Assembly (NCBI GenBank): GCA_902765485.1
Contig: CACWZZ010000008.1
Coordinates: forward strand, 24,571 to 88,570
Source of the DNA: an uncultured Bacteroidales bacterium
GTDB taxonomy: Bacteria; Bacteroidota; Bacteroidia; Bacteroidales; Paludibacteraceae
Direction: 5' to 3'
Length of the DNA stretch: 64,000 bases
The notes under the pieces are model-generated. The model was not told where the DNA came from. It saw nothing but the letters and a program-made list of their open reading frames with translations, and did no database searches. Shown piece after piece: positions 1 to 64,000 of this stretch. How positions within the stretch are numbered: the first letter of the stretch is position 1; each line of letters starts with the position of its first letter. A program made the position numbers and the translations under genes.

Positions 1-9
1 AAGAAATGC

Positions 10-29
10 ATCCGCCAAGTTTGGCGGAT
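10..29. other. perfect stem-loop upstream of ddh
   Basis: The arms ATCCGCCAA and TTGGCGGAT are perfect complements with a two-base spacer. No T-run follows, so it is either the end of a transcript entering from the left or a leader hairpin about 40 bases before ddh. It is symmetric, so the strand cannot be told. Confidence 0.5.
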
Positions 30-67
30 CTGAAACACAATATATATAACAAAAAACATACCAAAAT

Positions 68-940
68 ATGAATAATATGATGAAAGTAGCGATTCTTGGT
101 TACGGCAATATTGGTAAAGCCGCCGAACAAGCTGTTCTTGCCGCTCCGGACATGGAGTTGGCGGGTATTTATCACCATGACGACTGCCTGTCGTGCATGG
201 CTGGAAACATTGATGTCATGTTGGTCTGCACGCCAACGCGTGAAGTCCGGACTTTCGCTGCCGTGTTGGCTTCGAGAGGAATATGTACCGTCGATAGTTT
301 TGATATCCATGGTCAGATATGGTCCCTGCGCGAAGCGATGGACGCGGTCTGCAAGACCAATAAGACGGTCTCAATCCTCTCCGCAGGTTGGGATCCCGGA
401 ACGGACTCCATGGTGCGCGCGCTGCTTCAAGCTATGGCGCCTAAGGGATTGACTTACACCAATTTCGGTCCCGGTCGTTCTATGGGACATACCGTGGCTG
501 CCAAAGCGATCAAGGGCGTTAAGAATGCGCTCTCGATGACCATTCCGTTGGGAACAGGAATCCACCGCCGCATGGTGTATATCGAGTTGGAAGAAGGAGC
601 GGATTTTAAGACCGTGGAAGCTGCGCTCTTGGCGGACGATTATTTTGCGCACGATGAGACCCACGTTATTCCTGTGGACAGCGTGGATGCGCTCAATAAT
701 GTGGCGCACGGCGTGAACCTCGTTCGCTCCGGTGTCTCCGGCGTGACCCACAACCAGCGTTTCGAGTTCAACATGGAGATCAACAACCCTGCTCTAACCG
801 GTCAAGTCATGGTGTCTTGTGCCCGTGCTGCCGTGCGTATGAGAGACCGCGGTGAGTTCGGCGCAAAGACCATGATCGAACTCCGTCCCATCGACCTCCT
901 CCCGGGCACAATAGAAGAAAACATCAAATCCCTTGTATAA
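68..940 (+). CDS. ddh: meso-diaminopimelate D-dehydrogenase
   Basis: Cytoplasmic NADP-dependent enzyme that interconverts tetrahydrodipicolinate plus ammonia and meso-diaminopimelate, a one-step bypass in lysine and peptidoglycan precursor synthesis. The N-terminus carries the dinucleotide-binding motif GYGNIG at residues 11-16. The family-specific stretches SAGWDPGTDS and NFGPGRSMGHT are present, and the 290-residue length is near the usual 300 or so. ATGs at 68, 77 and 80 are all possible; the later two would give the more usual short lead into the first beta strand. No standard promoter is visible within the 67 bases before it. The next gene has its own promoter, so ddh probably ends its transcript. 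The assignment is firm from sequence character; kinetics are unknown. Confidence 0.93.
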   Translation: MNNMMKVAILGYGNIGKAAEQAVLAAPDMELAGIYHHDDCLSCMAGNIDVMLVCTPTREVRTFAAVLASRGICTVDSFDIHGQIWSLREAMDAVCKTNKTVSILSAGWDPGTDSMVRALLQAMAPKGLTYTNFGPGRSMGHTVAAKAIKGVKNALSMTIPLGTGIHRRMVYIELEEGADFKTVEAALLADDYFAHDETHVIPVDSVDALNNVAHGVNLVRSGVSGVTHNQRFEFNMEINNPALTGQVMVSCARAAVRMRDRGEFGAKTMIELRPIDLLPGTIEENIKSLV

Positions 941-990
941 AATCCCCCCCTTCGGTCGTTGTTGGGGTTGTACCTGTGCACCGTAAATGG

Positions 991-1019
991 TCGGAGCCGG
1001 AGTTGCCACCGATTTTTTT
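991..1019 (+). terminator. possible rho-independent terminator after ddh
   Basis: TCGG and CCGA arms with a partly paired GC-rich interior are followed directly by seven T. The stem is weak and short, so this is a candidate only. It lies about 50 bases after the ddh stop. Confidence 0.4.
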
Positions 1020-1027
1020 CTATAACA

Positions 1028-1059
1028 TTTGCGTATTTCAATTATTTTTACTACCTTTG
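1028..1059 (+). promoter_or_regulatory. Bacteroidetes-type promoter of the ABC importer
   Basis: TTTG at 1028-1031 and TACCTTTG at 1052-1059 with 20 bases between them match the Bacteroidetes -33/-7 form. The site rules out the upstream in-frame TTG at 1029 as the start of the following gene, because that codon lies inside the promoter. Confidence 0.8.
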
Positions 1060-1094
1060 CGGCAGATTTAACAGCTAACACACAATCCACAACA

Positions 1095-2531
1095 ATGAAA
1101 ATGTATCGACTGACACTCCTGCTTCTCGTATTCGCCGGACTGCTATCAGCCTGTTCCGGCGGTGAGGACTATCGGGAGCCCAAATCGGAGGAGGATCTCT
1201 CCGGCCTTGTACTGGCAGCCTCCAACGGCAGTTATTACCAGCAGAAGTACGAAAAACGCACCGATGTGCAGCTTTTCCTTACCTCCAGCGAAGCAGATGG
1301 CGTGCAGGCTGTGCGGCAAGGGCACGCCGATGTCTATGCCAGCGACGAAGTGATGCTCACAAAGGCGGACATGAAGCGTCTGGGCATGAAGAAAGCCTTT
1401 GTCGGCGAGGAGACTTTCGATGTGGCTTTTGGTATTAAAAAAGGTAACACCGACTTGGCTGACCTGCTCAATGCTTTCCTTGCTACCGCTCCGCTGGATG
1501 ACATCATCAACCACTGGATCAACGGCGGACCATATACGGAGGAACCTGCCTATACCATTCCCGCAGGAGCCAAGCCTCTGCGCTGTGTCTGCGCTGTGAA
1601 TATAGCCCCTATCAGTTATGTCGGCGAAGGCGGCAAATGGCAAGGTATGGATGCCGACATTCTCCGGCGGTTTGCGCATTCCAACGGGCGGCCCTTCGAG
1701 ATGCAGTTTATGGATATTGGTTCATGTATCATGGCTATCAACACCGGCAAAGCGGATGTCTTCTCCGCTTGTCTGTTTATTACAGAAGAGCGGCAAAAAA
1801 TGATGGATTTCACCAACCCGTACTATAAGTGTCACCCGGGCTATTTCATCGTGGACCACTCCAGTGACGCACGCATGGGGCTGGGTGAGCGCATCCACAT
1901 GAACCTCATCAAAGAGAACCGTATCAAACTCATTTGGGACGGTCTGGTCGAGACCATCAAGATTACGTTCTTCGCCATTCTCTTAGGCACCATTCTCGGT
2001 ATAGGCGTATGTGCCTGCCGCCGCTCCAAGCGCAGATGGGTACGCGGACTGGCGGACCTATACGGCGATTTCATCAATGGTATCCCGACACTCGTCTTGC
2101 TGCTCATCCTGTTCTATGTGGTCTTTGCCAACTCCGGCATGAGTGCCACTTTGGTGGCTATCGTGGCGTTCGCCATGTGCTTTGCGTCCTCAGCGGGAAG
2201 TATCTTCGACACCTCTATCTCCGCGGTACCCAAAGGACAGACAGAAGCCGGACTGAGTCTCGGTTTCACGCCCTTCAAGACCTTCATGGGTATCGTCTTC
2301 CCGCAGGCGCTGCGCAAAGGTCTGCCGCTCTACACAGGCGAATGTATCTCGCTGCTGAAGAACACCTCTATCGTGGGTTATATTGCTATTTCCGACCTGA
2401 CGCGTGCCAGTGACCTAATACGTTCCCGTACTTTCGATGCGCTCATCCCGCTGCTTGTCATCACGATTATCTATTTCATCCTCGCCTGGCTCATCCGCAA
2501 AACCCTCAGCCTGTGCCTCCTCCGTAAATAA
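1095..2531 (+). CDS. fused solute-binding lipoprotein and amino-acid ABC permease
   Basis: Importer subunit for a polar amino acid, joining the extracytoplasmic binding part and the membrane part. The ATG at 1095 gives a lipoprotein signal ending in SAC (Cys20). Residues of roughly 35-150 resemble the later two thirds of an SBP_bac_3 lobe. A second SBP_bac_3 start follows (CVCAVNIAPISYVGEGGKW and later), so the binding half looks like one partial and one fuller domain. From about residue 271 there is a HisM/GlnP-type permease with several membrane segments. The permease loop EAGLSLGFTP, which contacts the ATPase, lies near residues 384-393. The ATPase gene follows after 27 bases. The substrate cannot be read from the sequence. 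Confidence 0.85.
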   Translation: MKMYRLTLLLLVFAGLLSACSGGEDYREPKSEEDLSGLVLAASNGSYYQQKYEKRTDVQLFLTSSEADGVQAVRQGHADVYASDEVMLTKADMKRLGMKKAFVGEETFDVAFGIKKGNTDLADLLNAFLATAPLDDIINHWINGGPYTEEPAYTIPAGAKPLRCVCAVNIAPISYVGEGGKWQGMDADILRRFAHSNGRPFEMQFMDIGSCIMAINTGKADVFSACLFITEERQKMMDFTNPYYKCHPGYFIVDHSSDARMGLGERIHMNLIKENRIKLIWDGLVETIKITFFAILLGTILGIGVCACRRSKRRWVRGLADLYGDFINGIPTLVLLLILFYVVFANSGMSATLVAIVAFAMCFASSAGSIFDTSISAVPKGQTEAGLSLGFTPFKTFMGIVFPQALRKGLPLYTGECISLLKNTSIVGYIAISDLTRASDLIRSRTFDALIPLLVITIIYFILAWLIRKTLSLCLLRK

Positions 2532-2558
2532 ATCGTACATTCGTAAATCGTACATCTT
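2530..2558. repeat. short quasi-tandem words at gene junction
   Basis: TCGTACAT, TCGTAAA and TCGTACAT follow one another in the gap between the permease stop and the ATPase start. It is one of many such junction repeats in this window. Confidence 0.6.
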
Positions 2559-3632
2559 ATGATAACCATCCATCATCTCAGCAAAACCTTCATCAATCCG
2601 GACGGTTCGTCTCTGACCGTTCTCAAGGATGTGAACTGCACCATAGACAAAGGCGAAGTGATCTCTATCATCGGTCCTTCGGGAACCGGCAAGAGTACGC
2701 TTCTCAGGGCCATCAACATGCTCGAACCGCCCACCTCGGGCGAGATTATCGTCAACGGCGAGAACATCACCGCTCCCGGCTATCCGCTGGACAAGCTGCG
2801 CCGTAAGATGGGCATGGTCTTCCAGTCCTTCAACCTCTTCGAGCACATGACCGTGCTGGAGAATATCACCTACGCCCCGATGCAGCTGCTGAAACTGCCC
2901 GAGGCGCAGGCCAAGGAGGAAGCGATGGAGCTGCTCAAGAAAGTAGGCATGGCGCAGAAGGCGGATGTCTATCCGTCCTCCCTCTCCGGCGGACAGAAAC
3001 AGCGCGTAGCCATCGCCCGTTCGCTTGCCATGCACCCCGATGTCATCCTCTTCGACGAACCCACCTCGGCACTTGACCCGACCATGGTAGGCGAAGTGCT
3101 CTCCGTCATCCGCCAGTTGGCGAAAAGCGGTCTGACCATGCTGATTGTCACCCACGAGATGCGTTTCGCACGCGACGTGAGCACACGTATCTTCTTCATG
3201 AACGAAGGTATCATCTACGAGGACGGCACGCCTGAACAGATCTTCGAACATCCCGTCCATTCGGCTACCAAGGCGTTTGTCAACCGCATCCAGAAACTCG
3301 TCTATGAGATTGACTCGGACGACTTCGATTACCTGCAGATCCACACCGGACTCAACCGGTTCTGCCTCAAGTACAACATCACCGAGAAAGCCGACCGCGC
3401 TTATTCGCTCATCAAGGAGATGCTCTTCACCCACATGCCGTCTTTCCGTCCGCTCACGCTGCGTCTGACGCACACCGAACTCTCCGGCGTGACGGCATTG
3501 GATTTCATGGTGGAGCACCTCAGCGCCTCGCCTCTGACCGACGCCGCCCGTGCTTCCCTCCGTCCGCAGGTGAAGGAACTCATCGAAGAACCCACCACCC
3601 GTGGCTTCCGCATCAAACTGATTATCGAGTGA
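2559..3632 (+). CDS. polar amino-acid ABC transporter ATPase with C-terminal extension
   Basis: Cytoplasmic ATPase of the GlnQ/HisP family, partner of the fused permease just upstream. Walker [10 protein letters not shown] is at residues 39-47, the signature LSGGQKQ at 142-148, Walker B VILFDEP at 162-168 and the switch histidine in THE near 199. A normal GlnQ ends near residue 245. This one continues for about 110 residues that resemble no ABC regulatory domain I know (it starts near [13 protein letters not shown]). The extension is well formed and in frame, so it is a true part of the protein and may be a sensory or dimerising domain. The assignment of the ATPase is firm; the role of the tail is open. 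Confidence 0.92.
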
Positions 3633-3814
3633 CGTACCTTCCAACATCCGTCTCCCGTTCACCGGGCGAAGAGCAACTCACAACCGACCGATGACCGACC
3701 GATGAGCGGCACAAAACCGAGAGACAAAAATCCGTTAACTTTCGCGTTTCTTCCCCAAATCTCAACAAAAATACAACTTTTTGGGAGAAAGACTCATTTT
3801 TTCCCATCCCTCGG

Positions 3815-3846
3815 ACACCTTTTGTCCGTCCCATGTAGTAATTTTG
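3815..3846 (+). promoter_or_regulatory. weak promoter candidate for the YaaW-M48 pair
   Basis: TAATTTTG at 3839-3846 is a good -7 element 31 bases before the start codon. No TTTG sits 20 bases upstream; the nearest TTTG is only 14 bases away. The 245-base gap before it also holds a GACCGACCGAT-type short repeat near 3685-3710. Confidence 0.4.
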
Positions 3847-3877
3847 CGCCAGATTTCAAAAATGAAAGGGCAAAATT

Positions 3878-4615
3878 ATGACTACAGACAAAGATTTACG
3901 TTTTCTTTCCTCTTGCGAAAATGAGGATCTCAAAGTGCTATGTGACATCCTGACGCATGACCGTTTGGGCAACATCCGTATCACGGAGCAACTCACTTCC
4001 ACCGACGAGTATAACCGCAGTTATCCGGAAGACATGTTGTTTCTCGTGCCGCAGATCAGCAACGAGTTACTGAAATACGGTTCCAACACCCTCTCTACAC
4101 TCTGGAACCGCGAGCCGGATTCGTATGAAACCGTGCTTCGCCGCGTCTGCAAACAGATGGACGTCAAAATCTCCGACCGCGACACCATCACCAAAATGGA
4201 GCACAACCTCTTGACTACGCTTTGCCAAGACACGCTGAACAAAATGTCCGAGCGCGAACTGAGACTGCTTGCCAACGAAAACGGCATCCCTGATAAGAGG
4301 CTCACGCGCCAAGCCTTGACCGCTGCATTGCTCATGGCTGTTCGTACAAGCCGAGCCGTCCTCGCACGCATAGCCGCCCGCATAATTCAATATATAGTGG
4401 AGATCATCACCATCCGTGGTGTAGCGACTGCCGGTATCGAGACCGCTACACGTGCCGTGGGTAGCGTATTAGGTCCCATCGGCTGGATCGCTCTGGGCGC
4501 GTGGACGGTCTATGACATCACCTCGCCGGCTTACCGCGTCTGCATCCCTGCCGTGCTGCAAGTGGCATACATGCGTCTTAACAGTTTTGACCAAAAGAAA
4601 AGGAGTGCCGCATGA
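3878..4615 (+). CDS. YaaW-family protein (DUF3944 plus UPF0174)
   Basis: Resembles E. coli YaaW along its whole length. The start reads D-x-DLRFLSSCENEDLKVL, as in the DUF3944 lead. The middle has a helical block with KYGSNTLSTLWN, where YaaW has a GGDSIANKLRG-like motif. The end YRVCIPAVLQVAYMRL closely matches the YaaW end. Residues of about 175-225 are a Gly/Ala-rich hydrophobic stretch (GVATAGIETATRAVGSVLG), possibly membrane-associating. The biochemical role of this family is not known to me. It overlaps the next gene by four bases (ATGA), so YaaW and the M48 peptidase are translationally coupled. A second, diverged copy lies 2.5 kb downstream. Family call good, function unknown. Confidence 0.8.
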   Translation: MTTDKDLRFLSSCENEDLKVLCDILTHDRLGNIRITEQLTSTDEYNRSYPEDMLFLVPQISNELLKYGSNTLSTLWNREPDSYETVLRRVCKQMDVKISDRDTITKMEHNLLTTLCQDTLNKMSERELRLLANENGIPDKRLTRQALTAALLMAVRTSRAVLARIAARIIQYIVEIITIRGVATAGIETATRAVGSVLGPIGWIALGAWTVYDITSPAYRVCIPAVLQVAYMRLNSFDQKKRSAA

Positions 4616-5466
4616 AACCTTCCCAGATCATGCACCCTGCCGATGCCAAGGCGTTGCAGGTGCTCAAACAGGCGCGTGGATTCAACACGCTCGTCAAGTA
4701 CTTCATGGAGAAAGGCGACGAACGTATCATGCGCGGGGAAAACCTCGGTACAATGCTCCGTGTCACGCCGGACAATTTGCCGAAGGTCTATACTGCTTTT
4801 CGCGAAGTGGTAAGCCGTGTGGGTATTGACGAGCCGGAACTGTATGTCTATAACGATCCGGTGATGAACGCTTATACGTATGGCGACACACGTATTTTTG
4901 TTGCCGTGAGCAGTTCGCTTGTGGAACGTCTCTCCCTTCCCGAACTCCAAAGTGTCATGGCGCATGAGTGCGGACATATCCTCTGCCGTCACACGCTTTA
5001 CAAGACCCTGCTGTATATCATCGAGGACATGGGAAAAGCGGCACAAGTTATCACCGAATCGCTTGCTTTCCCTGCCTATTGTGCTTTGCAGTACTGGAGC
5101 CGTATGAGTGAGTATTCGGCGGATCGTTGTGCAGCGGCAGTTGTCGGCGAACAGGTCTTTCAATCCGCTTTTCTCAAACTCACAAGCGGCTTGACAGACA
5201 TACAAGGCAACCCGTATCAGTTAGTCGAACAGGGCAAGAAATACAACGAGATGAAGAACGCTTCTTTCTTGGACCGTGTGCAGCAGGCTTGCCGTGAGAT
5301 GTTTTTCTCTCATCCGCAGAACTGCCAGCGTGCCTATGAAATAGACCGTTGGAAATCCTCTGCCGCTTACCGCAACCTCACCAAAAATCTCTCTCCCGAT
5401 TCCAACCGCGCTAACATACCAACCGCACTAACCCCTTCCAAGCGTGAGTCTCCAACACAGGATTAA
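4612..5466 (+). CDS. soluble M48-family zinc metallopeptidase
   Basis: Zinc endopeptidase of the HtpX/Ste24 clan. The active-site motif HECGH is at residues 118-122 inside VMAHECGHILCRH, and the third zinc ligand is the Glu of SEYSAD near 167, with the usual downstream Asp. The N-terminus has no signal peptide and there is no clear membrane span, so it should act in the cytoplasm, unlike HtpX. It overlaps the YaaW-family gene by four bases. The coupling suggests that the peptidase and the YaaW protein work together, perhaps in quality control or triggered cleavage; that is inference. The last 30 residues are Ser/Asn/Thr-rich and run into an 11-base repeat at the stop. Confidence 0.87.
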   Translation: MKPSQIMHPADAKALQVLKQARGFNTLVKYFMEKGDERIMRGENLGTMLRVTPDNLPKVYTAFREVVSRVGIDEPELYVYNDPVMNAYTYGDTRIFVAVSSSLVERLSLPELQSVMAHECGHILCRHTLYKTLLYIIEDMGKAAQVITESLAFPAYCALQYWSRMSEYSADRCAAAVVGEQVFQSAFLKLTSGLTDIQGNPYQLVEQGKKYNEMKNASFLDRVQQACREMFFSHPQNCQRAYEIDRWKSSAAYRNLTKNLSPDSNRANIPTALTPSKRESPTQD

Positions 5467-5500
5467 CACAGCATTAACACAGGATGAACACAGGATAAGC
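5456..5500. repeat. 11-base quasi-tandem repeat (TTAACACAGGA-like)
   Basis: About four imperfect copies of a word such as TTAACACAGGA overlap the stop of the M48 gene. The last codons of the peptidase are built from the first copy. Confidence 0.75.
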
Positions 5501-5580
5501 GGAACGAAAAAGGGAGAACACCGTAACGAAACCGTCTTCCGGCAAACAAAAACATGCTTATTTCGGGACTTAGATATGCA

Positions 5581-5613
5581 TAAATCTGCCTAAATCTGCC
5601 TAAATCTGCCTAT
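5581..5613. repeat. 10-base tandem repeat (TAAATCTGCC x3)
   Basis: Three exact consecutive copies of TAAATCTGCC, with a partial copy before them, lie about 50 bases upstream of the promoter of the next operon. Confidence 0.85.
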
Positions 5614-5637
5614 AATGACATAAAAATCACCCTAACG

Positions 5638-5669
5638 CTTGTATATTCCGAAAAAATATAGTACCTTTG
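5638..5669 (+). promoter_or_regulatory. Bacteroidetes-type promoter of the AT-rich operon
   Basis: CTTG at 5638-5641 and TACCTTTG at 5662-5669 are separated by 20 bases. It starts a new transcript for the unknown protein, second YaaW-family protein, coiled-coil protein and probably the WYL regulator. Confidence 0.8.
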
Positions 5670-5702
5670 CAGGCGAAAAATAATTTACTACAAAAGGAAT
5701 GT

Positions 5703-7076
5703 ATGCAAGATGCATTAATGACATATCAGCAAGATGTATCTACATTTCAAAAAAATGTGGAAACTCCTTCATTATCACCTATGGATATTGATTTTGAACT
5801 TTCCGCAATACAGAAAGAATTGGATAATATTGCTACCGATATTATTCATTTTGATAAAATCGATGCAGGCTTCGTATTTATTAACGCGATAATTGGAGTG
5901 TTACTTGATTTCTGTATGGATCCTGCAAATGCTAATGGGCTAGCATATGCTTTAAATAATAAGAACACTAAATTAGGGGAATGGTGTAATTCTATTCATG
6001 AAAAGATAGATCATAAAAATAATCCAATGGATTTTCAAGGGGGATTTACAAGGGATGGAGAAACTATTATTCATGGAAGCGGTAGCCATAGAGATATTAG
6101 TTTTGGAGGAGGTGATCATAGAGTACGAACATATGACCATGATATTATAAGATTCTGGCATGCAATAAAAGATTACCATGATGGGGTATTCCGAGATGGA
6201 GGTTATGTTGATGGGCAATTTATCGAAGTCGTTTCAAAGGTAAATAGTAGAGGGACACCTTTTGAGCAAAGTAGCTGGACTGAAGCATTTGTAAAATATT
6301 GTAGCCATATGTTTGCTGATTTCTTTTCATCCAAAGGTCTTCCTTGTCCGGGAGAGAGTTTTCTTTCGCACGCAAGTAATCGTAATCTTAGAATTTTAGC
6401 TTCAGATACTTATAAAGAGGGCTTGAACATGCGCACACAAGTGCTTCAAACAATTCCATTTATAGTTATGGACGCCATAACAGTTGGGTACGTTAAACTG
6501 AGATATATAAATGATACGTATTCAAAAGAAGCTCAAAACGCAAAAAAACACCTTCTTCAACTTTTGACAAATGCACTTGTGTCTGCAATTAATGTGGGTA
6601 AAGTTGTTATTACAGAACAGCCCCAAAGTATAAATTTACCTATTATTGTACATACTATTCGACTTGTTGCATCATGCGTAAAAGACAAAATAGACTATAA
6701 CCAGCGAGTAATCAATAAAATGTCATTAGATGCTATAAGAACACAACTTTTAGGATTACAAACTTATTTAGTCATAGGACAAGAAGCATATTATGAGACC
6801 CAAGAAAGAGAAAAAATACATGCTATAGAGATGGTTTTACAATACCATTTGACAGAAAGAAAAAATATCACAGATAGATTGATGAAATTAGTGCAAAATC
6901 AAGAAAAAGAAAACAACGTGGATTTCCATGAAATGGAGTTAATGACCGAAAGTTTGCCAATAGATTTGGGAAACGAGGAGCAACTCCCTTGTGTAATGGA
7001 AAGATGCCTTGTTCAATATAATCGATATACACAACTTGATTACCAAAATATTTATAATAACGTATATTTAAAGTAG
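5703..7076 (+). CDS. unrecognised AT-rich protein, first gene of accessory operon
   Basis: I do not recognise the 457-residue product. The start is the ATG at 5703, preceded by AAAGGA; the in-frame TTG at 5667 lies inside the promoter. There is no signal peptide. The first 70 residues look helical. Near residues 115-155 there is a Gly/His-rich stretch (IIHGSGSHRD, then GGGDHRVRTYDHD) which could be a metal or phosphate site, followed by a Trp-containing helix and FEQSSWTEAFVKY. The second half is a long run of helices with several modestly hydrophobic segments (residues about 260-330). Base composition is clearly more AT-rich than the YaaW-M48 pair upstream, which points to separate acquisition. 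It is followed by a YaaW-family gene after nine bases, so its job is probably tied to that family. Confidence 0.75.
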   Translation: MQDALMTYQQDVSTFQKNVETPSLSPMDIDFELSAIQKELDNIATDIIHFDKIDAGFVFINAIIGVLLDFCMDPANANGLAYALNNKNTKLGEWCNSIHEKIDHKNNPMDFQGGFTRDGETIIHGSGSHRDISFGGGDHRVRTYDHDIIRFWHAIKDYHDGVFRDGGYVDGQFIEVVSKVNSRGTPFEQSSWTEAFVKYCSHMFADFFSSKGLPCPGESFLSHASNRNLRILASDTYKEGLNMRTQVLQTIPFIVMDAITVGYVKLRYINDTYSKEAQNAKKHLLQLLTNALVSAINVGKVVITEQPQSINLPIIVHTIRLVASCVKDKIDYNQRVINKMSLDAIRTQLLGLQTYLVIGQEAYYETQEREKIHAIEMVLQYHLTERKNITDRLMKLVQNQEKENNVDFHEMELMTESLPIDLGNEEQLPCVMERCLVQYNRYTQLDYQNIYNNVYLK

Positions 7077-7085
7077 GAGGGAAAG

Positions 7086-7799
7086 ATGAAAAAAGTTACA
7101 GACCCTGATTTATGTTTTTTAGAGAACAGTAAACATCGCGATTTAAAATTATTAGCAGATTTATTGGTGTATGATGATGATGGAAAAGAGCGCTTGAATG
7201 AGCGGCTTACAAAAGAAATTGATTATATAAACAATCGTGATTCATTACCTAATGCCGTTGCCGTAATTGTAGATGAATTTTTACGATATGGCGGTAATAC
7301 AATTGCAAACGTAATACGTCGGCATGGTGGTAACTATAAACAAATTCTATCCGATATATGCGAGCGCTTGTTGATTGACTCTGACAGAAAAATGACGGCT
7401 ATCCGGCTGGAAAGAAAAATTGTGTTGAAAACCATTGAATACATTTTAATAAATGCCGATGAGGAAGAGATGAAAAACTTGTGCAATCATTTTGGGATCG
7501 AACATTCTAAGAATAATGAAAAGAACATCGAGTTAATTATAGGGAATGCGATGTTACCTAAAAATTTAAAAGCTATAACACTGCCCTATTTAATGGAATC
7601 ATTAAAAAATCGTCAAGAATTACCCAACTGGTATATGGAAATTAGAAAGATTGTTCAGCGAGCAAATATTGGAGAGGGCATATTAAAAGATTCTAACCCT
7701 TTAGGTTTGGCAATCAGAGTTTCCGATCCTAAATATGGAATTACTTATTTAGGCGTACTTTATATTGCATACATGAGAAATAAACAATTAGAATATTAA
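7086..7799 (+). CDS. second, diverged YaaW-family protein
   Basis: The N-terminal half aligns by eye with the product at 3878. DPDLCFLENSKHRDLKLLADLLVYD matches its lead only loosely in words but in the same order, and FLRYGGNTIANVIRRHGG matches the YaaW GGDSIANKLRGHG block better than the first copy does. The end YGITYLGVLYIAYMRN replaces the conserved YRVxIPAVLQ. The Gly/Ala hydrophobic segment of the first copy is missing, so this one is probably soluble. A strong Shine-Dalgarno GGAGG lies six bases before the ATG, which is unusual in Bacteroidales and fits a foreign origin. Function unknown. Confidence 0.7.
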   Translation: MKKVTDPDLCFLENSKHRDLKLLADLLVYDDDGKERLNERLTKEIDYINNRDSLPNAVAVIVDEFLRYGGNTIANVIRRHGGNYKQILSDICERLLIDSDRKMTAIRLERKIVLKTIEYILINADEEEMKNLCNHFGIEHSKNNEKNIELIIGNAMLPKNLKAITLPYLMESLKNRQELPNWYMEIRKIVQRANIGEGILKDSNPLGLAIRVSDPKYGITYLGVLYIAYMRNKQLEY

Positions 7800-7813
7800 T
7801 AATTGATACTCAT

Positions 7814-8932
7814 ATGACACTAAAAGAAAAGTTTTTTGAAAGAGTACATTTCTATTTTGGATTAGGAGAACAAGATAAAACAGATCCTTTTCTCCTTATA
7901 GACAAAATAGAGTTTGATAAATTTTTAAATGATATTAATACCATTATGGGGCTTTCTGTAAGTAAAAACGAACTACAGAAGTTATCATGGACATCTAATG
8001 AAGAATACACTTTTGAAAAACTATATGATTATTTTGACTCTTATTCTCCAAATGGCTCAGTTGAAGATATCGCCGTAATAGATGATAGTTTACCCGATAC
8101 CCCAAATAAAGCCTTTACAACTCCGAAAATTTCTTCTCAGTCCAAAGCATATAATTGCATGTTGCAAGGGCAATACGATGAAGCCATTCAAATATTGCTT
8201 AATGACTCACAGCTTATAGAATTTAACAAGTTTATTCAAGCAATAAATTGCGACTTACATGAAAACAAACAACACGCTGAAGATATAAAGGATAGAAACT
8301 TCTTCAAAAGGATAATAAGTTCTAATATCAAAGATATAGGTGAAGTTCTTTTTGAACAAAACATATCTCTTTCCTCTTTTTATATTCTATTAAGATTACT
8401 CTCTATTTCTTCACAGAAGGATAGAAAATTACTACTCAATTTATATGAATATGCAAATCAAGAAGCGAACGTAGCAGGTCAAGAGCAAACTTCCATTCAA
8501 AAAGGGATTATCGCTATTCTTAAAAAGAATGAAGAAGAGTTTAAACAAAATGAAATAAGGGATAGAGCACTTATGAAGTTGCTTAAAGAAGCTCAAGCAA
8601 TAGAAGATTTTAAGAATGGTTTGTCTCAGTTAGTTTCCCAAATAGAACAAAAATATAATGAAGCAGAACGTAAACTTCAAGAAAAATATGGTCAACTGCA
8701 ATCCGATTTAAGCAAGAAAATGGATTCTGAAGAATTCCAACAGCAAATAATGATAGAAAAACAGGAGATAGAGACTCTGAAAGAGGCTACAAATGCGGAA
8801 ATTAATTCTCTTAAAGAAGAGTATAGTTATGAAAAAGAAAAGTTATTAGATAAATTCAAACGGATGATTATAGCTTTATCTATAACCTCATCTGCACTAT
8901 TAGCCGGATTTATTGCATCTTTCCTAATCTAA
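7814..8932 (+). CDS. coiled-coil protein with C-terminal membrane anchor
   Basis: No family recognised. Residues 1-90 form a folded start (KEKFFERVHFYFGLGEQD) and residues of about 115-210 are helical and repeat-like. Residues of roughly 240-345 are strongly heptad-like and charged (EQKYNEAERKLQEKYGQL and similar), predicting a long coiled coil. The last 23 residues are a single hydrophobic span (MIIALSITSSALLAGF) ending two residues before the stop, so the protein is probably tail-anchored with the bulk in the cytoplasm. It sits 14 bases after the second YaaW gene and six bases before the WYL regulator. It may be the membrane platform of this gene set; that is inference. Confidence 0.75.
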   Translation: MTLKEKFFERVHFYFGLGEQDKTDPFLLIDKIEFDKFLNDINTIMGLSVSKNELQKLSWTSNEEYTFEKLYDYFDSYSPNGSVEDIAVIDDSLPDTPNKAFTTPKISSQSKAYNCMLQGQYDEAIQILLNDSQLIEFNKFIQAINCDLHENKQHAEDIKDRNFFKRIISSNIKDIGEVLFEQNISLSSFYILLRLLSISSQKDRKLLLNLYEYANQEANVAGQEQTSIQKGIIAILKKNEEEFKQNEIRDRALMKLLKEAQAIEDFKNGLSQLVSQIEQKYNEAERKLQEKYGQLQSDLSKKMDSEEFQQQIMIEKQEIETLKEATNAEINSLKEEYSYEKEKLLDKFKRMIIALSITSSALLAGFIASFLI

Positions 8933-8938
8933 TCCGCC

Positions 8939-9841
8939 ATGTCCAAACTCCAGAAATGCCTGTATCTCATTGACCTCTTGGAACGGAGAGGGGCGATGAG
9001 CCTGAAAGAGATCAATGAGCACTACCGCTATTCGTCTCTTTATGACAGCGACATACAGCCGCGGACATTCTTGCGGTACAAGGATTATATTCTTCTCAAT
9101 TTTCCTTGTTACATCGAGTACAATGCCGCCACGCAGAAATACTACCTGATCAAGAACGACTACAACAAAGGCAATCAGTCGCTTTATGAGTATCTGCTTT
9201 CGGCATTTCATATCGAAGGCATGTCCGAATTGGCAATCAAGCACCGCGAGCGGATTATGCTTACCGATTCGCCAACCGGTATTGTGAACGTGCAGCCTGT
9301 TTTGGAAGCCATCGATGCAGGCAAAGGCATTGAGTTTGACTACTGGTCATTCAATAAGCAGACCAAGAAACACTTGGTGGCTATTCCGTATTTCTTGCGC
9401 ACATGGGAAAGGCGTTGGTATCTGGTGGCAGAGCCGGACAACCATCACCACGGACAATCGGTCTTTGCTCTGGAGCGCATGGAGAACATAGCCCTTACGG
9501 AGCACGAAATGCAGCCGTCCTCCAATATCTCCGTGCAGGACTATTTCAAAGGTAGTTTTGGCGTCAATCACAGCGACGAACAAGTGCCTGTCACTATCCG
9601 TATTCGCGTTTATGGCACGCAAGCGGACTATGTGCGTGCATTGCCTATTCATGAATCGCAACGCGAGATAGAAAGAACGGACGAATGGACGGACTTTGAA
9701 ATGGATCTTGTGCCCTGCTATAATTTTTATCAGCAACTCCTCTGGCATCGCGAGAAACTGGAAGTCCTCTCTCCTTCCTCCGTCCGCGACGAACTGCACA
9801 ATATCATCCGCCAAACCCTCGCTTTGTACGAAAAAAAGTAA
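8939..9841 (+). CDS. WYL-domain transcriptional regulator
   Basis: DNA-binding regulator. The first 70 residues form a winged helix (ISKL-type start SKLQKCLYLIDLLERRGAMS, then SDIQPRTFLRYKDYI). The WYL domain spans about residues 100-185 and contains RRWYLVAE, with the FERMENI-like segment FALERMENI after it. A C-terminal extension as in PafC/BrxR-type proteins follows (VPVTIRIRVYGTQADYVRALP). WYL proteins bind small ligands or nucleic acid and often control defence genes. GC content returns to the chromosomal level here. It begins six bases after the AT-rich operon and precedes a phospholipase D-like stump, so it could regulate either. Confidence 0.88.
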   Translation: MSKLQKCLYLIDLLERRGAMSLKEINEHYRYSSLYDSDIQPRTFLRYKDYILLNFPCYIEYNAATQKYYLIKNDYNKGNQSLYEYLLSAFHIEGMSELAIKHRERIMLTDSPTGIVNVQPVLEAIDAGKGIEFDYWSFNKQTKKHLVAIPYFLRTWERRWYLVAEPDNHHHGQSVFALERMENIALTEHEMQPSSNISVQDYFKGSFGVNHSDEQVPVTIRIRVYGTQADYVRALPIHESQREIERTDEWTDFEMDLVPCYNFYQQLLWHREKLEVLSPSSVRDELHNIIRQTLALYEKK

Positions 9842-9876
9842 TGTCAAAAGTACAAATGCACAAAAATTAAAATCAA

Positions 9877-10002
9877 ATGACCACCTATATAGCCGATACG
9901 GAACATTATTCCGAGGTCGTTGCGCGGATGTGCAAAGCGAGACGGTTGTTATGGATAGCGACCGAGGATCTCAAAGACCTGTATGTCATGCAGGGAACGT
10001 GA
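9877..10002 (+). pseudogene. 5' stump of a phospholipase D-like gene
   Basis: Forty-one codons read MTTYIADTEHYSEVVARMCK and then ARRLLWIATEDLKDLYV before a stop. From memory, the LWIGTADIKDLYV start is typical of Bacteroidales phospholipase D-fold (HKD) proteins. None of the catalytic HxK motifs remains in any frame downstream. The break is followed by odd CCTAAA-word sequence, so the rest was deleted or replaced. Confidence 0.55.
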
Positions 10003-10096
10003 CTTTTCCTAAACTTAGAAGACAGTTTTTGATTATTTTCCTAAGTTACTGGACAATCATCCTAAATTCCTTGAAGTCGGTATATAATTTTTTGTT

Positions 10097-10160
10097 CTGA
10101 CCGTTTTGACCTTTTTGACCGTTTCACCCCAAACGGTCAATCCGGTCAATTCGGTCATGT
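10097..10160. repeat. TTTGACC / GGTCAA word cluster
   Basis: The forward words TTTTGACC, TTTTTGACC and TTTGACCGTTT-like units are followed by the inverted words GGTCAATCC, GGTCAATTC and GGTCATG. The block therefore folds on itself as well as being quasi-tandem. It could act as a bidirectional transcript end. Confidence 0.6.
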
Positions 10161-10204
10161 CATTTTTTTTGCCACTTCTGCCACTTTTGCCATATTAATT
10201 TTTT

Positions 10205-10324
10205 TTCTTAACAATAGGAACTTTTTAAGTTCGTTTCAAAATCGGTTCAAGCGGCAGAGGTTGCGCTGACGTCGCGCTGCTCTTGGGCAGATTTGGTATA
10301 ACCGCCAAATCTTAAAAATAGGAA
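10205..10324. repeat. dispersed 120-base element, copy A
   Basis: It begins TTCTTAACAATAGGAAC, contains the palindrome GAACTTTTTAAGTTC, then TTTCAAAATCGGTTCAA, a GCGCTGA/GCGCTGC block, and ends AATCTTAAAAATAGGAA. Copy B at 46937 has the same parts in the same order and orientation. The ends are better conserved than the centre. Confidence 0.75.
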
Positions 10325-10412
10325 TCTCTTTTTCATAAGAGTTATCTGTTATAAAAAGTGAATATGCGCGGTATTCAGCCGCGCATATCCTGATAGAAAC
10401 CTCCTCCGAGGT

Positions 10413-10670
10413 TTATTTCTTGCAGTTGTCCTTGCTCAGGAAGGTCTGCGTCTTCGTCGCCTTAAAGCCGGGCATAGAGGACGCCAAGAGCTCTAACTGC
10501 GCATCGGAATCCACTCCGTTACCGTAGTAATAATACTCTACCACTTGACCTCCATCCGGACTCGTAAGCGTGATCTTCCAGCACTGCTCTTTGTTCGGAT
10601 CGCAGGAGGTAAAACCTGCTGCTAATGCCATAACGGCTACTGCCGCAAGGCTCATAAATACTTTCTTCAT
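10413..10670 (-). CDS. small lipoprotein
   Basis: An 85-residue exported protein. The signal peptide ends in the lipobox FTSC (Cys23). The mature part has about 60 residues with a hydrophobic/aromatic run (VVEYYYYGNG) and a closing CKK; Cys residues at the two ends of the mature domain could pair. I do not recognise the family. It lies 32 bases downstream of another small lipoprotein gene on the same strand and probably shares its transcript. Confidence 0.7.
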   Translation of the reverse strand: MKKVFMSLAAVAVMALAAGFTSCDPNKEQCWKITLTSPDGGQVVEYYYYGNGVDSDAQLELLASSMPGFKATKTQTFLSKDNCKK

Positions 10671-10702
10671 GACTTAATCGTTTTAATAGTTAATCTATTG
10701 AT

Positions 10703-11101
10703 TTATTCATTTGTATTCTCATCCAGAGAGATTTTGGCGGTCAGTTTGTCGCCGGTTTTCACCGTTACCGTGGTATATCCAAGAAGGCTTTCTTCTTTGT
10801 CAAAGACAGCGAAATAGAAGGTCTCCTCGTCCTGTGCTCCAACACTGCTCGGTGCAAAATCATCCGGCGATTTGAGGTCAAAATGTGCCACGCCGGCAGC
10901 ATTCGTGGTAGCAGAGGCGGTATAGTTCTGCTTGTACTGTGCTCCGCCGATGCCCTTGTAGTGCATTTTCCACACTACGACACCTGCCTGCGGCTGGTTG
11001 TTCTTGGTTACTTCCACATCTACTGTAGCCTCCGTCTTGAACGTGCAACTACTCATCACTACGGCTACCAGAGCCGCCAAAAGAATCTGAATCTTTCTCA
11101 T
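10703..11101 (-). CDS. small lipoprotein with Ig-like/carboxypeptidase-regulatory fold
   Basis: A 132-residue exported protein. The lipobox MSSC places Cys19 as the lipidated residue. The mature part looks like an all-beta transthyretin-like domain, as used for regulatory or adhesive roles. It starts ATVDVEVTKNNQPQAGVVVW, has TTNAAGVAHFDL in the middle and LGYTTVTVKTGDKL near the end. The exact partner is unknown. It is 82 bases downstream of fbp on the same strand; no clear promoter was found between them. Confidence 0.72.
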   Translation of the reverse strand: MRKIQILLAALVAVVMSSCTFKTEATVDVEVTKNNQPQAGVVVWKMHYKGIGGAQYKQNYTASATTNAAGVAHFDLKSPDDFAPSSVGAQDEETFYFAVFDKEESLLGYTTVTVKTGDKLTAKISLDENTNE

Positions 11102-11183
11102 AATAATATCATTGTTTTATTTTAGTATTCAGTTTGTTACTACAAGGCGTTGTTGTATATAGCCTGACTTTTTGACGAACTGC

Positions 11184-13223
11184 TTATCTCTCCCTGAACG
11201 CACCGCTTCGGTATGCATGCAGGAGTTGTTCGAGCGACGCGATCTGTTCGAGCAGCTCCTTTCCTTTGTCCGTATCTTTGATACGAATGCGGTGCTTGCT
11301 GAAATCCTGCAGCAGCGTCCGGCTGTGAATATCGCTTCCGGAGATCACCGCTTGCTCGCGGCTCTCGAACGATTCGTGCTCCACGAGCTGGATACCGTGG
11401 CTGTTGTAGATCAGCGTGTATCCGGCAATTCCTGTCTTCTCCTGATAAGGCTTGCTGAACCCTCCGTCGATCACGAACCGCCGACCGTTTGCACGGGTAG
11501 GAGTCTCGCCTTTTATTGTGCGAACGGGCACATGACCATTGACGATCCGTCCCGTCGCAGGGTCTAAACCGAACTCTTGAAGGATCTTCTTGCAAATCTC
11601 TTCATCGTCCGCCAGCGTGAAATAAGCGCCTTTCTGCTCGCGGTGCGGATCGGCTGACTGAGGATTAGAAGCAGACGGCTTCTCGATGAAATACCGTTCG
11701 AAAGTGGTCATTTTGTCTTTGTTGTAGAGCGGCGAGAACTCGCCTTCCCAGAGATAGAGCATATAGTCCAGCGCGTCCTGTTTCTCCTTGCCCTCGCCGT
11801 AATACGCCATGCGGATCACTTCGTCCGTGCGGTCCATCAACGCCTTGCCGCTCACCCGCTTGCCGCACACATCGGCTTCGGCGAACGAACCGTCCGCGTT
11901 CAAAGGAATAGCGGCGTGGTAGAGTAGGAAACCATTGCGCACGAGATAGAGCGAACCGTGCTCGTAAAGCATCTTCAGATGTCGCTGCATCTTCTCGCTC
12001 TTGCGGAACGAACGCCATAGCTGGTTCATCAGGTCCTCCTCGTATTTCGTCAACTTGTACGGATCAGCCGGATCAATCGTTGGCAGGTTGGTGTCGAGCA
12101 ACTTGTAAGTTGCTATCGTGCCTTTCTCCAAGTCTATTTTGTCCAGCAAAGCGCGATGGTCCATGTGCCATTCGGGATGACGGAGCACCGTCTGACCTTC
12201 CAATTTGAACTGGATGATCGAGATCGCTTTGTGCATTTTCGCCATCAGTTGTGCCGAACGGGTCAGCCGCGGGTTGTTCTCAAAATCCTTCGTTTGCCAA
12301 ATCGTGCACGGGTCGTCGCCGTAAATTGTCATGGCGAAGTTCGCCAGCGGCAGCAGGTTGATTCCGTAACCTTCTTCGAGGGTTTCGATGTTGGCGTAAC
12401 GGATTGAGACGCGCAGCACGGTCGCCAAGAGTGCCAAGTTGCCTGCCATCGCACCCATCCACTCTATATCGTGGTTGCCCCATTGTATATCGTAGTCGCG
12501 CACGGTGGACAGCACGTCCAAAATTTTGCTCGCACCCGGTCCGCGGTCGAAGATGTCGCCTACTATATGCAGTGTGTCAATTGTCAGAGAATGAATCAGA
12601 TACGAGATAGCGATGATGAACGCATCGGCACTACCGGTCTCGATGATTCCGTCTATGATGGCGTTGTAATAAGTCTGTCGGTCTTTCTGCTCCAGGTGAG
12701 ATTCATGCAGCAGCTCGCCGATGATATATTCATACCCGGACGGTAAAAGACGACGTACTTTGGACCGGCTGTATTTGATGGTCACGGCGCGCGCGATATT
12801 CACCACTTGGTGCAGACGCGTGCGATACCAGTCTTCCAAGGTCGGCAGTTTCGAAATCTCCGCATTGAGCCGGAACAGGGTCTTGTATTCCTCCTCTTTC
12901 AGCGGCTCCTTTCCCTCAGCTTCGTAGAACCTCTTGATGAGCTCTATCCGCTCGTCGGGATAGTAGATTAGCGCGCAAATGGCGCGTTTCTCTTCCTCGG
13001 AAAGGCTCTCCCCATAGACCTCATCTACTTTCTTGCGTACCACGCCCGAAGCGTTTTTGATCATGTGAATGAAAGCCATTGACTCGCCGTGCAGGTCACT
13101 CACAAAATGCTCTGTCCCTTTGGGCAGAGAGAGGATTGCGCGCAGGTTGATTAACTCCGTGATTACGCTTTGTGCGTTAGGAAATTTCTCACTCAGAAGC
13201 CGTAAATACCGTTCGTCCGTCAT
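11184..13223 (-). CDS. fbp: fructose-1,6-bisphosphatase, class III
   Basis: Cytoplasmic gluconeogenic phosphatase that converts fructose 1,6-bisphosphate to fructose 6-phosphate. The calcineurin-like metallophosphatase motifs are all present: FVSDLHGE, VGDIFDRGPG, WGNHDIEWMGA and GHVPVRTIKGE. The 679-residue length matches the class III enzyme of Firmicutes and Bacteroidetes and is about twice that of the class I enzyme. It is preceded by a well-formed promoter reading leftward, divergent from the ribosomal protein operon. No truncation or odd residue was seen. Confidence 0.95.
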   Translation of the reverse strand: MTDERYLRLLSEKFPNAQSVITELINLRAILSLPKGTEHFVSDLHGESMAFIHMIKNASGVVRKKVDEVYGESLSEEEKRAICALIYYPDERIELIKRFYEAEGKEPLKEEEYKTLFRLNAEISKLPTLEDWYRTRLHQVVNIARAVTIKYSRSKVRRLLPSGYEYIIGELLHESHLEQKDRQTYYNAIIDGIIETGSADAFIIAISYLIHSLTIDTLHIVGDIFDRGPGASKILDVLSTVRDYDIQWGNHDIEWMGAMAGNLALLATVLRVSIRYANIETLEEGYGINLLPLANFAMTIYGDDPCTIWQTKDFENNPRLTRSAQLMAKMHKAISIIQFKLEGQTVLRHPEWHMDHRALLDKIDLEKGTIATYKLLDTNLPTIDPADPYKLTKYEEDLMNQLWRSFRKSEKMQRHLKMLYEHGSLYLVRNGFLLYHAAIPLNADGSFAEADVCGKRVSGKALMDRTDEVIRMAYYGEGKEKQDALDYMLYLWEGEFSPLYNKDKMTTFERYFIEKPSASNPQSADPHREQKGAYFTLADDEEICKKILQEFGLDPATGRIVNGHVPVRTIKGETPTRANGRRFVIDGGFSKPYQEKTGIAGYTLIYNSHGIQLVEHESFESREQAVISGSDIHSRTLLQDFSKHRIRIKDTDKGKELLEQIASLEQLLHAYRSGAFRER

Positions 13224-13266
13224 GTCCTGTGTATTTCGTGTATTAAACCGTGTTCTAAATCGCCTG

Positions 13267-13298
13267 CAAATTTACTACAAATATTGCACATACGCAAA
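13267..13298 (-). promoter_or_regulatory. promoter of fbp
   Basis: Read on the minus strand, TTTG, 20 bases and TAAATTTG (CAAATTTA at 13267-13274 and CAAA at 13295-13298 on the plus strand). It is about 45 bases before the fbp start. Confidence 0.75.
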
Positions 13299-13396
13299 TT
13301 ATTTTGTGATTTAAACGCTTTTTTTACGAAAAATCCTTGCGTGTACTGTCCAACTGAAGGCTAAATGCACTTTTTTTGAATTTTCTTGCTGAAAAA

Positions 13397-13428
13397 TTTG
13401 GTCATGTCAAAAAAAAGTAGTAATTTTG
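13397..13428 (+). promoter_or_regulatory. promoter of the rplM-rpsI operon
   Basis: TTTG at 13397-13400, 20 bases, TAATTTTG at 13421-13428. It leaves a leader of about 130 bases before rplM, long enough for autogenous control by a ribosomal protein. Confidence 0.8.
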
Positions 13429-13562
13429 CAGGCTTTTTCGCGTGAACGTGTATTGCGCACGGGCGGAAAGGCGCATATAAACATATTTATTAATCGCCGA
13501 ATCGGGCAGTGCGGCAACGCTTAATAGATGTCTGTCGGTTCGGTCCAAAACAAACAAAATTA

Positions 13563-14018
13563 ATGGAACACAATTCGTACAAAACAGTGTCGGTGAACAA
13601 AGCTACCGCTAAGAAAGAGTGGGTGGTTATCGACGCTGAGGGCCAGATTCTGGGCCGTATGGCTTCCAAGGTAGCAAAACTGCTCCGCGGAAAGTACAAA
13701 CCGAGCTACACTCCGAACGTGGACTGTGGCGACAATGTAATTATTATCAATGCCGACAAAGTACAGCTGACCGGTAACAAATGGAACGACCGCGTATATG
13801 TACGCTACACCGGTTTCCCGGGCGGACAGCGTGAGTTCACTCCGGCAGACCTTCTTGCCAAAGGCGCAGACAAACTCGTTCGCCGCGTAGTAAAAGGCAT
13901 GCTGCCGAAGAACCGTCTCGGTGCTCGTCAGATCACGAACCTCTATATCTTCGAAGGTCCGGAGCACAACATGCAGGCACAGCAACCCAAAGTAATTGAT
14001 ATCAACACCCTCAAATAA
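13563..14018 (+). CDS. rplM: 50S ribosomal protein L13
   Basis: Early assembly protein of the large ribosomal subunit. The start is the ATG at 13563 (MEHNSYKTVSVNK); upstream in-frame codons belong to the leader. The family signature is clear: WVVIDAEGQILGRMASKVA, then YTPNVDCGDNVIIINADKV, and VVKGMLPKNRLG. At 151 residues it is of normal length with a short extra tail. rpsI follows after nine bases, as in most bacteria. Confidence 0.97.
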   Translation: MEHNSYKTVSVNKATAKKEWVVIDAEGQILGRMASKVAKLLRGKYKPSYTPNVDCGDNVIIINADKVQLTGNKWNDRVYVRYTGFPGGQREFTPADLLAKGADKLVRRVVKGMLPKNRLGARQITNLYIFEGPEHNMQAQQPKVIDINTLK

Positions 14019-14027
14019 TAGAAGCAA

Positions 14028-14414
14028 ATGGAAACAGTTAATGCATTAGGACGTCGTAAAGAGGCAGTAGCCCGCGTTTACGTAAACGAAGGAAGCGGCA
14101 AGATCGTGATCAACGGCCGCGACATCGAGACTTATTTCCCGTCTTCTATTCTGCGCTATATCGTTCTCCAGCCGCTGAACAAACTCGGTGTGGCAGAGAA
14201 ATACGATATCAAGGTAACCCTTGACGGCGGTGGTTTCAAAGGTCAGGCAGAGGCTCTTCGTCTGGCTATCGCCCGCGCTCTGGTGAAGATCAATCCGGAA
14301 GACAAGACCGCTCTGAAGGCAGAAGGCTTCATGACTCGTGACGCTCGTGAGGTTGAGCGTAAGAAACCGGGTCAGCCGAAGGCACGTAAGCACTTCCAGT
14401 TCAGTAAGCGTTAA
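14028..14414 (+). CDS. rpsI: 30S ribosomal protein S9
   Basis: Small-subunit protein whose C-terminal tail reaches the P-site tRNA. The start (ALGRRKEAVARVYV) and the invariant basic end (KARKHFQFSKR) are intact. At 128 residues it has the usual length for Bacteroidetes. It is cotranscribed with rplM. Confidence 0.97.
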   Translation: METVNALGRRKEAVARVYVNEGSGKIVINGRDIETYFPSSILRYIVLQPLNKLGVAEKYDIKVTLDGGGFKGQAEALRLAIARALVKINPEDKTALKAEGFMTRDAREVERKKPGQPKARKHFQFSKR

Positions 14415-14427
14415 TCGCACAACTCCA

Positions 14428-14462
14428 AATCGTGTGGACTCCTACGGGATTACCACACGATT
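14428..14462 (+). terminator. strong stem-loop between rpsI and rpsB
   Basis: The arms AATCGTGTGG and CCACACGATT are perfect complements around a 15-base loop that can pair further (TCC with GGA). GTTTTGGG follows, not a clean T-run. It is either a terminator of the rplM-rpsI unit or an attenuator/binding site for control of rpsB. Confidence 0.6.
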
Positions 14463-14588
14463 GTTTTGGGTTGTCCAACGCCTGCGTGCGTGCGCGTAAT
14501 AATATATAAGGTTTACGCGTGAAAGACAGACCCGAAAGAACGGAGAAATAATATTTTATTATTCATTAATCATTAAACATTAAAAATT

Positions 14589-15416
14589 GTGAGAACAAAT
14601 TTTGATCAACTTCTCGAGGCAGGCGCACACTTCGGCCACCTCAAGCGCAAATGGAATCCGGCAATGGCTCCGTACATCTACATGGAGCGCAACGGAATTC
14701 ACATCATCGACCTGAACAAGACCGTCATTAAAGTAGAAGAAGCAGCAGAGGCCTTGAAAAACCTCGCCCGCAGCGGTCGCAAAGTGCTGTTTGTCGGCAC
14801 CAAGAAACAAGCACAAGAGGTAGTAGCCGCTCGTGCTCAAGAGGTAGGTATGCCGTACATCACCGAGCGTTGGGCAGGTGGTATGCTGACCAACTTCCCG
14901 ACTATCCGCAAGGCAGTTAAGAAAATGGGTCAGATCGACAAAATGATGACCGATGGCACGCTGGAAAACGTTTCCAAACGCGAGAAACTGCAAATCACCC
15001 GCCAACGCGAGAAATTGGAGAAGAACCTCGGTTCTATCGCAGACATGACTCGCCTTCCGAGCGCTGTGTTTGTAGTCGATGTAATGAAAGAGCACATTGC
15101 TGTAGCAGAGGCTAACCGCCTCGGAATCCCTGTATTCGGCATTGTAGATACCAACTCGAACCCGAACAACATCGATTTCGTTATTCCTGCTAACGACGAT
15201 GCAACCAAAGCTATCGACGTTATTCTCGGCGCAGTATGCGAGGCAATCAAAGAGGGTCTCGAGGAGCGTAAGGTAGAGAAAGCAGACGAGAGCGCAGCTG
15301 AAGAGCAGGCTAACGCAGAGGCTCCGGCACCTAAAGAGCGCCGTCAACGCATCCGCAAAGCAGCTCCGAAAGCAGAGAAACCCGCTGAGGAGAAACCCGC
15401 AGAGGACGCAGAGTAA
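14589..15416 (+). CDS. rpsB: 30S ribosomal protein S2
   Basis: Small-subunit protein at the head/body junction. The start is the GTG at 14589, giving MRTNFDQLLEAGAHFGH. No ATG lies upstream in frame at a sensible distance, and this start matches the conserved N-terminus. The core (KWNPAMAPYIYMERNGIHII, ERWAGGMLTNFPTI, IPVFGIVDTNSNPNNIDFVI) is complete. The last 50 residues are an Ala/Glu/Lys-rich tail (AEEKPAEDAE), as in other Bacteroidetes. The 174-base gap before it carries a stem-loop and CATTAA-like words. Confidence 0.96.
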   Translation: MRTNFDQLLEAGAHFGHLKRKWNPAMAPYIYMERNGIHIIDLNKTVIKVEEAAEALKNLARSGRKVLFVGTKKQAQEVVAARAQEVGMPYITERWAGGMLTNFPTIRKAVKKMGQIDKMMTDGTLENVSKREKLQITRQREKLEKNLGSIADMTRLPSAVFVVDVMKEHIAVAEANRLGIPVFGIVDTNSNPNNIDFVIPANDDATKAIDVILGAVCEAIKEGLEERKVEKADESAAEEQANAEAPAPKERRQRIRKAAPKAEKPAEEKPAEDAE

Positions 15417-15450
15417 TTGAGAATTGATAATTGATAATTGAGAATTGATT
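15415..15450. repeat. 7-base quasi-tandem repeat (AATTGAG/AATTGAT)
   Basis: Five AATTGAx words fill the whole gap from the rpsB stop to the tsf start. On the other strand they read CTCAATT/ATCAATT, the same family as the repeats near 30.5, 31.8 and 40.7 kb. Confidence 0.85.
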
Positions 15451-16443
15451 ATGGCAGTAACATTAGCTGATATCAAGAAATTACGCGACATCACCGGTGC
15501 CGGTATGATGGACGTAAAGAAAGCCTTGGAAGAGGCAAACGGCGATTTCGAAGTAGCGAAAGACTTGCTGCGCAAACGTGGACAAGCTATCGCTGCAAAA
15601 CGTAGCGACCGTGAGGCTTCCGAAGGTTGCGTACTCGCGAAAGTGAAAGGCAATTTCGGCGCTATCGTTGGCGTAAAATGCGAAACCGACTTCGTGGCTA
15701 AAAACGAGGACTTCGTGGGCATGGTAAAACTGATCCTCGACGCTGCGCTGGACAACAAGATCCGGACGAAAGAGGAACTGGCTGCTCTCAAGGTCGGCAA
15801 TTTCACCGTAGCAGAGATCATAACCGAGCGCTCCGGCGTTACCGGAGAGAAGATGGAACTCGCTGACTACGCTTGCCTTGAGGCTCCGGTAGTAGATGCA
15901 TACAACCACCTCGGCAACAAACTCAGCTCGCTCGTTGCAGCTGCTGAGGGCGCAGACCACGAGACCGTTCACGGCATCTCCATGCAGGTTGCCGCTATGA
16001 GCCCGATCGCGCTGGATGCAGACCACGTAGCTGAAGAGATAAAGCAGCATGAGCTCTCCGTAGCTATCGAAAAAACCAAACAGGACGAGATCAACAAAGC
16101 CGTTGAGAACGCACTCCGCAAAGCCGGTATCAATCCTGCTCACGTGGACACGGACGAGCACATTGATTCGAACCAGACCAAGGGCTGGATCACCGCTGAG
16201 CAGGCACAGCAGGCTCGCGAGATCAAGAAGACTGTGGCTGAGGAAGCAGAGGCTAACCTCGCTAACCAGGCTAAGAAGATCGAGATGATCGCTCAAGGTC
16301 GTCTGGGTAAGTTCTTGAAAGAGAACACCCTCGTTGAGCAAGCGTACATCATGAGCGAGAGCAAAGAGCTCGTGAAAGATGTACTCAAAGCAAAAGGCGT
16401 GACAATCCTTGATTTCCGCCGCGTCACATTATCCGCAGAATAA
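15451..16443 (+). CDS. tsf: translation elongation factor Ts
   Basis: Guanine nucleotide exchange factor for EF-Tu. The start is the ATG at 15451 ([20 protein letters not shown]), directly after the repeat block. The TDFVAKN motif that displaces the nucleotide is present as [12 protein letters not shown]. At 330 residues it has the extended Bacteroidetes length. The rpsB-tsf linkage is universal. The repeat that forms the junction offers no good Shine-Dalgarno, as is usual in this phylum. Confidence 0.96.
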
Positions 16444-16454
16444 TGGAGTAATTC

Positions 16455-18269
16455 ATGAAAAAATTCTTGAAGATATGTGGATGGGGAGCGCTAGTAATAG
16501 TGCTCCTCTTTGCATTGATACTTGCCCTTTCGCCCGTGGCAAAGCATATCGTGAATACGCGCGGCGAGGACATAGTGGGTCGGCAGTTACACGCAGACCA
16601 AGTGATCATCAATCCCTTCTGGGGCGGCGTCACGATCGAGGGTTTTCAATGCAAGGAAGCGAACGGCGAGACCGATTTCCTCTCCTTCGACCGGCTCTAT
16701 GTGCAGATCGCTTGGCCGCAGTTGATTGCCAAACGCGTGAAGATACGCGCTATCCACCTGAACGGCTTCGACGGTCAGATACTGAAGACCCGCGACAAAC
16801 TCAATTTTTCGGATATCATTGAGCGTTTCTCCAAAAACGACTCCATTGAGCAACCCAAGGATACCACATCGAGCGGATGGAAAGTGTTTCTGGACGACAT
16901 CCGGATAAACAACAGCAATGTGCGTTACCGCGATGTGATTTCCAACAAGCAATGGAAGATAGAGGACCTCTCGCTACGCGTGCCCGGTCTCTATTTCGAC
17001 AATACCCAGACCAACGCCGGATTGGAGTTCGGTCTGCCGACAGGCGGTAGAGTGGGTATCGTTGCCGGATACAAGATGCAGGCGAACCGCTACGCGGTGA
17101 ATGTCAAACTATATGACGTGCACACCGATGTCGTCTTGCCACTGGTGCAGGACTACCTCAATATCAGCGGTTTGGGCGCCAAACTAAACGGCTCTATCCA
17201 TGTGGACGGCAGTCTGGATAACATCTCCAATATCCAGATGAAAGGCGGTCTCTCGATGGCGGGACTTAGTATCCGCGACACCCACGACGATGAGATCGCT
17301 GCGATGGATGAACTGCGAGTCGTCATTGACCGCGGAGACCTGAACACCAACACTTTTATTCTCGATTCGCTCTTTATCACCGGCGTCACCGGCAATTACG
17401 AGGTGCACGAGAATTGGAACACGCTCTCGCGTCTGATGAAATCCAAAGAGGACGAGAGTCAGGAACCGGACAGCGTGGCGGTTCAAAAGCCCTCCAATAA
17501 CCAACCGGCTTCCAAGCCGCTGGTATGGATGGCGAAGAAAGTGAAGATCACCGGACATGACCTCGCTTACCACGACTACTCGATGAAAAACGATTGGGAG
17601 TATGCTATCAAGTCGCTGCAGGTGGAGGGTTATAATATCGCTACCAACGGACGCAATGCGGTGAAGGTGAAAGCGACGTTGACATCCGACGCGCAGCTGA
17701 ATGCAGACTTTGTCGGAGGATTGGACGTAGCGAACCAAGACACGCGTCTGGACATGAAACTCAAAGGGGTTCAACTGTCGGATTTCGACGCGCTATGCCG
17801 CAATTACACGGGCTATCCGCTCAACGGCGGAGACCTGAGTCTGGACAGTCGGATCAATGTGTTGGGAGGTAAGATGAACGGCTCCAACAAGATCGTTATT
17901 GATCATCCCAACGTGGGCAAAAAAGAGCGGTTCACCAAGGCGCCGTACAAGAATATCCCTGTGCGCATGGGCTTTAAGATACTCACTTCTGCGCAGGACA
18001 TGATTATCCTTGACGTGCCGGTGAGTGGCGATGCCAAGAATCCGAAATTCAGTTTCCGAAAAGTGATCGGACGGGCTTTGCTGAAAGTCTTTTTCGGTCC
18101 GCTGATGGGTGTCAACGATCGTAAATCCTTCAGCGAGGATGAATTGAGAGAAATGCAGGAATTGCTGGACGAAGGTGACTCACTCCGCAATGACACGGTG
18201 GGAGAGAGTGCGGCAGACGTCGCAATGACCGCAGGCGACAGCGCCGGTCTCACCGAAATAGGCAAGTAA
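16455..18269 (+). CDS. DUF748/AsmA-like envelope protein
   Basis: A 604-residue protein with one N-terminal membrane span (residues about 10-32). A long beta-rich periplasmic part follows, of the AsmA/DUF748 type thought to span the envelope and to carry or organise lipids. Typical blocks are DQVIINPFWGGVTIEGFQ, LSFDRLYVQIAWPQLIAKR and VSGDAKNPKFSFRKVIGRAL. The tail (DEGDSLRNDTVGESAADV and on) is low-complexity and acidic. That tail is encoded opposite the zinc site of recQ in a 90-base tail-to-tail overlap. The start ATG at 16455 lies 11 bases after tsf, so it may be read with the ribosomal operon. Confidence 0.8.
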   Translation: MKKFLKICGWGALVIVLLFALILALSPVAKHIVNTRGEDIVGRQLHADQVIINPFWGGVTIEGFQCKEANGETDFLSFDRLYVQIAWPQLIAKRVKIRAIHLNGFDGQILKTRDKLNFSDIIERFSKNDSIEQPKDTTSSGWKVFLDDIRINNSNVRYRDVISNKQWKIEDLSLRVPGLYFDNTQTNAGLEFGLPTGGRVGIVAGYKMQANRYAVNVKLYDVHTDVVLPLVQDYLNISGLGAKLNGSIHVDGSLDNISNIQMKGGLSMAGLSIRDTHDDEIAAMDELRVVIDRGDLNTNTFILDSLFITGVTGNYEVHENWNTLSRLMKSKEDESQEPDSVAVQKPSNNQPASKPLVWMAKKVKITGHDLAYHDYSMKNDWEYAIKSLQVEGYNIATNGRNAVKVKATLTSDAQLNADFVGGLDVANQDTRLDMKLKGVQLSDFDALCRNYTGYPLNGGDLSLDSRINVLGGKMNGSNKIVIDHPNVGKKERFTKAPYKNIPVRMGFKILTSAQDMIILDVPVSGDAKNPKFSFRKVIGRALLKVFFGPLMGVNDRKSFSEDELREMQELLDEGDSLRNDTVGESAADVAMTAGDSAGLTEIGK

Positions 18270-19895
18270 GACTTGCTCACGGCAGAATTGGTCCTGCTCG
18301 GCGTACTCCAGCATAGCATTCAGTTTAGAGACATAACGCGCTTGGCGCTCTTCGAAGATAGCGGGCGAGAGGTAGATTTCTGCTTCTCGCTCGTTTGTCA
18401 TGACGAGGCTGGAGCCTACCGAGCGAGGGATATACGTGATAATTCCCCGCTGCGCCAGAGAGACCAAAATCTGGTGGGTCGCTTTATTGTCCGCTTCGCG
18501 GACGTATTGCAGGTCGGTATAGATACCCGAATATTGGCGCATGAGCTGGTCTAATAGCTGCGCTTGCTCCGTAGAAAGGTTATAGGCTCCCAACTCATGC
18601 CGCGGCACGCGGATCTGCACACGCGGTTGGGTCTCGTACTCCTCCTCGAAATGAATATACCCCGCTTGGGTCAGGATATGCAGGGCGGAGTAGGTTTGGA
18701 TGACCGGCAGTTTCATGACGTGGCAAAGCTGGTCCATGTGCAGCGCAAAGCGATGTCCCAAACCGCTACCGGCGCCTATTTGCAGAAAATCCATGGTCTT
18801 GTGATAGACTTGCTCCACAAACTCCTTCGGTGGATAAGTGTCCACGATGCGTTTCTTGGTCTTCGCTTTGTCCTCCTGTTCGTTGAAGAGCAGTACGGCA
18901 TAAGCGGTCTGACCGTCTCGTCCGGCGCGCCCTGCTTCCTGGTAATAACTCTCCAATGTATTGGGCAAATCCACATGGATGACTACCCGCACATCGGGTT
19001 TGTCGATTCCCATGCCGAATGCGTTGGTAGCCACGATGATACGCGTCTGCCCGCTCTTCCATGCCTCCTGCCGCTCGTTGCGCTCTTGGGTAGTTAAACC
19101 GGCATGATAGTACTGCGAATTGAGTGTCGTGGATTGAGAGTTGAGCCATTCGGATAGTTCTTGCGCCCTTTTGCGGTTACGGACATAGACGATTGCGCTA
19201 CCCGGTACGCGGGAAAGGATATGCGCCACTTGGGCGGCTTTATTGTCCGTCCGGCGAACGATATACTGCAAGTTCTCGCGGTGGAAAGACTTGCGGAGGA
19301 CATGCTTCTCTTGAAATTCAAGCTTGTCTTGTATATCGTCGATCGTCTCCGGCGTCGCCGTAGCCGTGAGCGCCAAGACCGGCACGTCCGGCAGTAGTTC
19401 GCGGATCGCCGCTATATTGAGATACGACGGACGGAAATCATATCCCCACTGCGAGATACAATGCGCTTCGTCCACCGCGATCAGCCCGATCGGCAGTTGC
19501 GCCAGACGCTTGCGGAACTCCTCGCTCTCCAGCCGCTCCGGCGAACAATAGAGGAAATGGTACGGTCCGTAGAGACAGTTATCCAGCGCGACGCGCTGTT
19601 TGTCCCAACTCATGCCGGTATAGACCGCCGCCGCATGAATACCTTTTTTCTGCAAGTTCTCCACTTGGTCTTTCATCAGCGCTATAAGCGGCGTGATAAC
19701 AAGGCAGAGACGTTTGTCTGGATTCTCATTCGCCATGACGAGGGTAGGTACCTGAAAACAGAGGCTCTTTCCTCCGCCGGTTGGCATGAGTGCCAGCGTG
19801 TCGTGTCCCGCCAGCACGGACTCAACGATCTCCGCCTGCAACGGACGGAAATCATCGAATCCGAAATATGTCTTTAATGCCTCGCGCGGAGTCAT
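18180..19895 (-). CDS. recQ: RecQ-family ATP-dependent DNA helicase
   Basis: 3'-5' DNA helicase of repair and recombination. Walker A TGGGKS at residues 39-44, DEAH at 142-145, the helicase motifs FGMGIDKPDVR and QEAGRAGRDG, a winged-helix part, then four cysteines (FCREQ, CGHCDVC) that bind zinc at the very C-terminus. There is no HRDC domain, which is common for the 570-residue type. Between the two RecA lobes the text SEWLNSQSTTLNSQYYHAG contains two LNSQ words encoded by the AATTGAG repeat family. The insertion sits in an exposed loop and keeps the frame. The last 27 codons overlap the convergent DUF748 gene. Confidence 0.94.
   Translation of the reverse strand: MTPREALKTYFGFDDFRPLQAEIVESVLAGHDTLALMPTGGGKSLCFQVPTLVMANENPDKRLCLVITPLIALMKDQVENLQKKGIHAAAVYTGMSWDKQRVALDNCLYGPYHFLYCSPERLESEEFRKRLAQLPIGLIAVDEAHCISQWGYDFRPSYLNIAAIRELLPDVPVLALTATATPETIDDIQDKLEFQEKHVLRKSFHRENLQYIVRRTDNKAAQVAHILSRVPGSAIVYVRNRKRAQELSEWLNSQSTTLNSQYYHAGLTTQERNERQEAWKSGQTRIIVATNAFGMGIDKPDVRVVIHVDLPNTLESYYQEAGRAGRDGQTAYAVLLFNEQEDKAKTKKRIVDTYPPKEFVEQVYHKTMDFLQIGAGSGLGHRFALHMDQLCHVMKLPVIQTYSALHILTQAGYIHFEEEYETQPRVQIRVPRHELGAYNLSTEQAQLLDQLMRQYSGIYTDLQYVREADNKATHQILVSLAQRGIITYIPRSVGSSLVMTNEREAEIYLSPAIFEERQARYVSKLNAMLEYAEQDQFCREQVLLAYFGETGAVACGHCDVCRTLSHRVIAE
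19118..19146. repeat. repeat words inside recQ
   Basis: GAATTGAG, GGATTGAG and AGTTGAG words (plus strand) encode LNSQSTTLNSQ on the minus strand. They are the same words that fill junctions at 15.4, 30.5 and 31.8 kb. Confidence 0.7.
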
Positions 19896-19901
19896 AGTTT
19901 G

Positions 19902-21506
19902 TTATCCTATTTTATTCAAAGCAGTGCGGACACGGCGGAGGGTTTCTTCCTTGCCGAGCACATCGGTGATATTCCAGATATGCGGACCGCGCGCGGCGCC
20001 TACGAGACAGATACGGAACGCATTCATGACGATACCAACACCGTATTCCTTCTCCGCAATCCATGGCATGACGACACCGTCGAGATACCGACGAGATACC
20101 GTGTTTCCCTCTGCGTCAATTTCATCGTGACCCTCATACCAATTCTCCTCGCTCACGCCCTCTAAAATAGTGAGCAGCTCCTGCATGTGCTTCGGCGAGT
20201 CCTCTTTCCAGCGCTTCTTAAGCGATTTCTCGTCGTACTCGGTCGGAGCAACGAAGAAGAAATTGACTTGCTCCCAGAGCTCCGGCACGAAGTTCACGCG
20301 GTCTTTGGTCAAGCCGATCACTTTGGCTACCATCGATTTATCAATATTTCGATATGTAGATTCATCGAGGTGCTCTTTCAAAACCGGCATAAACATCTCT
20401 GCGATTTCTTCATTAGAGCGGAGCTGGAGGTATTGATGGTTGAACCATTTTCCCTTCTCGTAGTCGAACTTGGCGCCGGACTTGGACACGCGGTCGAGAC
20501 TGAAATCCTTGATCAGTTCGTCCATGGTGTACATCTCTTGATCGCCGGAACCGTGCCAGCCGAGGAGCGCCAAGAAATTGATCACCGCTTCGGGCAAGTA
20601 TCCGCTCTCGCGGTAACCGGAAGAGACGGTGCCGTCCTTTTGGTTGTGGAATTCGAGCGGGAAGACCGGGAAACCGAGACGGTCGCCGTCGCGTTTGGAG
20701 AGTTTACCGTTTCCGTCCGGCTTGAGCAGCAAGGGCAGGTGAGCAAATTGCGGCATGGTATCTTCCCAACCGAACGCGCGATAAAGCAGTACATGGAGTG
20801 GGGCAGAAGGCAGCCATTCTTCGCCGCGGATGACATGGCTGATCTCCATCAGATGGTCGTCCACGATGTTCGCCAGATGGTAAGTGGGCAGGTCGTCTGC
20901 CGATTTATAAAGCACTTTGTCGTCCAAAATATTGCTGTTGATGACCACTTCGCCGCGGATCAGGTCATGCACATGCACGTCCTCGTCCGGCTCGACCTTG
21001 AAGCGGACTACGTATTTCTCGCCTTTGTCTAGCAGCGCTTGCACTTCATCTGCGCTCATGGTCAGCGAGTTACGCATCTGCATGCGTGTGCGTGCATCGT
21101 ATTGGAAATTAGGTATCTCCGCGCGCTTGGCATCCAGTTCCTCCGGTGTGTCAAAAGCGATATAGGCATGCCCGGAATCCAGCAGTTGCTTCACATACTG
21201 ATGGTAGATCTCGCGTCGCTCGGACTGACGGTACGGTCCATGCTCACCCACTGCCTCGATCTCTTTCGTGCCTTTCTTCAGGCGCAGACCTTCATCAATA
21301 CCGATGCCCAGCCAATCGAGGGCTTCCAGAATATACTCCTCTGCGCCCGGCACGAAACGTGTGCTATCCGTATCTTCGATACGCAGCAACATGTCGCCGC
21401 CGTGCTGGCGGGCAAACAGATAATTGTACAAAGCGGTACGAACACCGCCGATGTGTAATGCGCCGGTTGGTGAGGGCGCAAAACGAACTCTTACTCTTCT
21501 TTCCAT
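19902..21506 (-). CDS. gltX: glutamyl-tRNA synthetase
   Basis: Class I synthetase that charges tRNA-Glu. The HIGH-type motif reads [10 protein letters not shown] near the N-terminus and the KMSKS-type motif reads KLSKRDGDR. The catalytic and anticodon-binding parts are complete. At 534 residues it is longer than the usual 470-500, as in other Bacteroidetes. It lies six bases upstream of recQ and downstream of serB on the minus strand, behind the exopolysaccharide genes. Confidence 0.96.
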
Positions 21507-21513
21507 ATATTTA

Positions 21514-21545
21514 TTAGTATTCAGTTTTCAGTATTCAGTTTTCAG
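21514..21545. repeat. 7-base quasi-tandem repeat (TCAGTAT/TCAGTTT)
   Basis: The words TCAGTTT and TCAGTAT alternate exactly twice in the gltX-serB junction. The last codons and stop of serB are made from the repeat. Confidence 0.8.
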
Positions 21546-22764
21546 AATGTTCTCTCAGGAACGAATCTTTGAAGCCCAGGAAATACAGTATTCCGTCCAG
21601 ACCAACGGTAGAGATTGCCTGGCTGGCACTCTCTTTCACTTTCGGTTTGGCATGGAAAGCAATACCGAGACCGGCTTTGCCCAACATCTGCAGATCGTTG
21701 GCACCGTCTCCCACGGCAATCACTTGCGCGCGGTCGATATGCTCTACTTGCGCAATCAGCTCCAGCAACTCCGCTTTGCGGCGTGCATCCACCACATCGC
21801 CTATGTAACGACCGGTGAACTTGCCGTCCTGCTCCTCCAGTTCGTTGGCATAGACGTAATCCACACCGAAACGCTCCTGCAGGTATTTGCCTACAAAGGT
21901 AAATCCGCCGGAGAGGATAGCGATCTTGAATCCGCAGCGTTTGAGGATGCTGAAGAGGCGGTCGGCTCCTTCGGTGATCGGCAGGTGGTCAATGATATCC
22001 TGTTTTGCGGAGACGTCCAGCCCTTTGAGCAGCGCAACGCGGCGCGTGAAACTTTCCTTGAAATCAATCTCGCCCCGCATAGCCGAGAGGGTGATGGCTT
22101 TCACTTGTTCGCCTACGCCGGCACGTTCTGCCAACTCATCAATGACCTCCGTCTGGATAAACGTGGAGTCCATATCAACGCAGATCAAGCGTCTGTTGCG
22201 GCGGAACATATCGTCCCTCTGGAAGGAGATGTCGATCCCTTCTTCTTTGGATACCTCCATCAGTTCGCGCTGCAGCGACTCGCGGTCGGGTAGGTTGCCG
22301 CGAAGGGAGAACTCGATACACGAATGGCGTTTCTCCACCGGCACATCAATGCTCGGCCGTTCGCTCAGACGCAGGATATTGTCGATATTCAGTTGGCGAT
22401 CCGCCAGCAAAGCAGTTACACGAGCTATATGCCGCGCATTGATCTCGCGCGCCAGCATGGTCACTACATAGCGGTCCTGCTCCTGCCGTCCCACCCAAGC
22501 CGAATACTCCTCTTCGCTCAGCGGCGTGAAGCGGACGATCATCTCTAGTTTGGAGCAGCAGAAAAGCACCTCTTTGATCATGTCGCCGGAGGTGGAAGGA
22601 TTATCCACACGGATGAGGATACTGAGGTTGAGCTGGTGGTGGAGGTTCGATTGTCCGATGTCCTGCACAAAAGCGCCGTACTTGCCCAGCACTTCTGTCA
22701 CCGCCGAGGTCACACCCGGTTTATCAAAACCGATGATGTTGATTAGTATAAATTCTCTTTCCAT
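21535..22764 (-). CDS. serB: phosphoserine phosphatase with N-terminal ACT domains
   Basis: Last step of serine synthesis, phosphoserine to serine. The start at 22764 gives MEREFILINIIGFDKPGVTS, the normal ACT-domain opening; the further upstream ATG would overlap the preceding gene. Residues of about 1-185 hold an ACT-like regulatory part and residues of about 190-409 the HAD phosphatase with CVDMDSTFIQTEVIDELA, the motif II serine in LSGGFTFVG, and VGDGANDLQML. The C-terminus runs into a short repeat (HSEN then stop), so the last residues are probably not ancestral. Confidence 0.94.
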   Translation of the reverse strand: MEREFILINIIGFDKPGVTSAVTEVLGKYGAFVQDIGQSNLHHQLNLSILIRVDNPSTSGDMIKEVLFCCSKLEMIVRFTPLSEEEYSAWVGRQEQDRYVVTMLAREINARHIARVTALLADRQLNIDNILRLSERPSIDVPVEKRHSCIEFSLRGNLPDRESLQRELMEVSKEEGIDISFQRDDMFRRNRRLICVDMDSTFIQTEVIDELAERAGVGEQVKAITLSAMRGEIDFKESFTRRVALLKGLDVSAKQDIIDHLPITEGADRLFSILKRCGFKIAILSGGFTFVGKYLQERFGVDYVYANELEEQDGKFTGRYIGDVVDARRKAELLELIAQVEHIDRAQVIAVGDGANDLQMLGKAGLGIAFHAKPKVKESASQAISTVGLDGILYFLGFKDSFLREHSEN

Positions 22765-22768
22765 TGAA

Positions 22769-24010
22769 TTATAGAATAGCTTTTTTAATGTTTTCAATGA
22801 TGTATTGCGCTTCTTCGTCGGTCACCATGGGACCGCTCGGCAGGCAAAGCCCCCGCTTGAACATGGCTTCCGAGACGCCGTTGGTATATGCCGGTGCATT
22901 TCGGAAGACCGGTTGCTTGTGCATCGGTTTCCATAGAGGACGGCTCTCTATGCCTGCTTGGTCCAGACAGATTCGCATTGCCTCTACATTGCGGTTCGGT
23001 TCGCAGTCCGTATGAACGCTTCCTCCGGCATGCACCACGCCTGCTGCGCCTCCTACGGCTCCTTGTACCGCCTCGGCATAAGCCGCTTCTTCATTCTTGA
23101 CGCGCAGGTTCTCGTCCAGCAGAATAGTGCAGAGCCAGTAGTTGGCGTCGTACTCCGCCGAAGGTGCGTCGTGGAAAGTGATGCCTTCGACAGAAGCAAA
23201 CGCTTCTCGGTACAGTTGTGCGATGTGCCTATGGTGCGCCAAGTGGTCGTTCAGAACGGCCATCTGACCCCGTCCGATACCTGCACAGATATTCGACAGA
23301 CGGTAGTTATAACCGATGGCTTCGTGTTGGTAATACGGGTACGCCTCGCGCGCCTGCGTCGCGTACCACATTATTTTATCTTTCGCCGCTTGGTCTTTGC
23401 AAATCAGCGCACCGCCGCCGGAAGTGGTGATCATCTTGTTTCCGTTGAAAGAGAGCACGCCGTATTCTCCGAACGTACCGAGGACACGCCCTTTCCAGCG
23501 GCTGCCCATTCCTTCTGCCGCGTCTTCGATTACCGGAATACCGTATTTGTCCGCTATCGCCATAATGGCTTCGATATTGTACGGCATGCCGTATAGCGCC
23601 ACCGGAATAATGGCTTTTGGGTACTTGCCTGTTTGGGCTTTGCGGTCTATGATCGCTTGCTCCAGCAGGGCAGGGTCCATATTCCATGAGTCAGGTTCCG
23701 AGTCAATGAATACAGGCGTTGCGCCTACATAGGTAACGGGGTTGGCAGACGCGCAGAATGTGAAAGATTGGCAGATCACTTCGTCGCCTGCTTGTACGCC
23801 GCAAGCGATCAATGCCAGATGGATTGCCGCCGTGCCGGAAGACAGTGCAACCACTTCTTTGTTCTCTCCTACAAAATGCTTCAAGTCTTCCTCAAAGCCG
23901 TTGACGTTCGGTCCCAGAGGCACGACCCAGTTGGTGTCAAAAGCCTCTTGAATAAATTGCTGTTCTTGCCCGCTCATGTGAGCCAGACAAAGGTATATAC
24001 GTTTCGCCAT
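22769..24010 (-). CDS. DegT/DnrJ/EryC1/StrS sugar aminotransferase
   Basis: PLP enzyme that aminates a nucleotide-linked keto-sugar for exopolysaccharide or glycan synthesis (PglE/WecE type). The start NWVVPLGPNVNGFEEDL, the VVALSSGTAAIHLAL block and FNGNKMITTSGGGAL with the PLP lysine in NGNK are clear. The end IESRPLWKPMHKQPVF is typical. Residues of about 315-345 carry a Gly/Ala/Val-rich segment (QGAVGGAAGVVHAGG) not seen in the family as I know it, in a loop before the final domain. It follows the phosphoglycosyl transferase by four bases, an arrangement typical of N-acetyl-bacillosamine-like sugar loci. Confidence 0.92.
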   Translation of the reverse strand: MAKRIYLCLAHMSGQEQQFIQEAFDTNWVVPLGPNVNGFEEDLKHFVGENKEVVALSSGTAAIHLALIACGVQAGDEVICQSFTFCASANPVTYVGATPVFIDSEPDSWNMDPALLEQAIIDRKAQTGKYPKAIIPVALYGMPYNIEAIMAIADKYGIPVIEDAAEGMGSRWKGRVLGTFGEYGVLSFNGNKMITTSGGGALICKDQAAKDKIMWYATQAREAYPYYQHEAIGYNYRLSNICAGIGRGQMAVLNDHLAHHRHIAQLYREAFASVEGITFHDAPSAEYDANYWLCTILLDENLRVKNEEAAYAEAVQGAVGGAAGVVHAGGSVHTDCEPNRNVEAMRICLDQAGIESRPLWKPMHKQPVFRNAPAYTNGVSEAMFKRGLCLPSGPMVTDEEAQYIIENIKKAIL

Positions 24011-24014
24011 AAAG

Positions 24015-24626
24015 TTAAATTATTTCGTTGTTGTATGTCATTTTCTTGCCGAGGACAGTACAAAAAATCATGCGCATATCGTCAGCGAAGGAGTAGTGTT
24101 CCGCATAATAGCGGTTAATTCGCACCTTATCGGGGTAAATCACCTCGTCATTATATTTAATAGGATCTTCCACCGTTGCCAGCAATTCTTCTTCGTTCCG
24201 GTACTTGAGTGTAGCGGGTCCGGTGATACCCGGGCGCAGAGATAAAATGATTCGATCCTCGCCTTGTAACTGGTCTGCATACCCCGGCACATCCGGTCTG
24301 GGACCTACAAAAGACATGTTACCGATCAGCACGTCCCATAACTCCGGCAGTTCGTCCAGTTTGTATCTGCGCAGTTTGGCTCCCAGCGGCGTTATACGAC
24401 TTTCTCCGGCTACACTGACGCTGCTGCCGTTATGCCCTACGCTCATGGAGCGGAACTTATGGCAGGCAAAGAGTTTGCCGTCTTTGCCCACGCGCTTCTG
24501 CACAAAGAACACCGGTCCGGGCATGTACACTTTGATTAGTATTGCTACAACCAGCAACACCGGCGACAAGAACAAGAGCCCGAAGAATGCAACCGTTCTG
24601 TCAAATATATATTTCAGTATTTTCAT
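24015..24626 (-). CDS. undecaprenyl-phosphate phosphoglycosyl transferase (PglC-like)
   Basis: Small monotopic phosphoglycosyl transferase that starts a glycan by putting a sugar phosphate on the lipid carrier at the inner membrane. A re-entrant hydrophobic helix is at residues of about 8-32. The catalytic region follows (KFRSMSVGHNG, then RRYKLDELPELWDVL with the Asp-Glu pair, and SFVGPRPDVPGYA). At 203 residues it is the minimal PglC type and not the long WcaJ type. The neighbouring DegT aminotransferase would supply an amino-sugar substrate. Confidence 0.93.
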   Translation of the reverse strand: MKILKYIFDRTVAFFGLLFLSPVLLVVAILIKVYMPGPVFFVQKRVGKDGKLFACHKFRSMSVGHNGSSVSVAGESRITPLGAKLRRYKLDELPELWDVLIGNMSFVGPRPDVPGYADQLQGEDRIILSLRPGITGPATLKYRNEEELLATVEDPIKYNDEVIYPDKVRINRYYAEHYSFADDMRMIFCTVLGKKMTYNNEII

Positions 24627-24627
24627 A

Positions 24628-25413
24628 TTAACTCTGCATTCCGTGCATTGCCAACAGTGATTGTATTTGGCGGTTGGGAATGAATTTGCGCAGTGGATAC
24701 AAGCATGTGATGATCCATTTCAGCCACCAAGTGTAATGTATCCGCAAATGGCAATAGGCTTTTCGGAAATGAAATTTATTTTCCAAAAATGGTTGTATAT
24801 TCGAGTGCTCGGTAATGCTTCTTGCGCCATCCAATACGTATTTTAGTTTTCTTTCTTGCAAATAATACCGGTTCATCTCATAAATGAGTGCGTAATAAAC
24901 ATATTTCTTCAGGTCAGCGGGGTGGGCTTTGAGTGTTTGGTAGCTGCAATAATCTTCCCCTGCCTCATTTATAGCAAAAGCAGCCAGCTCATTGTTGGGA
25001 TTAAACGCCCCCCAGTATTCCGTATCTGCACTTGCATGACGAATACGGTTTTCAAACACCTCTATTGTCGGTGTTTGGGTGGCTATTTTATAGGCATGTG
25101 TCGCTGCGCAGTAAACAGCATACCCTTGCGCTAATAATTCTTCTGCCGAAATGCGGCGAATGGAGTAGTTGTTCAGACCGTGTCTGACTTGGTTGCGCGT
25201 GTTTGTGCTCAGTTCCTTCAGCTCTCCGAATGTATCTTTGATAACATACCAAAACGAGGTTTGCTCCGCACAGTCAAACCCATACGTGTTCCGGACAAAC
25301 CAACCGCCTTTGCGCAATAGTTCTTGTGCATCGGACGGTGTTAACGCTTCTTCCGTATGGGGCGCGCATTTATACACCCAGGCATGTTTATATATTTGAT
25401 ATTTTGGATACAT
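24628..25413 (-). CDS. GNAT/FemAB-like protein of the exopolysaccharide locus
   Basis: A 261-residue protein from the start MYPKYQIYKHAWVYK at 25413; the longer reading would overlap the upstream gene heavily. The text SFWYVIKDTFGELKELSTNTRNQVRHGL and CSYQTLKAHPADLKKYVYYAL resembles the acyl-CoA-type N-acyltransferase fold of the FemAB/GNAT group. Such proteins in sugar loci usually acylate an amino sugar or add an amino acid. The C-terminal region (HYTWWLKWIITCLYPL) is hydrophobic and may touch the membrane. Family call moderate; substrate unknown. Confidence 0.6.
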   Translation of the reverse strand: MYPKYQIYKHAWVYKCAPHTEEALTPSDAQELLRKGGWFVRNTYGFDCAEQTSFWYVIKDTFGELKELSTNTRNQVRHGLNNYSIRRISAEELLAQGYAVYCAATHAYKIATQTPTIEVFENRIRHASADTEYWGAFNPNNELAAFAINEAGEDYCSYQTLKAHPADLKKYVYYALIYEMNRYYLQERKLKYVLDGARSITEHSNIQPFLENKFHFRKAYCHLRIHYTWWLKWIITCLYPLRKFIPNRQIQSLLAMHGMQS

Positions 25414-26140
25414 ATCGTACTTTCTTGTAGGCTCCGAAAACAGCATTAAGGCATGTGTAAAAACAAGCCGCAAACGGATTGCATTGCATTTCTTGCCGCC
25501 ACAAGCGGTAATGCCAGGATAGCAATACCGCAATAGAGGCGTCGCTCACAGAGCCGTTGTGTTTATTGTATGCGAACAAATCTTCGTCTAACAGATAGCA
25601 ATCCGCCTTTTGGATTACATGCAGCCACATGGCGTAGTCGTTGTTTTTCCGTAGGTCGGTGATCTGGATGAGACCTATTTTCGCCCGGTTGTACATCACC
25701 GTCGGACAAGCAGGCCAACAAAAAGCGTACATACCCATTTTTGTAATATGTCTTGGTCCTGAGATATGGAGTGGTTTGTCAGTTCGGTGGAAGGCGGTAT
25801 AAGTAAAGGCATAGCCGTTTTGCTCCATGAAGGCAACCTGTTTCTCCAGTTTCTCCGGCATCCAACTATCGTCTGCGTCCAGAAAAGCGATGTATTTTCC
25901 TTTTGCCTCGCGCAATGCTTTGTTGCGGGAGAGAGCGGCTCCCGAGTTCCGCTCATTACGCATATAATGGATCCGCTCGTCTTGGTAAGACGCAATGATA
26001 GCTGCCGTGTTGTCCGTAGAGCAATCGTCCACAATAAGCAACTCCCAAGCCGTATAGGTCTGTGCAAGCATGCTGTCGATCGCTTCCCGAATGAACCGAT
26101 CGCAGTTGTATGCGGGCATTATGATGCTAACGAGTTCCAT
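25388..26140 (-). CDS. family 2 glycosyltransferase
   Basis: Inverting GT-A transferase of exopolysaccharide assembly. Standard start MELVSIIMPAYNCDRFIREAI, nucleotide-binding LLIVDDCSTDNT, and DXD-type site FLDADDSW. At 250 residues it is the usual single-domain size. It overlaps both neighbours by a few bases, so the operon is compact. Sugar and acceptor not readable. Confidence 0.92.
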   Translation of the reverse strand: MELVSIIMPAYNCDRFIREAIDSMLAQTYTAWELLIVDDCSTDNTAAIIASYQDERIHYMRNERNSGAALSRNKALREAKGKYIAFLDADDSWMPEKLEKQVAFMEQNGYAFTYTAFHRTDKPLHISGPRHITKMGMYAFCWPACPTVMYNRAKIGLIQITDLRKNNDYAMWLHVIQKADCYLLDEDLFAYNKHNGSVSDASIAVLLSWHYRLWRQEMQCNPFAACFYTCLNAVFGAYKKVRYVSKISNI

Positions 26141-26984
26141 AGTTCTCCTTAATATATTGCATTGTGGCGGCGATCTGCTCGTCGTTCGTCAGCGACCCGC
26201 TTCCTTTGACATTGCTGTGCTGCAAAGCGCTTCCGCTGTGGAAATATTGGTATATAGAATCGAACGAAACACAGTTGTATGTTCTCTCGGTTCTGCGTTT
26301 TATTGTATTCTGAATCATACCTGCCGCCCAGAACCATACATCGTCCGCAAAAGGCGCATAGTGTTTGGCAATCGCGTAATCCATCATCTCTTTTTTCAGG
26401 CTATGTGCCGGATAATAAATTCCTCCGACACCGGTAGGAAAGAGCGACAGCCCTTCTGTTCCTCCGGGGGCGTTTTGCCATAGATTGTATGGTTTATTGG
26501 GTAGCGGAGCAGCCGCAATACCGGCAATAATATCTTTCGGGTGCGCCAGATGTTCCGAATAGAGCTGTTGAACCAAAAATGCCGGATAGAGGACATCGTC
26601 ATCCATGGTAATTATATCTTCGTCCGGCAGGAGTTGCAGAGTAGGAAGCAGTTTTTTGTACGACCGCATATTCTCGCAGAAACGGATCTCCACGCCGTAT
26701 TGCTTCAGTTTCGCTACTTTCTTGGGCAGCGTCTCCTCTGTCCATTCGTCCTCTGCCAGCCAAAGAATGATTCGTTTGGGCTGAAGCGTCTGCCGCAGGA
26801 TAGAGTAGATACTGTAGCAAACGATTCCTTCTTTCACCCTCCGACCGTAGCTGGTGAGGGAAACCACCACATCCGCTTGATCCTTTTCGCCCAACGAAGG
26901 AATGGACAGTAATCCTAAGTCATATCCCCATTTGAGAATATAACCGTAAATGGACCGCAATAATATGTATAACTTATTGAGCAT
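26127..26984 (-). CDS. glycosyltransferase, GT-A like
   Basis: I place the start at the ATG at 26984 (MLNKLYILLRSIYGYILKWG); the upstream TTG extension is unconvincing. The text DVVVSLTSYGRRVKEG, YSILRQTLQPKRIILWLAED and IITMDDDVLYP shows a GT-A fold with a DDD metal site. The end (YQYFHSGSALQHSNVKG and on) is typical of a Bacteroidales family found in capsule loci. It probably transfers one sugar of the repeat unit. It overlaps the glycosyltransferase genes on both sides by about 11-14 bases. Confidence 0.82.
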   Translation of the reverse strand: MLNKLYILLRSIYGYILKWGYDLGLLSIPSLGEKDQADVVVSLTSYGRRVKEGIVCYSIYSILRQTLQPKRIILWLAEDEWTEETLPKKVAKLKQYGVEIRFCENMRSYKKLLPTLQLLPDEDIITMDDDVLYPAFLVQQLYSEHLAHPKDIIAGIAAAPLPNKPYNLWQNAPGGTEGLSLFPTGVGGIYYPAHSLKKEMMDYAIAKHYAPFADDVWFWAAGMIQNTIKRRTERTYNCVSFDSIYQYFHSGSALQHSNVKGSGSLTNDEQIAATMQYIKENYGTR

Positions 26985-27915
26985 GAAACGGATAGGATAT
27001 ATATATATCAAATAACTCTTTGCTGACGCCGTCGTTGATGCGTGCCTCGCGCAGCAGCAGGCGCATGAAGCGGTTGCGCTCGCGCATACTCATTCCGCCT
27101 AAGAAACGGCAATAGATATACGGCACATATAGTATCATCCACAGAACGTATTTCGGCTTCGAATAGGCGCTCCGCAGATTGATGATACGGTTGAGCTGGT
27201 GGATAAAGAGCTTGTTGTACGACACCACTTGTGTCTGCGATCCACCCACTTTGTGATATAAAACAGCCGTCGGAAGGCATACCAGCCGACGTCCTTCTTT
27301 TTGCATCCTAAGCGAGAATTCAAAATCCTCTTCTCCGAAGAAGAAACGCTCGGTGAACAGCGGTCGTTCGGCTATCAGTTCTTTGCGGAACAGCAACGCG
27401 CAGCCGGTGATAAAAGTGATAGCCAATTCCTCTTTTCCGTCCAGGAGCGAAGCCGGTTGCTCGGCATAGTAATACCGTCTGCCGCCGAAAACCAACTTAC
27501 CTCCGGCGTTCCACATCCGTTCCGGTTGATCATACAGACGAATGCCCGGCGTCACAGCCGTTACCTCCGGATGGCGCTCCATGTATTCAACCAACTGCTG
27601 CAAACAATCCGGCTCCATTTCCGTGTCGTTATTGAGACACAGATAATATTCGCTCGGAAGCTCTCTGATGGCTTCGATGGCTTTGTTATTCCCTTTGGCG
27701 AAACCGTAGTTCTGATCAAAAGCCAGTATGTGCAGCCAATGCGCCTCGATGTGTTCTTCTTTTGCCCATTCGGATATACGCGCCACGGAGCCGTCCGACG
27801 AACCATTGTCCGCAACAACGACGCGGAAATCCGTATAACTTTGTTTGCGCAGCGACTCCAGACACGCAATCGTGTCCTGCCAGCCGTTGTAATTCAGAAT
27901 AATGATGCTCAGCAT
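26974..27915 (-). CDS. family 2 glycosyltransferase, rhamnosyltransferase-like
   Basis: GT-A transferase. The start MLSIIILNYNGWQDTIACLESL, FRVVVADNGSSDGSV and the site CLNNDTEMEPDCL are typical of the GT2 rhamnosyltransferase branch (WbbL-like). Later it has FFGEEDFEFSLRMQKEGRRL, the usual acceptor-side motif with the catalytic ED. At 313 residues it is complete. It overlaps the Wzy-like gene by seven bases. Confidence 0.92.
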   Translation of the reverse strand: MLSIIILNYNGWQDTIACLESLRKQSYTDFRVVVADNGSSDGSVARISEWAKEEHIEAHWLHILAFDQNYGFAKGNNKAIEAIRELPSEYYLCLNNDTEMEPDCLQQLVEYMERHPEVTAVTPGIRLYDQPERMWNAGGKLVFGGRRYYYAEQPASLLDGKEELAITFITGCALLFRKELIAERPLFTERFFFGEEDFEFSLRMQKEGRRLVCLPTAVLYHKVGGSQTQVVSYNKLFIHQLNRIINLRSAYSKPKYVLWMILYVPYIYCRFLGGMSMRERNRFMRLLLREARINDGVSKELFDIYISYPFHAQ

Positions 27916-29156
27916 ACCGCCTCCTTTCTATGTACTGAAACATGGCTGACGGCGTATAACAGAATCAAAAAGACCGGCACCTCGAAAGTCGTCACATGGA
28001 AGAAATAGTATTCGAACCAGCCCATAGCCAGCAAGGCGCAGAACCAAGCATCCATTGCCAGTATATAAATCGATTGCGACTGAATAGCCCATATCCGCAC
28101 CAAATAAACCATCGAACTGATAATTGTTACTACAAGAATCCAGAACCCGCCGACGCTGTTAACATATATAGTTCCGAAAAACGTGCGGACATTGTCCTGC
28201 AGGTTGTTATTGGTGCTAATCTCCAGGTAATGGGGATTGATGGCAGACACGTACGGATCGCCGGTGATGGCGTGTACCGCATTGATAAACGGGGCAAACA
28301 GCACATCCGGGTTAGCTTGCTCCAAGATTCCCATCCGCACATCTTCGCTCATTCCTAAAATACCGCTGGCGACATAATGATACATGTGTTCCAGCACATA
28401 TTTGCCCATGTGCTCGTTGTATTCTGCTCCGTTTCCGACGATAAACATAACGAAATAGCTGCCCATAAACAGCACGATTCCGCTGACGGCTATGATGGAC
28501 ACCACCTTGACGGACAGATGCATTTTTTCGGTCAGCAGACATAAGATCATACCTGCCATCAAAGGAATCATCACCCAACTCTTCACTTGGTTCAAAAAGG
28601 CGATCAAGGTGATTGCCAAAATCAGCAGAATAGGTATAATCCGATTTCCCTTGCGAATACTACTGAACAAAACAATACTGCATCCTAACAGCAAAATCAG
28701 CAAATGTCCAAAGAAACCATATACCGCAAACTCTTCTCCGAACTCGTCGCTACCGATCATATTGAGCGATGACCCCATCAATCCTCGTACCCGGAATAGA
28801 AACGGAATGATCAATAGTGCGCAGAAGACATAAAAGAGATTCTCATTCTTCGGCGTAGAAGCAGCTATCTGCGGCTCGGAGTGATTTTTCCGATAGCCCA
28901 TGGCTAATGCCCAACTCGGAATCGCCATAACCAACATTCCACCCATCCAAATCAGCAGACTGGGGGCGTAGAAATGGACGAATCCCAGCGAAGATGGCAT
29001 AGTTAGCACAATCAGCAATACCGCGCAGAAGGGTAGAACCAGGCAGTTCAGAGGCGTGTACCAAGTGCCCCATAGCTTTTTTTCTGCCATGGTCAGCAGG
29101 ATTACTTCCAGTATAAAACTGCCGAAAAGGATAATATCTGTCAATAGTCCGTCCAC
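27909..29156 (-). CDS. Wzy-like polysaccharide polymerase (multi-pass membrane protein)
   Basis: A 415-residue inner-membrane protein with about ten hydrophobic spans. A larger outside loop lies between about residues 265 and 330 (NPDVLFAPFINAVHAITGDP). It stands between the flippase and the glycosyltransferases, the usual place of the repeat-unit polymerase. No single conserved motif proves this; Wzy proteins are very diverse. It starts one base after the Wzx stop. Confidence 0.7.
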   Translation of the reverse strand: MDGLLTDIILFGSFILEVILLTMAEKKLWGTWYTPLNCLVLPFCAVLLIVLTMPSSLGFVHFYAPSLLIWMGGMLVMAIPSWALAMGYRKNHSEPQIAASTPKNENLFYVFCALLIIPFLFRVRGLMGSSLNMIGSDEFGEEFAVYGFFGHLLILLLGCSIVLFSSIRKGNRIIPILLILAITLIAFLNQVKSWVMIPLMAGMILCLLTEKMHLSVKVVSIIAVSGIVLFMGSYFVMFIVGNGAEYNEHMGKYVLEHMYHYVASGILGMSEDVRMGILEQANPDVLFAPFINAVHAITGDPYVSAINPHYLEISTNNNLQDNVRTFFGTIYVNSVGGFWILVVTIISSMVYLVRIWAIQSQSIYILAMDAWFCALLAMGWFEYYFFHVTTFEVPVFLILLYAVSHVSVHRKEAVC

Positions 29157-29157
29157 C

Positions 29158-30513
29158 TTATGCGTCTTTCAGTTCTTTGATCACGACACTCGGCCATTTC
29201 CAGTTCTGGTAGGCCAGCTGCGCTACGCCGGGCGCTAAAATCATGCCGATAATTCCCAAATGCATCGGACCGAGGAAAATCCACAGCAATACAATCGTAG
29301 CAGCTCCGCTCACCAGACTCGGAATAAAGAAAGGAATCTTATTGTCCGCCATGATAAATCCGGCTGCCAGAGCGTGGTTATGCTCCAGAAAACCGATCAC
29401 CAAAGCCAAAATCAGCAGGTTCGTTGGCACGAAGAATGTCTGGCTGCCAATCAGCCGAAGCGCCCAATCGCCCAAGAAAATCCACACGATTCCGCCGACT
29501 GCGAAAATACCTACGTACGCCAGCACGCACCATGTGTAATAGAGTTTCAGCTGGTGCAAATCATTGGCTGCGCGGCATTGCGCCAACCGCGGCGTGTAGG
29601 CAATATACATCACCTGCGCACATCGCGCCAACACATCCATCACCTGCATCGTAATACCGTAGCAGGCGATCTCGTCCAAGGTCAGATAAGCGGAACCGAT
29701 CAAGATGGCAGAGCGGCTGATCAGGAACGCACCCAATTGCGTCAGACCGATCTTAATCGCGTTGGGAGTGATCGCTCGAAGTACATTATTGGCATCTTGC
29801 GCCTCTGCTCCGTCCAGTTTGTTGCGCAACTCCGGCGTGAAAAATACACGGTAAGTAGCCACACGGCGAATGATAGTTGCAATCAACTGCGCACTCACGA
29901 TTGCCGTCAATCCGAAACCTGCGTAGATCAGTCCGATTGCCAGACAGATATACACGGCTTGGCTGAACATATTGATTTGCTGGGTCTCTTTGACGTACCC
30001 TTTGCCCGTCAGCAGCGCATCGTAGTAAAACGTATAGAGATTGTAACAGTTGATCGCAATCAGAAGCACCCAAGCCACCATCGCGTCTTGCCGGTCGCCG
30101 GAGTATTTCTGCAAAATATAGTAGAAATAAGCCGTTCCGGCAGTTGCCAGCAGGGCAAACACACCGATTGCCATCCATCGGTAAAAACGCCGCATAGCGA
30201 TCAGCGAACCTTTCAGCAGACCGTAATCCACCTCTGCGTCCGCGTCCACATGCGCCACGCCTTCTTTCTGAAGCGTCTTCACACCCGAAAAAATATAACT
30301 GATGTTGCGCGCAAAAGTGGGACGAAAACCGAAATCCAGAAGCAATACCAACGCCGTTATGGTCTGAAAAATATTCCAGATTCCCACCGTCTCTTGCGGC
30401 ATTTTATGCAAAATGAACGGCAACAGAATAATTCCGGCTCCGATCATAAAAGCCGTTCCTATATAGCTCCACGCTATCTCTTTCTTCCCGATATGTTCTA
30501 CCTTTTCAGCCAA
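29158..30513 (-). CDS. Wzx-like polysaccharide flippase (MOP superfamily)
   Basis: Twelve-to-fourteen-span transporter that flips the lipid-linked repeat unit. The start region KEIAWSYIGTAFMIGAGIIL and later LTQLGAFLISRSAILIGSAY and APGVAQLAYQNWKWP are typical. The only sensible start is a TTG at 30513 that directly abuts a 7-base repeat block; an in-frame TGA lies two codons before it, inside the repeat. The original N-terminus may therefore have been replaced by the repeat. A cytoplasmic loop near residues 65-85 is charged (KTLQKEGVAHVDADAEVD). Confidence 0.88.
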   Translation of the reverse strand: MAEKVEHIGKKEIAWSYIGTAFMIGAGIILLPFILHKMPQETVGIWNIFQTITALVLLLDFGFRPTFARNISYIFSGVKTLQKEGVAHVDADAEVDYGLLKGSLIAMRRFYRWMAIGVFALLATAGTAYFYYILQKYSGDRQDAMVAWVLLIAINCYNLYTFYYDALLTGKGYVKETQQINMFSQAVYICLAIGLIYAGFGLTAIVSAQLIATIIRRVATYRVFFTPELRNKLDGAEAQDANNVLRAITPNAIKIGLTQLGAFLISRSAILIGSAYLTLDEIACYGITMQVMDVLARCAQVMYIAYTPRLAQCRAANDLHQLKLYYTWCVLAYVGIFAVGGIVWIFLGDWALRLIGSQTFFVPTNLLILALVIGFLEHNHALAAGFIMADNKIPFFIPSLVSGAATIVLLWIFLGPMHLGIIGMILAPGVAQLAYQNWKWPSVVIKELKDA

Positions 30514-30550
30514 CTCTCAATTCTCAATTCTCAATTCTCAACTCTCAATT
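30511..30550. repeat. 7-base tandem repeat (CTCAATT x5)
   Basis: Five CTCAATT/CTCAACT units fill the junction between the nucleotide-sugar dehydrogenase stop and the wzx TTG start. Confidence 0.9.
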
Positions 30551-30553
30551 AGT

Positions 30554-31831
30554 TTAATCCCTCCGGAAAATATCCCTTGTATATACTTTTTCCTTCACGT
30601 CGTCCAGACAAGCATCATACCGATTGGCGATGATGGCTTGGCTGCGAAGTTTGAATTTCTCCAAATCATTCACCACTTCGCTTCCAAAAAACGTCGTTCC
30701 GTCTTCCAGCGTCGGCTCATAGACAATCACCTTCGCGCCTTTCGCTTTCACGCGTTTCATAATGCCCTGAATGCTGCTCTGGCGGAAATTGTCGCTGTTG
30801 GCTTTCATCGTCAGCCGATAAACCCCAATGACACATGGATGCTCGTTGGCGGCATCGAAATCGCCGCGCTGGTAGTAGTCGTAATAACCTGCCATAGCCA
30901 GCACTCGGTCGGCAATAAAATCCTTCCTCGTCCGGTTGCTCTCCACGATGGCTTCAATCAGGTTCTCCGGCACATCTTGGTAGTTTGCCAGCAGCTGTTT
31001 TGTGTCTTTCGGAAGACAGTAACCGCCATAACCGAATGAAGGATTATTGTAATGCGTGCCGATTCGCGGGTCGAGGCATACGCCGTCAATAATCGATTTG
31101 GTGTCCAGCCCTTTCATCTCGGCGTACGTGTCCAACTCGTTGAAATAGCTCACGCGGAGCGCCAGATACGTGTTGGCAAACAGCTTGACCGCTTCCGCTT
31201 CCGTCAGACCCATGATACGCACTTCTATCTCCTCTTTGAGCGCACCTTCTTGCAGCAGCGAAGCAAACAACTTGGCTTTCTCCACCAACTGCTCGTCGCT
31301 CAAAACCGTACCGACAATGATTCGGCTCGGGTAGAGATTGTCTTCTAATGCTTTGCTCTCGCGCAGGAACTCCGGCGAAAAAAGGATGTTCGCGCTATGG
31401 TATTTCTCGCGAACCGAAGCCGTATAGCCCACAGGAACGGTGGATTTGATCACCATGACGGCATTCGGATTGACCCGCAAAACGGTCTCAATCACGTTCT
31501 CCACAGCCGAAGTGTCAAAATAATTGCGATGCGGGTCATAGTTCGTCGGCGCAGCAATCACCACAAACTCCGCATCCTTGTATGCCGCCTCTGCATCCAG
31601 CGTCGCCCTCAGATTCAAAAATGGCTGACAGCTGACATCTGACAACTGACGGCTTTCTAAATCCTTGAGAAAGTATTTCTCGATGTACTCATCCTGTATC
31701 GGTGATTGCCGCCGATTGATCATATCCACTTTTTCCGGGATAATATCAACGGCGGTCACCTCATGGTGTTGAGCGAGTAGGGTAGCGATGCTCAAACCCA
31801 CATATCCTGTTCCTGCGATTGCTATCTTCAT
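30554..31831 (-). CDS. UDP-glucose/UDP-sugar 6-dehydrogenase
   Basis: NAD-dependent enzyme that oxidises a UDP-sugar to the uronate for exopolysaccharide. The start is the ATG at 31831 ([20 protein letters not shown]). The Rossmann motif GTGYVG, the middle-domain block [16 protein letters not shown] and the catalytic cysteine in [11 protein letters not shown] are present. It belongs to the short Ugd branch of about 390-430 residues that keeps all three domains. Residues of about 65-76 read [12 protein letters not shown], encoded by CTGACA-type repeat words, in a loop where family members vary. It is the second gene of the leftward operon. Confidence 0.93.
31622..31653. repeat. repeat words inside the UDP-sugar dehydrogenase gene
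   Basis: GGCTGACAGCTGACATCTG, ACAACTGACGG: four CTGAC words in 30 bases, in frame, encoding [10 protein letters not shown] on the minus strand. Confidence 0.6.
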
Positions 31832-31878
31832 TTTAACTCTCAATTCTCAATTCTCAATTCTTAACTCTCAATTCTCAA
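31832..31878. repeat. 7-base tandem repeat (CTCAATT x6)
   Basis: Six CTCAATT/CTTAACT units fill the gap between the two dehydrogenase genes from stop to start. Confidence 0.9.
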
Positions 31879-32634
31879 TTAAATATGCTCTTCCACCCCG
31901 CGGAAATGCACATTCAGCTCATGCAAATGCTCCAGCAGCACACCCAGCGGCGTTCCTTTGGTCATTTCGGCAAAGGCGTTCACATCTTTCGGGAAGCATT
32001 TGCCGCCGTAGCCGTACTTGCCGTCCGGACCCGGAACATACGTGTGCGTGTCGTTGATGTAGCCGGACAGCAGAATGCCGGTATGCACTTTGCGCCAATC
32101 GGCGCCCATCTGCTCGCAATACTCGCGGCAGGCATTGAAATACGTCACTTTGTACGCGCCAAACACATTGTGCATGTATTTGGTCAACTCTGCCTCAAGC
32201 GGAGTCATTACGGTAAATTTCTTGCCGACGAAAATCTTTGTCAACAGCTCCTGCGCACCCGTAAACACCATGGTCTGTTTGTTGAAGTCCTCGATGAACG
32301 TGCGCTCGGTCAAGAACTCCGGCATGTAGCAAACTTGGTGACCCGTCTCGCGCGAAAGCATCTCACTCGTTCCCGGCAGAATCGTGGTACGAACAAATAC
32401 CGGCACATCTGGCAGGTTTTTGATCAGTTCTTTCATCAGCGTCAGATCCTGTGTACCGTCTTCTTCGGTCGGCACGTGAATCTGCAGAAAAGCGATATCT
32501 ACATGACTCAAATCGTCATTGTAGCCTTTGTAAGGATCGCTGATGAACAGTTTGCACTCGGGGTTGTTGTTCTCCAACCAGTTTTTCAGGGCTCCGCCTA
32601 CGAAGCCGCATCCAATAATTCCAACGTTAATCAT
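31879..32634 (-). CDS. short nucleotide-sugar dehydrogenase-like protein
   Basis: Related to UDP-glucose/GDP-mannose dehydrogenases but only 251 residues. It has the Rossmann start VGIIGCGFVGGALKNWL, a middle domain (KYMHNVFGAYKVTYFNACRE) and the catalytic cysteine in GYGGKCFPKD. The C-terminal UDP-binding domain of about 100 residues is absent. The product ends soon after the catalytic segment (HELNVHFRGVEEHI). It is first in the operon, just before a full-length dehydrogenase. It may be a half-enzyme working with a partner or a distinct family; it does not look like simple decay since the frame is open and the end is abrupt but clean. Confidence 0.8.
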   Translation of the reverse strand: MINVGIIGCGFVGGALKNWLENNNPECKLFISDPYKGYNDDLSHVDIAFLQIHVPTEEDGTQDLTLMKELIKNLPDVPVFVRTTILPGTSEMLSRETGHQVCYMPEFLTERTFIEDFNKQTMVFTGAQELLTKIFVGKKFTVMTPLEAELTKYMHNVFGAYKVTYFNACREYCEQMGADWRKVHTGILLSGYINDTHTYVPGPDGKYGYGGKCFPKDVNAFAEMTKGTPLGVLLEHLHELNVHFRGVEEHI

Positions 32635-32659
32635 GTTTGTATTTATTTTTTGTTTCTCC

Positions 32660-32780
32660 TTAATTGGGGTCCCCGACGGGTGCTAACGGAGTGCGCCCGG
32701 TGGGGAGAGCGGAGTTCCTCTGAGTAATTACCGTTAAAACGGAGTTTTAGCGCTTTACGAAGAGAGAACCCGCGTAAAAA
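32660..32780 (-). promoter_or_regulatory. structured 5' leader of the exopolysaccharide operon
   Basis: About 150 bases of leader lie between the promoter and the first gene. On the minus strand I can pair CCGT-TTTA-ACGG and GGGCGC with GCACCC, and GGGGACCCC is near-palindromic. AAGGAG precedes the start codon. Capsule leaders in Bacteroides are targets for antitermination by UpxY-type proteins, but no upxY gene is in this window. Confidence 0.4.
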
Positions 32781-32786
32781 AGCCCG

Positions 32787-32818
32787 CAAAGTTACAACAT
32801 TTTTTTTATATACGCAAG
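32787..32818 (-). promoter_or_regulatory. promoter of the exopolysaccharide operon
   Basis: On the minus strand CTTG, 20 bases, TAACTTTG (CAAAGTTA at 32787-32794 and CAAG at 32815-32818 on the plus strand). The -33 region sits in GCGCGCACTTGCGTAT, also found at the TIR-Sel1 promoter. Confidence 0.75.
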
Positions 32819-32932
32819 TGCGCGCGTACTTTTTATAAAAAAATAATTTTTTCTCATTTTTATCCCCAAAAACACCCTCAAAAAGTGTATATATACTATG
32901 TATATATACAGTAAATGTCTAAAAATGTGCGT

Positions 32933-32985
32933 AGTGCGTGATAAGTGCGTGATAAGTGCGTGATAAGTGTGAGATAAGTGTGTCA
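32933..32985. repeat. 11-base tandem repeat (AAGTGCGTGAT)
   Basis: About four units of AAGTGCGTGAT, the last as AAGTGTGAGAT, between the two divergent promoters. Confidence 0.9.
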
Positions 32986-33033
32986 TAATCGGGGTAACTT
33001 GCTATAACATGAATGTTTTTGGGCACCCCTCGG

Positions 33034-33065
33034 TTTGCACATGTCAACTTTTTTTACTACCTTTG
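33034..33065 (+). promoter_or_regulatory. promoter of the DUF2723 gene
   Basis: TTTG at 33034-33037, 20 bases, TACCTTTG at 33058-33065. The predicted transcript starts near 33072, so the following 9-base array lies wholly in the 5' UTR. Confidence 0.8.
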
Positions 33066-33096
33066 CGCCGATTTTGCCTAAATACGGCTTTTTTGA

Positions 33097-33177
33097 CTAG
33101 TTTCCCTAGTTTGACTAGTTCTACTAGTTCCACTAGTTTGTCTAGTTTGACTAGTTCTACTAGTTCCACTAGTTCGA
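33097..33177. repeat. 9-base tandem array (CTAGTTnnn x9)
   Basis: Nine units in exact 9-base phase. Units 2-4 (CTAGTTTGA, CTAGTTCTA, CTAGTTCCA) recur as units 6-8, so there is a 36-base higher-order period. It lies in the 5' UTR of the DUF2723 gene, 35 bases before the ATG. CTAG is usually a rare tetramer in bacteria. Confidence 0.95.
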
Positions 33178-33212
33178 CTATAAAAACAACATTTAATTAA
33201 TAACAATAAACA

Positions 33213-36200
33213 ATGAAACATTTCAAATTGTGGAATACGCTTTGCGGATGGGTGGTCTTTGCCATCGCAGCGGCAACGTATCTCCTTACAATGGAACCCA
33301 CCGCTTCTTTCTGGGATTGCGGTGAGTTCATCTCCAGCGCTTGGAAGCTGGATGTTGGTCACCCGCCCGGAGCACCTTTCTTTATGCTCATGGGGCATTT
33401 CTTCAGTCTTTTTGCACCCGACACAGCCCATGTGGCGATGTGTGTGAATGCCCTTTCGGCGCTCGCAAGTGCGTTCACGATCCTGTTCCTTTTTTGGACG
33501 ATCACAGCCCTTGCGAAGAAACTCGTCGAGCCGGACACACTCTGGAAAGGCATTGCCTTGCTCGGAGCAGGAGCAGTTGGCGCACTCGCTTACACTTTCT
33601 CCGACACCTTCTGGTTCTCGGCGGTGGAAGGCGAAGTGTATGCCTCTTCGTCCCTCTTCACGGCGGTCGTCTTCTGGCTTATCCTCAAATGGGATGAACA
33701 GGCAGACGAAGAAGGCTCGGACCGCTGGCTCATTGCCATCGCATACCTCATGGGACTTTCCATCGGAGTCCACTTGCTGAACTTGCTGACCATTCCGGCT
33801 ATCGGATTAGTCTATTATTTCCGCAAGTACAACTTCTCGTGGAAGGGACTTATCTATGCCTTCCTCGCTTCCTGTCTGGTCTTGCTAGTCATTCTGTATG
33901 GTATTATTCCGGGCTTCCCGACCGTAATCGGTTGGTTCGAACTCCTCTTCGTGAATGTCCTCGGCTGTCCGTTCAACACGGGTATGTGGATCTGTCTGGT
34001 GCTCACCGTAGCACTTCTCACATGGGCGATCCTCTATACCAAGAAACGCTCGGACATCGAGGCTGAAAAGGAGCAGGGCAAAAACCTCTGGCGTTGGCTC
34101 AATACCGCTACGCTGATGCTTACCGTCATTCTGATCGGTTACAGCTCATACGCAGCGTTGGTCATCCGCTCTGCGGCAGATACTCCGATGGACCAGAACT
34201 CCCCGGACAATGTGTTCTCGCTCAAGTATTACTTGAATCGTGAGCAATACGGCGATCGTCCGCTTTTCTACGGCCAGACCTACAATGCGCCGGTCGAACT
34301 CCGCGTAGAAGGTAACATGTGTGTGCCCGTGGAGAAAAAAGGACATGCGCAATATGCTCCGGCTCCTAAAGTAGAGGGCGAAAAAGACCATTATGTCATC
34401 ACCGGCTACAAAACGGACTACGCCTATATGAAGCAATTCTGTATGCTTTTCCCGCGCATGTATTCCTCACAAGGAAGCCATGTCCAGGCATATAAAGAGT
34501 GGGCGGATGTCAAAGGAAAACGGGTTCGTTATGAATACTGCGGACAGCAGAAAACGGATTATTGTCCGACCTTCGGAGAAAACCTCCGTTTCTTCTTCCG
34601 CTACCAGGTCAACTTCATGTACTGGCGCTATTTCATGTGGAATTTCGCCGGACGCCAGAACGACTTACAGTCCTATGGCGAGATTACGAAAGGCAACTGG
34701 ATCTCCGGTATTCCGTTTATTGACAATGCCCTCTATGGCGACCAGGATCTCCTTCCGACAGAGCTGAAGGAAAACAAAGGACACAACGTCTATTATTTCC
34801 TGCCGCTCTTGCTCGGTATCATCGGTATTGTATGGCAATGTGGCAAACGCGATAAAGAAGGAAACGCAACGGGTTGGAAGAATTTCACGCTGACCTTCTT
34901 GCTCTTCTTCTTAACCGGTTTGGCGATCGTTATGTACCTCAACCAGACGCCTTATCAGCCGCGTGAACGAGACTACGCGTATGCCGGTTCGTTCTATGCG
35001 TTCTGTATCTGGATTGGTTTGGGTGTCCTCGCCATCATCGATTGGATCAACAATGCTTTGAAGAGCGAAAACGGAAAGGCTGTTGTGGCGGTATGTGCAA
35101 GCATCCTTTGTCTCCTCGTTCCGGCTCAAATGGCTTCGCAAAACTGGGATGACCACGACCGTTCGCAGCGTTATTCATGCCGCGATTTCGGAGCGAACTA
35201 TCTCAAGTCCTGCGAGGACAATGCAATCCTCTTCTCCAACGGCGATAACGATACCTTCCCGCTTTGGTACAACCAAGAGGTCGAAGGCGAAGGAACAGAC
35301 AAACGTGTCTGCAACCTCTCATACCTCCAAACCGATTGGTACATCTCGCAAATGAAGCGTCCGTACTATGAGTCCGAAGCACTCCCGATCTCTTGGGAAT
35401 ACAAGGATTTTATGCCCGGCACGAATGAGATTGCGCGTGTGGATAACCGTCTCGGACAGCCGATTTCGGTAGAGAAGGCGTTCAATTTCCTGCGTTCCGA
35501 CGATCCGCGAACCAAGACTCGCGATGGAGAGAACTACCTCCCGTCCGACCAACTCTTTGTGGAGACACCGGATGGTGAGCAGATCTTCTTCCAAAAGAAA
35601 CGGATGTACACGCGCTCGCAAATGATGATTATGGAAATGCTGTCCACCAATAAATGGCAACGTCCGATGTACTTCTGCGCTACGGTTGGAAATGACTACT
35701 ATCTGGGTCTTGAGCCTTGGATGGAACTCACCGGATTGGCATACCGCATTACGCCGACTCGCAGTCGCGACGGGCAACCGCGTGTCAATTCCGAGAAGAT
35801 GTACGAGAATATGATGCATAAGTTCCGCTATGGAAACATGAATATCCCCGGAATCTACATTGACGAAAACCTCATGCGTATGTGTCGCACCCATCGAATG
35901 ATGTTTGCGCAATTAGCGGAGCAACTTCTGCGTGAGAACCAATGCGAAAAAGCGTTGGAGGTATTGGATTACGCGGAGGAGCAACTTCCGGGATATAATA
36001 TCTCGTATGACTACACTTCTGCTTCGATGGCTTCGATGTATTTCATGCTCGGCGAGAACGACAAAGCGCTGGCAATCATGGACGAAGTAGCAAAAACCAG
36101 CGTGGAATACCTGCGTTTTGCGGCTTCATTAGATCGCCAGCAACGCCGTGTCATGGAATCGACCACCAATCGCGAAGCAGCGATCCTCTCCTATGTGCTC

Positions 36201-36278
36201 CAGACGTGTGAGCGCTATAGACAAACTGAGTTTGTAGATAAATATTATCAAGATTACGTTTCGTATGTTAACGATTAA
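33213..36278 (+). CDS. DUF2723 membrane glycosyltransferase (protein O-mannosylation-like)
   Basis: A 1021-residue GT-C-like enzyme. The N-terminal membrane half has the DUF2723 signature PTASFWDCGEFISSAWKL followed by GHPPGAPFF. It has the acidic pair expected to bind the lipid-linked sugar in the first outside loop. About ten spans follow up to residue 620, with QTPYQPRERDYAYAGSFY at the end of this half. The C-terminal 350 residues are soluble and periplasmic, ending in TPR-like helices (ALEVLDYAEEQLPGYNISYDY). The family is widespread in Bacteroidetes and linked to extracytoplasmic glycosylation; the acceptor is not known here. The next gene overlaps by 14 bases. Confidence 0.9.
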   Translation: MKHFKLWNTLCGWVVFAIAAATYLLTMEPTASFWDCGEFISSAWKLDVGHPPGAPFFMLMGHFFSLFAPDTAHVAMCVNALSALASAFTILFLFWTITALAKKLVEPDTLWKGIALLGAGAVGALAYTFSDTFWFSAVEGEVYASSSLFTAVVFWLILKWDEQADEEGSDRWLIAIAYLMGLSIGVHLLNLLTIPAIGLVYYFRKYNFSWKGLIYAFLASCLVLLVILYGIIPGFPTVIGWFELLFVNVLGCPFNTGMWICLVLTVALLTWAILYTKKRSDIEAEKEQGKNLWRWLNTATLMLTVILIGYSSYAALVIRSAADTPMDQNSPDNVFSLKYYLNREQYGDRPLFYGQTYNAPVELRVEGNMCVPVEKKGHAQYAPAPKVEGEKDHYVITGYKTDYAYMKQFCMLFPRMYSSQGSHVQAYKEWADVKGKRVRYEYCGQQKTDYCPTFGENLRFFFRYQVNFMYWRYFMWNFAGRQNDLQSYGEITKGNWISGIPFIDNALYGDQDLLPTELKENKGHNVYYFLPLLLGIIGIVWQCGKRDKEGNATGWKNFTLTFLLFFLTGLAIVMYLNQTPYQPRERDYAYAGSFYAFCIWIGLGVLAIIDWINNALKSENGKAVVAVCASILCLLVPAQMASQNWDDHDRSQRYSCRDFGANYLKSCEDNAILFSNGDNDTFPLWYNQEVEGEGTDKRVCNLSYLQTDWYISQMKRPYYESEALPISWEYKDFMPGTNEIARVDNRLGQPISVEKAFNFLRSDDPRTKTRDGENYLPSDQLFVETPDGEQIFFQKKRMYTRSQMMIMEMLSTNKWQRPMYFCATVGNDYYLGLEPWMELTGLAYRITPTRSRDGQPRVNSEKMYENMMHKFRYGNMNIPGIYIDENLMRMCRTHRMMFAQLAEQLLRENQCEKALEVLDYAEEQLPGYNISYDYTSASMASMYFMLGENDKALAIMDEVAKTSVEYLRFAASLDRQQRRVMESTTNREAAILSYVLQTCERYRQTEFVDKYYQDYVSYVND

Positions 36279-37482
36279 TAAAATCCCTGTCTTGCTGCTT
36301 ACCGGTTACCTCGGTAGCGGCAAGACAACGCTTCTCAACCGTATTCTGACGAACAACAAAGGCATTCGTTTTGCCGTCATCGTCAACGATATAGGAGAAG
36401 TCAATATTGATGCCTCGCTCATTCAGCAGGGCGGAGTAGTGAGCCAGAAAGACGATTCGCTCGTTGCGCTCCAAAACGGTTGCATCTGCTGTACGTTGCA
36501 GACCGACCTTATCAACCAACTGCATGAGTTGGTGGCTCAAAAAGCTTATGACTACATCGTCATCGAAGCTTCCGGTATTTGCGAACCGGGACCGATTGCG
36601 CAAACCCTTTGCTCCTATGCACAGATGGTTCCGCAATTTGCCCAAGATGGTATGCCGGTGCTCGATTGTATCTGTTCCGTAGTGGACGCTCTTCGTCTCC
36701 GCGACGAGTTCGAAAACGGCGATAAACTGCGTTATGTCACCAAGGAAGAAGATCTCGCTGCGCTGGTAACAGAGCAGATTGAGTTCTGCAATATTATCCT
36801 CTTGAACAAGGCTTCCGAAGTAAGCGAAGAAGAGTTGGCGCACGTCAAGGCAATTATTCGCGCCATTCAACCCACCGCAGAGATTATTGAAACAAACTTC
36901 TGCGATGTGCCGTTTGAGAAGATCCTCAACACCGGATTGTTCGACTTCGACAAGGTCGCTACTTCGGCTACTTGGATCCAAGAAATAGAAGATGCCCGCC
37001 ATCACCATGACGACGACGATGATGACGATGATGAGCACGAGGAACATGAACATGAGGAGCATGAACACCACCATCACCACCACGATCACGAGCATGGTGA
37101 GCATGACCATCTGGCGGAATATGACATAGAGACCTTTGTATATTACGCGCGCAAGCCCTTCGACCTCGGTATGTTTGATGAGTTCGTCTCTGCGCATTGG
37201 CCTCAAAACGTCATTCGTTGCAAAGGTATGTGCTATTTTGCTGAAGAGTACGATATGTGCTATCTCTTCGAGCAAGCCGGACGTCAATTCAATCTTCGTA
37301 AAGCGGGAGAGTGGTTTGCTACGATGCCTAAAGAGGAGTTGATGCAACTCATGGCGGACGATCCGCAGCTCCGCAAAGATTGGGATGACCAATACGGAGA
37401 CAGAATGCAGAAACTGGTCTTCATCGGTCAGCATTTGGATAAAAAAGCCATTACGGAAGCTTTGGATAATTGCCTGCAATAA
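36265..37482 (+). CDS. COG0523 GTP-dependent metal chaperone with His/Asp/Glu-rich loop
   Basis: CobW/ZNG1-type G3E GTPase that hands metal, usually zinc, to client enzymes. Walker A GYLGSGKTT at residues 14-22, the metal motif CICC at 73-76, and NKASE for guanine binding. Between the GTPase and CobW C-terminal domain (residues about 243-285) there is a run of nearly only His, Asp and Glu, including six His in a row; this should bind several metal ions. The ATG at 36265 lies inside the preceding gene. The nucleotide sequence of the loop is made of GAT/GAC/CAT/CAC/GAG/GAA codons without exact tandem units, so it is selected protein sequence and not a DNA repeat. Confidence 0.92.
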   Translation: MLTINKIPVLLLTGYLGSGKTTLLNRILTNNKGIRFAVIVNDIGEVNIDASLIQQGGVVSQKDDSLVALQNGCICCTLQTDLINQLHELVAQKAYDYIVIEASGICEPGPIAQTLCSYAQMVPQFAQDGMPVLDCICSVVDALRLRDEFENGDKLRYVTKEEDLAALVTEQIEFCNIILLNKASEVSEEELAHVKAIIRAIQPTAEIIETNFCDVPFEKILNTGLFDFDKVATSATWIQEIEDARHHHDDDDDDDDEHEEHEHEEHEHHHHHHDHEHGEHDHLAEYDIETFVYYARKPFDLGMFDEFVSAHWPQNVIRCKGMCYFAEEYDMCYLFEQAGRQFNLRKAGEWFATMPKEELMQLMADDPQLRKDWDDQYGDRMQKLVFIGQHLDKKAITEALDNCLQ

Positions 37483-37488
37483 TATCCC

Positions 37489-38760
37489 ATGAACCTGCTG
37501 ATGCTCATATTATCGGTCGTCATGACGTGGACGGTGGATTCCAAAAACTCCGTTTCGGGCGAAGGAACTTATCCTGCTACCATGACAGCGACGTATTCCT
37601 GCTCTTACCAGAAAGGAACCGTGCGTGCCAATGACACCGCAACGATCACTTTCTCCAATATGGGCGGAATGACGATAGAGCAAATAGAGGTCTATCTGAA
37701 ATCCAATAAATCAGCAGGTTCTGGTATTATTACAGTGGACATGAACGGTTCATCCGTTGCAACGATAGAGGGCTCTTTGAAGGACTGGGTGGGGCTTTAT
37801 GATAATACCAATTACCATCCCTTTCCCTTGCTTCAAACCTCTATAAGTGACGTGCATGAACTTTCCGTTTCTTTGGTTGGAACGGTCAACTCGCTCTACA
37901 TCGAGAAATATGTCATTCAATACACACCCGCTTCAGTTAAATCCGTTACGCTGATGAATGGCAATACCGAGTACGCTACGTTAACGGAGAAATCAGCCGG
38001 AGCAGGTGTGATATTGCCTGACATGGCGGATGAAGGAAACTGGAAATTTGCCGCATGGTCGAGAAATCATTTCTACCAGATCTCTACTATGCCTGATTCT
38101 TGGATCCTTCCCGGTAGATTTTACCCTGTGGAGAAGGACACATTATGGGCGGTATATGCCTATGATATGCCCTATAAAGAAGCATTTGCAACCACGCTTT
38201 CCGATGGGCTGTATCTATATGCGGATACCACCCGAATGATAGCGATGAGTGGAGCGGTTTCTGACGGAATTACTGAAAATGCAGCGGTAAATATCTCTGA
38301 TCCATCGCAGGTCTATGACATCACTTTTGATGAGATTTCTGAAACGGCAATCATCTACCATCCGGCAACCAATACTTATATTGGTTATAATGGCCTCTCT
38401 CTTGCCAACGAAGCTTCCTTGTGGAAAGTCTATCATAGCGGAGCAACGACGGCTTTCTATATGCAATCCGACAATAAGACATATATCCTCTGGCCGGATT
38501 ATATGAAGCAAATTTATGTAAATGAAATCAACGAGTTTATACCTTGCGCTGCATTAGTCAGGACAGACAATCTTTCCTCCTCTCCCACGGTCTTGATCTC
38601 AGCTGAGCCATTGATGGAAGAGCCGGTTTTCACTTGTCATCCGGAGAATGGAATGGGGATAGAGAATGCTATCTCGCCGCAACAAAATGAGTATAATCTT
38701 CCGATAGGAAACTACCGATTGATCATTCGTGACGGACAGAAATTCATGCAAATACAATAA
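37489..38760 (+). CDS. secreted protein of unknown function
   Basis: A 423-residue exported protein with a short signal peptide (LLMLILSVVMTWTVDS). The first mature 130 residues are beta-rich and like the start of some Bacteroidales surface proteins (SGEGTYPATMTATYSCSYQK). The middle has a short repeat-like module (VTLMNGNTEYATLTEKSAG). The C-terminus (NYRLIIRDGQKFMQIQ) looks like a shortened type IX-style or Por-like sorting strand, but this is weak. No enzymatic motif seen. It follows the COG0523 gene by six bases and may be cotranscribed. Confidence 0.65.
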   Translation: MNLLMLILSVVMTWTVDSKNSVSGEGTYPATMTATYSCSYQKGTVRANDTATITFSNMGGMTIEQIEVYLKSNKSAGSGIITVDMNGSSVATIEGSLKDWVGLYDNTNYHPFPLLQTSISDVHELSVSLVGTVNSLYIEKYVIQYTPASVKSVTLMNGNTEYATLTEKSAGAGVILPDMADEGNWKFAAWSRNHFYQISTMPDSWILPGRFYPVEKDTLWAVYAYDMPYKEAFATTLSDGLYLYADTTRMIAMSGAVSDGITENAAVNISDPSQVYDITFDEISETAIIYHPATNTYIGYNGLSLANEASLWKVYHSGATTAFYMQSDNKTYILWPDYMKQIYVNEINEFIPCAALVRTDNLSSSPTVLISAEPLMEEPVFTCHPENGMGIENAISPQQNEYNLPIGNYRLIIRDGQKFMQIQ

Positions 38761-38773
38761 ATAGTAATACCTG

Positions 38774-39277
38774 ATGAAACGAATAATTAACCCTTGGACC
38801 ACTATGCCGGAATACAACTGTTACGGTTGCTGTCCGACCAATCCGATAGGAACGCAGATGCGCTTTTTCGAAGACGGAGAAGACATCGTTTCGATCTGGC
38901 GTCCCACCCAAAACCACCAATCTTGGATCAACACCCTTCATGGCGGTATTCAGGCGGTCCTCTTGGACGAAGTGTGCGGATGGGTGGTCTTTCATAAACT
39001 GAAAACAGCCGGCGTAACGGCTAAAATGGAGATGCGCTATCATAAACCCGTCTCCACGCTCCAAGATTACATCAAACTGCGCGCATACCTCAAGGAAATG
39101 CGCCGCAACATAGCGCTCGTGCAAGGCGAGATCTATTCCTCCGAAGGAGAACTCCTTTGCGAGTGTACTTGTACCTATTTCACGTTCCCGCAAGACAAGG
39201 CGAAAGCGGAAATGGGTTATTTACCGTCTAATACCGAAGAAAAAGACTACACATGGGAAGAAGCATTGAATTTGTAA
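38774..39277 (+). CDS. PaaI-type hotdog thioesterase
   Basis: Acyl-CoA thioesterase-like protein of 167 residues. The hotdog core reads INTLHGGIQAVLLDEVCGWVV, where His-Gly-Gly and the Asp-Glu pair are the usual active-site positions. VTAKMEMRYHKPVSTLQDYI is the next strand pair. The N-terminus is Cys-rich (YNCYGCCPTNP), as in many Bacteroidetes members. It overlaps the PatB-like gene by 25 bases, so the two are coupled. Substrate unknown. Confidence 0.85.
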   Translation: MKRIINPWTTMPEYNCYGCCPTNPIGTQMRFFEDGEDIVSIWRPTQNHQSWINTLHGGIQAVLLDEVCGWVVFHKLKTAGVTAKMEMRYHKPVSTLQDYIKLRAYLKEMRRNIALVQGEIYSSEGELLCECTCTYFTFPQDKAKAEMGYLPSNTEEKDYTWEEALNL

Positions 39278-40422
39278 ACCGTAGCGGTTCAGACTGCTAC
39301 AAATGGGATTCCGAGGAAGCCCAAGGAACGCTGCCGCTCTGGGTGGCAGACATGGATTTCAAAGCGGCAAAGCCGATTCGCGAAGCGATGCAGCGACGTC
39401 TGGATCATGGCGTGTTTGGCTATTCAATCGTGCCGCAGGCTAATTATGATGCCGTAGCTTCATGGTTCAGCCGCAGACATGGTTGGAACGGTATCAACCG
39501 CGACAATCTGCTTTACACGACCGCGGTTGTTCCGGCTATTTCGGCGATCTTCAAAGCCCTGCAGGACCGTAAAACCACCCGCTGCACTCCGTTGCGTATT
39601 CTGACATTCACGCCGGCGTATAATTGTTTCTTTGCCTGCATTGAGAATATGGGCTGTACGTTGGTGCCTTCGCCGCTGGTGGTGAAGAACAACAAGTACG
39701 AGATCGACTGGGAGGACGTGGCTGCGAAAGCCAAAGAAGCGGATGTCTTCTTGCTTTGCAATCCTCATAACCCGACCGGACGAGTGTGGAGCAGGGATGA
39801 GTTGGAGCGGCTGGCGTCTATCATGCGCCGCGAGAACCTGTTCGTTCTCTCCGATGAGATCCATTGCGAGTTCGCTTTCCCCGGACATCCTTATACGCCG
39901 TTTGCTACGCTTGCGCATGACGACGCCGAGTATTGCGTCTGTATGTCTGCCAGCAAGGCGTTTAATATCGCCGGATTGCTTTGTGCCACGATTTTTGTGC
40001 CCAATCCGGAGTTGCACGAACAGATCAATCATGCCCTCGAAGTGCATGAAGTGAACGGACTGAATCCGTTTGGCTTGGTGGCGCAAGTGGCGGCTTACAA
40101 TGAGTCGGAAGAATGGCTGGACGAGCTGAATGAATATATCTATTCCAATTTCTGTTTCTTGCGCGATTTCTTGCACGAGAACCTGCCGATGTTGATACTC
40201 CATGAGACGGAAGGAACGTACCTCGGATGGGTGAATATATCGTCTCTCGGCATGTCCTCGCAGACTTTCTGCGAGCGTCTCTCAAAAGAAGCGCACGTCC
40301 TTCTCAATCCGTCTGAGATGTACGGCGGCGAGAACTACGTGCGGATCAATCTGGCTACCTCGCATGAGGTCTTAGCTGAAGCCTTGCAAAGAATGGCGGA
40401 CTACATCCACACGCTTATTTGA
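39253..40422 (+). CDS. PatB/MalY-type PLP-dependent C-S lyase or aminotransferase
   Basis: Fold-type I PLP enzyme of 389 residues. LPLWVADMDFKAAKPI is the MalY/PatB hallmark start. NPHNPTGRVW, SDEIHCEFAF and the PLP lysine in SASKAFNIAGL are complete. Family members cleave cystathionine or cysteine (H2S, homocysteine) or act as aminotransferases. It is translationally coupled to the thioesterase. It faces the O-methyltransferase tail to tail with an 8-base overlap. Confidence 0.92.
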   Translation: MGRSIEFVNRSGSDCYKWDSEEAQGTLPLWVADMDFKAAKPIREAMQRRLDHGVFGYSIVPQANYDAVASWFSRRHGWNGINRDNLLYTTAVVPAISAIFKALQDRKTTRCTPLRILTFTPAYNCFFACIENMGCTLVPSPLVVKNNKYEIDWEDVAAKAKEADVFLLCNPHNPTGRVWSRDELERLASIMRRENLFVLSDEIHCEFAFPGHPYTPFATLAHDDAEYCVCMSASKAFNIAGLLCATIFVPNPELHEQINHALEVHEVNGLNPFGLVAQVAAYNESEEWLDELNEYIYSNFCFLRDFLHENLPMLILHETEGTYLGWVNISSLGMSSQTFCERLSKEAHVLLNPSEMYGGENYVRINLATSHEVLAEALQRMADYIHTLI

Positions 40423-41083
40423 TCTTGCGGATGATGGTTAATCCGTCTCGCAAAGGGAGGATGACTTGCTCAAAGCGGTCGTCCTCTTTTATTTTGTCGT
40501 TGAATGCTCTCAGTCCTAGAGTTTGTTTGTCTTTGTCGTACGCCGGATCCACGATATGTCCGTCCCATAGGGTATTATCCGCCAAGATAAATCCACCCAC
40601 AGGAACTAAGGGATAAATGGCATCGATGTATGCGCAATATTCCCGCTTGTCTGCATCTATGAATACTAAGTCAAATTGAGAATTGAGAAATAATCGTGCC
40701 CCTGAGGGGCTAAGAATTGAAAATTGAGAGTTGAGAATATTTATTGCGTCTCCGATCACTAATTCAATCCGTTCGCCGAGCGGCGAGCGCGCCAGATTGC
40801 GGCGAATTGTATCTTCCAACTCATCGTTATGCTCTATGGTAATCAGTTTGCCGCCTTCTGCTAATCCTTCCGCCAGACAGAGCGCGCTGTAACCGGTGAA
40901 TGTACCGAGTTCCAAAATCCGCTTCGGGCGAATCATATAACTGATCATGCTTAGCGCGCGCCCCTGCACGTGCCCGCTCAACATGTGCGGGTTCAATATA
41001 TGGACGTGCGTGTCGCGCGTGATAGACTCTAACGCTTCGTTCTCCGGCGTCGTGTGAACCGAAATATACTCCTCAAGTGTCAT
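40415..41083 (-). CDS. SAM-dependent O-methyltransferase with repeat-encoded insert
   Basis: Class I methyltransferase of the CCoAOMT-like family. The start is MTLEEYISVHTTPENEAL; the longer reading runs into the promoter. The SAM site is ILELGTFTGYSALCLAEGL, the metal-binding part VFIDADKREY and LADNTLWDG. Between GDAIN and FDLVFIDADK the family has about ten residues; here there are 23 or so, including [17 protein letters not shown] and LNSQ. These are the translation of AATTGAG repeat words flanking a GCCCC-TGA-GGGGC hairpin. The frame is kept and the catalytic residues are intact, so the enzyme may still fold. Confidence 0.9.
   Translation of the reverse strand: MTLEEYISVHTTPENEALESITRDTHVHILNPHMLSGHVQGRALSMISYMIRPKRILELGTFTGYSALCLAEGLAEGGKLITIEHNDELEDTIRRNLARSPLGERIELVIGDAINILNSQFSILSPSGARLFLNSQFDLVFIDADKREYCAYIDAIYPLVPVGGFILADNTLWDGHIVDPAYDKDKQTLGLRAFNDKIKEDDRFEQVILPLRDGLTIIRKIK
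40674..40738. repeat. composite repeat insert in the O-methyltransferase gene
   Basis: AATTGAGAATTGAG on the left, a GTGCCCCTGAGGGGCTA hairpin in the centre, and AATTGAAAATTGAGAGTTGAG on the right. It is in frame and its words match the junction repeats. Confidence 0.85.
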
Positions 41084-41102
41084 TTTGTTACTAAATTTGC
41101 TG

Positions 41103-41134
41103 CAAAAGTACAAAAAAATTTGCATATGTCCAAA
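41103..41134 (-). promoter_or_regulatory. promoter of the O-methyltransferase gene
   Basis: On the minus strand TTTG, 20 bases, TACTTTTG (CAAAAGTA at 41103-41110, CAAA at 41131-41134 on the plus strand). It overlaps the divergent promoter of the Lrp gene. Confidence 0.7.
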
Positions 41135-41150
41135 AAATATTGTAATTTTG
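41119..41150 (+). promoter_or_regulatory. promoter of the Lrp-type regulator
   Basis: TTTG at 41119-41122, 20 bases, TAATTTTG at 41143-41150. The two promoters interleave, so the regulator could control both directions. Confidence 0.75.
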
Positions 41151-41180
41151 CACACAATTTAAAATCATTTGACGATAGAA

Positions 41181-41639
41181 ATGGAAAAAATAGACGAGTT
41201 AGATCGCAAGATTCTGAAGATTATTACCCAGTCTGCGCGAATCCCGTTCAAGGATGTGGCAGAGCAATGTGGCGTGAGCCGTGCAGCGGTACACCAGCGT
41301 GTACAGAAGATGTTTGACAATGGTGTCATCACCGGCTCCAGCTACCATGTGCAGCCGAGGATGTTGGGATACCAGCTTTGCGTATATATCGGTATTATGA
41401 TGGAGAAAGCCTCGATGTACAACCAGGTCATTTCGGCGCTTCAGGAGATACCCGAGGTCGTAGAGGCACAATATACGCTCGGCGCGTTTGGTATTCTGAT
41501 CAAAGTATATGCGCATGACAACGAGCACCTGCTTTCGCTCTTGAACACCAAGATTCAGGCAATCCCGGGTGTAGCGGATACCACTACTTTAACGGCACTC
41601 TCGCAGCCGATCTATCGTCAATTACCGATTGAAATTTAA
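41181..41639 (+). CDS. Lrp/AsnC-family transcriptional regulator
   Basis: Feast/famine regulator of 152 residues. The start is the ATG at 41181 (MEKIDELDRKILKIITQSAR). The helix-turn-helix is FKDVAEQCGVSRAAVHQRVQ, and the RAM ligand domain follows (AQYTLGAFGILIKVYAHDN). It stands divergent to the O-methyltransferase gene and directly upstream of trpS. It may sense an amino acid and adjust both; that is inference. Confidence 0.92.
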   Translation: MEKIDELDRKILKIITQSARIPFKDVAEQCGVSRAAVHQRVQKMFDNGVITGSSYHVQPRMLGYQLCVYIGIMMEKASMYNQVISALQEIPEVVEAQYTLGAFGILIKVYAHDNEHLLSLLNTKIQAIPGVADTTTLTALSQPIYRQLPIEI

Positions 41640-41640
41640 T

Positions 41641-42630
41641 ATGGAAAGAGTAATTAGCGGAATACGCCCAACGGGCAATTTGCACCTCGGTAACTATTTC
41701 GGGGCGGTGAAGAGTTTTGTGAAGATGCAGGACGAGTATGATTGCATGTTCTTTATTGCCGATTGGCATTCGTTGACGACGCACCCGACGCCGGAGAATA
41801 TTCGCAATTCGGTTAAAACGATCCTCTGCGAGTATCTCGCGTGCGGTATTGATCCCGAGAAAGCGCCTATTTACGTGCAATCGGATGTCAAGCAAGTGCT
41901 GGAGCTCTATCTGTATCTGAATATGAACGCTTATCTGGGTGAGTTGGAGCGCGTTACTTCGTTCAAGGAGAAAGTGCGCAAACAGCCGGATAATGTGAAT
42001 GCAGGTCTGCTGACGTATCCTTGTCTCATGGCAGCAGATATTCTGATGCACAAGGCAGACAAAGTGCCGGTGGGAAAAGATCAGGAGCAGAATATGGAGA
42101 TGGCGCGTCTCTTCGCCCGTCGATTCAACCGAATCTACGGAGTGGAGTATTTTAAAGAACCCGCTTCTTTCCATTTCGCAGACAAAGCAGTCAAAGTGCC
42201 CGGACTCGATGGAACAGGCAAAATGGGTAAATCCGAAGGCAACTGTCTTTATCTCTGCGACGATGAGAAAACGGTGACCAAGAAGATCATGCGTGCGGTA
42301 ACGGATCAAGGACCGACTCAACTCAACCAAAAGAAACCGGAAGTGATCCAAAATCTCTTCACGCTTTGTGAGTTGCTTTGCGGACCCGAGGCAACGGAGT
42401 ATTACAATGACCTCTACAACCGAATGGAGATCCGTTACGGCGATATGAAAAAGCAGATGGCGGCAGATGCGAACAAGCTGTTAGCGCCGATTCGCGAGAA
42501 GATTACCGCTTATTCGTCCGATGATGCGTTGCTGGATCGAATCATGCGTCAAGGAGCCGAAGCCGCGTCCGCCCGCGCAGAGAAAACAATAGAAGAAGTA
42601 CGAGAGATCATTGGCTTTAGAAAGATCTGA
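41641..42630 (+). CDS. trpS: tryptophanyl-tRNA synthetase
   Basis: Class I synthetase for tRNA-Trp, 329 residues. The start is the ATG at 41641, one base after the regulator's stop. The HIGH-type motif is PTGNLHLGNYFG and the KMSKS-type motif KMGKSEGN. The tail (AARAEKTIEEVREIIGF) is the normal family end. The following lipoprotein gene overlaps by one base. Confidence 0.96.
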   Translation: MERVISGIRPTGNLHLGNYFGAVKSFVKMQDEYDCMFFIADWHSLTTHPTPENIRNSVKTILCEYLACGIDPEKAPIYVQSDVKQVLELYLYLNMNAYLGELERVTSFKEKVRKQPDNVNAGLLTYPCLMAADILMHKADKVPVGKDQEQNMEMARLFARRFNRIYGVEYFKEPASFHFADKAVKVPGLDGTGKMGKSEGNCLYLCDDEKTVTKKIMRAVTDQGPTQLNQKKPEVIQNLFTLCELLCGPEATEYYNDLYNRMEIRYGDMKKQMAADANKLLAPIREKITAYSSDDALLDRIMRQGAEAASARAEKTIEEVREIIGFRKI

Positions 42631-42866
42631 TGTCGAAGAAGTTTTACATATTGTCCTTCGTTCTATGCCTTGTGGCATGCTCGTCCACTCAATTTACCGT
42701 GGATGACGCGTACCATTGGGAGGATCGCTCTGCGATAGCGACTACTACGGCTACGCCGGAAGACCCGTCTAGTTCCACTAGTTCATCTAGTTCTACTAGT
42801 TCTGGTCCCTCCCTCGAATACACCAACGTTCAAGACACTACTATTACTGTCCGAATCAAACGATGA
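42630..42866 (+). CDS. small lipoprotein with repeat-encoded Ser/Thr tract
   Basis: A 78-residue exported lipoprotein (lipobox LVAC, Cys17). The middle is SSSTSSSSSTSSG, encoded by four CTAGTTnnn units in frame, the same 9-base word as the array at 33.1 kb. Its stop overlaps the start of the outer-membrane protein gene (ATGA), so the two are coupled. No family recognised. Confidence 0.75.
   Translation: MSKKFYILSFVLCLVACSSTQFTVDDAYHWEDRSAIATTTATPEDPSSSTSSSSSTSSGPSLEYTNVQDTTITVRIKR
42769..42804. repeat. 9-base tandem array inside the lipoprotein gene (CTAGTTnnn x4)
   Basis: CTAGTTCCA, CTAGTTCAT, CTAGTTCTA and CTAGTTCTG in exact phase and in frame. Two of the four words also occur in the 5' UTR array at 33.1 kb, on the same strand. 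Confidence 0.9.
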
Positions 42867-44200
42867 GAAAACGTCTATTCCTCATATTACTTCTTTTCAC
42901 TCCCCTTTTAGGGGGAGTTGGAGAGGGCTTCCTCTTCGCGCAGGATTACGCTCGTCTCTCTGAGAGGACGATCATGGGAACGGCGCGCTATGTCGGTATG
43001 AGTGGAGCGATGACCGCGATCGGAGGAGATCCTTCGTCTGTCTTGGATAATCCTGCCGGTTTGGGACTTTACCAACGGGCGGAAGCGATGGTCACTTTCG
43101 ACGGCATGTTTGATTACACGCGCCAAGTGGGAGAACAGAACCGCAATTATCGGGGATTATTCATGTGTCCGCAGGCTTCTCTGATCTTCCATTTGCCTAA
43201 TTTTATGCCCAACGCGTCCGGTATTCAGGGACATAATTTCATGCTCAGTTACCATCGCTTGCAGTCCTATTCCCGTACGTTCAACGGCTATGGAGCGAAT
43301 GAAGCGTCGCTGGGTTCTATCATGCCTGCGATCAATATTCCGTTCTATGCGGCAGATCAAGTGGAGTCCAATTCGTTGAATCTCCGTGAGAGCGGATATG
43401 TCAATAAATACAGCTTCAATTGGGCGCTCAATATCGCCCATAAATGGTATGTCGGTTTGGGTTTGCATATCCAGGATTTCATAGTTGTCTCCGAAGCCAA
43501 TTATGTAGAAACATTCGCCGACCGAAATGCCGAAGGCGCAAAATACTACAACCAAAACCGTTCTTCGCTGCAATTTGCGGGCGTTGGATTCTCTGCTTCT
43601 GCCGGTTTGATTTATCGTCCGTTGAAGTGGCTTAGAATGGGTTTGAGCGTCGAGGCTCCTTCGGTGGGAAACATGCGTACATATACTTCCGGAACATTCT
43701 CTGCTTTGACTGATTCGTTGCGCAATTCGTATGCGCCGGATTTGACCAATAGTGATCGTTCGTTCCACATGCCGCTGCATGTCTCTTCTTCTGTCGCTTT
43801 CCAAATCGGTGCGTACGGAATGCTGAGTCTGCAGTATGATTACCGCAACCAGCTGAAGGAAACACCTGTTCATTCGTTGCGCGCGGGACTGGAAGTTATT
43901 CCTGTAATGGGCATGTATATCAATGCCGGATATGCGTATGAGAGTACGTTCAAACCTGCAAATGCTCCTGTGGCGTTAGACCCTGATTTCAACCGTCAGG
44001 ATGCGTATTTCATTCATCCGCGCAATACCCAATATGTCTCTGCGGCAGTGGGCTACCGCGGACCGAATGTGATCGTTCAGGCGGCGTACCAATACCGCTG
44101 GCAGAACATCAACCTTTTTGCCCACGAAGCAGCAAACCCATACGACATACATACCGATACACACCGCATAGTGGTAACTATCGGCTGGCATCGAAATTAA
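42863..44200 (+). CDS. outer-membrane beta-barrel protein (OmpP1/FadL/PorV-like)
   Basis: A 445-residue exported barrel. The mature start ERTIMGTARYVGMSGAMTAIG followed by GGDPSSVLDNPAGLGLY is the hallmark of the FadL/OmpP1 group, which takes up hydrophobic compounds or (PorV) serves secretion. Beta strands alternate to the C-terminal RIVVTIGWHRN. The signal peptide contains TPLLGGVGEGF, whose DNA is the hairpin CTCCCC-TTTTA-GGGGAG, an odd sequence for a leader. It is coupled to the preceding small lipoprotein. Confidence 0.83.
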   Translation: MRKRLFLILLLFTPLLGGVGEGFLFAQDYARLSERTIMGTARYVGMSGAMTAIGGDPSSVLDNPAGLGLYQRAEAMVTFDGMFDYTRQVGEQNRNYRGLFMCPQASLIFHLPNFMPNASGIQGHNFMLSYHRLQSYSRTFNGYGANEASLGSIMPAINIPFYAADQVESNSLNLRESGYVNKYSFNWALNIAHKWYVGLGLHIQDFIVVSEANYVETFADRNAEGAKYYNQNRSSLQFAGVGFSASAGLIYRPLKWLRMGLSVEAPSVGNMRTYTSGTFSALTDSLRNSYAPDLTNSDRSFHMPLHVSSSVAFQIGAYGMLSLQYDYRNQLKETPVHSLRAGLEVIPVMGMYINAGYAYESTFKPANAPVALDPDFNRQDAYFIHPRNTQYVSAAVGYRGPNVIVQAAYQYRWQNINLFAHEAANPYDIHTDTHRIVVTIGWHRN

Positions 44201-44272
44201 TGATTAAAGAATAAAGAACGCGAGCGAGCGTCCGTATAACAAAATAGGAACCGGAAAACTCAACAAAAATTA

Positions 44273-44360
44273 ATGTAACCGAGTGCAAATGCTTCACTGA
44301 TGGCGTGCCGGTACTCTACGCCGAGACCCCGTGCATTGGATTAGTTTACATTCCTAATCC
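44273..44360 (+). ncRNA. nested inverted repeats, possible structured RNA
   Basis: Pairs in nested order: ATGTAA with TTACAT, AATGC with GCATT, GGCGT with ACGCC. A further GGATTAG/CTAATCC hairpin loops out the last strand of the outermost pair, so the two could alternate as in a switch. No promoter is obvious and stems are only five to seven bases. Confidence 0.3.
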
Positions 44361-44506
44361 CCGGGTAGCGATGAGGTGGCCGGATTACAGAGGAAAAATA
44401 CAGAGGAAAAAGCAGGCCTCAAATCCTATTCTCTGGAAGTTTTCTCGAGTGAAAAAGTTATACGGACGCTTTTTTTGTGCCCTTTTGTATAAAAATATTT
44501 CTTTTC

Positions 44507-44538
44507 CTTGCATATTCCAAAAATTCTTTGTACCTTTG
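44507..44538 (+). promoter_or_regulatory. promoter of the structured RNA / glycan pair
   Basis: CTTG at 44507-44510, 20 bases, TACCTTTG at 44531-44538. Transcription would start near 44545, leaving more than 300 bases before the first start codon. Confidence 0.8.
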
Positions 44539-44544
44539 CACCCG

Positions 44545-44815
44545 CAAAGGTTTGAATACCTCAAGCCGTCGCTTGCCGACGTAAAACAGCAAGGACATAT
44601 TAACAGCATTACTATTATTCACATTCAAGAAAAAAGTCCGGAAAACTGATTCTTGTTGAATTGGGTAAATGCATTTCACGGAATCCGAAAGAGGTATTCC
44701 GCTACAAACAAAGTAATGTTCACGCTTTCGGTGTGGGCGTATCTCGTTTGTAGGCGGGTTTCTTTCCGGACTTCCCGTGAATGTGAGAGAAAGGCTCGCA
44801 CCTTTTTTGTGCCCA
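44545..44815 (+). ncRNA. multi-helix RNA candidate, long leader or independent ncRNA
   Basis: Perfect inverted repeats in nested order: CACATTCA (44620) with TGAATGTG (44778); AAGTCCGGAAA (44634) with TTTCCGGACTT (44763). Inside these are a hairpin CGGAATCC-GAAAGA-GGTATTCCG and a second arm CTACAAAC (44702) with GTTTGTAG (44746) that encloses CACGC-TTTCG-GTGTG. This gives a closed two-arm junction of about 165 bases. GCACCTTTTTTGTGC near the end could terminate it. It matches no RNA family I can name. Confidence 0.6.
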
Positions 44816-44853
44816 ATTTGCGATTGATAGTTATGCACAATTAACTATCAATT

Positions 44854-45744
44854 ATGTTACAAAAACTGTCATCCTGCCGTTGGGATCTGGCTTTTATTGA
44901 TGAAAGTCTAGACGAAATCCTCTCCGGCAAACCGATTCATTTCACCAAAGTTACAAATCCTTTTTCGGATGAGTATTGGTTTGCGGATCCATTTATCTTG
45001 GATGTGACGCCGGAGTATATTTACGTTCTGGCAGAGGCGATGCCAAGCGTTACACACAAAGGTGTGATAGCTAAACTCACGATTGCGCGTAATACAATGA
45101 CCATTACAGATGTAGAGGTTATTCTCGAAGAGCCATGGCATCTCAGTTTTCCGAATATCATGCGCAAAGACGGGCATATCTATGTGTATCCCGAATCTGC
45201 GTATGGCAAGAAACTTTATTTGTATGAACTAATCGAAGATAAGCAGGGCAAAACCACGCTCAAACGAGTTCAAACACTCTGTGACGACGTAATTTGGGAC
45301 ACGGAAATTACAGAACTTTTCGGTGAACCTTTACTTTTTACTGCGCGCCAAGATGATTTTCACTTGGACATCTACCGTTGGAACTCGGAGCAAGACCGCT
45401 ATATCTATTCCGAGTCCATAGAAAGTGCGGAACAGAATATGCGCATGGCAGGCTCGTTCTTTAGGCACAACAATACCATAATCTATCCCTCGCAAATCAG
45501 CACACCTTATGTGTATGGTAAAGCCGTAGAATTGCGTCAAATCAGCCTCCAAAACGGCAAGTGGGAATTAAAACAGATTCGTACCATTAACCATCCGAAA
45601 GGCATTCTATATAGAGCTTTGCACACTTTCAACACCTACAAAGGGCTGACCATTGTAGATATAAACCAATACAACTATTTTGCCGGACTTATCATCGGCA
45701 AATTGGTCGTGCTCAAGAAGAAATTACGCAAACTTATTAAATGA
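44854..45744 (+). CDS. GIPC-glycosyltransferase N-domain-like beta-propeller protein
   Basis: A 296-residue protein, no signal peptide. Words such as FSDEYWFADPFILDVTPEYIYVLAE, PWHLSFPNIMRKDGHIYVYPES and AGSFFRHNNTIIYPSQIS are the blades of a five-bladed propeller. This is found in glucosamine inositolphosphorylceramide transferase-like and other glycan proteins of bacteria. In capsule loci such domains usually accompany sugar transfer. The reaction here is not readable. The ATP-grasp gene follows after seven bases and the pair forms a separate small glycan unit. Confidence 0.65.
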   Translation: MLQKLSSCRWDLAFIDESLDEILSGKPIHFTKVTNPFSDEYWFADPFILDVTPEYIYVLAEAMPSVTHKGVIAKLTIARNTMTITDVEVILEEPWHLSFPNIMRKDGHIYVYPESAYGKKLYLYELIEDKQGKTTLKRVQTLCDDVIWDTEITELFGEPLLFTARQDDFHLDIYRWNSEQDRYIYSESIESAEQNMRMAGSFFRHNNTIIYPSQISTPYVYGKAVELRQISLQNGKWELKQIRTINHPKGILYRALHTFNTYKGLTIVDINQYNYFAGLIIGKLVVLKKKLRKLIK

Positions 45745-45751
45745 AGTAATC

Positions 45752-46918
45752 ATGGATAATTTGTACTCTCATAAATTTATCATCTTTGGAGGAGATGGAA
45801 TAAACGCACTTGGTATTGTGCGCAGTTTGGGTGAAATGGGCATTCAATCAAATGTTATTCGTCTTACTCCTTCAGAGCATATTCCTCCAATAGAGACAAG
45901 TAAATACGTGACTAATGTTTGGTACGCTAAAAATCCGGAAGAAGTATTGACAATACTATTAGAGAACTTCTCAAATGAAATTGAAAAACCAATTTTGTTC
46001 TTTACGGATGAACTTCACACAGAGGTTTATGATAAGCATTATGACCAACTAAAAGAGAAGTTTATTTCCTATAATGCCGGACATTCAGGGGAGTTGATAA
46101 AACTTCTTAACAAGGCGTATCAATGTCAATTGGCAGAAGAATGTGGCATAAAAGTGCCTAAATATGAGATAGTAAATAAAGGAGATTTACCTAAGAATGT
46201 TCCTTATCCTATTATTACAAAAACAATCACATCTAACGAAGGGCGTTGGAAACAAGATATGATTGTTTGCCAAACTCCGGAAGAATTACAAGAAGCGTAT
46301 AAAAATATTGCAGCAGACAGGTTGCAAATAGAGGAATATATTGATTCTACTAATGAAGTGGATTTGAAAGGTTTTTCCATTGGAGGTGGTGAGCAAATAT
46401 TCTTTACTCATTTGAAAAGATGGCATTATAAAGATTCGTCAAAAGGGCATTTCATGTATTTTGAGCCTTGCATAGACGAAGAATTCAAAGCACGAATAAC
46501 ACAACTAATACAAAAAGCAAATTATAGCGGTATTTTCGATGCAGAATTCATTCAAGATAAGCAGGGTAATCTATATTTCTTGGAAGTAAATTGGCGGACG
46601 GGAATGTATAATTACAATCATACTTACGAAGGCATCAATCTTCCGTATTTATGGGCGAAATCTACAATAGAGGGGAATATAAATACACAAGATATTCAAG
46701 TAAAAAATATAAATTATACTGCCCTGTGCGAACTTACTTCATTTGGCGACGCTCTCCGGCATCCGAAAAAGATTCTAAACTGGATTCGAGAAATAAGAAC
46801 GGCGGATGTGTTGTATTACTATAATAAAAAGGATAAATATCCATGTTTTGTTACTTGGAGTAAATTCTTCCTGCGAAAAATAAGAAATGTTCTGCGCAAA
46901 GTCTTGCGTCATGCCTGA
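45752..46918 (+). CDS. ATP-grasp ligase
   Basis: A 388-residue cytoplasmic ATP-grasp enzyme (carboxylate-amine ligase type) that joins a carboxylate to an amine through an acyl phosphate. The start is the ATG at 45752 (MDNLYSHKFIIFGGDGINAL); the first 100 residues are the pre-ATP-grasp fold. PYPIITKTITSNEGRWKQDM and QIEEYIDSTNEVDLKGFS are the ATP-binding lobes. The metal-binding end is FDAEFIQDKQGNLYFLEVNWR. Base composition is clearly AT-rich against its neighbours, suggesting transfer. In glycan loci such enzymes often add an amino acid to a sugar uronate. Confidence 0.85.
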   Translation: MDNLYSHKFIIFGGDGINALGIVRSLGEMGIQSNVIRLTPSEHIPPIETSKYVTNVWYAKNPEEVLTILLENFSNEIEKPILFFTDELHTEVYDKHYDQLKEKFISYNAGHSGELIKLLNKAYQCQLAEECGIKVPKYEIVNKGDLPKNVPYPIITKTITSNEGRWKQDMIVCQTPEELQEAYKNIAADRLQIEEYIDSTNEVDLKGFSIGGGEQIFFTHLKRWHYKDSSKGHFMYFEPCIDEEFKARITQLIQKANYSGIFDAEFIQDKQGNLYFLEVNWRTGMYNYNHTYEGINLPYLWAKSTIEGNINTQDIQVKNINYTALCELTSFGDALRHPKKILNWIREIRTADVLYYYNKKDKYPCFVTWSKFFLRKIRNVLRKVLRHA

Positions 46919-46936
46919 TAGTTTACTTTTTACCTA

Positions 46937-47057
46937 TTCTTAACAACAGGAACTTTTTAAGTTCTTTTCAAAATCGGTTCAACGCGCTGACCTTGCGCTG
47001 ACCTTGCGCTGCTCTTAGGCTGATTTTGGAATAATGTACGAATCTTAAAAATCGGAA
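46937..47057. repeat. dispersed 120-base element, copy B
   Basis: Begins TTCTTAACAACAGGAAC, with the palindrome GAACTTTTTAAGTTC, TTTCAAAATCGGTTCAA, three GCGCTGA/GCGCTGC words and the end AATCTTAAAAATCGGAA. Same order and orientation as copy A at 10205. Confidence 0.75.
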
Positions 47058-47210
47058 ATTTTTAAGGCGGAAAAGGGACGATTTCGGGTGGTCTATCGTC
47101 GGGTACGTGTCTCGTAGGTGTCTCGTACGTGGGTAGAACGCGTGCCGAAGCATGCAAAATCTTAATAATAGTACATTCTATTTTATTTTGCAAAAAATAT
47201 CACTCAAATA

Positions 47211-47242
47211 TTTGCACATATCGAAAAAAAGTAGTATCTTTG
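47211..47242 (+). promoter_or_regulatory. promoter of the TPR-ribH unit
   Basis: TTTG at 47211-47214, 20 bases, TATCTTTG at 47235-47242, about 74 bases before the start codon. Confidence 0.8.
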
Positions 47243-47315
47243 CAGCCGATTTGTGTAAATAGCATAATGGCATTGCGAAAACACTATTATTGAAAATAAT
47301 AAATTAACAAATAAA

Positions 47316-47999
47316 ATGGCAAAAAAGAAAGAAGAGTTCGTGAAACAAGACGAACAATTAGAAGAAGTAAATGAAGCGCTGACAGGCGCAGGTAAATGGA
47401 TCGAGGATCATGCGAACCTCCTTACTTGGATCGTTTGCGGCATCGCAGTTGTTGTAATGGGCGCAATCGCTATTAACAACTACGTGATCAAACCGCACGC
47501 ACAAGAAGCAAGCAACGAGAATGCAAAAGCTGCTGCTTACTTCATGGCAGGCGATTTCGACAAAGCGCTGAACGGCGACGACGCTGAGTGTATCGGTTTT
47601 GCAGCTATCGCAGACGAGTACAAGCACTATCAGCAGGGCGAACTGGCAGCTCTCTATGCAGGTATCTGCTATTTCGAGAAAGGCGAGTACGAAGAGGCTG
47701 CCAAGTATCTAAAGCGTTTTGACGCAGACGATGTGAACATCGATCCGGCTGCTCACCAGCTGCTCGGTGACGCTTATGTAGAGCTGCAAGAGTACGGCAA
47801 GGCCGCTAAAGCATTTGAGGCTGCTGCTGCATCAGGAAACGAGCTGATCGCTCCGATGAGCCTGAAGAAAGCAGGTCTTGTTTACATGCACGAGGGTCAG
47901 AAAGCAAAAGCTCTCAAGGCTTTCCAAGCAATCAAAGAAAACTATCCTTCTTCCGCAGAAGCACAGGACATCGACAAATATATCGCTGTCGCTCAATAA
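47316..47999 (+). CDS. membrane-anchored TPR protein (YfgM-like)
   Basis: A 227-residue protein with a short charged lead, one membrane span (residues about 36-58, LLTWIVCGIAVVVMGAIAI) and TPR helices facing the periplasm (GEYEEAAKYLKRFDADDV, EYGKAAKAFEAAAASG, GQKAKALKAFQAIKENYP). Its shape is that of YfgM, a SecYEG/chaperone ancillary protein. In Bacteroidales this gene stands upstream of ribH as here. Function by shape only. Confidence 0.82.
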   Translation: MAKKKEEFVKQDEQLEEVNEALTGAGKWIEDHANLLTWIVCGIAVVVMGAIAINNYVIKPHAQEASNENAKAAAYFMAGDFDKALNGDDAECIGFAAIADEYKHYQQGELAALYAGICYFEKGEYEEAAKYLKRFDADDVNIDPAAHQLLGDAYVELQEYGKAAKAFEAAAASGNELIAPMSLKKAGLVYMHEGQKAKALKAFQAIKENYPSSAEAQDIDKYIAVAQ

Positions 48000-48018
48000 A
48001 TCTTAAATCGTACATTGT

Positions 48019-48495
48019 ATGACTACGGATTTATCAAAATATGATGCTTCCCAACTGCCTAGCGCTGATGTTCTCGAACGTCAGCGCTATGCGATTGTAG
48101 TGGCAGACTGGAACAGCGAAATCACGTACGCGATGGCGCAAGGCGCTCTAGATACGTTTATCAAACACGGCGTGCCGGAGGATAATATAGATATTATCCA
48201 TGTGCCGGGAGCGGTGGAGCTGACGTATGGAGCTGCGCGTATCACCAAAGAGGAACGCGTGAGTGCAGTGATTGTCATCGGCTGCGTAATCCAAGGCGAC
48301 ACACCGCATTTTGACTTCGTGTGTCAGTCTGTGACGCAAGGCGTGGCAATGCTGAATGCGCAGGGCAAAGTGCCTGTGATTTTCTCGGTTTTGACGACCC
48401 TGAACAAACAACAGGCGTTGGATCGTTGCGGCGGCAAACTGGGAAACAAAGGTATCGAAGGAGCCTATACAGCGATTCGCATGGCGAACCTGTGA
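48019..48495 (+). CDS. ribH: 6,7-dimethyl-8-ribityllumazine synthase
   Basis: Riboflavin pathway, joining 5-amino-6-ribitylaminouracil and dihydroxybutanone phosphate. Key blocks: VVADWNSEITYAMAQGA, HVPGAVELTYGA, the phosphate site in VIGCVIQGDTPHFDFV with its catalytic His, and SVLTTLNKQQALDRCGGK. At 158 residues it has the usual length. It is followed by a purine repeat that leads into lysC. Confidence 0.95.
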   Translation: MTTDLSKYDASQLPSADVLERQRYAIVVADWNSEITYAMAQGALDTFIKHGVPEDNIDIIHVPGAVELTYGAARITKEERVSAVIVIGCVIQGDTPHFDFVCQSVTQGVAMLNAQGKVPVIFSVLTTLNKQQALDRCGGKLGNKGIEGAYTAIRMANL

Positions 48496-48531
48496 AAGGT
48501 GAAAGGTGAAAGGTGAAAGGGGAAAGGGGAG
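48493..48531. repeat. 7-base tandem repeat (GAAAGGT) forming the lysC ribosome-binding region
   Basis: Four GAAAGGT/GAAAGGG units overlap the ribH stop and reach the lysC start codon. The last units (GGGGAAAGGGGAG) would act as a strong Shine-Dalgarno sequence four bases before ATG. Confidence 0.85.
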
Positions 48532-49791
48532 ATGGCTAAAGTCTATAAATTCGGTGGAGCATCGGTGAAAGATGCAGACGGCGTTCGGAACGTAGAGCGG
48601 ATCGTGCGACTCGCTCTGCAGGACTCGTCGGACGGTCTGATGGTCGTCGTTTCGGCGATGGGCAAGACCACAAACGCGTTAGAGCGCGTGGTCGCTTTTC
48701 TCGATGCAGGCAAAGAAGAAGAGGCTTTGGCGCAATGGGTGGATATCATTGATTTCCACGTAGCGATCATGAAATCGCTGGGTCTGCAACCGGGTTCCGA
48801 TATTCGGCTGCAGGGCGAGATTCCATACGACCCCAAGTGTTCGTACGACGAGAATTACGACCAGATCGTTTCCTTGGGTGAGATCATGTCCACCCAGATT
48901 GTAGCGGTTTATCTGCTCAAACAGGGTCTTTCTGTCGAATGGTGGAACATGCCGAAACTGCTTCGTACGGACGACACGTGGCGCGAGGCGAAGGTAGATA
49001 ACACCGCAAGCAGCGCAGTCATTCGCGCAGGGTGGGACAGACCCAGACGACCACAAGTGGTCGTGGCGCAAGGATTCATCGGCGGAACAGCAGACGGACG
49101 GCGTACCACACTCGGACGCGAAGGATCGGACTACACCGCTGCGTTGCTTGGCAATTATCTGGATGCCGAATCGGTTACAATCTGGAAAGATGTTCCGGGT
49201 ATTCTCAATGCCGATCCGCGTATCGAGCCGGAGACTGTTTTGATCCCTTCGCTGCGATACATGGACGCGGTAGAGTTGGCGAACTCCGGTGCGCAAGTGA
49301 TGCACCCGAAGACCATCCGACCGTTGGAAAACAAACATATCCCGCTGCTGGTAAAGCCTTTTGGCGATCCCACGGCGGAGGGTTCGCGCATAGCGGACGA
49401 CGGAGTGGGACCGATCGGTGTGCCGGTATATATCTGGCGCAAGAACCAGATCCTGATTACCATGAGAGCAAAGGATTTTGCTTTCGTGCTGGAGGAGAGC
49501 CTGAGCGAGATATTCGATATTATTCATCGTCATCGCCTCAAAGTGTCGCTCATCCAATCGTCGGCAGTCACGATTTCTGTATGCGTGGACAATACGCGTT
49601 TTGTGGCAGATGCCATCAAAGAACTGCAAGCACATTTTAACGTAACCTATAATGAAAACCTCTCGTTGCTGACCATCCGCGGCACAACGCCTGAGATATT
49701 AGCTCACGCGCAAGCCGGCAAACAGATTATGCTGAGCCAAACGACGCGTCGCACCGCGAGATTAGTAGTTGTTGAAAACCATGGAAAATAA
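48532..49791 (+). CDS. lysC: aspartate kinase
   Basis: First step of the lysine/threonine/methionine family. Monofunctional, 419 residues. KFGGASVKDADGV is the amino-acid kinase start; VVAQGFIGGTADGRRTTLGREGSDY and VTIWKDVPGILNADPRI complete the active site. The last 120 residues hold ACT domains (RHRLKVSLIQSSAVTISVCV) for feedback control, probably by lysine. With ddh at the other end of the window the cell has the short diaminopimelate route. YitT overlaps its end by 11 bases. Confidence 0.93.
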   Translation: MAKVYKFGGASVKDADGVRNVERIVRLALQDSSDGLMVVVSAMGKTTNALERVVAFLDAGKEEEALAQWVDIIDFHVAIMKSLGLQPGSDIRLQGEIPYDPKCSYDENYDQIVSLGEIMSTQIVAVYLLKQGLSVEWWNMPKLLRTDDTWREAKVDNTASSAVIRAGWDRPRRPQVVVAQGFIGGTADGRRTTLGREGSDYTAALLGNYLDAESVTIWKDVPGILNADPRIEPETVLIPSLRYMDAVELANSGAQVMHPKTIRPLENKHIPLLVKPFGDPTAEGSRIADDGVGPIGVPVYIWRKNQILITMRAKDFAFVLEESLSEIFDIIHRHRLKVSLIQSSAVTISVCVDNTRFVADAIKELQAHFNVTYNENLSLLTIRGTTPEILAHAQAGKQIMLSQTTRRTARLVVVENHGK

Positions 49792-50899
49792 CACAAATTA
49801 CCTGAGAGCCTATTTCACGCCGGATTATTGGCGTGAGTTGTTGGCCGATTTTTGGCACGCAATGGGCACTCTTAAATTCTGGCGTGAATTGCTGATTATG
49901 ACCGCCGGAATGAGCGTCGGTGCTGCCGCAGTGTATTATTTTTTGATGCCGAGCCATCTGATCGTGGGATCGATTTCCGGTCTGTCCATCGTGCTGAATA
50001 CAATGATGGGCGGCGATGCGGACACCTTCTCTTATTTGGTAATGGGAATCAATGCGTTTCTGCTGTTGCTGGCGTTTATCCTGATTGGAAATGAGTTCGG
50101 CGCGAAAACGGTTTATACGGCGATGATCTTAGGTCCGCTGACCCAAGCGTGGGATCGCATTTATCCGAATGTCAATTTCACCCACCGTGTGATCGATGCG
50201 CCGGAAATCCTGTCACAACTGCAAGCCGGACAGACCGTTCTGGACGCGCACGGCAATCCCTATATATTAAATCGCGCGGGCGAGGTAATGGAGCGAGTAA
50301 AAGACAGCGTCATGAGCGGCGGTCTCGGAATGGGCGATATATGGTTCGACCTCATCTGTTTTGTGCTTATGCTTTCGATCTGCCAGGCACTCTTGTTCCG
50401 CATCAACGCTTCTACCGGAGGACTGGATATATTGGGAAAAATCGTGAATAAATACCTCCATTTCGACATCGGTACTTCGGTAGCAATCGGAGGTGTGATA
50501 ATATGCTGTACTTCGTTCTTTATCAATGACTTCCGCATGGTGGTGATTGGTATTCTCGGAACATGGATTAACGGTCTTGCGATCGATTATTTCACCGCTT
50601 CGCTCAATAAGCGCAAACGCGTTTGTATCGTTTCCAATGAGCCGGAGCGAATCCGTGAGTATATTGTGAAAGACTTGGTTCGCGGTTGTTCGCTATACAA
50701 AGTGGAAGGCGGCTACAGCGGCGAGGAGCATATTGAGATTCAGTCGCTTCTGACTCAAGAAGAGTTCTCGGATGTGATGGCGTTTATCCGTAATAACAAG
50801 ATCAAGGCGTTCATCACAGCCGGCAACTGCTCGGAGGTATATGGTCTTTGGATAAGACATAAGAAAATCAACGGCAAAGTGCAAGCCGTTACCGAATGA
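49781..50899 (+). CDS. YitT-family membrane protein
   Basis: A 372-residue inner-membrane protein. The start is the ATG at 49781 (MENNTNYLRAYF). About six spans with the YitT pattern (AAAVYYFLMPSHLIVGSISG, RINASTGGLDILGKIVNKYL), then the DUF2179 cytoplasmic domain (KRKRVCIVSNEPERIREYIV through NNKIKAFITAGNCSEVYG). It has an unusually long loop of about 90 residues between spans three and four (WDRIYPNVNFTHRVIDAPE and on). Transport substrate of this family is not established. Confidence 0.87.
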   Translation: MENNTNYLRAYFTPDYWRELLADFWHAMGTLKFWRELLIMTAGMSVGAAAVYYFLMPSHLIVGSISGLSIVLNTMMGGDADTFSYLVMGINAFLLLLAFILIGNEFGAKTVYTAMILGPLTQAWDRIYPNVNFTHRVIDAPEILSQLQAGQTVLDAHGNPYILNRAGEVMERVKDSVMSGGLGMGDIWFDLICFVLMLSICQALLFRINASTGGLDILGKIVNKYLHFDIGTSVAIGGVIICCTSFFINDFRMVVIGILGTWINGLAIDYFTASLNKRKRVCIVSNEPERIREYIVKDLVRGCSLYKVEGGYSGEEHIEIQSLLTQEEFSDVMAFIRNNKIKAFITAGNCSEVYGLWIRHKKINGKVQAVTE

Positions 50900-50937
50900 T
50901 CTTTAAATAGTCAAATAATTAAATAAATACCTATATA

Positions 50938-51837
50938 ATGAAACCAACATTGTTTATTTTGGCTGCCGGAATGGGTAGCCGTTACGGAGGCCTCAAGCAG
51001 ATGGATGGCCTGGGACCGAATGGGGAAGCAATCCTTGACTACAGCGTGTATGACGCGCTGCGCGCAGGATTCGGAAAAATTGTGTTTGTGATCCGTAAGG
51101 ATTTTGAGGAGGATTTCCGTCGTGTGGTATTGAGTAAGTATGAAGGCAAAGTGCAGTGCGAGCTGTGCTTCCAGTCGGTGGACAAAGTGCCGGAGGGAGC
51201 TACGTACAATCCGGAGCGTACCAAACCTTGGGGAACGAACCACGCCGTTCTGATGGGTCGCGACCTGATCCACGAACCGTTTGCAGTGATCAACGCAGAC
51301 GATTTCTACGGCAAGGAATCGTACCAAGTGCTGGCTGATTTCCTGCGTTCCGTAGAAGGCAAGAAAGGTCAGTATTGCATGGTCGGTTACCGCGTTTGCA
51401 ACACGCTGAGCGAGAATGGATCGGTTAGCCGCGGTGTTTGTACGACCGATGCAGAGGGACATCTGACAGACGTGGTAGAGCGCACCCAGATCGAGGACAA
51501 GAACGGTACGATCGTCTTCACCGTGGATGGTGTGGACACTCCGCTCGACCCGCATACTCCGGTTTCAATGAACATGTGGGGCTTTACTCCGGAGTATTTC
51601 CAATACAGCGAAGAGGCATTCCGCGCTTTCCTCGCTGAGCACGGACAGGAACTGAAATCGGAGTTCTATATCCCGACGCTCGTCAACCAACTGATCGGCG
51701 AAGGCAAAGCTACCTGCAAAGTGCTGGATACGCCGTCCAAATGGTTCGGCGTGACCTATTCCGAGGATCGTCCGCAAGTGGTAATGAAAATCAATCAATT
51801 AATCGCAAAAGGAGAATATCCTGCTAAACTCTTCTAA
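50938..51837 (+). CDS. sugar-phosphate nucleotidyltransferase-like protein
   Basis: NTP-transferase fold, 299 residues. The start FILAAGMGSRYGGLKQMDGLG is the nucleotide-binding loop. VINADDFYGKESYQVLADFL has the metal-binding Asp pair. FYIPTLVNQLIGEGKATCKV closes the domain. It is widespread in Bacteroidetes beside galE, as here (2-base gap). The sugar is not readable; glucose or mannose phosphate is likely from the galE-manA neighbours. Confidence 0.88.
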   Translation: MKPTLFILAAGMGSRYGGLKQMDGLGPNGEAILDYSVYDALRAGFGKIVFVIRKDFEEDFRRVVLSKYEGKVQCELCFQSVDKVPEGATYNPERTKPWGTNHAVLMGRDLIHEPFAVINADDFYGKESYQVLADFLRSVEGKKGQYCMVGYRVCNTLSENGSVSRGVCTTDAEGHLTDVVERTQIEDKNGTIVFTVDGVDTPLDPHTPVSMNMWGFTPEYFQYSEEAFRAFLAEHGQELKSEFYIPTLVNQLIGEGKATCKVLDTPSKWFGVTYSEDRPQVVMKINQLIAKGEYPAKLF

Positions 51838-51839
51838 TC

Positions 51840-52871
51840 ATGGCACGAATACTTGTAACCGGTGGAACCGGATATATCGGCTCGCATACAACGGTTGAGT
51901 TGATGCAGCAGGGATTCGATGTGACCATCGTAGATAATTTAAGCAATTCCTCGATTGATGTATTGGATGGTATTGCAGCGATTGTAGGCAAGAAACCGGA
52001 GTTCGCGAATATCGACTGCGGCAATTTTATCGATCTGGACGCGGTCTTCAAGGACTATTCGGACATCGTCGGAGTGATCCATTTCGCAGCCAGCAAAGCG
52101 GTTGGTGAGTCGGTGGAGAAACCGCTGCTCTATTATCGCAATAACTTAGGAAGCTTGGTTACGCTGCTGGAGGTAATGAAACTGCATCGCGTGCAAAACC
52201 TCGTTTTCTCTTCTTCTTGCACCGTTTATGGCCAGCCGGACGCTGCGCATCTGCCTGTAGATGAGACCGCTCCGATCCAAAAAGCACTCTCGCCTTATGG
52301 CAATACCAAACAGATCAACGAAGAGATCATCTGCGACGAAGCACACGCGGACAAGGAACTGCACGCAACGATCCTGCGCTATTTCAATCCGATCGGAGCG
52401 CACCCGTCTGCATGTATCGGCGAGCTGCCGAACGGTGTGCCGCAGAACTTGCTGCCGTTTATCACGCAGACTGCAGCTGGACTTCGTCCGGAGCTGAAAG
52501 TGTTTGGCAATGACTACAACACGCCGGACGGATCATGTATCCGCGATTACATCTACGTAGTAGATCTGGCGAAAGCGCACGTGAAAGCGATCGACAGAAT
52601 GTTGAATGCCAAAGACCGCGATCAAGTGGAGGTCTTCAACCTCGGAACAGGAACCGGTCTGAGTGTGCTGACGCTGATCAAGGAGTTTGAGGCTGCTACA
52701 GGCGTTAAGATTCCTTATTCGATCGTTGGTCGCCGCGAAGGCGATATAGAGCAAGTATGGGCTGCGCCGAAGAAAGCTAACGAAGTGTTGGGCTGGAAAG
52801 CTGAAACTCCTATTCGCGACGTACTTGCGTCCGCCTGGAAATGGGAGAAGCACATCCGAAATATCAAATAA
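51840..52871 (+). CDS. galE: UDP-glucose 4-epimerase
   Basis: Interconverts UDP-glucose and UDP-galactose. NAD site GGTGYIGSHTTVEL, the catalytic Ser/Tyr/Lys set in FSSSCTVYGQPD and SPYGNTK, and RYFNPIGAHPS. At 343 residues it is full length. It feeds the exopolysaccharide and other glycan genes. Confidence 0.95.
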   Translation: MARILVTGGTGYIGSHTTVELMQQGFDVTIVDNLSNSSIDVLDGIAAIVGKKPEFANIDCGNFIDLDAVFKDYSDIVGVIHFAASKAVGESVEKPLLYYRNNLGSLVTLLEVMKLHRVQNLVFSSSCTVYGQPDAAHLPVDETAPIQKALSPYGNTKQINEEIICDEAHADKELHATILRYFNPIGAHPSACIGELPNGVPQNLLPFITQTAAGLRPELKVFGNDYNTPDGSCIRDYIYVVDLAKAHVKAIDRMLNAKDRDQVEVFNLGTGTGLSVLTLIKEFEAATGVKIPYSIVGRREGDIEQVWAAPKKANEVLGWKAETPIRDVLASAWKWEKHIRNIK

Positions 52872-52894
52872 ATCGTCAAATCGTAAATCATTTA
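52868..52894. repeat. short words at the galE-manA junction
   Basis: AATCGTCAA, ATCGTAA and ATCATTTAA form a loose 8-base quasi-tandem run between the stop and start codons. Confidence 0.5.
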
Positions 52895-53914
52895 ATGCTG
52901 TATCCTTTTAAATTCGCCCCGCAATTCTTCCACAAACTATGGGGAGGACATACAATCGAGAAATGGTATGACGACGTGCCCGCCGACTATGAGAATGTCG
53001 GTGAGGCATGGGTCATATCGGATGTTGAGCGCTTTCCGACCGTTGTGGCTAACGGACCTCATACCGGCGATTCGTTGCAGGATCTGCTGGAGGTCTATAT
53101 GGATGAATTGGTCGGGGGAAAGGTATATGAGGTCTTCGGAAATCATTTCCCGCTGCTGCTGAAATTCATTGACGCGGTGGATGATCTCTCGATTCAGGTT
53201 CATCCGAATGATGAGTATGCGCTGGAGCATGAGAACTCGCTGGGCAAAACGGAGATGTGGTATGTGATGCCTGCTCCGGGTAAATCGGCTGTCTATCTGG
53301 GTTGGAACAAGACTATGAATGCTTCGCTGATCCATGCTGCAATCTCGGATGGTACGCTGGCGAATCACCTCAAGCACTATGATGTGCGCGAGGGCGATGT
53401 GGCGTATATTCCCACAGGAACAGTACATGCCATGTGCCGCGATACCATCGTGGCGGAGATCCAGGAGAATTCGGATATCACGTATCGTCTGTACGATTAT
53501 AACCGGGTGGGGAATGACGGTCGCATGAGACCGCTCAAACTGGATAAAGCGATGGAAGTGATGTACTTTGAACCGATGAAGGAAGCCGCTGTGACGCATC
53601 CTGATCCGGTTGAGAACGGAGCGGTGAACCTGAAGAAATCGCCGTATTTCACGACCAATATCCTTTCGCTCTCAACGCCCGTTCAGCGCGATTACATGCC
53701 GCTGGATTCGTTTGTCGCCTATATGTGCGTGGAGGGTGAGTGCAAAGTGACAGCCTTGGATGGCGAAGTGCCGCAGTCAGATCTGTTCACCAATAATGAG
53801 AACACCGTCTCTATGCGTGTTGGCGAGGCGGTTTTGATTCCGGCGTCGCTCAACGACATCGTGATCCACCCGCAGGGACATTGCAAACTGTTGGAGATCT
53901 ATGTGGATCTCTAG
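52895..53914 (+). CDS. manA: mannose-6-phosphate isomerase, class I
   Basis: Zinc enzyme that links fructose 6-phosphate and mannose 6-phosphate. The start is the ATG at 52895 (MLYPFKFAPQFFHKLWGG); upstream in-frame codons are in galE and the repeat. SIQVHPNDEYALEHE holds the zinc ligands Gln, His and Glu, and PTGTVHAM the last His. At 339 residues it is the short Firmicutes/Bacteroidetes form. The stop lies in a CCTAG repeat, followed by a terminator. Confidence 0.94.
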   Translation: MLYPFKFAPQFFHKLWGGHTIEKWYDDVPADYENVGEAWVISDVERFPTVVANGPHTGDSLQDLLEVYMDELVGGKVYEVFGNHFPLLLKFIDAVDDLSIQVHPNDEYALEHENSLGKTEMWYVMPAPGKSAVYLGWNKTMNASLIHAAISDGTLANHLKHYDVREGDVAYIPTGTVHAMCRDTIVAEIQENSDITYRLYDYNRVGNDGRMRPLKLDKAMEVMYFEPMKEAAVTHPDPVENGAVNLKKSPYFTTNILSLSTPVQRDYMPLDSFVAYMCVEGECKVTALDGEVPQSDLFTNNENTVSMRVGEAVLIPASLNDIVIHPQGHCKLLEIYVDL

Positions 53915-53950
53915 TATCCTAGGGTCCTAGTATCCTAGGGTCCTAGTAAT
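53911..53950. repeat. 8-base tandem repeat (CCTAGTAT/CCTAGGGT)
   Basis: Five CCTAGxxx units with the two forms alternating, starting at the manA stop and ending at the terminator. Confidence 0.9.
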
Positions 53951-53979
53951 AAAAAAAAGAGGCGCGTGCCTCTTTTTTT
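53951..53979. terminator. bidirectional rho-independent terminator
   Basis: A-run, AGAGGC-GCGT-GCCTCT stem, then T-run; symmetric, so it ends both manA (rightward) and rsmD (leftward) transcripts. Confidence 0.92.
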
Positions 53980-54565
53980 ATTGGAAGAAACTGAAATGTA
54001 CGCTGCCGTACGTGCGCGTTTCTACATGTCGTGGGTGCGTGGTGAAATCGGTGTCCTTGCCATGCTCGATCACTAACCAGCCGCCGGGTTTGAGAATAGA
54101 ATCTTTCTCCTCCGAATCCTGATGGCTGATAGCTGAATCCTGACGGCTGATAGCTGAAGGCTTCAATATCACATCCGGCAGAGTGGGGAGCTGCTCCAGC
54201 GCATAAGGCGGATCGGCGAAGATCAGATCGTATTTCGCACGGCACGAAGAGAGGAATTTGAATACATCGCCACGAATCAGACTCAGATTGCGGATCCCGA
54301 GTTGCTTGCAGCAGGCGATGATCCAGTTCTGCTGCACATGCGCCAACTCTACGGCGGTCACTTCGCGTGCTCCGCGGCTGACGCACTCCAAGCCGATACC
54401 TCCTGTTCCGGCAAAGAGATCCAGCATATCGATCCCCTCAAAATCCATTCGGTTATTGAGCAGGTTAAACAGGCTCTCCTTGGCGAAATCAGTTGTTGGT
54501 CTCGCGGTGATATTTTTAGGGGGCGACAACCGCCGCCCCCTGTATGTTCCAGAGATAATCCGCAT
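53978..54565 (-). CDS. rsmD: 16S rRNA (guanine(966)-N2)-methyltransferase
   Basis: Methylates G966 of 16S rRNA. RIISGTYRGRRL and TARPTTDFAKESLFNLL are the RsmD start; LDLFAGTGGIGLEC the SAM site; LIFADPPYALEQL the NPPY-type catalytic motif (here DPPY). After PDVILKP the text SAISRQDSAISHQDS is the translation of a 21-base tandem repeat, inserted before ILKPGGWLVIEHGK. The insert lies between two strands and keeps the frame; the enzyme is 195 residues against about 180 usually. Confidence 0.93.
   Translation of the reverse strand: MRIISGTYRGRRLSPPKNITARPTTDFAKESLFNLLNNRMDFEGIDMLDLFAGTGGIGLECVSRGAREVTAVELAHVQQNWIIACCKQLGIRNLSLIRGDVFKFLSSCRAKYDLIFADPPYALEQLPTLPDVILKPSAISRQDSAISHQDSEEKDSILKPGGWLVIEHGKDTDFTTHPRHVETRTYGSVHFSFFQ
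54117..54158. repeat. 21-base tandem repeat inside rsmD
   Basis: Two units of CTGATGGCTGATAGCTGAATC, the second as CTGACGGCTGATAGCTGAAGG. They are built of CTGA words like those in the UDP-sugar dehydrogenase gene. Confidence 0.85.
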
Positions 54566-54592
54566 GGTTATCTTGCTCCGGTTCTTAACCGG

Positions 54593-55351
54593 TTATTCCC
54601 AGTTACCTGCGTTGTTGTTCGGCGCATAGATATCGCCGACTTTCAGACCGGTGTAGTGCTCCAGTTTCTTCTCGCGGTCAATCAGGTTAACCAATTCCTG
54701 TTTGTTCAAGTCGCCCAGATAGCTCTCAAACGGAGCGCGCGCCTCAAACAGCGGAACGCGGATGCCTTGGCTGGTCTTGTAATCGTTGTTCACCTCAATC
54801 TCGAAACGCAGACCATTGCTGTAAGGGATCTCTACGATTTGGTCAATCGTTTTCTCGTCGTAAGCGCCTTTGTAGAGCGAGAGGATCATGTTCGACTCGA
54901 TGGTATCACGACGGAAACCTGCCAAACCATTGCTGATGACGTCCTTGTCGTTCTCCCAGATATAAGCGTACAACGCATCGTTGCTCTCAAACTGGTTCTT
55001 CTTCAGCGCTTTTTTCTTCGCCTCGTTCAGGATCTTAACCGCTTTTGTCTCGGTCAAACCTGCCTCCAACTGCTTGTCGGTCAGACTTCCTTCCTTCAAA
55101 ACCTCTTTCTTCGGAGCGGTCTTCAGGAACATCAGCAGGGTGTCATAACTGGCTGTAAATGAACCCTTTTGGTGGTTGTACTCCACCTCCGCCGTACGCA
55201 GATCAACCAGATGCTTGATCACGGCTACTTCGCGCTCTGCGCGCGTGTTCTCAAACTTAATAGGGGTTGTGACGCTCGTTACGCAGAAATAGCACATCAC
55301 TACTGCTGCAACGCTCAGCGTACAAATCATAATTAATCGTGTTGCTTTCAT
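54593..55351 (-). CDS. membrane-anchored or exported protein of unknown function
   Basis: A 252-residue protein with an N-terminal hydrophobic segment (residues about 6-27, MICTLSVAAVVMCYFCV), probably a signal anchor. The rest looks periplasmic and helical with charged stretches (VIKHLVDLRTAEVEYNHQKG, NEAKKKALKKNQF), then a beta-rich end (YSNGLRFEIEVNNDYKTSQG). I recognise no catalytic motif. It lies 27 bases upstream of rsmD on the same strand, with a CCGGTT-AAG-AACCGG hairpin between them, and has its own promoter. Confidence 0.72.
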   Translation of the reverse strand: MKATRLIMICTLSVAAVVMCYFCVTSVTTPIKFENTRAEREVAVIKHLVDLRTAEVEYNHQKGSFTASYDTLLMFLKTAPKKEVLKEGSLTDKQLEAGLTETKAVKILNEAKKKALKKNQFESNDALYAYIWENDKDVISNGLAGFRRDTIESNMILSLYKGAYDEKTIDQIVEIPYSNGLRFEIEVNNDYKTSQGIRVPLFEARAPFESYLGDLNKQELVNLIDREKKLEHYTGLKVGDIYAPNNNAGNWE

Positions 55352-55389
55352 TATAGCTTAAATTTAAATAGTTTGCACAAAAATCGCTG

Positions 55390-55421
55390 CAAAGGTACAA
55401 AAAAATTTGCATATGTGCAAG
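55390..55421 (-). promoter_or_regulatory. promoter of the 54593-55351 gene
   Basis: On the minus strand CTTG, 20 bases, TACCTTTG (CAAAGGTA at 55390-55397, CAAG at 55418-55421 on the plus strand). It interleaves with the divergent RSH promoter. Confidence 0.75.
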
Positions 55422-55437
55422 AAAAATCGTAAATTTG
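55406..55437 (+). promoter_or_regulatory. promoter of the RSH synthetase
   Basis: TTTG at 55406-55409, 20 bases, TAAATTTG at 55430-55437, about 48 bases before the ATG. Its presence shows the short RSH gene is complete as transcribed. Confidence 0.75.
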
Positions 55438-55484
55438 CAGCGTTTTTTACGTATTACTCCCCTTATGGGACAAAATGAACGAAT

Positions 55485-56921
55485 ATGGAAGATAGCAATA
55501 AAGTCCTCTTTACGATATTAAATGAACGTCTGGAACTCCTTCGCCAATTGGACAAAGAGGGTGATTCAGACCGCCGCCGTCATATAGCGCGCGAGACGCA
55601 GACGCTGCACGCACCTATGGCGCACAGGCTGGGTCTGTACCAGATCAAGACCGAGATGGAGGATCTTTCGTTAAAATTTCTGGAATACGATACCTATAAA
55701 TATATCGCGCACGCGTTAAACGCAAAAAAAGCAGAGCGTGAAGAGTACATCGCCCGTTTCATAGCGCCGCTGGAGGAGAAACTGAAGGCAGAGGGATTTG
55801 TCTTTACCATCAAAGGCAGACCCAAGTCCATTCACTCGATCTACCATAAGATGCAAGCGCAGCATTGCGATGTGGACCATATCTACGACCTGTTCGCCAT
55901 CCGAATCATTCTGGACAGTCCGCTGGAGCGCGAGAAAAGCGACTGCTGGCAGGTTTATTCGCTTATCACCGACATCTTCCCGCCGAACCCGAAGCGTTTG
56001 CGCGACTGGCTTTCTGTGCCGAAAGAGAATGGTTATGAGTCGCTCCATACGACGGTGCTTGGACCCGACAAACGATGGGTGGAAGTGCAGATTCGTACCA
56101 AACGGATGGACGAGATTGCGGAGAAAGGAGTGGCTGCTCACTGGTCTTACAAAGGTGTCAAAGGGTCGATTGTACAGCATTCCGGCGACGTCTATGTCTT
56201 CACTCCGACGGGCGATTTGAAGCGTCTTCCGGAGGGTGCAACGGTATTGGATTTTGCGTATTCCATTCACAGCGAAGTTGGTGCACATTGCGTCGGCGGT
56301 ACTATTCGTAATCAAAATGTCTCCATTCGCCAGAAGCTGGAGAACGGCGACCAAGTGTCTATTTTGACCTCGCCAAACCAGCATCCGAATGCCGATTGGC
56401 TGACGTTCGTTGCGTCCGCCAAAGCGAAGAACAAGATCCGGCAGGCGCTTAAAGAGATTGAGTATAAATCGGCAGCGGAAGGAAAAGAGCTGATCGAGCG
56501 GAGGTTCAAGAACTGGAAACTCGAATACACCGAAGCGGACATCACCCGAATGGCAATCAAACTGGGTTACAAGGCGGTGTCGGATATGTACCAGTCGCTG
56601 GCTACCGGAAAGGAAGATATTCTCCATCTGCGCGAGGTGTTCTTGGAGAAAGACGAAGAGCCGGTTATGCCGCGTGAACATACCGAGTACGTGGATAAGA
56701 GCGAGTTAAAGGGCTTGGCAATCGAGGTGGATATGAATGTCAAGAATGTGGACTACAACCTCTCGCGTTGCTGCAATCCCGAGCCCGGAGACCCGATTTT
56801 TGCGTTCGTTTCGGTCACCAAAGGAATCCGGATTCATAAATGCGATTGCCCGAACGCGGATAATATCCGCGAGCGCTATCCGTATCGTGTCCTCCCTGCA
56901 AGGTGGGCTAAGAAATCATGA
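55485..56921 (+). CDS. long RelA/SpoT homolog lacking a working hydrolase domain and the ACT domain
   Basis: (p)ppGpp synthetase of 478 residues; full RSH proteins have about 730. Residues 1-60 are only the last part of the HD hydrolase. [16 protein letters not shown] stands where active enzymes have a KLADRLHNMRTL-like helix, so the HD site is both truncated and mutated. The synthetase domain (about 75-260) is intact: [57 protein letters not shown]. The TGS domain follows ([25 protein letters not shown]), then the helical part and a Cys-containing zinc-finger-like segment ([22 protein letters not shown]). The C-terminal ACT domain is absent. It is probably a dedicated synthetase. recR overlaps by four bases. 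Confidence 0.9.
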
Positions 56922-57559
56922 GCGATTATCCATCCATATTATTAGAGCAAGCCGTAAACCAGATGGCTTCGTTGCCCGGAGTAGGGCGGCGGACGGCTTT
57001 GCGGCTCGTGCTGCATCTCCTGCGTCAGTCCGACCCGGAGGTGGAGACTTTTGCTAATGCCTTTCTGCGGCTCAAAAAAGAGGTCGTTTACTGCAAGGAA
57101 TGTCATAATATCTCGGACACGGAGATATGTCCGATTTGTAGTTCGGCGCGCAGAGACCATTCGACAATTTGCGTCGTGGAGAACGTCCAGGACGTTATGT
57201 CCATTGAGAACACGGGACAGTATAACGGCGTCTATCATGTGCTGGGAGGGGTGATCTCGCCGATGGAAGGGATCGGACCGAAAGATATTGAGATTGATTC
57301 GCTCGTAGAGCGGGTGGCGAAAGGTGGAATAGACGAGATCATCTTGGCGCTTCCGACCACGATGGAAGGAGACACCACCAATTTCTATATCTATAGAAGA
57401 TTGCAGAATGCACAATCTTCAAATCCTCAAATCTTTGAATCTTCAAATCTTAAGATCACCCAGATTGCCCGCGGTGTGGCGGTGGGTAACCAACTCGAAT
57501 ATACCGACGAGATCACGCTCGGGCGGTCGATTGTAAACAGAACGGATTTTAACGGATAA
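56918..57559 (+). CDS. recR: recombination mediator RecR
   Basis: RecFOR pathway protein. Helix-hairpin-helix [18 protein letters not shown], four-Cys zinc finger CKECHN...CPIC, Toprim part ([28 protein letters not shown]) and the end TLGRSIVNR. After YIYRRLQN the segment [13 protein letters not shown] is the translation of TCTTCAAA/TCCTCAAA repeat words, placed just before [13 protein letters not shown]. The family has few residues there. At 213 residues it is about 12 longer than usual. The start is coupled to the RSH stop. Confidence 0.95.
57412..57453. repeat. 8-base repeat words inside recR
   Basis: AATCTTCAAATCCTCAAATC, TTTGAATCTTCAAATCTT: five words of the TCTTCAAA family, in frame. 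The same word fills the junction at 58.0 kb. Confidence 0.85.
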
Positions 57560-57564
57560 ATACT

Positions 57565-58005
57565 ATGGAAGAAGAAAAAGTAATCAAAACCCTCAATCTC
57601 TATTATTACGGAATCATGGTCTTTACGCTTATTGTTTTAGGCGCAATGTATTACCTCACATCCCGTCCGGATTTCGAGCCGGTAAGCCCGATGGAGCAGG
57701 TAGGAATGATCCTGCAATATGCGGCAATCGGACTGACGCTGGTGGCGATTCCCTTTGGTTTGTACCAAATCAAATGGCGCAAACCCGACACCTTGGAGAA
57801 ATACAAGGAAGTGGCATTGGTTCGTATCTGTATGGTCGGGATGACTATGCCGATGAATATCGCAATGTATTATCTTTTCGGCTGTTACAAACCGATGATG
57901 TGGCTGGCGGCAATGAGTGCCATCGCGTGGTATTTCACCAAACCGACCCTCGGCAAGATGGAGCAGGAGATGAAATCCAAAGACCCCAACGCCGAAGATT
58001 ATTAA
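57565..58005 (+). CDS. small multi-span membrane protein
   Basis: A 146-residue protein with about four membrane spans (LYYYGIMVFTLIVLGAMYYL, MILQYAAIGLTLVAIPFG, ICMVGMTMPMNIAMYYLFG, MMWLAAMSAIAWYF). A charged tail (MEQEMKSKDPNAEDY) faces the cytoplasm. No function assigned; its place after recR is common in Bacteroidales as far as I recall. Confidence 0.75.
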   Translation: MEEEKVIKTLNLYYYGIMVFTLIVLGAMYYLTSRPDFEPVSPMEQVGMILQYAAIGLTLVAIPFGLYQIKWRKPDTLEKYKEVALVRICMVGMTMPMNIAMYYLFGCYKPMMWLAAMSAIAWYFTKPTLGKMEQEMKSKDPNAEDY

Positions 58006-58040
58006 ATTCTCAAATCTTCAAATCTTCAAATCTTCAAACC
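58006..58040. repeat. 8-base tandem repeat (TCTTCAAA x3-4)
   Basis: TCTCAAA, TCTTCAAA, TCTTCAAA, TCTTCAAA fill the gap between stop and start. Confidence 0.9.
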
Positions 58041-58042
58041 CT

Positions 58043-58465
58043 ATGATAATAGCTTGTGATTTTGACGGTACGATCGTGACGCACGAGTACCCGAAAATAG
58101 GCAAACCCATTCCGTTTGCCATTCAGACCTTGAAGAAACTGCAAGAGGAGGATCACCACCAGATCATCCTTTGGACCGTGCGCGAGGGTGAACTGCTGCA
58201 AGAAGCCTTGGATTACTGCAAGTCCAAAGGCTTGGAGTTCTATGCCGTCAATTCCAACTATCCGGAGGAAGAGCCGGAGCATCACACGGCGCGTAAACTG
58301 GTGGCGGATCTGTGGATTGATGACCGTAATTTAGGCGGTCTGCCGGATTGGGGCGTGATCTATAACATGATCCACACCGGACACCCGTTTGAGCCTGCGC
58401 CGCAAGGCAATATGGAGGATCTGAGCAAGAAGAAAAAAGGCTTCTTTGCCCGTTTGTTTGATTAA
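58043..58465 (+). CDS. HAD-like hydrolase, short
   Basis: A 140-residue protein with the HAD start IIACDFDGTIV (nucleophile and acid Asp both present), a second motif ILWTVREGE (Thr), and LWIDDRNLGG as the metal-binding Asp pair. It lacks a cap domain. The tail KKKKGFFARLFD is basic. Substrate unknown. Confidence 0.82.
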   Translation: MIIACDFDGTIVTHEYPKIGKPIPFAIQTLKKLQEEDHHQIILWTVREGELLQEALDYCKSKGLEFYAVNSNYPEEEPEHHTARKLVADLWIDDRNLGGLPDWGVIYNMIHTGHPFEPAPQGNMEDLSKKKKGFFARLFD

Positions 58466-58466
58466 T

Positions 58467-58492
58467 TCGTAATTTTTAATTCGTAATTTCCC
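58467..58492. repeat. short words before the GNAT gene
   Basis: TTCGTAATTTTTAA and TTCGTAATTTCC: a near-duplicate 13-base unit between stop and start. Confidence 0.6.
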
Positions 58493-58996
58493 TTGTTGCG
58501 TTTACGCAAAATAGAACCCTCTGACCTGCCGTTTCTCTATCAATGGGAGAACGATGCGGCTTCATGGGCGGACGGAGCGAACCATAACCCCTTGTCCCAG
58601 CAGGACTTGCGGGACTATATCGCTTCCACCACCGGCGACATCTACCGCGACGGTCAACTGCGGTTGATTATTGAATCTTCAAATCCTGCAACCCTCGGTT
58701 GCGTTGATCTTTTCGACTTTGACCCTCGCAACCTCCGTGCAGCGATCGGCATGTATATTGCGCCGGAGTACCGAGGCAAAGGAGTAGGGCACGAAGCCCT
58801 GAAACAGCTGGAATCCTATGCCTTCGATTTCCTGCATCTGAGGTGCCTCTATGCCGTCATAGCCACGAATAACACCCCTTGTTCCACTCTCTATTCCCAT
58901 GCCGGCTATACGCCATCCTCTGTTCTTTCCGCTTGGACCTTGGAGTCCGACGCGGTTATATGGATAAAAACGAACACATTACGTCAAGGCAGGTAA
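58493..58996 (+). CDS. GNAT-family N-acetyltransferase with a rebuilt C-terminus
   Basis: A 167-residue acetyltransferase of the SpeG/RimL type. Start LRLRKIEPSDLPFLYQWEND; the acetyl-CoA loop is MYIAPEYRGKGVGHEALKQL. Only TTG codons (58493 or 58496) can start it; the preceding repeat may have replaced the original ATG. IIESSNPATLG in the middle contains one TCTTCAAATCCT word as in recR. The gene end has been changed by a 162-base tandem duplication. The present reading ends KTNTLRQGR, while the second copy of the 42-base segment would end KTNYKE then stop, which looks like the ancestral end. Confidence 0.85.
   Translation: MLRLRKIEPSDLPFLYQWENDAASWADGANHNPLSQQDLRDYIASTTGDIYRDGQLRLIIESSNPATLGCVDLFDFDPRNLRAAIGMYIAPEYRGKGVGHEALKQLESYAFDFLHLRCLYAVIATNNTPCSTLYSHAGYTPSSVLSAWTLESDAVIWIKTNTLRQGR
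58934..58975. repeat. 42-base direct repeat, left copy
   Basis: Identical to 59096-59137 over 42 bases, starting TGGACCTTGGAGTCC and ending AAAAACGAAC. The left copy lies in the GNAT gene, and 120 bases separate the two. Confidence 0.95.
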
Positions 58997-59095
58997 CTAT
59001 TGGCGTTGGTTGAAAAAGAAACTCGCTGTTGATGGGATTCAACTCGTGAGCGACACTCACGACTTCAAGTTTGAGGCACCTGATGGTAACAATCC
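58976..59095. other. 120-base segment between 42-base direct repeats
   Basis: Unrelated to the GNAT gene. It contains a TCGTGAG-CGACA-CTCACGA hairpin. In one frame, open across the whole segment and into the right repeat, it reads like protein (HYVKAGNYWRWLKKKLAVDG, then IQLVSDTHDFKFEAPDGN). That looks like a piece of some gene I cannot name. Confidence 0.6.
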
Positions 59096-59137
59096 TGGAC
59101 CTTGGAGTCCGACGCGGTTATATGGATAAAAACGAAC
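59096..59137. repeat. 42-base direct repeat, right copy
   Basis: The copy that continues into TACAAAGAATAA, which completes the likely original C-terminus (KTNYKE) of the GNAT protein. Confidence 0.95.
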
Positions 59138-59169
59138 TACAAAGAATAATACAATAAATAATACTATAT

Positions 59170-60624
59170 ATGGCACGAGTATTCATATCGTACAAACGGG
59201 ATGACAAGGATCTTGTTTTTCCTCTCAAAGACAAAATCGAGGCAGCGATTGGTGAACCTTGTTGGATTGATCTGAGGGGAATAGAGAGTGATGCTATGTT
59301 TGTTGAGGTAATAATGAGCGCGATTGACGATGCGTCTATTTTCCTCTTTATGTACTCAAAACGTCATTCGATAATCACAGATTTTGAACATGATTGGACA
59401 ATTCGTGAATTGGGCTATGCCGAGGATGAGAGAAAAAGGATCGTTTTTTGTAACATAGACAAGACACCATTAACAAAATGGTTTAAGTTTATGTACAAAT
59501 ATAAGCAGCAAGTAGATATGACTTCACCAGAAGACTTGGGACGCTTGCTGGAGGATCTTCGGGAATGGCTTGATGTGCCAAATAATACACAAGTAAAACA
59601 AGAGCCATCTACAATAATACATAGACCTCTTCAAGTACAAAGTTCGGAAAAACTAGAAATATCGTCAAAACAAGAACCAATTGTTTACACGGAAGGGTTG
59701 GCTTATAAATACGATGATCAGAAAAAAGAAGCAATCCTTAATGGTCGTGCATCAGTGAAGGACAAACAGATTATTATCCCACCTGAGGTTCAATACAATG
59801 GACAAACCTACCGTGTTACCAGCATTGGACGTTCTGCTTTCTTTCGATGCAAGGATTTGATATCCGTTGTCTTGCCGGATAGTGTCAAACGTATAGAAGA
59901 AAATGCCTTTGAGGGCTGTAAAGGGCTTAAAACAATCACTATTCCCAATAGCATAGTCGCAATAGGGAAAAGAGCTTTTTATGGCTGCGACAATTTGGCT
60001 GCTATTACTCTCCCAAAGGGTCTTAAAACCATTGAAGAATCTGTTTTTTCATGTTGCGGTAGTCTAACAACGATAGTTATACCTACTAATGTAACCAGTA
60101 TCGGCAAATTCGCTTTTTCATGTTGTGGTTTGACAGATTTAACGATTCCGCATGGAGTAAGGAATATAGAAGAGAATGCATTCAGCAGTTGCGAACGATT
60201 GGCATCTGTCATCCTCCCCAGTAGTATAGAAAGCATTGAACCCCATGCCTTTTCTTGGTGTGGAAACTTGTCTTATATTGATATCCCTTATGGTGTGAAG
60301 AATATAGGTGAATACGCTTTTTGGGGGTGTGTTAAATTGTCTTCTTTAGATATTCCGAATAGCGTAGATGTCATTTCTACAAGTGCTTTTGCACAATGTG
60401 TCGGATTACAGGAACTTTTGCTACCCAACAATCTTAAAAGTATTCAAAAGTTTGCTTTTGAAGGCTGCACGCAATTAAAGAAGGTATGCATACCGGAAAG
60501 TGTTAATATGATAGAAGCATTTGCATTTTCTGGATGTTCACGTCTGGAAATGGTTGAACTCCCCTATTATACAAAACTCGGAAATAAAGCATTCCCTTCT
60601 ACTTGTAGAGTTATTCGTCAATAA
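59170..60624 (+). CDS. TIR domain fused to BspA-type leucine-rich repeats
   Basis: A 484-residue cytoplasmic protein, no signal peptide. Residues 1-135 are a TIR domain of the bacterial type: ARVFISYKRDDKDLVFPLKD, CWIDLRGIESDAMF with the usual catalytic-loop Glu (NADase-type), IFLFMYSKRHS, and LEDLREWL at the end. A linker of about 40 residues and a small beta module (EGLAYKYDDQKKEAILNGRA) follow. Residues of about 215-480 are nine or ten LRR_5 repeats of about 23 residues (GRSAFFRCKDLISVVLPDSV, ENAFEGCKGLKTITIPNSI and so on) with an AFPSTCRVIRQ cap. TIR domains cleave NAD+ or make signal nucleotides; LRRs usually sense a partner. The pairing suggests an intracellular immune receptor; that is inference. 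Confidence 0.87.
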   Translation: MARVFISYKRDDKDLVFPLKDKIEAAIGEPCWIDLRGIESDAMFVEVIMSAIDDASIFLFMYSKRHSIITDFEHDWTIRELGYAEDERKRIVFCNIDKTPLTKWFKFMYKYKQQVDMTSPEDLGRLLEDLREWLDVPNNTQVKQEPSTIIHRPLQVQSSEKLEISSKQEPIVYTEGLAYKYDDQKKEAILNGRASVKDKQIIIPPEVQYNGQTYRVTSIGRSAFFRCKDLISVVLPDSVKRIEENAFEGCKGLKTITIPNSIVAIGKRAFYGCDNLAAITLPKGLKTIEESVFSCCGSLTTIVIPTNVTSIGKFAFSCCGLTDLTIPHGVRNIEENAFSSCERLASVILPSSIESIEPHAFSWCGNLSYIDIPYGVKNIGEYAFWGCVKLSSLDIPNSVDVISTSAFAQCVGLQELLLPNNLKSIQKFAFEGCTQLKKVCIPESVNMIEAFAFSGCSRLEMVELPYYTKLGNKAFPSTCRVIRQ

Positions 60625-61169
60625 TTGTACTTTTAAAATTCAAATAAGCTAAAATATGGCACGAGTATTCATATCTTACAAACGAAAGGATAAGGATCTT
60701 GTTTTTCCTCTCAAAGACAAAATCGAGGCAGCGATCGGTGAACCTTGCTGGATCGACTTGGAAGGAATCGAGAGCGATGCGCAGTTTGCCAAAGTGGTTA
60801 TGAACGCTATCGCCAAAGCGTCCATTTTCCTATTTATGTACTCGAAATGTCATTCGGAAATTACGGACTTGGATCACGACTGGACAATTCGTGAATTAAG
60901 CTACGCGGAGAAAAAGGGAAAACGTATCGTGTTTTGCAATATAGACAAGACACCATTGACAGATTGGTTCGATTTTATGTACCCCTACAAACAGCAAGTA
61001 GATATGACTTCGCCGGAGGATGTGGAGCGCTTGCTGGAGGATCTTCGGGAATGGCTGGGTATGACTAATACACAAGTAAAACAAGAGCCATTAGAAAAAC
61101 AAAAAAATCTTCTTGTACAGAGTCCTGAAAAAAAGGAACTATTGACCAAACAAGAGTCGTTAGTATATG

Positions 61170-61369
61170 CAGAAGGATGGATATATGAATATAATGAGCA
61201 GAAAAGAGAGGCAATACTCAGAGACTCTGGTACTATAAAATATAATAAAGTAGTTATCCCGTCTACTGTCCAATACAAAGGACAGACATATCGTGTCGTT
61301 GCTATTGGAAATGGTGCTTTTGCTGTTTGTTCCTCTATAACCTCTGTAATAATTCCGAGTACTGTTAAA
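61170..61369. repeat. 200-base direct repeat in the TIR-LRR pseudogene, left copy
   Basis: It encodes EGWIYEYNEQKREAIL to the LRR start VIIPSTVK. It matches 61529-61728 with three mismatches; offset 359 bases. Confidence 0.92.
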
Positions 61370-61528
61370 ATAGTATTACCAGCATTGGAGATTTTGCTTT
61401 CTGGAATTGTAAGAGTTTGACTTCCGTGACGATTCCCAATAGTGTCAAAAGCATCGGATTTAGTGCTTTCCCCGATACTTGTAAAGTTGTGTCTAATATA
61501 CAAGTCAAACAGAAATTGATAGCTCAAA

Positions 61529-61728
61529 CAGAAGGATGGATATATGAATATAATGAGCAGAAAAGAGAAGCAATACTCAAAGACTCTGGTACTATAAAAT
61601 ATAATAAAGTAGTTATCCCGTCTACTGTTCAATACAAAGGACAGACATATCGTGTCGTTGCTATTGGAAATGGTGCTTTTGCTGTTTGTTCCTCTATAAC
61701 CTCTGTAATAATTCCGAGTACTGTTAAA
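61529..61728. repeat. 200-base direct repeat in the TIR-LRR pseudogene, right copy
   Basis: Near-identical to 61170-61369. The near identity implies recent duplication or ongoing gene conversion. Confidence 0.92.
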
Positions 61729-61931
61729 GGAATAGGTCTTTCTTAGGTTGCCAAAATTTATCTTCAGTGACAATTCCTAACAGTATTACCAGCATTGGGG
61801 ATTACGCTTTCAAAAATTGCAGCAGTTTGACCTCTTTGACGATTCCCAAGAACTTAATCAGCATAGGAATAGGTGCTTTCCCTGATACATGCAAAGTTAT
61901 TCGGGAATAATTGTACTTTTAAAATTTAAAT

Positions 61932-61980
61932 ATGGCATGAGTATTCATATCTTACAAACGAAAGGATAAAGATCTTGTCG
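61932..61980 (+). pseudogene. stump of a third TIR gene
   Basis: ATGGCATGAGTATTCATATC and onward matches the start of the second TIR gene for about 47 bases, except that codon 3 CGA has become the stop TGA. Homology ends abruptly at CTTGT. The bases before it (TTGTACTTTTAAAATT) also match the space before the second TIR gene, so a whole unit was once present. Confidence 0.85.
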
Positions 61981-62002
61981 AATGCCGATGAAGAACCCTT
62001 CA

Positions 62003-62920
62003 TCATTGATACGGCGTTATATTATGTTCTTTAAGCCACTCTTTTGCAGGCTCCCAACCTTGTTTGGCGGCTATTACGTACCACCTTACGCCCTCATTAA
62101 AATCTTTTGGAACCCCTTTCCCGTCTAGATACATGTGTGCCAATGCTATTTGGGCATATTTATATCCCTGTTCTGCGGATTTTTTATACCATTTTATGGC
62201 TTCGGCATAATTAGGAGCACCATATGCTTCGAGAATCAGATCATAGTAGAATCCTAATGAATATTGCGACAATGCATCTCCCTGTTCTGCTGCCATTTTA
62301 TACCATTTATTGGCTTCCCACCAATTCTGCTTATCTGCATACCACTCTCCCATTTGGTATTGAGCATTTATATGCCCTTGCTCTGCTGCTAAACGATACC
62401 ATTTGATAGCTTCTTTTTCGTTTTGAGGAGTATTGCCGTATCCATAATGGTATCTTTGGGCTAATTTATATTGCTCCTCCGGATCTGTAGGACTGTCGGA
62501 GATAATTACTTTGACCTGCTTTGTTCCGCCAAACCATTGCCGCAAGTTCCTTAGCAACTTGTCGTGTTGCAATGGATTAGACCATTCAATCGTATCGTAC
62601 ATTGAATAGTTGAATAGAAACTCATCTGACATTTCGCACGACTCAATATAGACTAAGACGACGCGTTTTTTCTTTAACTGGGCAAATTTCAATTCTTTGA
62701 GCGCATAGATGCTATTCATTGAGCGGGTGCTCAACATAAACAGCATCGTGTCATGGTCTTTGATGGCAGCAATGATTTTGTTCTCAAACTGCTCACCGCT
62801 CTCAATGCCGTCCAAATCCATCCAGCATTTGATCCCCAATTCGCTGTCAATCTCATTCTTGATCGCCTTGACTTTCTCAAAGTCCTTCCGACTATACGAT
62901 ATAAAAATCTCCTTTGCCAT
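62003..62920 (-). CDS. TIR domain fused to Sel1 repeats
   Basis: A 305-residue cytoplasmic protein. The start at 62920 gives MAKEIFISYSRKDFEKVKAI; the upstream ATG overlaps the promoter. Residues 1-130 are the TIR domain (CWMDLDGIESGEQFENKIIA, TMLFMLSTRSMNSIYALKEL, catalytic-loop Glu in IESGEQF). Residues of about 150-295 hold four Sel1-like repeats (EEQYKLAQRYHYGYGNTPQN, EAIKWYRLAAEQGHINAQYQ and so on), solenoids that bind protein partners. It faces the TIR-LRR genes tail to tail. It differs in TIR sequence from them, so it is a separate lineage and not part of their tandem duplication. Confidence 0.88.
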   Translation of the reverse strand: MAKEIFISYSRKDFEKVKAIKNEIDSELGIKCWMDLDGIESGEQFENKIIAAIKDHDTMLFMLSTRSMNSIYALKELKFAQLKKKRVVLVYIESCEMSDEFLFNYSMYDTIEWSNPLQHDKLLRNLRQWFGGTKQVKVIISDSPTDPEEQYKLAQRYHYGYGNTPQNEKEAIKWYRLAAEQGHINAQYQMGEWYADKQNWWEANKWYKMAAEQGDALSQYSLGFYYDLILEAYGAPNYAEAIKWYKKSAEQGYKYAQIALAHMYLDGKGVPKDFNEGVRWYVIAAKQGWEPAKEWLKEHNITPYQ

Positions 62921-62943
62921 GACAAATGCATTTAAATCGACCA

Positions 62944-62975
62944 CAAAATTACTGTTTTTTTCTCACATACGCAAG
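62944..62975 (-). promoter_or_regulatory. promoter of the TIR-Sel1 gene
   Basis: On the minus strand CTTG, 20 bases, TAATTTTG (CAAAATTA at 62944-62951, CAAG at 62972-62975 on the plus strand). Upstream it shares GCGCGCACTTGCGTAT and a TTTTTTATAAAAAA tract with the exopolysaccharide promoter. Confidence 0.75.
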
Positions 62976-63011
62976 TGCGCGCTTCCTTTTTTATAAAAAA
63001 TCTACTTTTTG

Positions 63012-63043
63012 TTTGCATATTTGCTGCAAAAGTAGTACCTTTG
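63012..63043 (+). promoter_or_regulatory. promoter of the two end genes
   Basis: TTTG at 63012-63015, 20 bases, TACCTTTG at 63036-63043, divergent from the TIR-Sel1 promoter. Confidence 0.8.
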
Positions 63044-63072
63044 CAGCCCGATTCGACAAACAAGTCCATGCC

Positions 63073-63573
63073 ATGATCTATCGCTCCATAAATATGATTT
63101 TCGAACCGTCCGGGCTGCCTGTTCCTACCGAGGAAGAGGTGGTTTTTGAGGCTCGTGAGATCCTGCAAAGGAGCGGTTGGGGCGTGCCGCTGATTGAGCG
63201 CTTACGCCGGATCGCAGACCCCTATTGGCGCGAGGCGCTGGCGCGCTGTCTGATGGAGAAATGGCGCGAGCTGGTGCGAGACAAAGACGAACAGACCTAT
63301 TACTACGACATGGACGGCGCGATCCGGTTCTGCTGGGAGGAGGCGGAGAGCGATTTCGGGCGCATCATACGAACCAGCACCAACGAACAAGCGGAGGCGG
63401 AGATTGCCGCGGAAACACAAACGCCTGAGACGGAGAACAAACCCGCGGAAAAGACCCCGGAAACAGCCCGAACACGCCACGAGGGCAAGCAGGTCTTCGT
63501 CACCTATAATATTCACACACATAACGGACCCATCATAACAGACAGCCATGTCAATATACATCAACCATCATAA
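63073..63573 (+). CDS. unrecognised protein with C-terminal HNGPIxxxxVxI motif
   Basis: A 166-residue protein from the ATG at 63073 (MIYRSINMIFEPSGLPVPTE). The first 95 residues look helical and charged (SGWGVPLIERLRRIADPYWR, EKWRELVRDKDEQTYYYDMD). A Glu/Pro/Thr linker follows (AAETQTPETENKPAEKTPET) and the end reads THNGPIITDSHVNIH. The next protein begins with a related motif. No family recognised. It is transcribed from its own promoter and overlaps the next gene by 26 bases. Confidence 0.7.
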   Translation: MIYRSINMIFEPSGLPVPTEEEVVFEAREILQRSGWGVPLIERLRRIADPYWREALARCLMEKWRELVRDKDEQTYYYDMDGAIRFCWEEAESDFGRIIRTSTNEQAEAEIAAETQTPETENKPAEKTPETARTRHEGKQVFVTYNIHTHNGPIITDSHVNIHQPS

Positions 63574-63970
63574 CGGACCCATCTACGAGGGTTGCAACGT
63601 CACCATCAACAACGGAAAAGCGGAGACCGTCTCCCCGAAGACCGAACGTCCGGCAGCGTCCGCAGAGGACGTACAGGACGTACCCATAGCTTGTTCCTTT
63701 TCGGAACAAGCAAAGGAACAAGCACAAGCTCGTTTTGCGCTGCTGACGGCGCAGTGTATCCAAGAGGGCAAGGCGGAAGCGGTGGAGGCGGAACTGAGGA
63801 GCGCGGCAAACGGTTCGGCGGCTAAGTTAGTTGCTGCCATCCGAACCAATGAAGCACTGGGTTACCTCGACACCAAAAACATGAGTTCGCAGGCACTCTA
63901 TGACGCACTAAACGCCTATTTCGGGCTTCGGTATAAGTATCAAAACTTTGCCAAATATCGCAGAGATTAG
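63548..63970 (+). CDS. unrecognised protein with N-terminal HNGPIxxxxVxI motif
   Basis: A 140-residue protein starting MSIYINHHNGPIYEGCNVTI, which mirrors the end of the preceding product. A Ser/Ala/Glu-rich linker follows, then a helical domain of about 75 residues (EQAKEQAQARFALLTAQCIQ, ALYDALNAYFGLRYKYQNF). The end resembles small helical C-terminal domains of Bacteroidales mobile-element proteins, but I cannot name it. The overlap with the upstream gene means both motifs are encoded by nearly adjacent DNA in different frames. Only 30 bases follow it in the window. Confidence 0.7.
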   Translation: MSIYINHHNGPIYEGCNVTINNGKAETVSPKTERPAASAEDVQDVPIACSFSEQAKEQAQARFALLTAQCIQEGKAEAVEAELRSAANGSAAKLVAAIRTNEALGYLDTKNMSSQALYDALNAYFGLRYKYQNFAKYRRD

Positions 63971-64000
63971 TATATTTTAGTATATCTATTCAGTCGATTT

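What the first reader, a model, noticed from the sequence alone, without database searches (positions are those of the whole stretch)
2530..58690. A genome-wide class of short quasi-tandem word repeats that fills gene junctions and invades coding genes
At least 20 sites carry runs of 7- to 11-base words: CTCAATT/AATTGAG (15.4, 19.1, 30.5, 31.8, 40.7 kb), TCTTCAAA (57.4, 58.0, 58.7 kb), CTAGTTnnn (33.1, 42.8 kb), CCTAGTAT (53.9 kb), GAAAGGT (48.5 kb), TCAGTTT (21.5 kb), AAGTGCGTGAT (32.9 kb), TAAATCTGCC and TTAACACAGGA (5.5 kb), CTGAnnG (31.6, 54.1 kb). Words differ between families but share the same architecture: imperfect units, a stop-to-start location, and occasional in-frame insertion in loops of conserved enzymes. 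Several families recur at distant loci, so they are mobile or templated and not simple local slippage. I know of no named element of this kind.
Basis: partly seen in the sequence, partly recalled or inferred. Interest (0 to 1): 0.78.

Follow-up and report, generated by a model that had tools for sequence, protein, structure and literature searches.

The report
Species-specific repeat words inserted between genes
Gut bacteria of one uncultured Bacteroidales genus repeatedly gain and lose short stuttering DNA words where neighbouring genes touch and inside working enzymes, with word sets that differ between species, which points to an insertion process whose machinery is unknown.

Summary
17 of 18 named sites carry short-unit arrays (not 58.7 kb). 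In 458 kb of this genome 90 arrays were found; shuffles gave 0.2 per run. Units of 7 and 11 dominate. Ten same-genus genomes, sampled, carry 7 to 26 arrays per 100 kb.

The decisive result is the comparison of orthologous junctions in 12 genomes. Many junctions are touching or overlapping in several species and filled with 18-160 nt in others; 40 of 82 such inserts show a tandem signal, shuffles 0.6. Words differ between species at one junction and recur across junctions within a species. Twenty-two junctions need at least 55 gains or losses. Junction inserts as a set carry the stop-rich strand in sense; tandem inserts inside genes the stop-poor one. A hairpin cassette flanked by one word family sits between different flanks in four genomes.

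Best reading: words and cassettes are copied into new sites, expand by slippage, and are sorted by selection. Reverse transcriptases and Y1 transposases are too patchy to explain it.

The parts
5454..5496 (+). period-11 array (AACACAGGATT)x3.9 across the stop codon of the M48 peptidase gene
   Evidence: gene
5577..5612 (+). period-10 array (TGCCTAAATC)x3.6, intergenic
15415..15448 (+). period-7 array (AATTGAG/AATTGAT)x4.9 filling the rpsB>tsf junction, starting inside the rpsB stop codon
   Evidence: the same junction is 2 nt in G003, G006, G046 and L024
19118..19147 (-). imperfect CTCAATT words in frame in recQ (WLNSQSTTLNS)
21512..21545 (-). period-7/14 array TTTTCAG/TATTCAG between the HAD/ACT-domain (serB-like) gene and the class I (E/Q) tRNA synthetase gene, overlapping the end of the former
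30511..30550 (-). period-7 array AATTGAG (gene sense) between 30554-31843(-) and 29158-30513(-)
   Evidence: 75 nt of the same word in G018, -1 to 11 nt in five genomes
31624..31654 (-). period-7 words (CTGACAG family) in frame in the UDP-glucose dehydrogenase gene; no insert in 7 of 9 aligned genomes, and a gap in the best-matching solved chain 3phl_A
31838..31880 (-). period-7 array AATTGAG (gene sense) between 31879-32634(-) and 30554-31843(-)
   Evidence: 1-2 nt in G006, G042, G046
32933..32988 (+). period-11 array AGTGCGTGATA x5.1 in a divergent intergenic region
33097..33180 (+). period-9 array CTAGTTnnn x9.3, upstream of the TMEM260-like gene at 33213
   Evidence: position-specific variation
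40674..40738 (-). AATTGAG words on both sides of the hairpin TCGTGCCCCTGAGGGGCTAAGAA, in frame and stop-free in the O-methyltransferase gene 40415-41125(-)
42768..42803 (+). period-9 CTAGTTnnn in frame as a Ser/Thr linker of a 78-aa lipoprotein-like ORF (42630-42866; read by eye)
48492..48530 (+). period-7 array GTGAAAG x5.6 at the ribH > amino-acid-kinase junction
   Evidence: -15 to -4 nt in four genomes, other words or short gaps in the rest
53911..53948 (+). period-8/16 array CTAGTATCCTAGGGTC after the gene 52841-53914
54114..54158 (-). period-7 words (SAISRQDSAISHQDS) in frame in the Cons_hypoth95 gene 53978-54565(-)
   Evidence: absent or different in other species
57414..57451 (+). TCAAATCT words in frame in recR ([12 protein letters not shown]); absent or replaced in relatives, a gap in the best-matching solved RecR chain 3vdp_A
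58010..58038 (+). period-8 array TCAAATCT x3.6 at the junction 57565-58005 > 58043
   Evidence: 1 nt in G003 and G022

Best explanation
These are lineage-specific insertions of short tandem-word DNA. Shown: within one genus the same junctions of co-directional genes are empty in some species (genes overlap or touch) and filled in others, about half of the inserts with a detectable array; species differ in their words and reuse their own at several loci; some conserved enzymes carry the same kind of word in frame; a cassette with two hairpins and its flanking AATTGTG words recurs between different flanks. Inferred: new arrays arise when existing words or word-flanked cassettes are copied into new sites (template switching or ectopic gap repair using short matches), then lengthen and shorten by slippage in whole units. 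Inferred from orientation and position: selection keeps only harmless insertions. Inside genes these are in-frame inserts on the stop-free strand. At gene contacts they are inserts on the stop-rich strand, so that the upstream gene ends at once in any frame, and A/T-rich where they lie just before a start codon, so that they can serve as an unstructured leader in bacteria that mostly lack Shine-Dalgarno signals (that last point is recalled). The effect would be to uncouple overlapping genes.
For: Empty and filled orthologous junctions, e.g. L119 12591>13290: -8 nt in 8 of 12 genomes, 24-150 nt of differing sequence in 4. 40 of 82 inserts with a tandem signal (score 11 or more), shuffled inserts 0.6 on average. 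22 junctions with both states need at least 55 changes on a 40-gene tree. Pairs of inserts from one species at different junctions share two or more 7-mers in 16.4% of 311 pairs; shuffled species labels give 7.3%, 0 of 500 reach it; with one strand reversed 6.1%. The CAATTCT array pattern: 113, 78, 45 and 27 overlapping matches in G000, G018, G019, G021, and 0-3 in the other 21 same-genus genomes of that search. One site with AATTGAG in G000, an AATTGTG cassette in G018, AATTAAA in G015, GAAAGGT in G046 and little or nothing in G006, G022 and G043. Stops per 100 nt in junction inserts 9.65 sense, 5.39 antisense, 51 against 14 inserts, p=4.5e-6; in 14 in-gene tandem inserts 3.47 against 9.02. 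ATTGA-word arrays in co-directional gaps of G000: 13 sense, 3 antisense. GC of arrays 15 nt or less from a start 0.21 (37 arrays), further away 0.37 (50), p=9e-6. Hairpin at 54 places in 19 of 41 genomes, control 0; the composite at 13 places in 4 of 12 chosen genomes, with AATTGTR-type words on the left of 9 of 9 copies read and on the right of 6 of 9.
Against: No intermediate, donor or enzyme was seen; one genome per species, so no strain-level gain was caught. 42 of 82 inserts show no tandem signal at score 11; they may be decayed arrays or something else. Inserts at one junction in different species also share words more than unrelated pairs (20.1% of 134 against 6.4% of 2,876), so part of the similarity is descent, exchange or shared junction sequence. 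Parsimony roots 3 of 22 junctions as filled and leaves 11 undecided, so some empty sites may be losses. Spacers without a detected array show a small sense excess of stops too (6.54 against 5.74; sign test p=0.1, Wilcoxon p=0.009), and the bias is not significant for period 8 and 11 arrays taken alone. Variation confined to certain unit positions (units phased by a seed word) is not predicted by copying plus neutral slippage and needs added selection on the core. G000 has no hit to the hairpin pattern; its two copies read have another loop length. Genes were called with a home-made finder that missed recQ. Genomes are drafts.
Confidence: 0.55

Rival explanations
1. Purely local replication slippage: each array grew from bases at its own junction, and selection removes it from coding frames.
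For: Units are imperfect and multi-unit segments are duplicated (36-bp higher-order repeat at 33.1 kb). Heptamers are the commonest long repeat in many bacteria, explained by slippage (Mrazek 2007 as told in PMC4679880). An ancestral TAATTATG (as in G003) could seed AATT words. Words shared at one junction across species.
Against: The same word at many loci in one species and different words at the same locus in sister species; a hairpin cassette with word arms between different flanks. MutS loss is not the cause: a MutS_V domain in 40 of 41 genomes, strong matches (E below 1e-55) in 38.
Confidence: 0.15
2. Regulatory sites: the words are bound in mRNA or DNA by a protein (S1, Csp or other) and spread by selection for regulation, as suggested for TAACTGA repeats.
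For: Conserved cores with free positions (AATTGAn, CTAGTTnnn). 66 of 152 successive CTAG distances in the sample are exactly 9. Sense-strand consistency. Nearness to start codons.
Against: Several unrelated words per genome, changing between species whose proteins are 79-90% identical to the window's; insertion of the same kind of words in coding sequence in the opposite, stop-free orientation. I did not test gene functions next to arrays for a theme.
Confidence: 0.15
3. A dedicated mobile element: words are templated by a reverse transcriptase, or moved as REPIN-like hairpins by a Y1 (RAYT) transposase.
For: A dispersed hairpin cassette with word arms resembles REP doublets in outline. The window's own genome has one RVT_1 match, and G018, which has a cassette, has both families.
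Against: RVT_1 in 11 of 41 genomes, Y1_Tnp in 16 of 41 (12 over cut-off), none in G000 for Y1; G021, G047 and G050 hold the cassette but show neither family (completeness 63, 84, 97%).
Confidence: 0.07
4. Old spacers: filled junctions are ancestral and the touching state arises by deletion.
For: 3 of 22 junctions reconstruct as filled at the root, 11 are undecided (midpoint root).
Against: The touching state often has the same exact overlap in many species (-8 in 8 of 12, -4 in 5 of 11), while filled states differ in word and length.
Confidence: 0.08

Closest known systems
STRR / LSSR heptamer arrays (cyanobacteria, Xanthomonas; Mazel 1990 recalled, Mrazek 2007 known here through PMC4679880, Xanthomonas and Nostoc through passages of PMC4692102)
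   Same: dispersed, mostly intergenic tandem arrays, 7-nt units dominant, imperfect units, position often conserved but length and sequence variable
   Different: here empty orthologous gene contacts, word sets that differ by species, strand sorting by stop codons, in-frame enzyme inserts and a second 11-nt class were shown
TAACTGA repeats of Beggiatoaceae, Cyanobacteria and five Bacteroidetes, among them Paludibacter propionicigenes (PMC4679880)
   Same: heptamer with stop codons in sense, mostly just upstream of start codons in forward orientation; indels in 7-nt steps; [quoted passage not shown]
   Different: one studied word there, with similar heptamers rarely repeated in the main genome; here many words, turnover between sister species, and unit sizes 7, 8, 9 and 11
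BrickBuilt minisatellite-MITE of Porphyromonas gingivalis (PMC4596501, abstract read)
   Same: a species-specific intergenic tandem repeat in Bacteroidales, linked to small inverted repeats and present at many loci
   Different: 23-nt unit, 19 copies in one strain, always intergenic and 49 nt or more from genes; here 7-11-nt words abut stop and start codons and enter genes
Rickettsia palindromic elements (recalled; only listed)
   Same: short repeated DNA inserted in frame in conserved genes
   Different: those are palindromes of about 100-150 bp (recalled); these are 7-11-nt words; only the small hairpins come near
REPINs (PMC3116915, start of abstract in a search listing only)
   Same: the composite cassette has two hairpins and is dispersed
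   Different: word arrays as arms; no Y1 transposase match in three of the four genomes that hold it

Membership tests
STRR/LSSR intergenic short tandem arrays | tandem units of 5-11 nt in excess of chance, heptamers commonest | tested here: met
   periods 7 (49 of 90) and 11 (20 of 90) in the G000 sample; 0.2 per shuffle
STRR/LSSR intergenic short tandem arrays | mostly intergenic | tested here: met
   67 of 90 intergenic in a sample called 88% coding; the 23 genic ones were not each checked against gene-finder error
STRR/LSSR intergenic short tandem arrays | dispersed through the genome with recurring words | tested here: met
   113 overlapping matches of one word on many contigs
TAACTGA repeats | the unit TAACTGA | tested here: not met
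   none of the 30 intergenic period-7 arrays of G000 has it; a period-11 array in L106 contains it
TAACTGA repeats | close upstream of a start codon, forward orientation | tested here: met
   period 7 median 13.5 nt, period 8 median 4 nt from the start; sense bias. Not met by period 11 (59.5 nt)
REPIN/RAYT elements | cognate Y1 transposase in the genome | tested here: not met
   none in G000, G021, G047, G050 (drafts, 63-97% complete); a match in G018
Reverse-transcribed (telomerase-like or DGR) products | RT gene in every genome with arrays | tested here: not met
   RVT_1 in 11 of 41 genomes, in 3 of 16 good-quality ones; present in G000
Mismatch-repair-deficient microsatellite expansion | loss of MutS | tested here: not met
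   MutS_V in 40 of 41 genomes; strong matches in 38. G018 (54% complete) has none, G047 only a weak one, G042 a weak one and a further match split in two
Phase-variable repeats | copy-number switching within a population | not testable with these tools
   one genome per species, no reads
Rickettsia palindromic elements | long palindromic unit inserted in frame | tested here: not met
   tandem in-frame inserts are word arrays; the hairpins read are short

The most novel reading that the evidence does not exclude
An unrecognised DNA copying process, needing neither reverse transcriptase nor a REP transposase, keeps pasting a species' own repeat words, and hairpin cassettes armed with them, into gene contacts and protein loops across Bacteroidales. 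The word set drifts as a heritable lexicon that is replaced between sister species, rewiring translational coupling and protein loops.
Probability: 0.3. Interest if true: 0.85.

Novelty: new variant of a known kind. Interest (0 to 1): 0.6.

Why it matters
Short tandem arrays of 7 nt have been described in several phyla since about 1990 (recalled) without a known origin. A genus in which empty and filled copies of the same junction exist side by side, with words that differ by species, makes origin, rate and direction measurable. It also shows a route by which operon spacing and enzyme loops change quickly between close relatives, and suggests that word peptides (NSQFSIL, SAISHQ) in Bacteroidales proteins are insertion products.

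Tried and rejected
Not supported: RT templating as the general cause, Y1 transposase mobilisation, MutS loss. Known RNA families: none at gathering threshold in the window; tRNA or tmRNA: none. Period-11 arrays as parts of promoters: a TAnnTTTG box (recalled Bacteroidota -7 element) lies between array and start in 3 of the 19 co-directional period-11 arrays printed, against 65 of 228 background gaps of 60-250 nt with a sense box, so no link seen. Stop codons as the common feature of all words: significant for period 7 and for junction inserts as a set, not for period 8 or 11 alone.

Single-word excess as the test was weak for several words. The reversed-pattern control was uninformative for the order-wide search, because the reversed pattern is itself a heptamer array in A/T-rich genomes.

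Literature: searches and 65 of the held library. They listed two papers on tandem repeats in members of this phylum: PMC4679880 (five Bacteroidetes, Paludibacter among them) and PMC4596501 (P. gingivalis BrickBuilt); none described arrays like these in this genus. I saw the abstract, passages and sections 3 and 12 of PMC4679880; passages of PMC4692102; the abstract and outline of PMC4596501; all other papers only in search listings. Mazel 1990 and Mrazek 2007 were not read.


Full report
What was checked. The window is G000:C8:24571-88570 of a 2.1 Mb draft genome. The rpsB protein of the window is 93% identical to that of 'Bacteroidales bacterium UBA3843', 81-84% to three records titled Paludibacteraceae and 71% to a fourth, so I place it near that family; the genome itself is unnamed. 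All named sites were read: 17 of 18 carry the repeats; 58.7 kb does not.

Excess. A gapless array finder (units 5-13, score 16 or more, 2.6 copies or more) found 90 arrays in 458 kb of this genome, 67 of them intergenic; five shuffles that kept the dinucleotides of genes and gaps gave 0.2 per run. Units of 7 and 11 dominate. Ten other same-genus genomes, sampled at 78-100 kb each, have 7.0-26.2 arrays per 100 kb with the same unit sizes but mostly other words. Named neighbours L002-L006 and L024 have 11.9, other Bacteroidales 3.5, L028-L074 (mostly Flavobacteriales) 1.3 per 100 kb; L001 and L027 have none in 31 kb, L075-L080 none in 71 kb. A looser heptamer pattern (AATTNAN repeated) hits 128 of 295 genomes of the order, very unevenly.

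Two classes by place. In co-directional gaps, period 7 arrays (mean GC 0.24, 54 arrays) begin inside or at the stop codon of the upstream gene (median -1 nt) and end near the next start (median 13.5 nt); period 8 arrays likewise (-3 and 4 nt, 7 arrays). Period 11 arrays (GC 0.50, 20 arrays) lie in longer gaps, 57.5 nt after the stop and 59.5 nt before the start (medians). Arrays 15 nt or less from a start have GC 0.21, others 0.37.

Empty and filled sites. I compared 42 co-directional junctions of this genome with up to 11 same-genus genomes. Of 32 junctions seen in five or more genomes, 22 are touching or overlapping (6 nt or less) in at least two genomes and filled (18-160 nt) in at least one; these hold 82 inserts. 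40 of the 82 have a tandem signal at score 11 or more (28 of period 7), 23 at score 16; shuffled inserts give 0.6 at score 11. The other 42 may be decayed arrays or other sequence. Examples: rpsB>tsf is 2 nt in G003, G006 and G046 but 29-38 nt in the other seven, with AATTGAT/G in the window's genome, AAATCGT in G002 and G021, and other sequence elsewhere. ribH>kinase is -15 to -4 in four genomes, GTGAAAG in the window, CCCRTAA in G018, AATCGTC words in G002. RelA/SpoT>recR is -4 or -1 in six genomes (the window's included) and filled in five. One site carries AATTGAG, AATTAAA, GAAAGGT and a word-flanked cassette in four species. On a tree of 40 proteins the 22 junctions scored there (7 nt or less against 18 or more, seven or more genomes) need at least 55 changes. 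Parsimony with a midpoint root gives an empty root for 8, a filled root for 3 and no decision for 11; that many species share the exact same overlap argues that the touching state is often older.

Species word sets. Inserts of one species at different junctions share two or more sense 7-mers in 16.4% of 311 pairs; with shuffled species labels 7.3%, never as high in 500. Against a simple story, inserts at the same junction in different species also share more than unrelated pairs (20.1% of 134 against 6.4% of 2,876). Recurring words stood out most in G000, G006 and G021; in G022, G043 and G046, with 4 inserts each, none recurred. The CAATTCT array is abundant in G000, G018, G019 and G021 and near absent (0-3) in the other 21 same-genus genomes of that search.

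Strand sorting. Words keep their strand relative to the genes (16.4% shared in the same strand, 6.1% with one reversed); ATTGA-word arrays in co-directional gaps of G000 are 13 sense and 3 antisense. Junction inserts have 9.65 stop codons per 100 nt in sense and 5.39 in antisense (51 against 14 inserts, p=4.5e-6); 308 spacers without a detected array show 6.54 and 5.74 (140 against 113, sign p=0.1, Wilcoxon p=0.009). In 14 in-gene inserts with a tandem signal it is 3.47 and 9.02; an insert that leaves its gene open must be stop-free in its own frame, so that part is expected. A run of AATTGAG has TGA in every frame; its complement CTCAATT has no stop and is what recQ and the O-methyltransferase carry (and the sequence).

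Inside genes. Alignments of 46 genes gave 91 lineage-specific inserts of 6 or more residues, of which 14 show a tandem signal; the rest include ordinary indels and hairpin-like pieces. Rec[16 protein letters not shown]-glucose dehydrogenase [12 protein letters not shown], the Cons_hypoth95 protein SAISRQDSAISHQDS and the methyltransferase SILSPSGARLF are missing or replaced in sister species. The UDP-glucose dehydrogenase and RecR inserts are gaps in the best-matching solved chains, 3phl_A and 3vdp_A. That these positions are surface loops is inferred from those gaps; I did not model them.

Units have cores. With units phased by a seed word, AATTGAG varies within arrays at position 7 in 14 of 27 arrays, at position 1 in none, at positions 3 and 6 in one each, at 2, 4 and 5 in 4-6; CTAGTTnnn varies at positions 7-9 in 5-6 of 9 arrays and at 1-4 in none. 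Of 152 successive CTAG distances in the sample, 66 are exactly 9. Neutral slippage alone does not predict this.

Cassettes. A hairpin AATAATCnTGCCCnnnnGGGCTAAGAA lies at 54 places in 19 of 41 genomes (control 0); G000 has none by that pattern, its copies having another loop length. A composite with a second hairpin lies at 13 places in 4 of 12 chosen genomes. In nine copies read, with different flanks, AATTGTR-type words stand on the left in all nine and on the right in six. The 40.7 kb site of the window has the single hairpin between AATTGAG words. This is the best evidence that words and cassettes are copied together.

Machinery. RVT_1 in 11 of 41 genomes, G000 included; Y1 transposase in 16 of 41, 12 over cut-off; MutS_V in 40 of 41, strong matches in 38. 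G021, G047 and G050 have cassettes and show neither RT nor Y1; G018 has a cassette and both. Absence in drafts is not proof. So the enzyme, if any, is unknown; host repair and replication with short matches is my inference.

What is known. Heptamer arrays are named STRR (recalled) or LSSR (PMC4679880). [quoted passage not shown] PMC4596501 reports a 23-nt minisatellite in a MITE of P. gingivalis (abstract). The present case is of the heptamer-array kind, extended by species word sets, junction turnover, strand sorting, enzyme inserts, an 11-nt class and hairpin cassettes with word arms.

Noticed in passing
window 40674-40738; L188, L189-L196: Dispersed hairpin AATAATCnTGCCCnnnnGGGCTAAGAA, alone or with a second hairpin TTTGGCnnnGCCAAA, flanked by word arrays between different flanks.
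   Followed up: partly
L119 6650-6735 and 6228-8803 with orthologues; in-gene inserts: Other short pieces inserted in genes: CCCTCCCTAAAGGAGGG- and CTCAAGAGAGGGAG-type hairpins (PSLKGGE, PTLPSREGE) and GTCTTACAGCGAAGCG words (SGLTAQRS). The stretch L119 6650-6735 matches many places in several same-genus genomes.
   Followed up: no
window about 41094-41161, 44508-44601, 55380-55447: Stretches of 50-95 bp match places in many of the searched same-genus genomes at about 80-94% identity; the last two hold GTACCTTTGC on one strand and the first and third TTTGCATATG, so they look like near-identical strong promoters.
   Followed up: partly
window 42630-42866: Small lipoprotein-like ORF whose Ser/Thr linker carries different repeats in different species (CTAGTTnnn in G000 and G015, other sequence elsewhere).
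   Followed up: partly
G000 sample (window and L101-L120): Of 152 successive CTAG distances 66 are exactly 9.
   Followed up: partly
window 14415-14588 (rpsI>rpsB) and orthologues: A leader before rpsB (CCAAATCGTGTGGACTCC...GGGATTACCACACGATTG) is kept in several species, perhaps a ribosomal-protein leader RNA; no Rfam match in the window.
   Followed up: no
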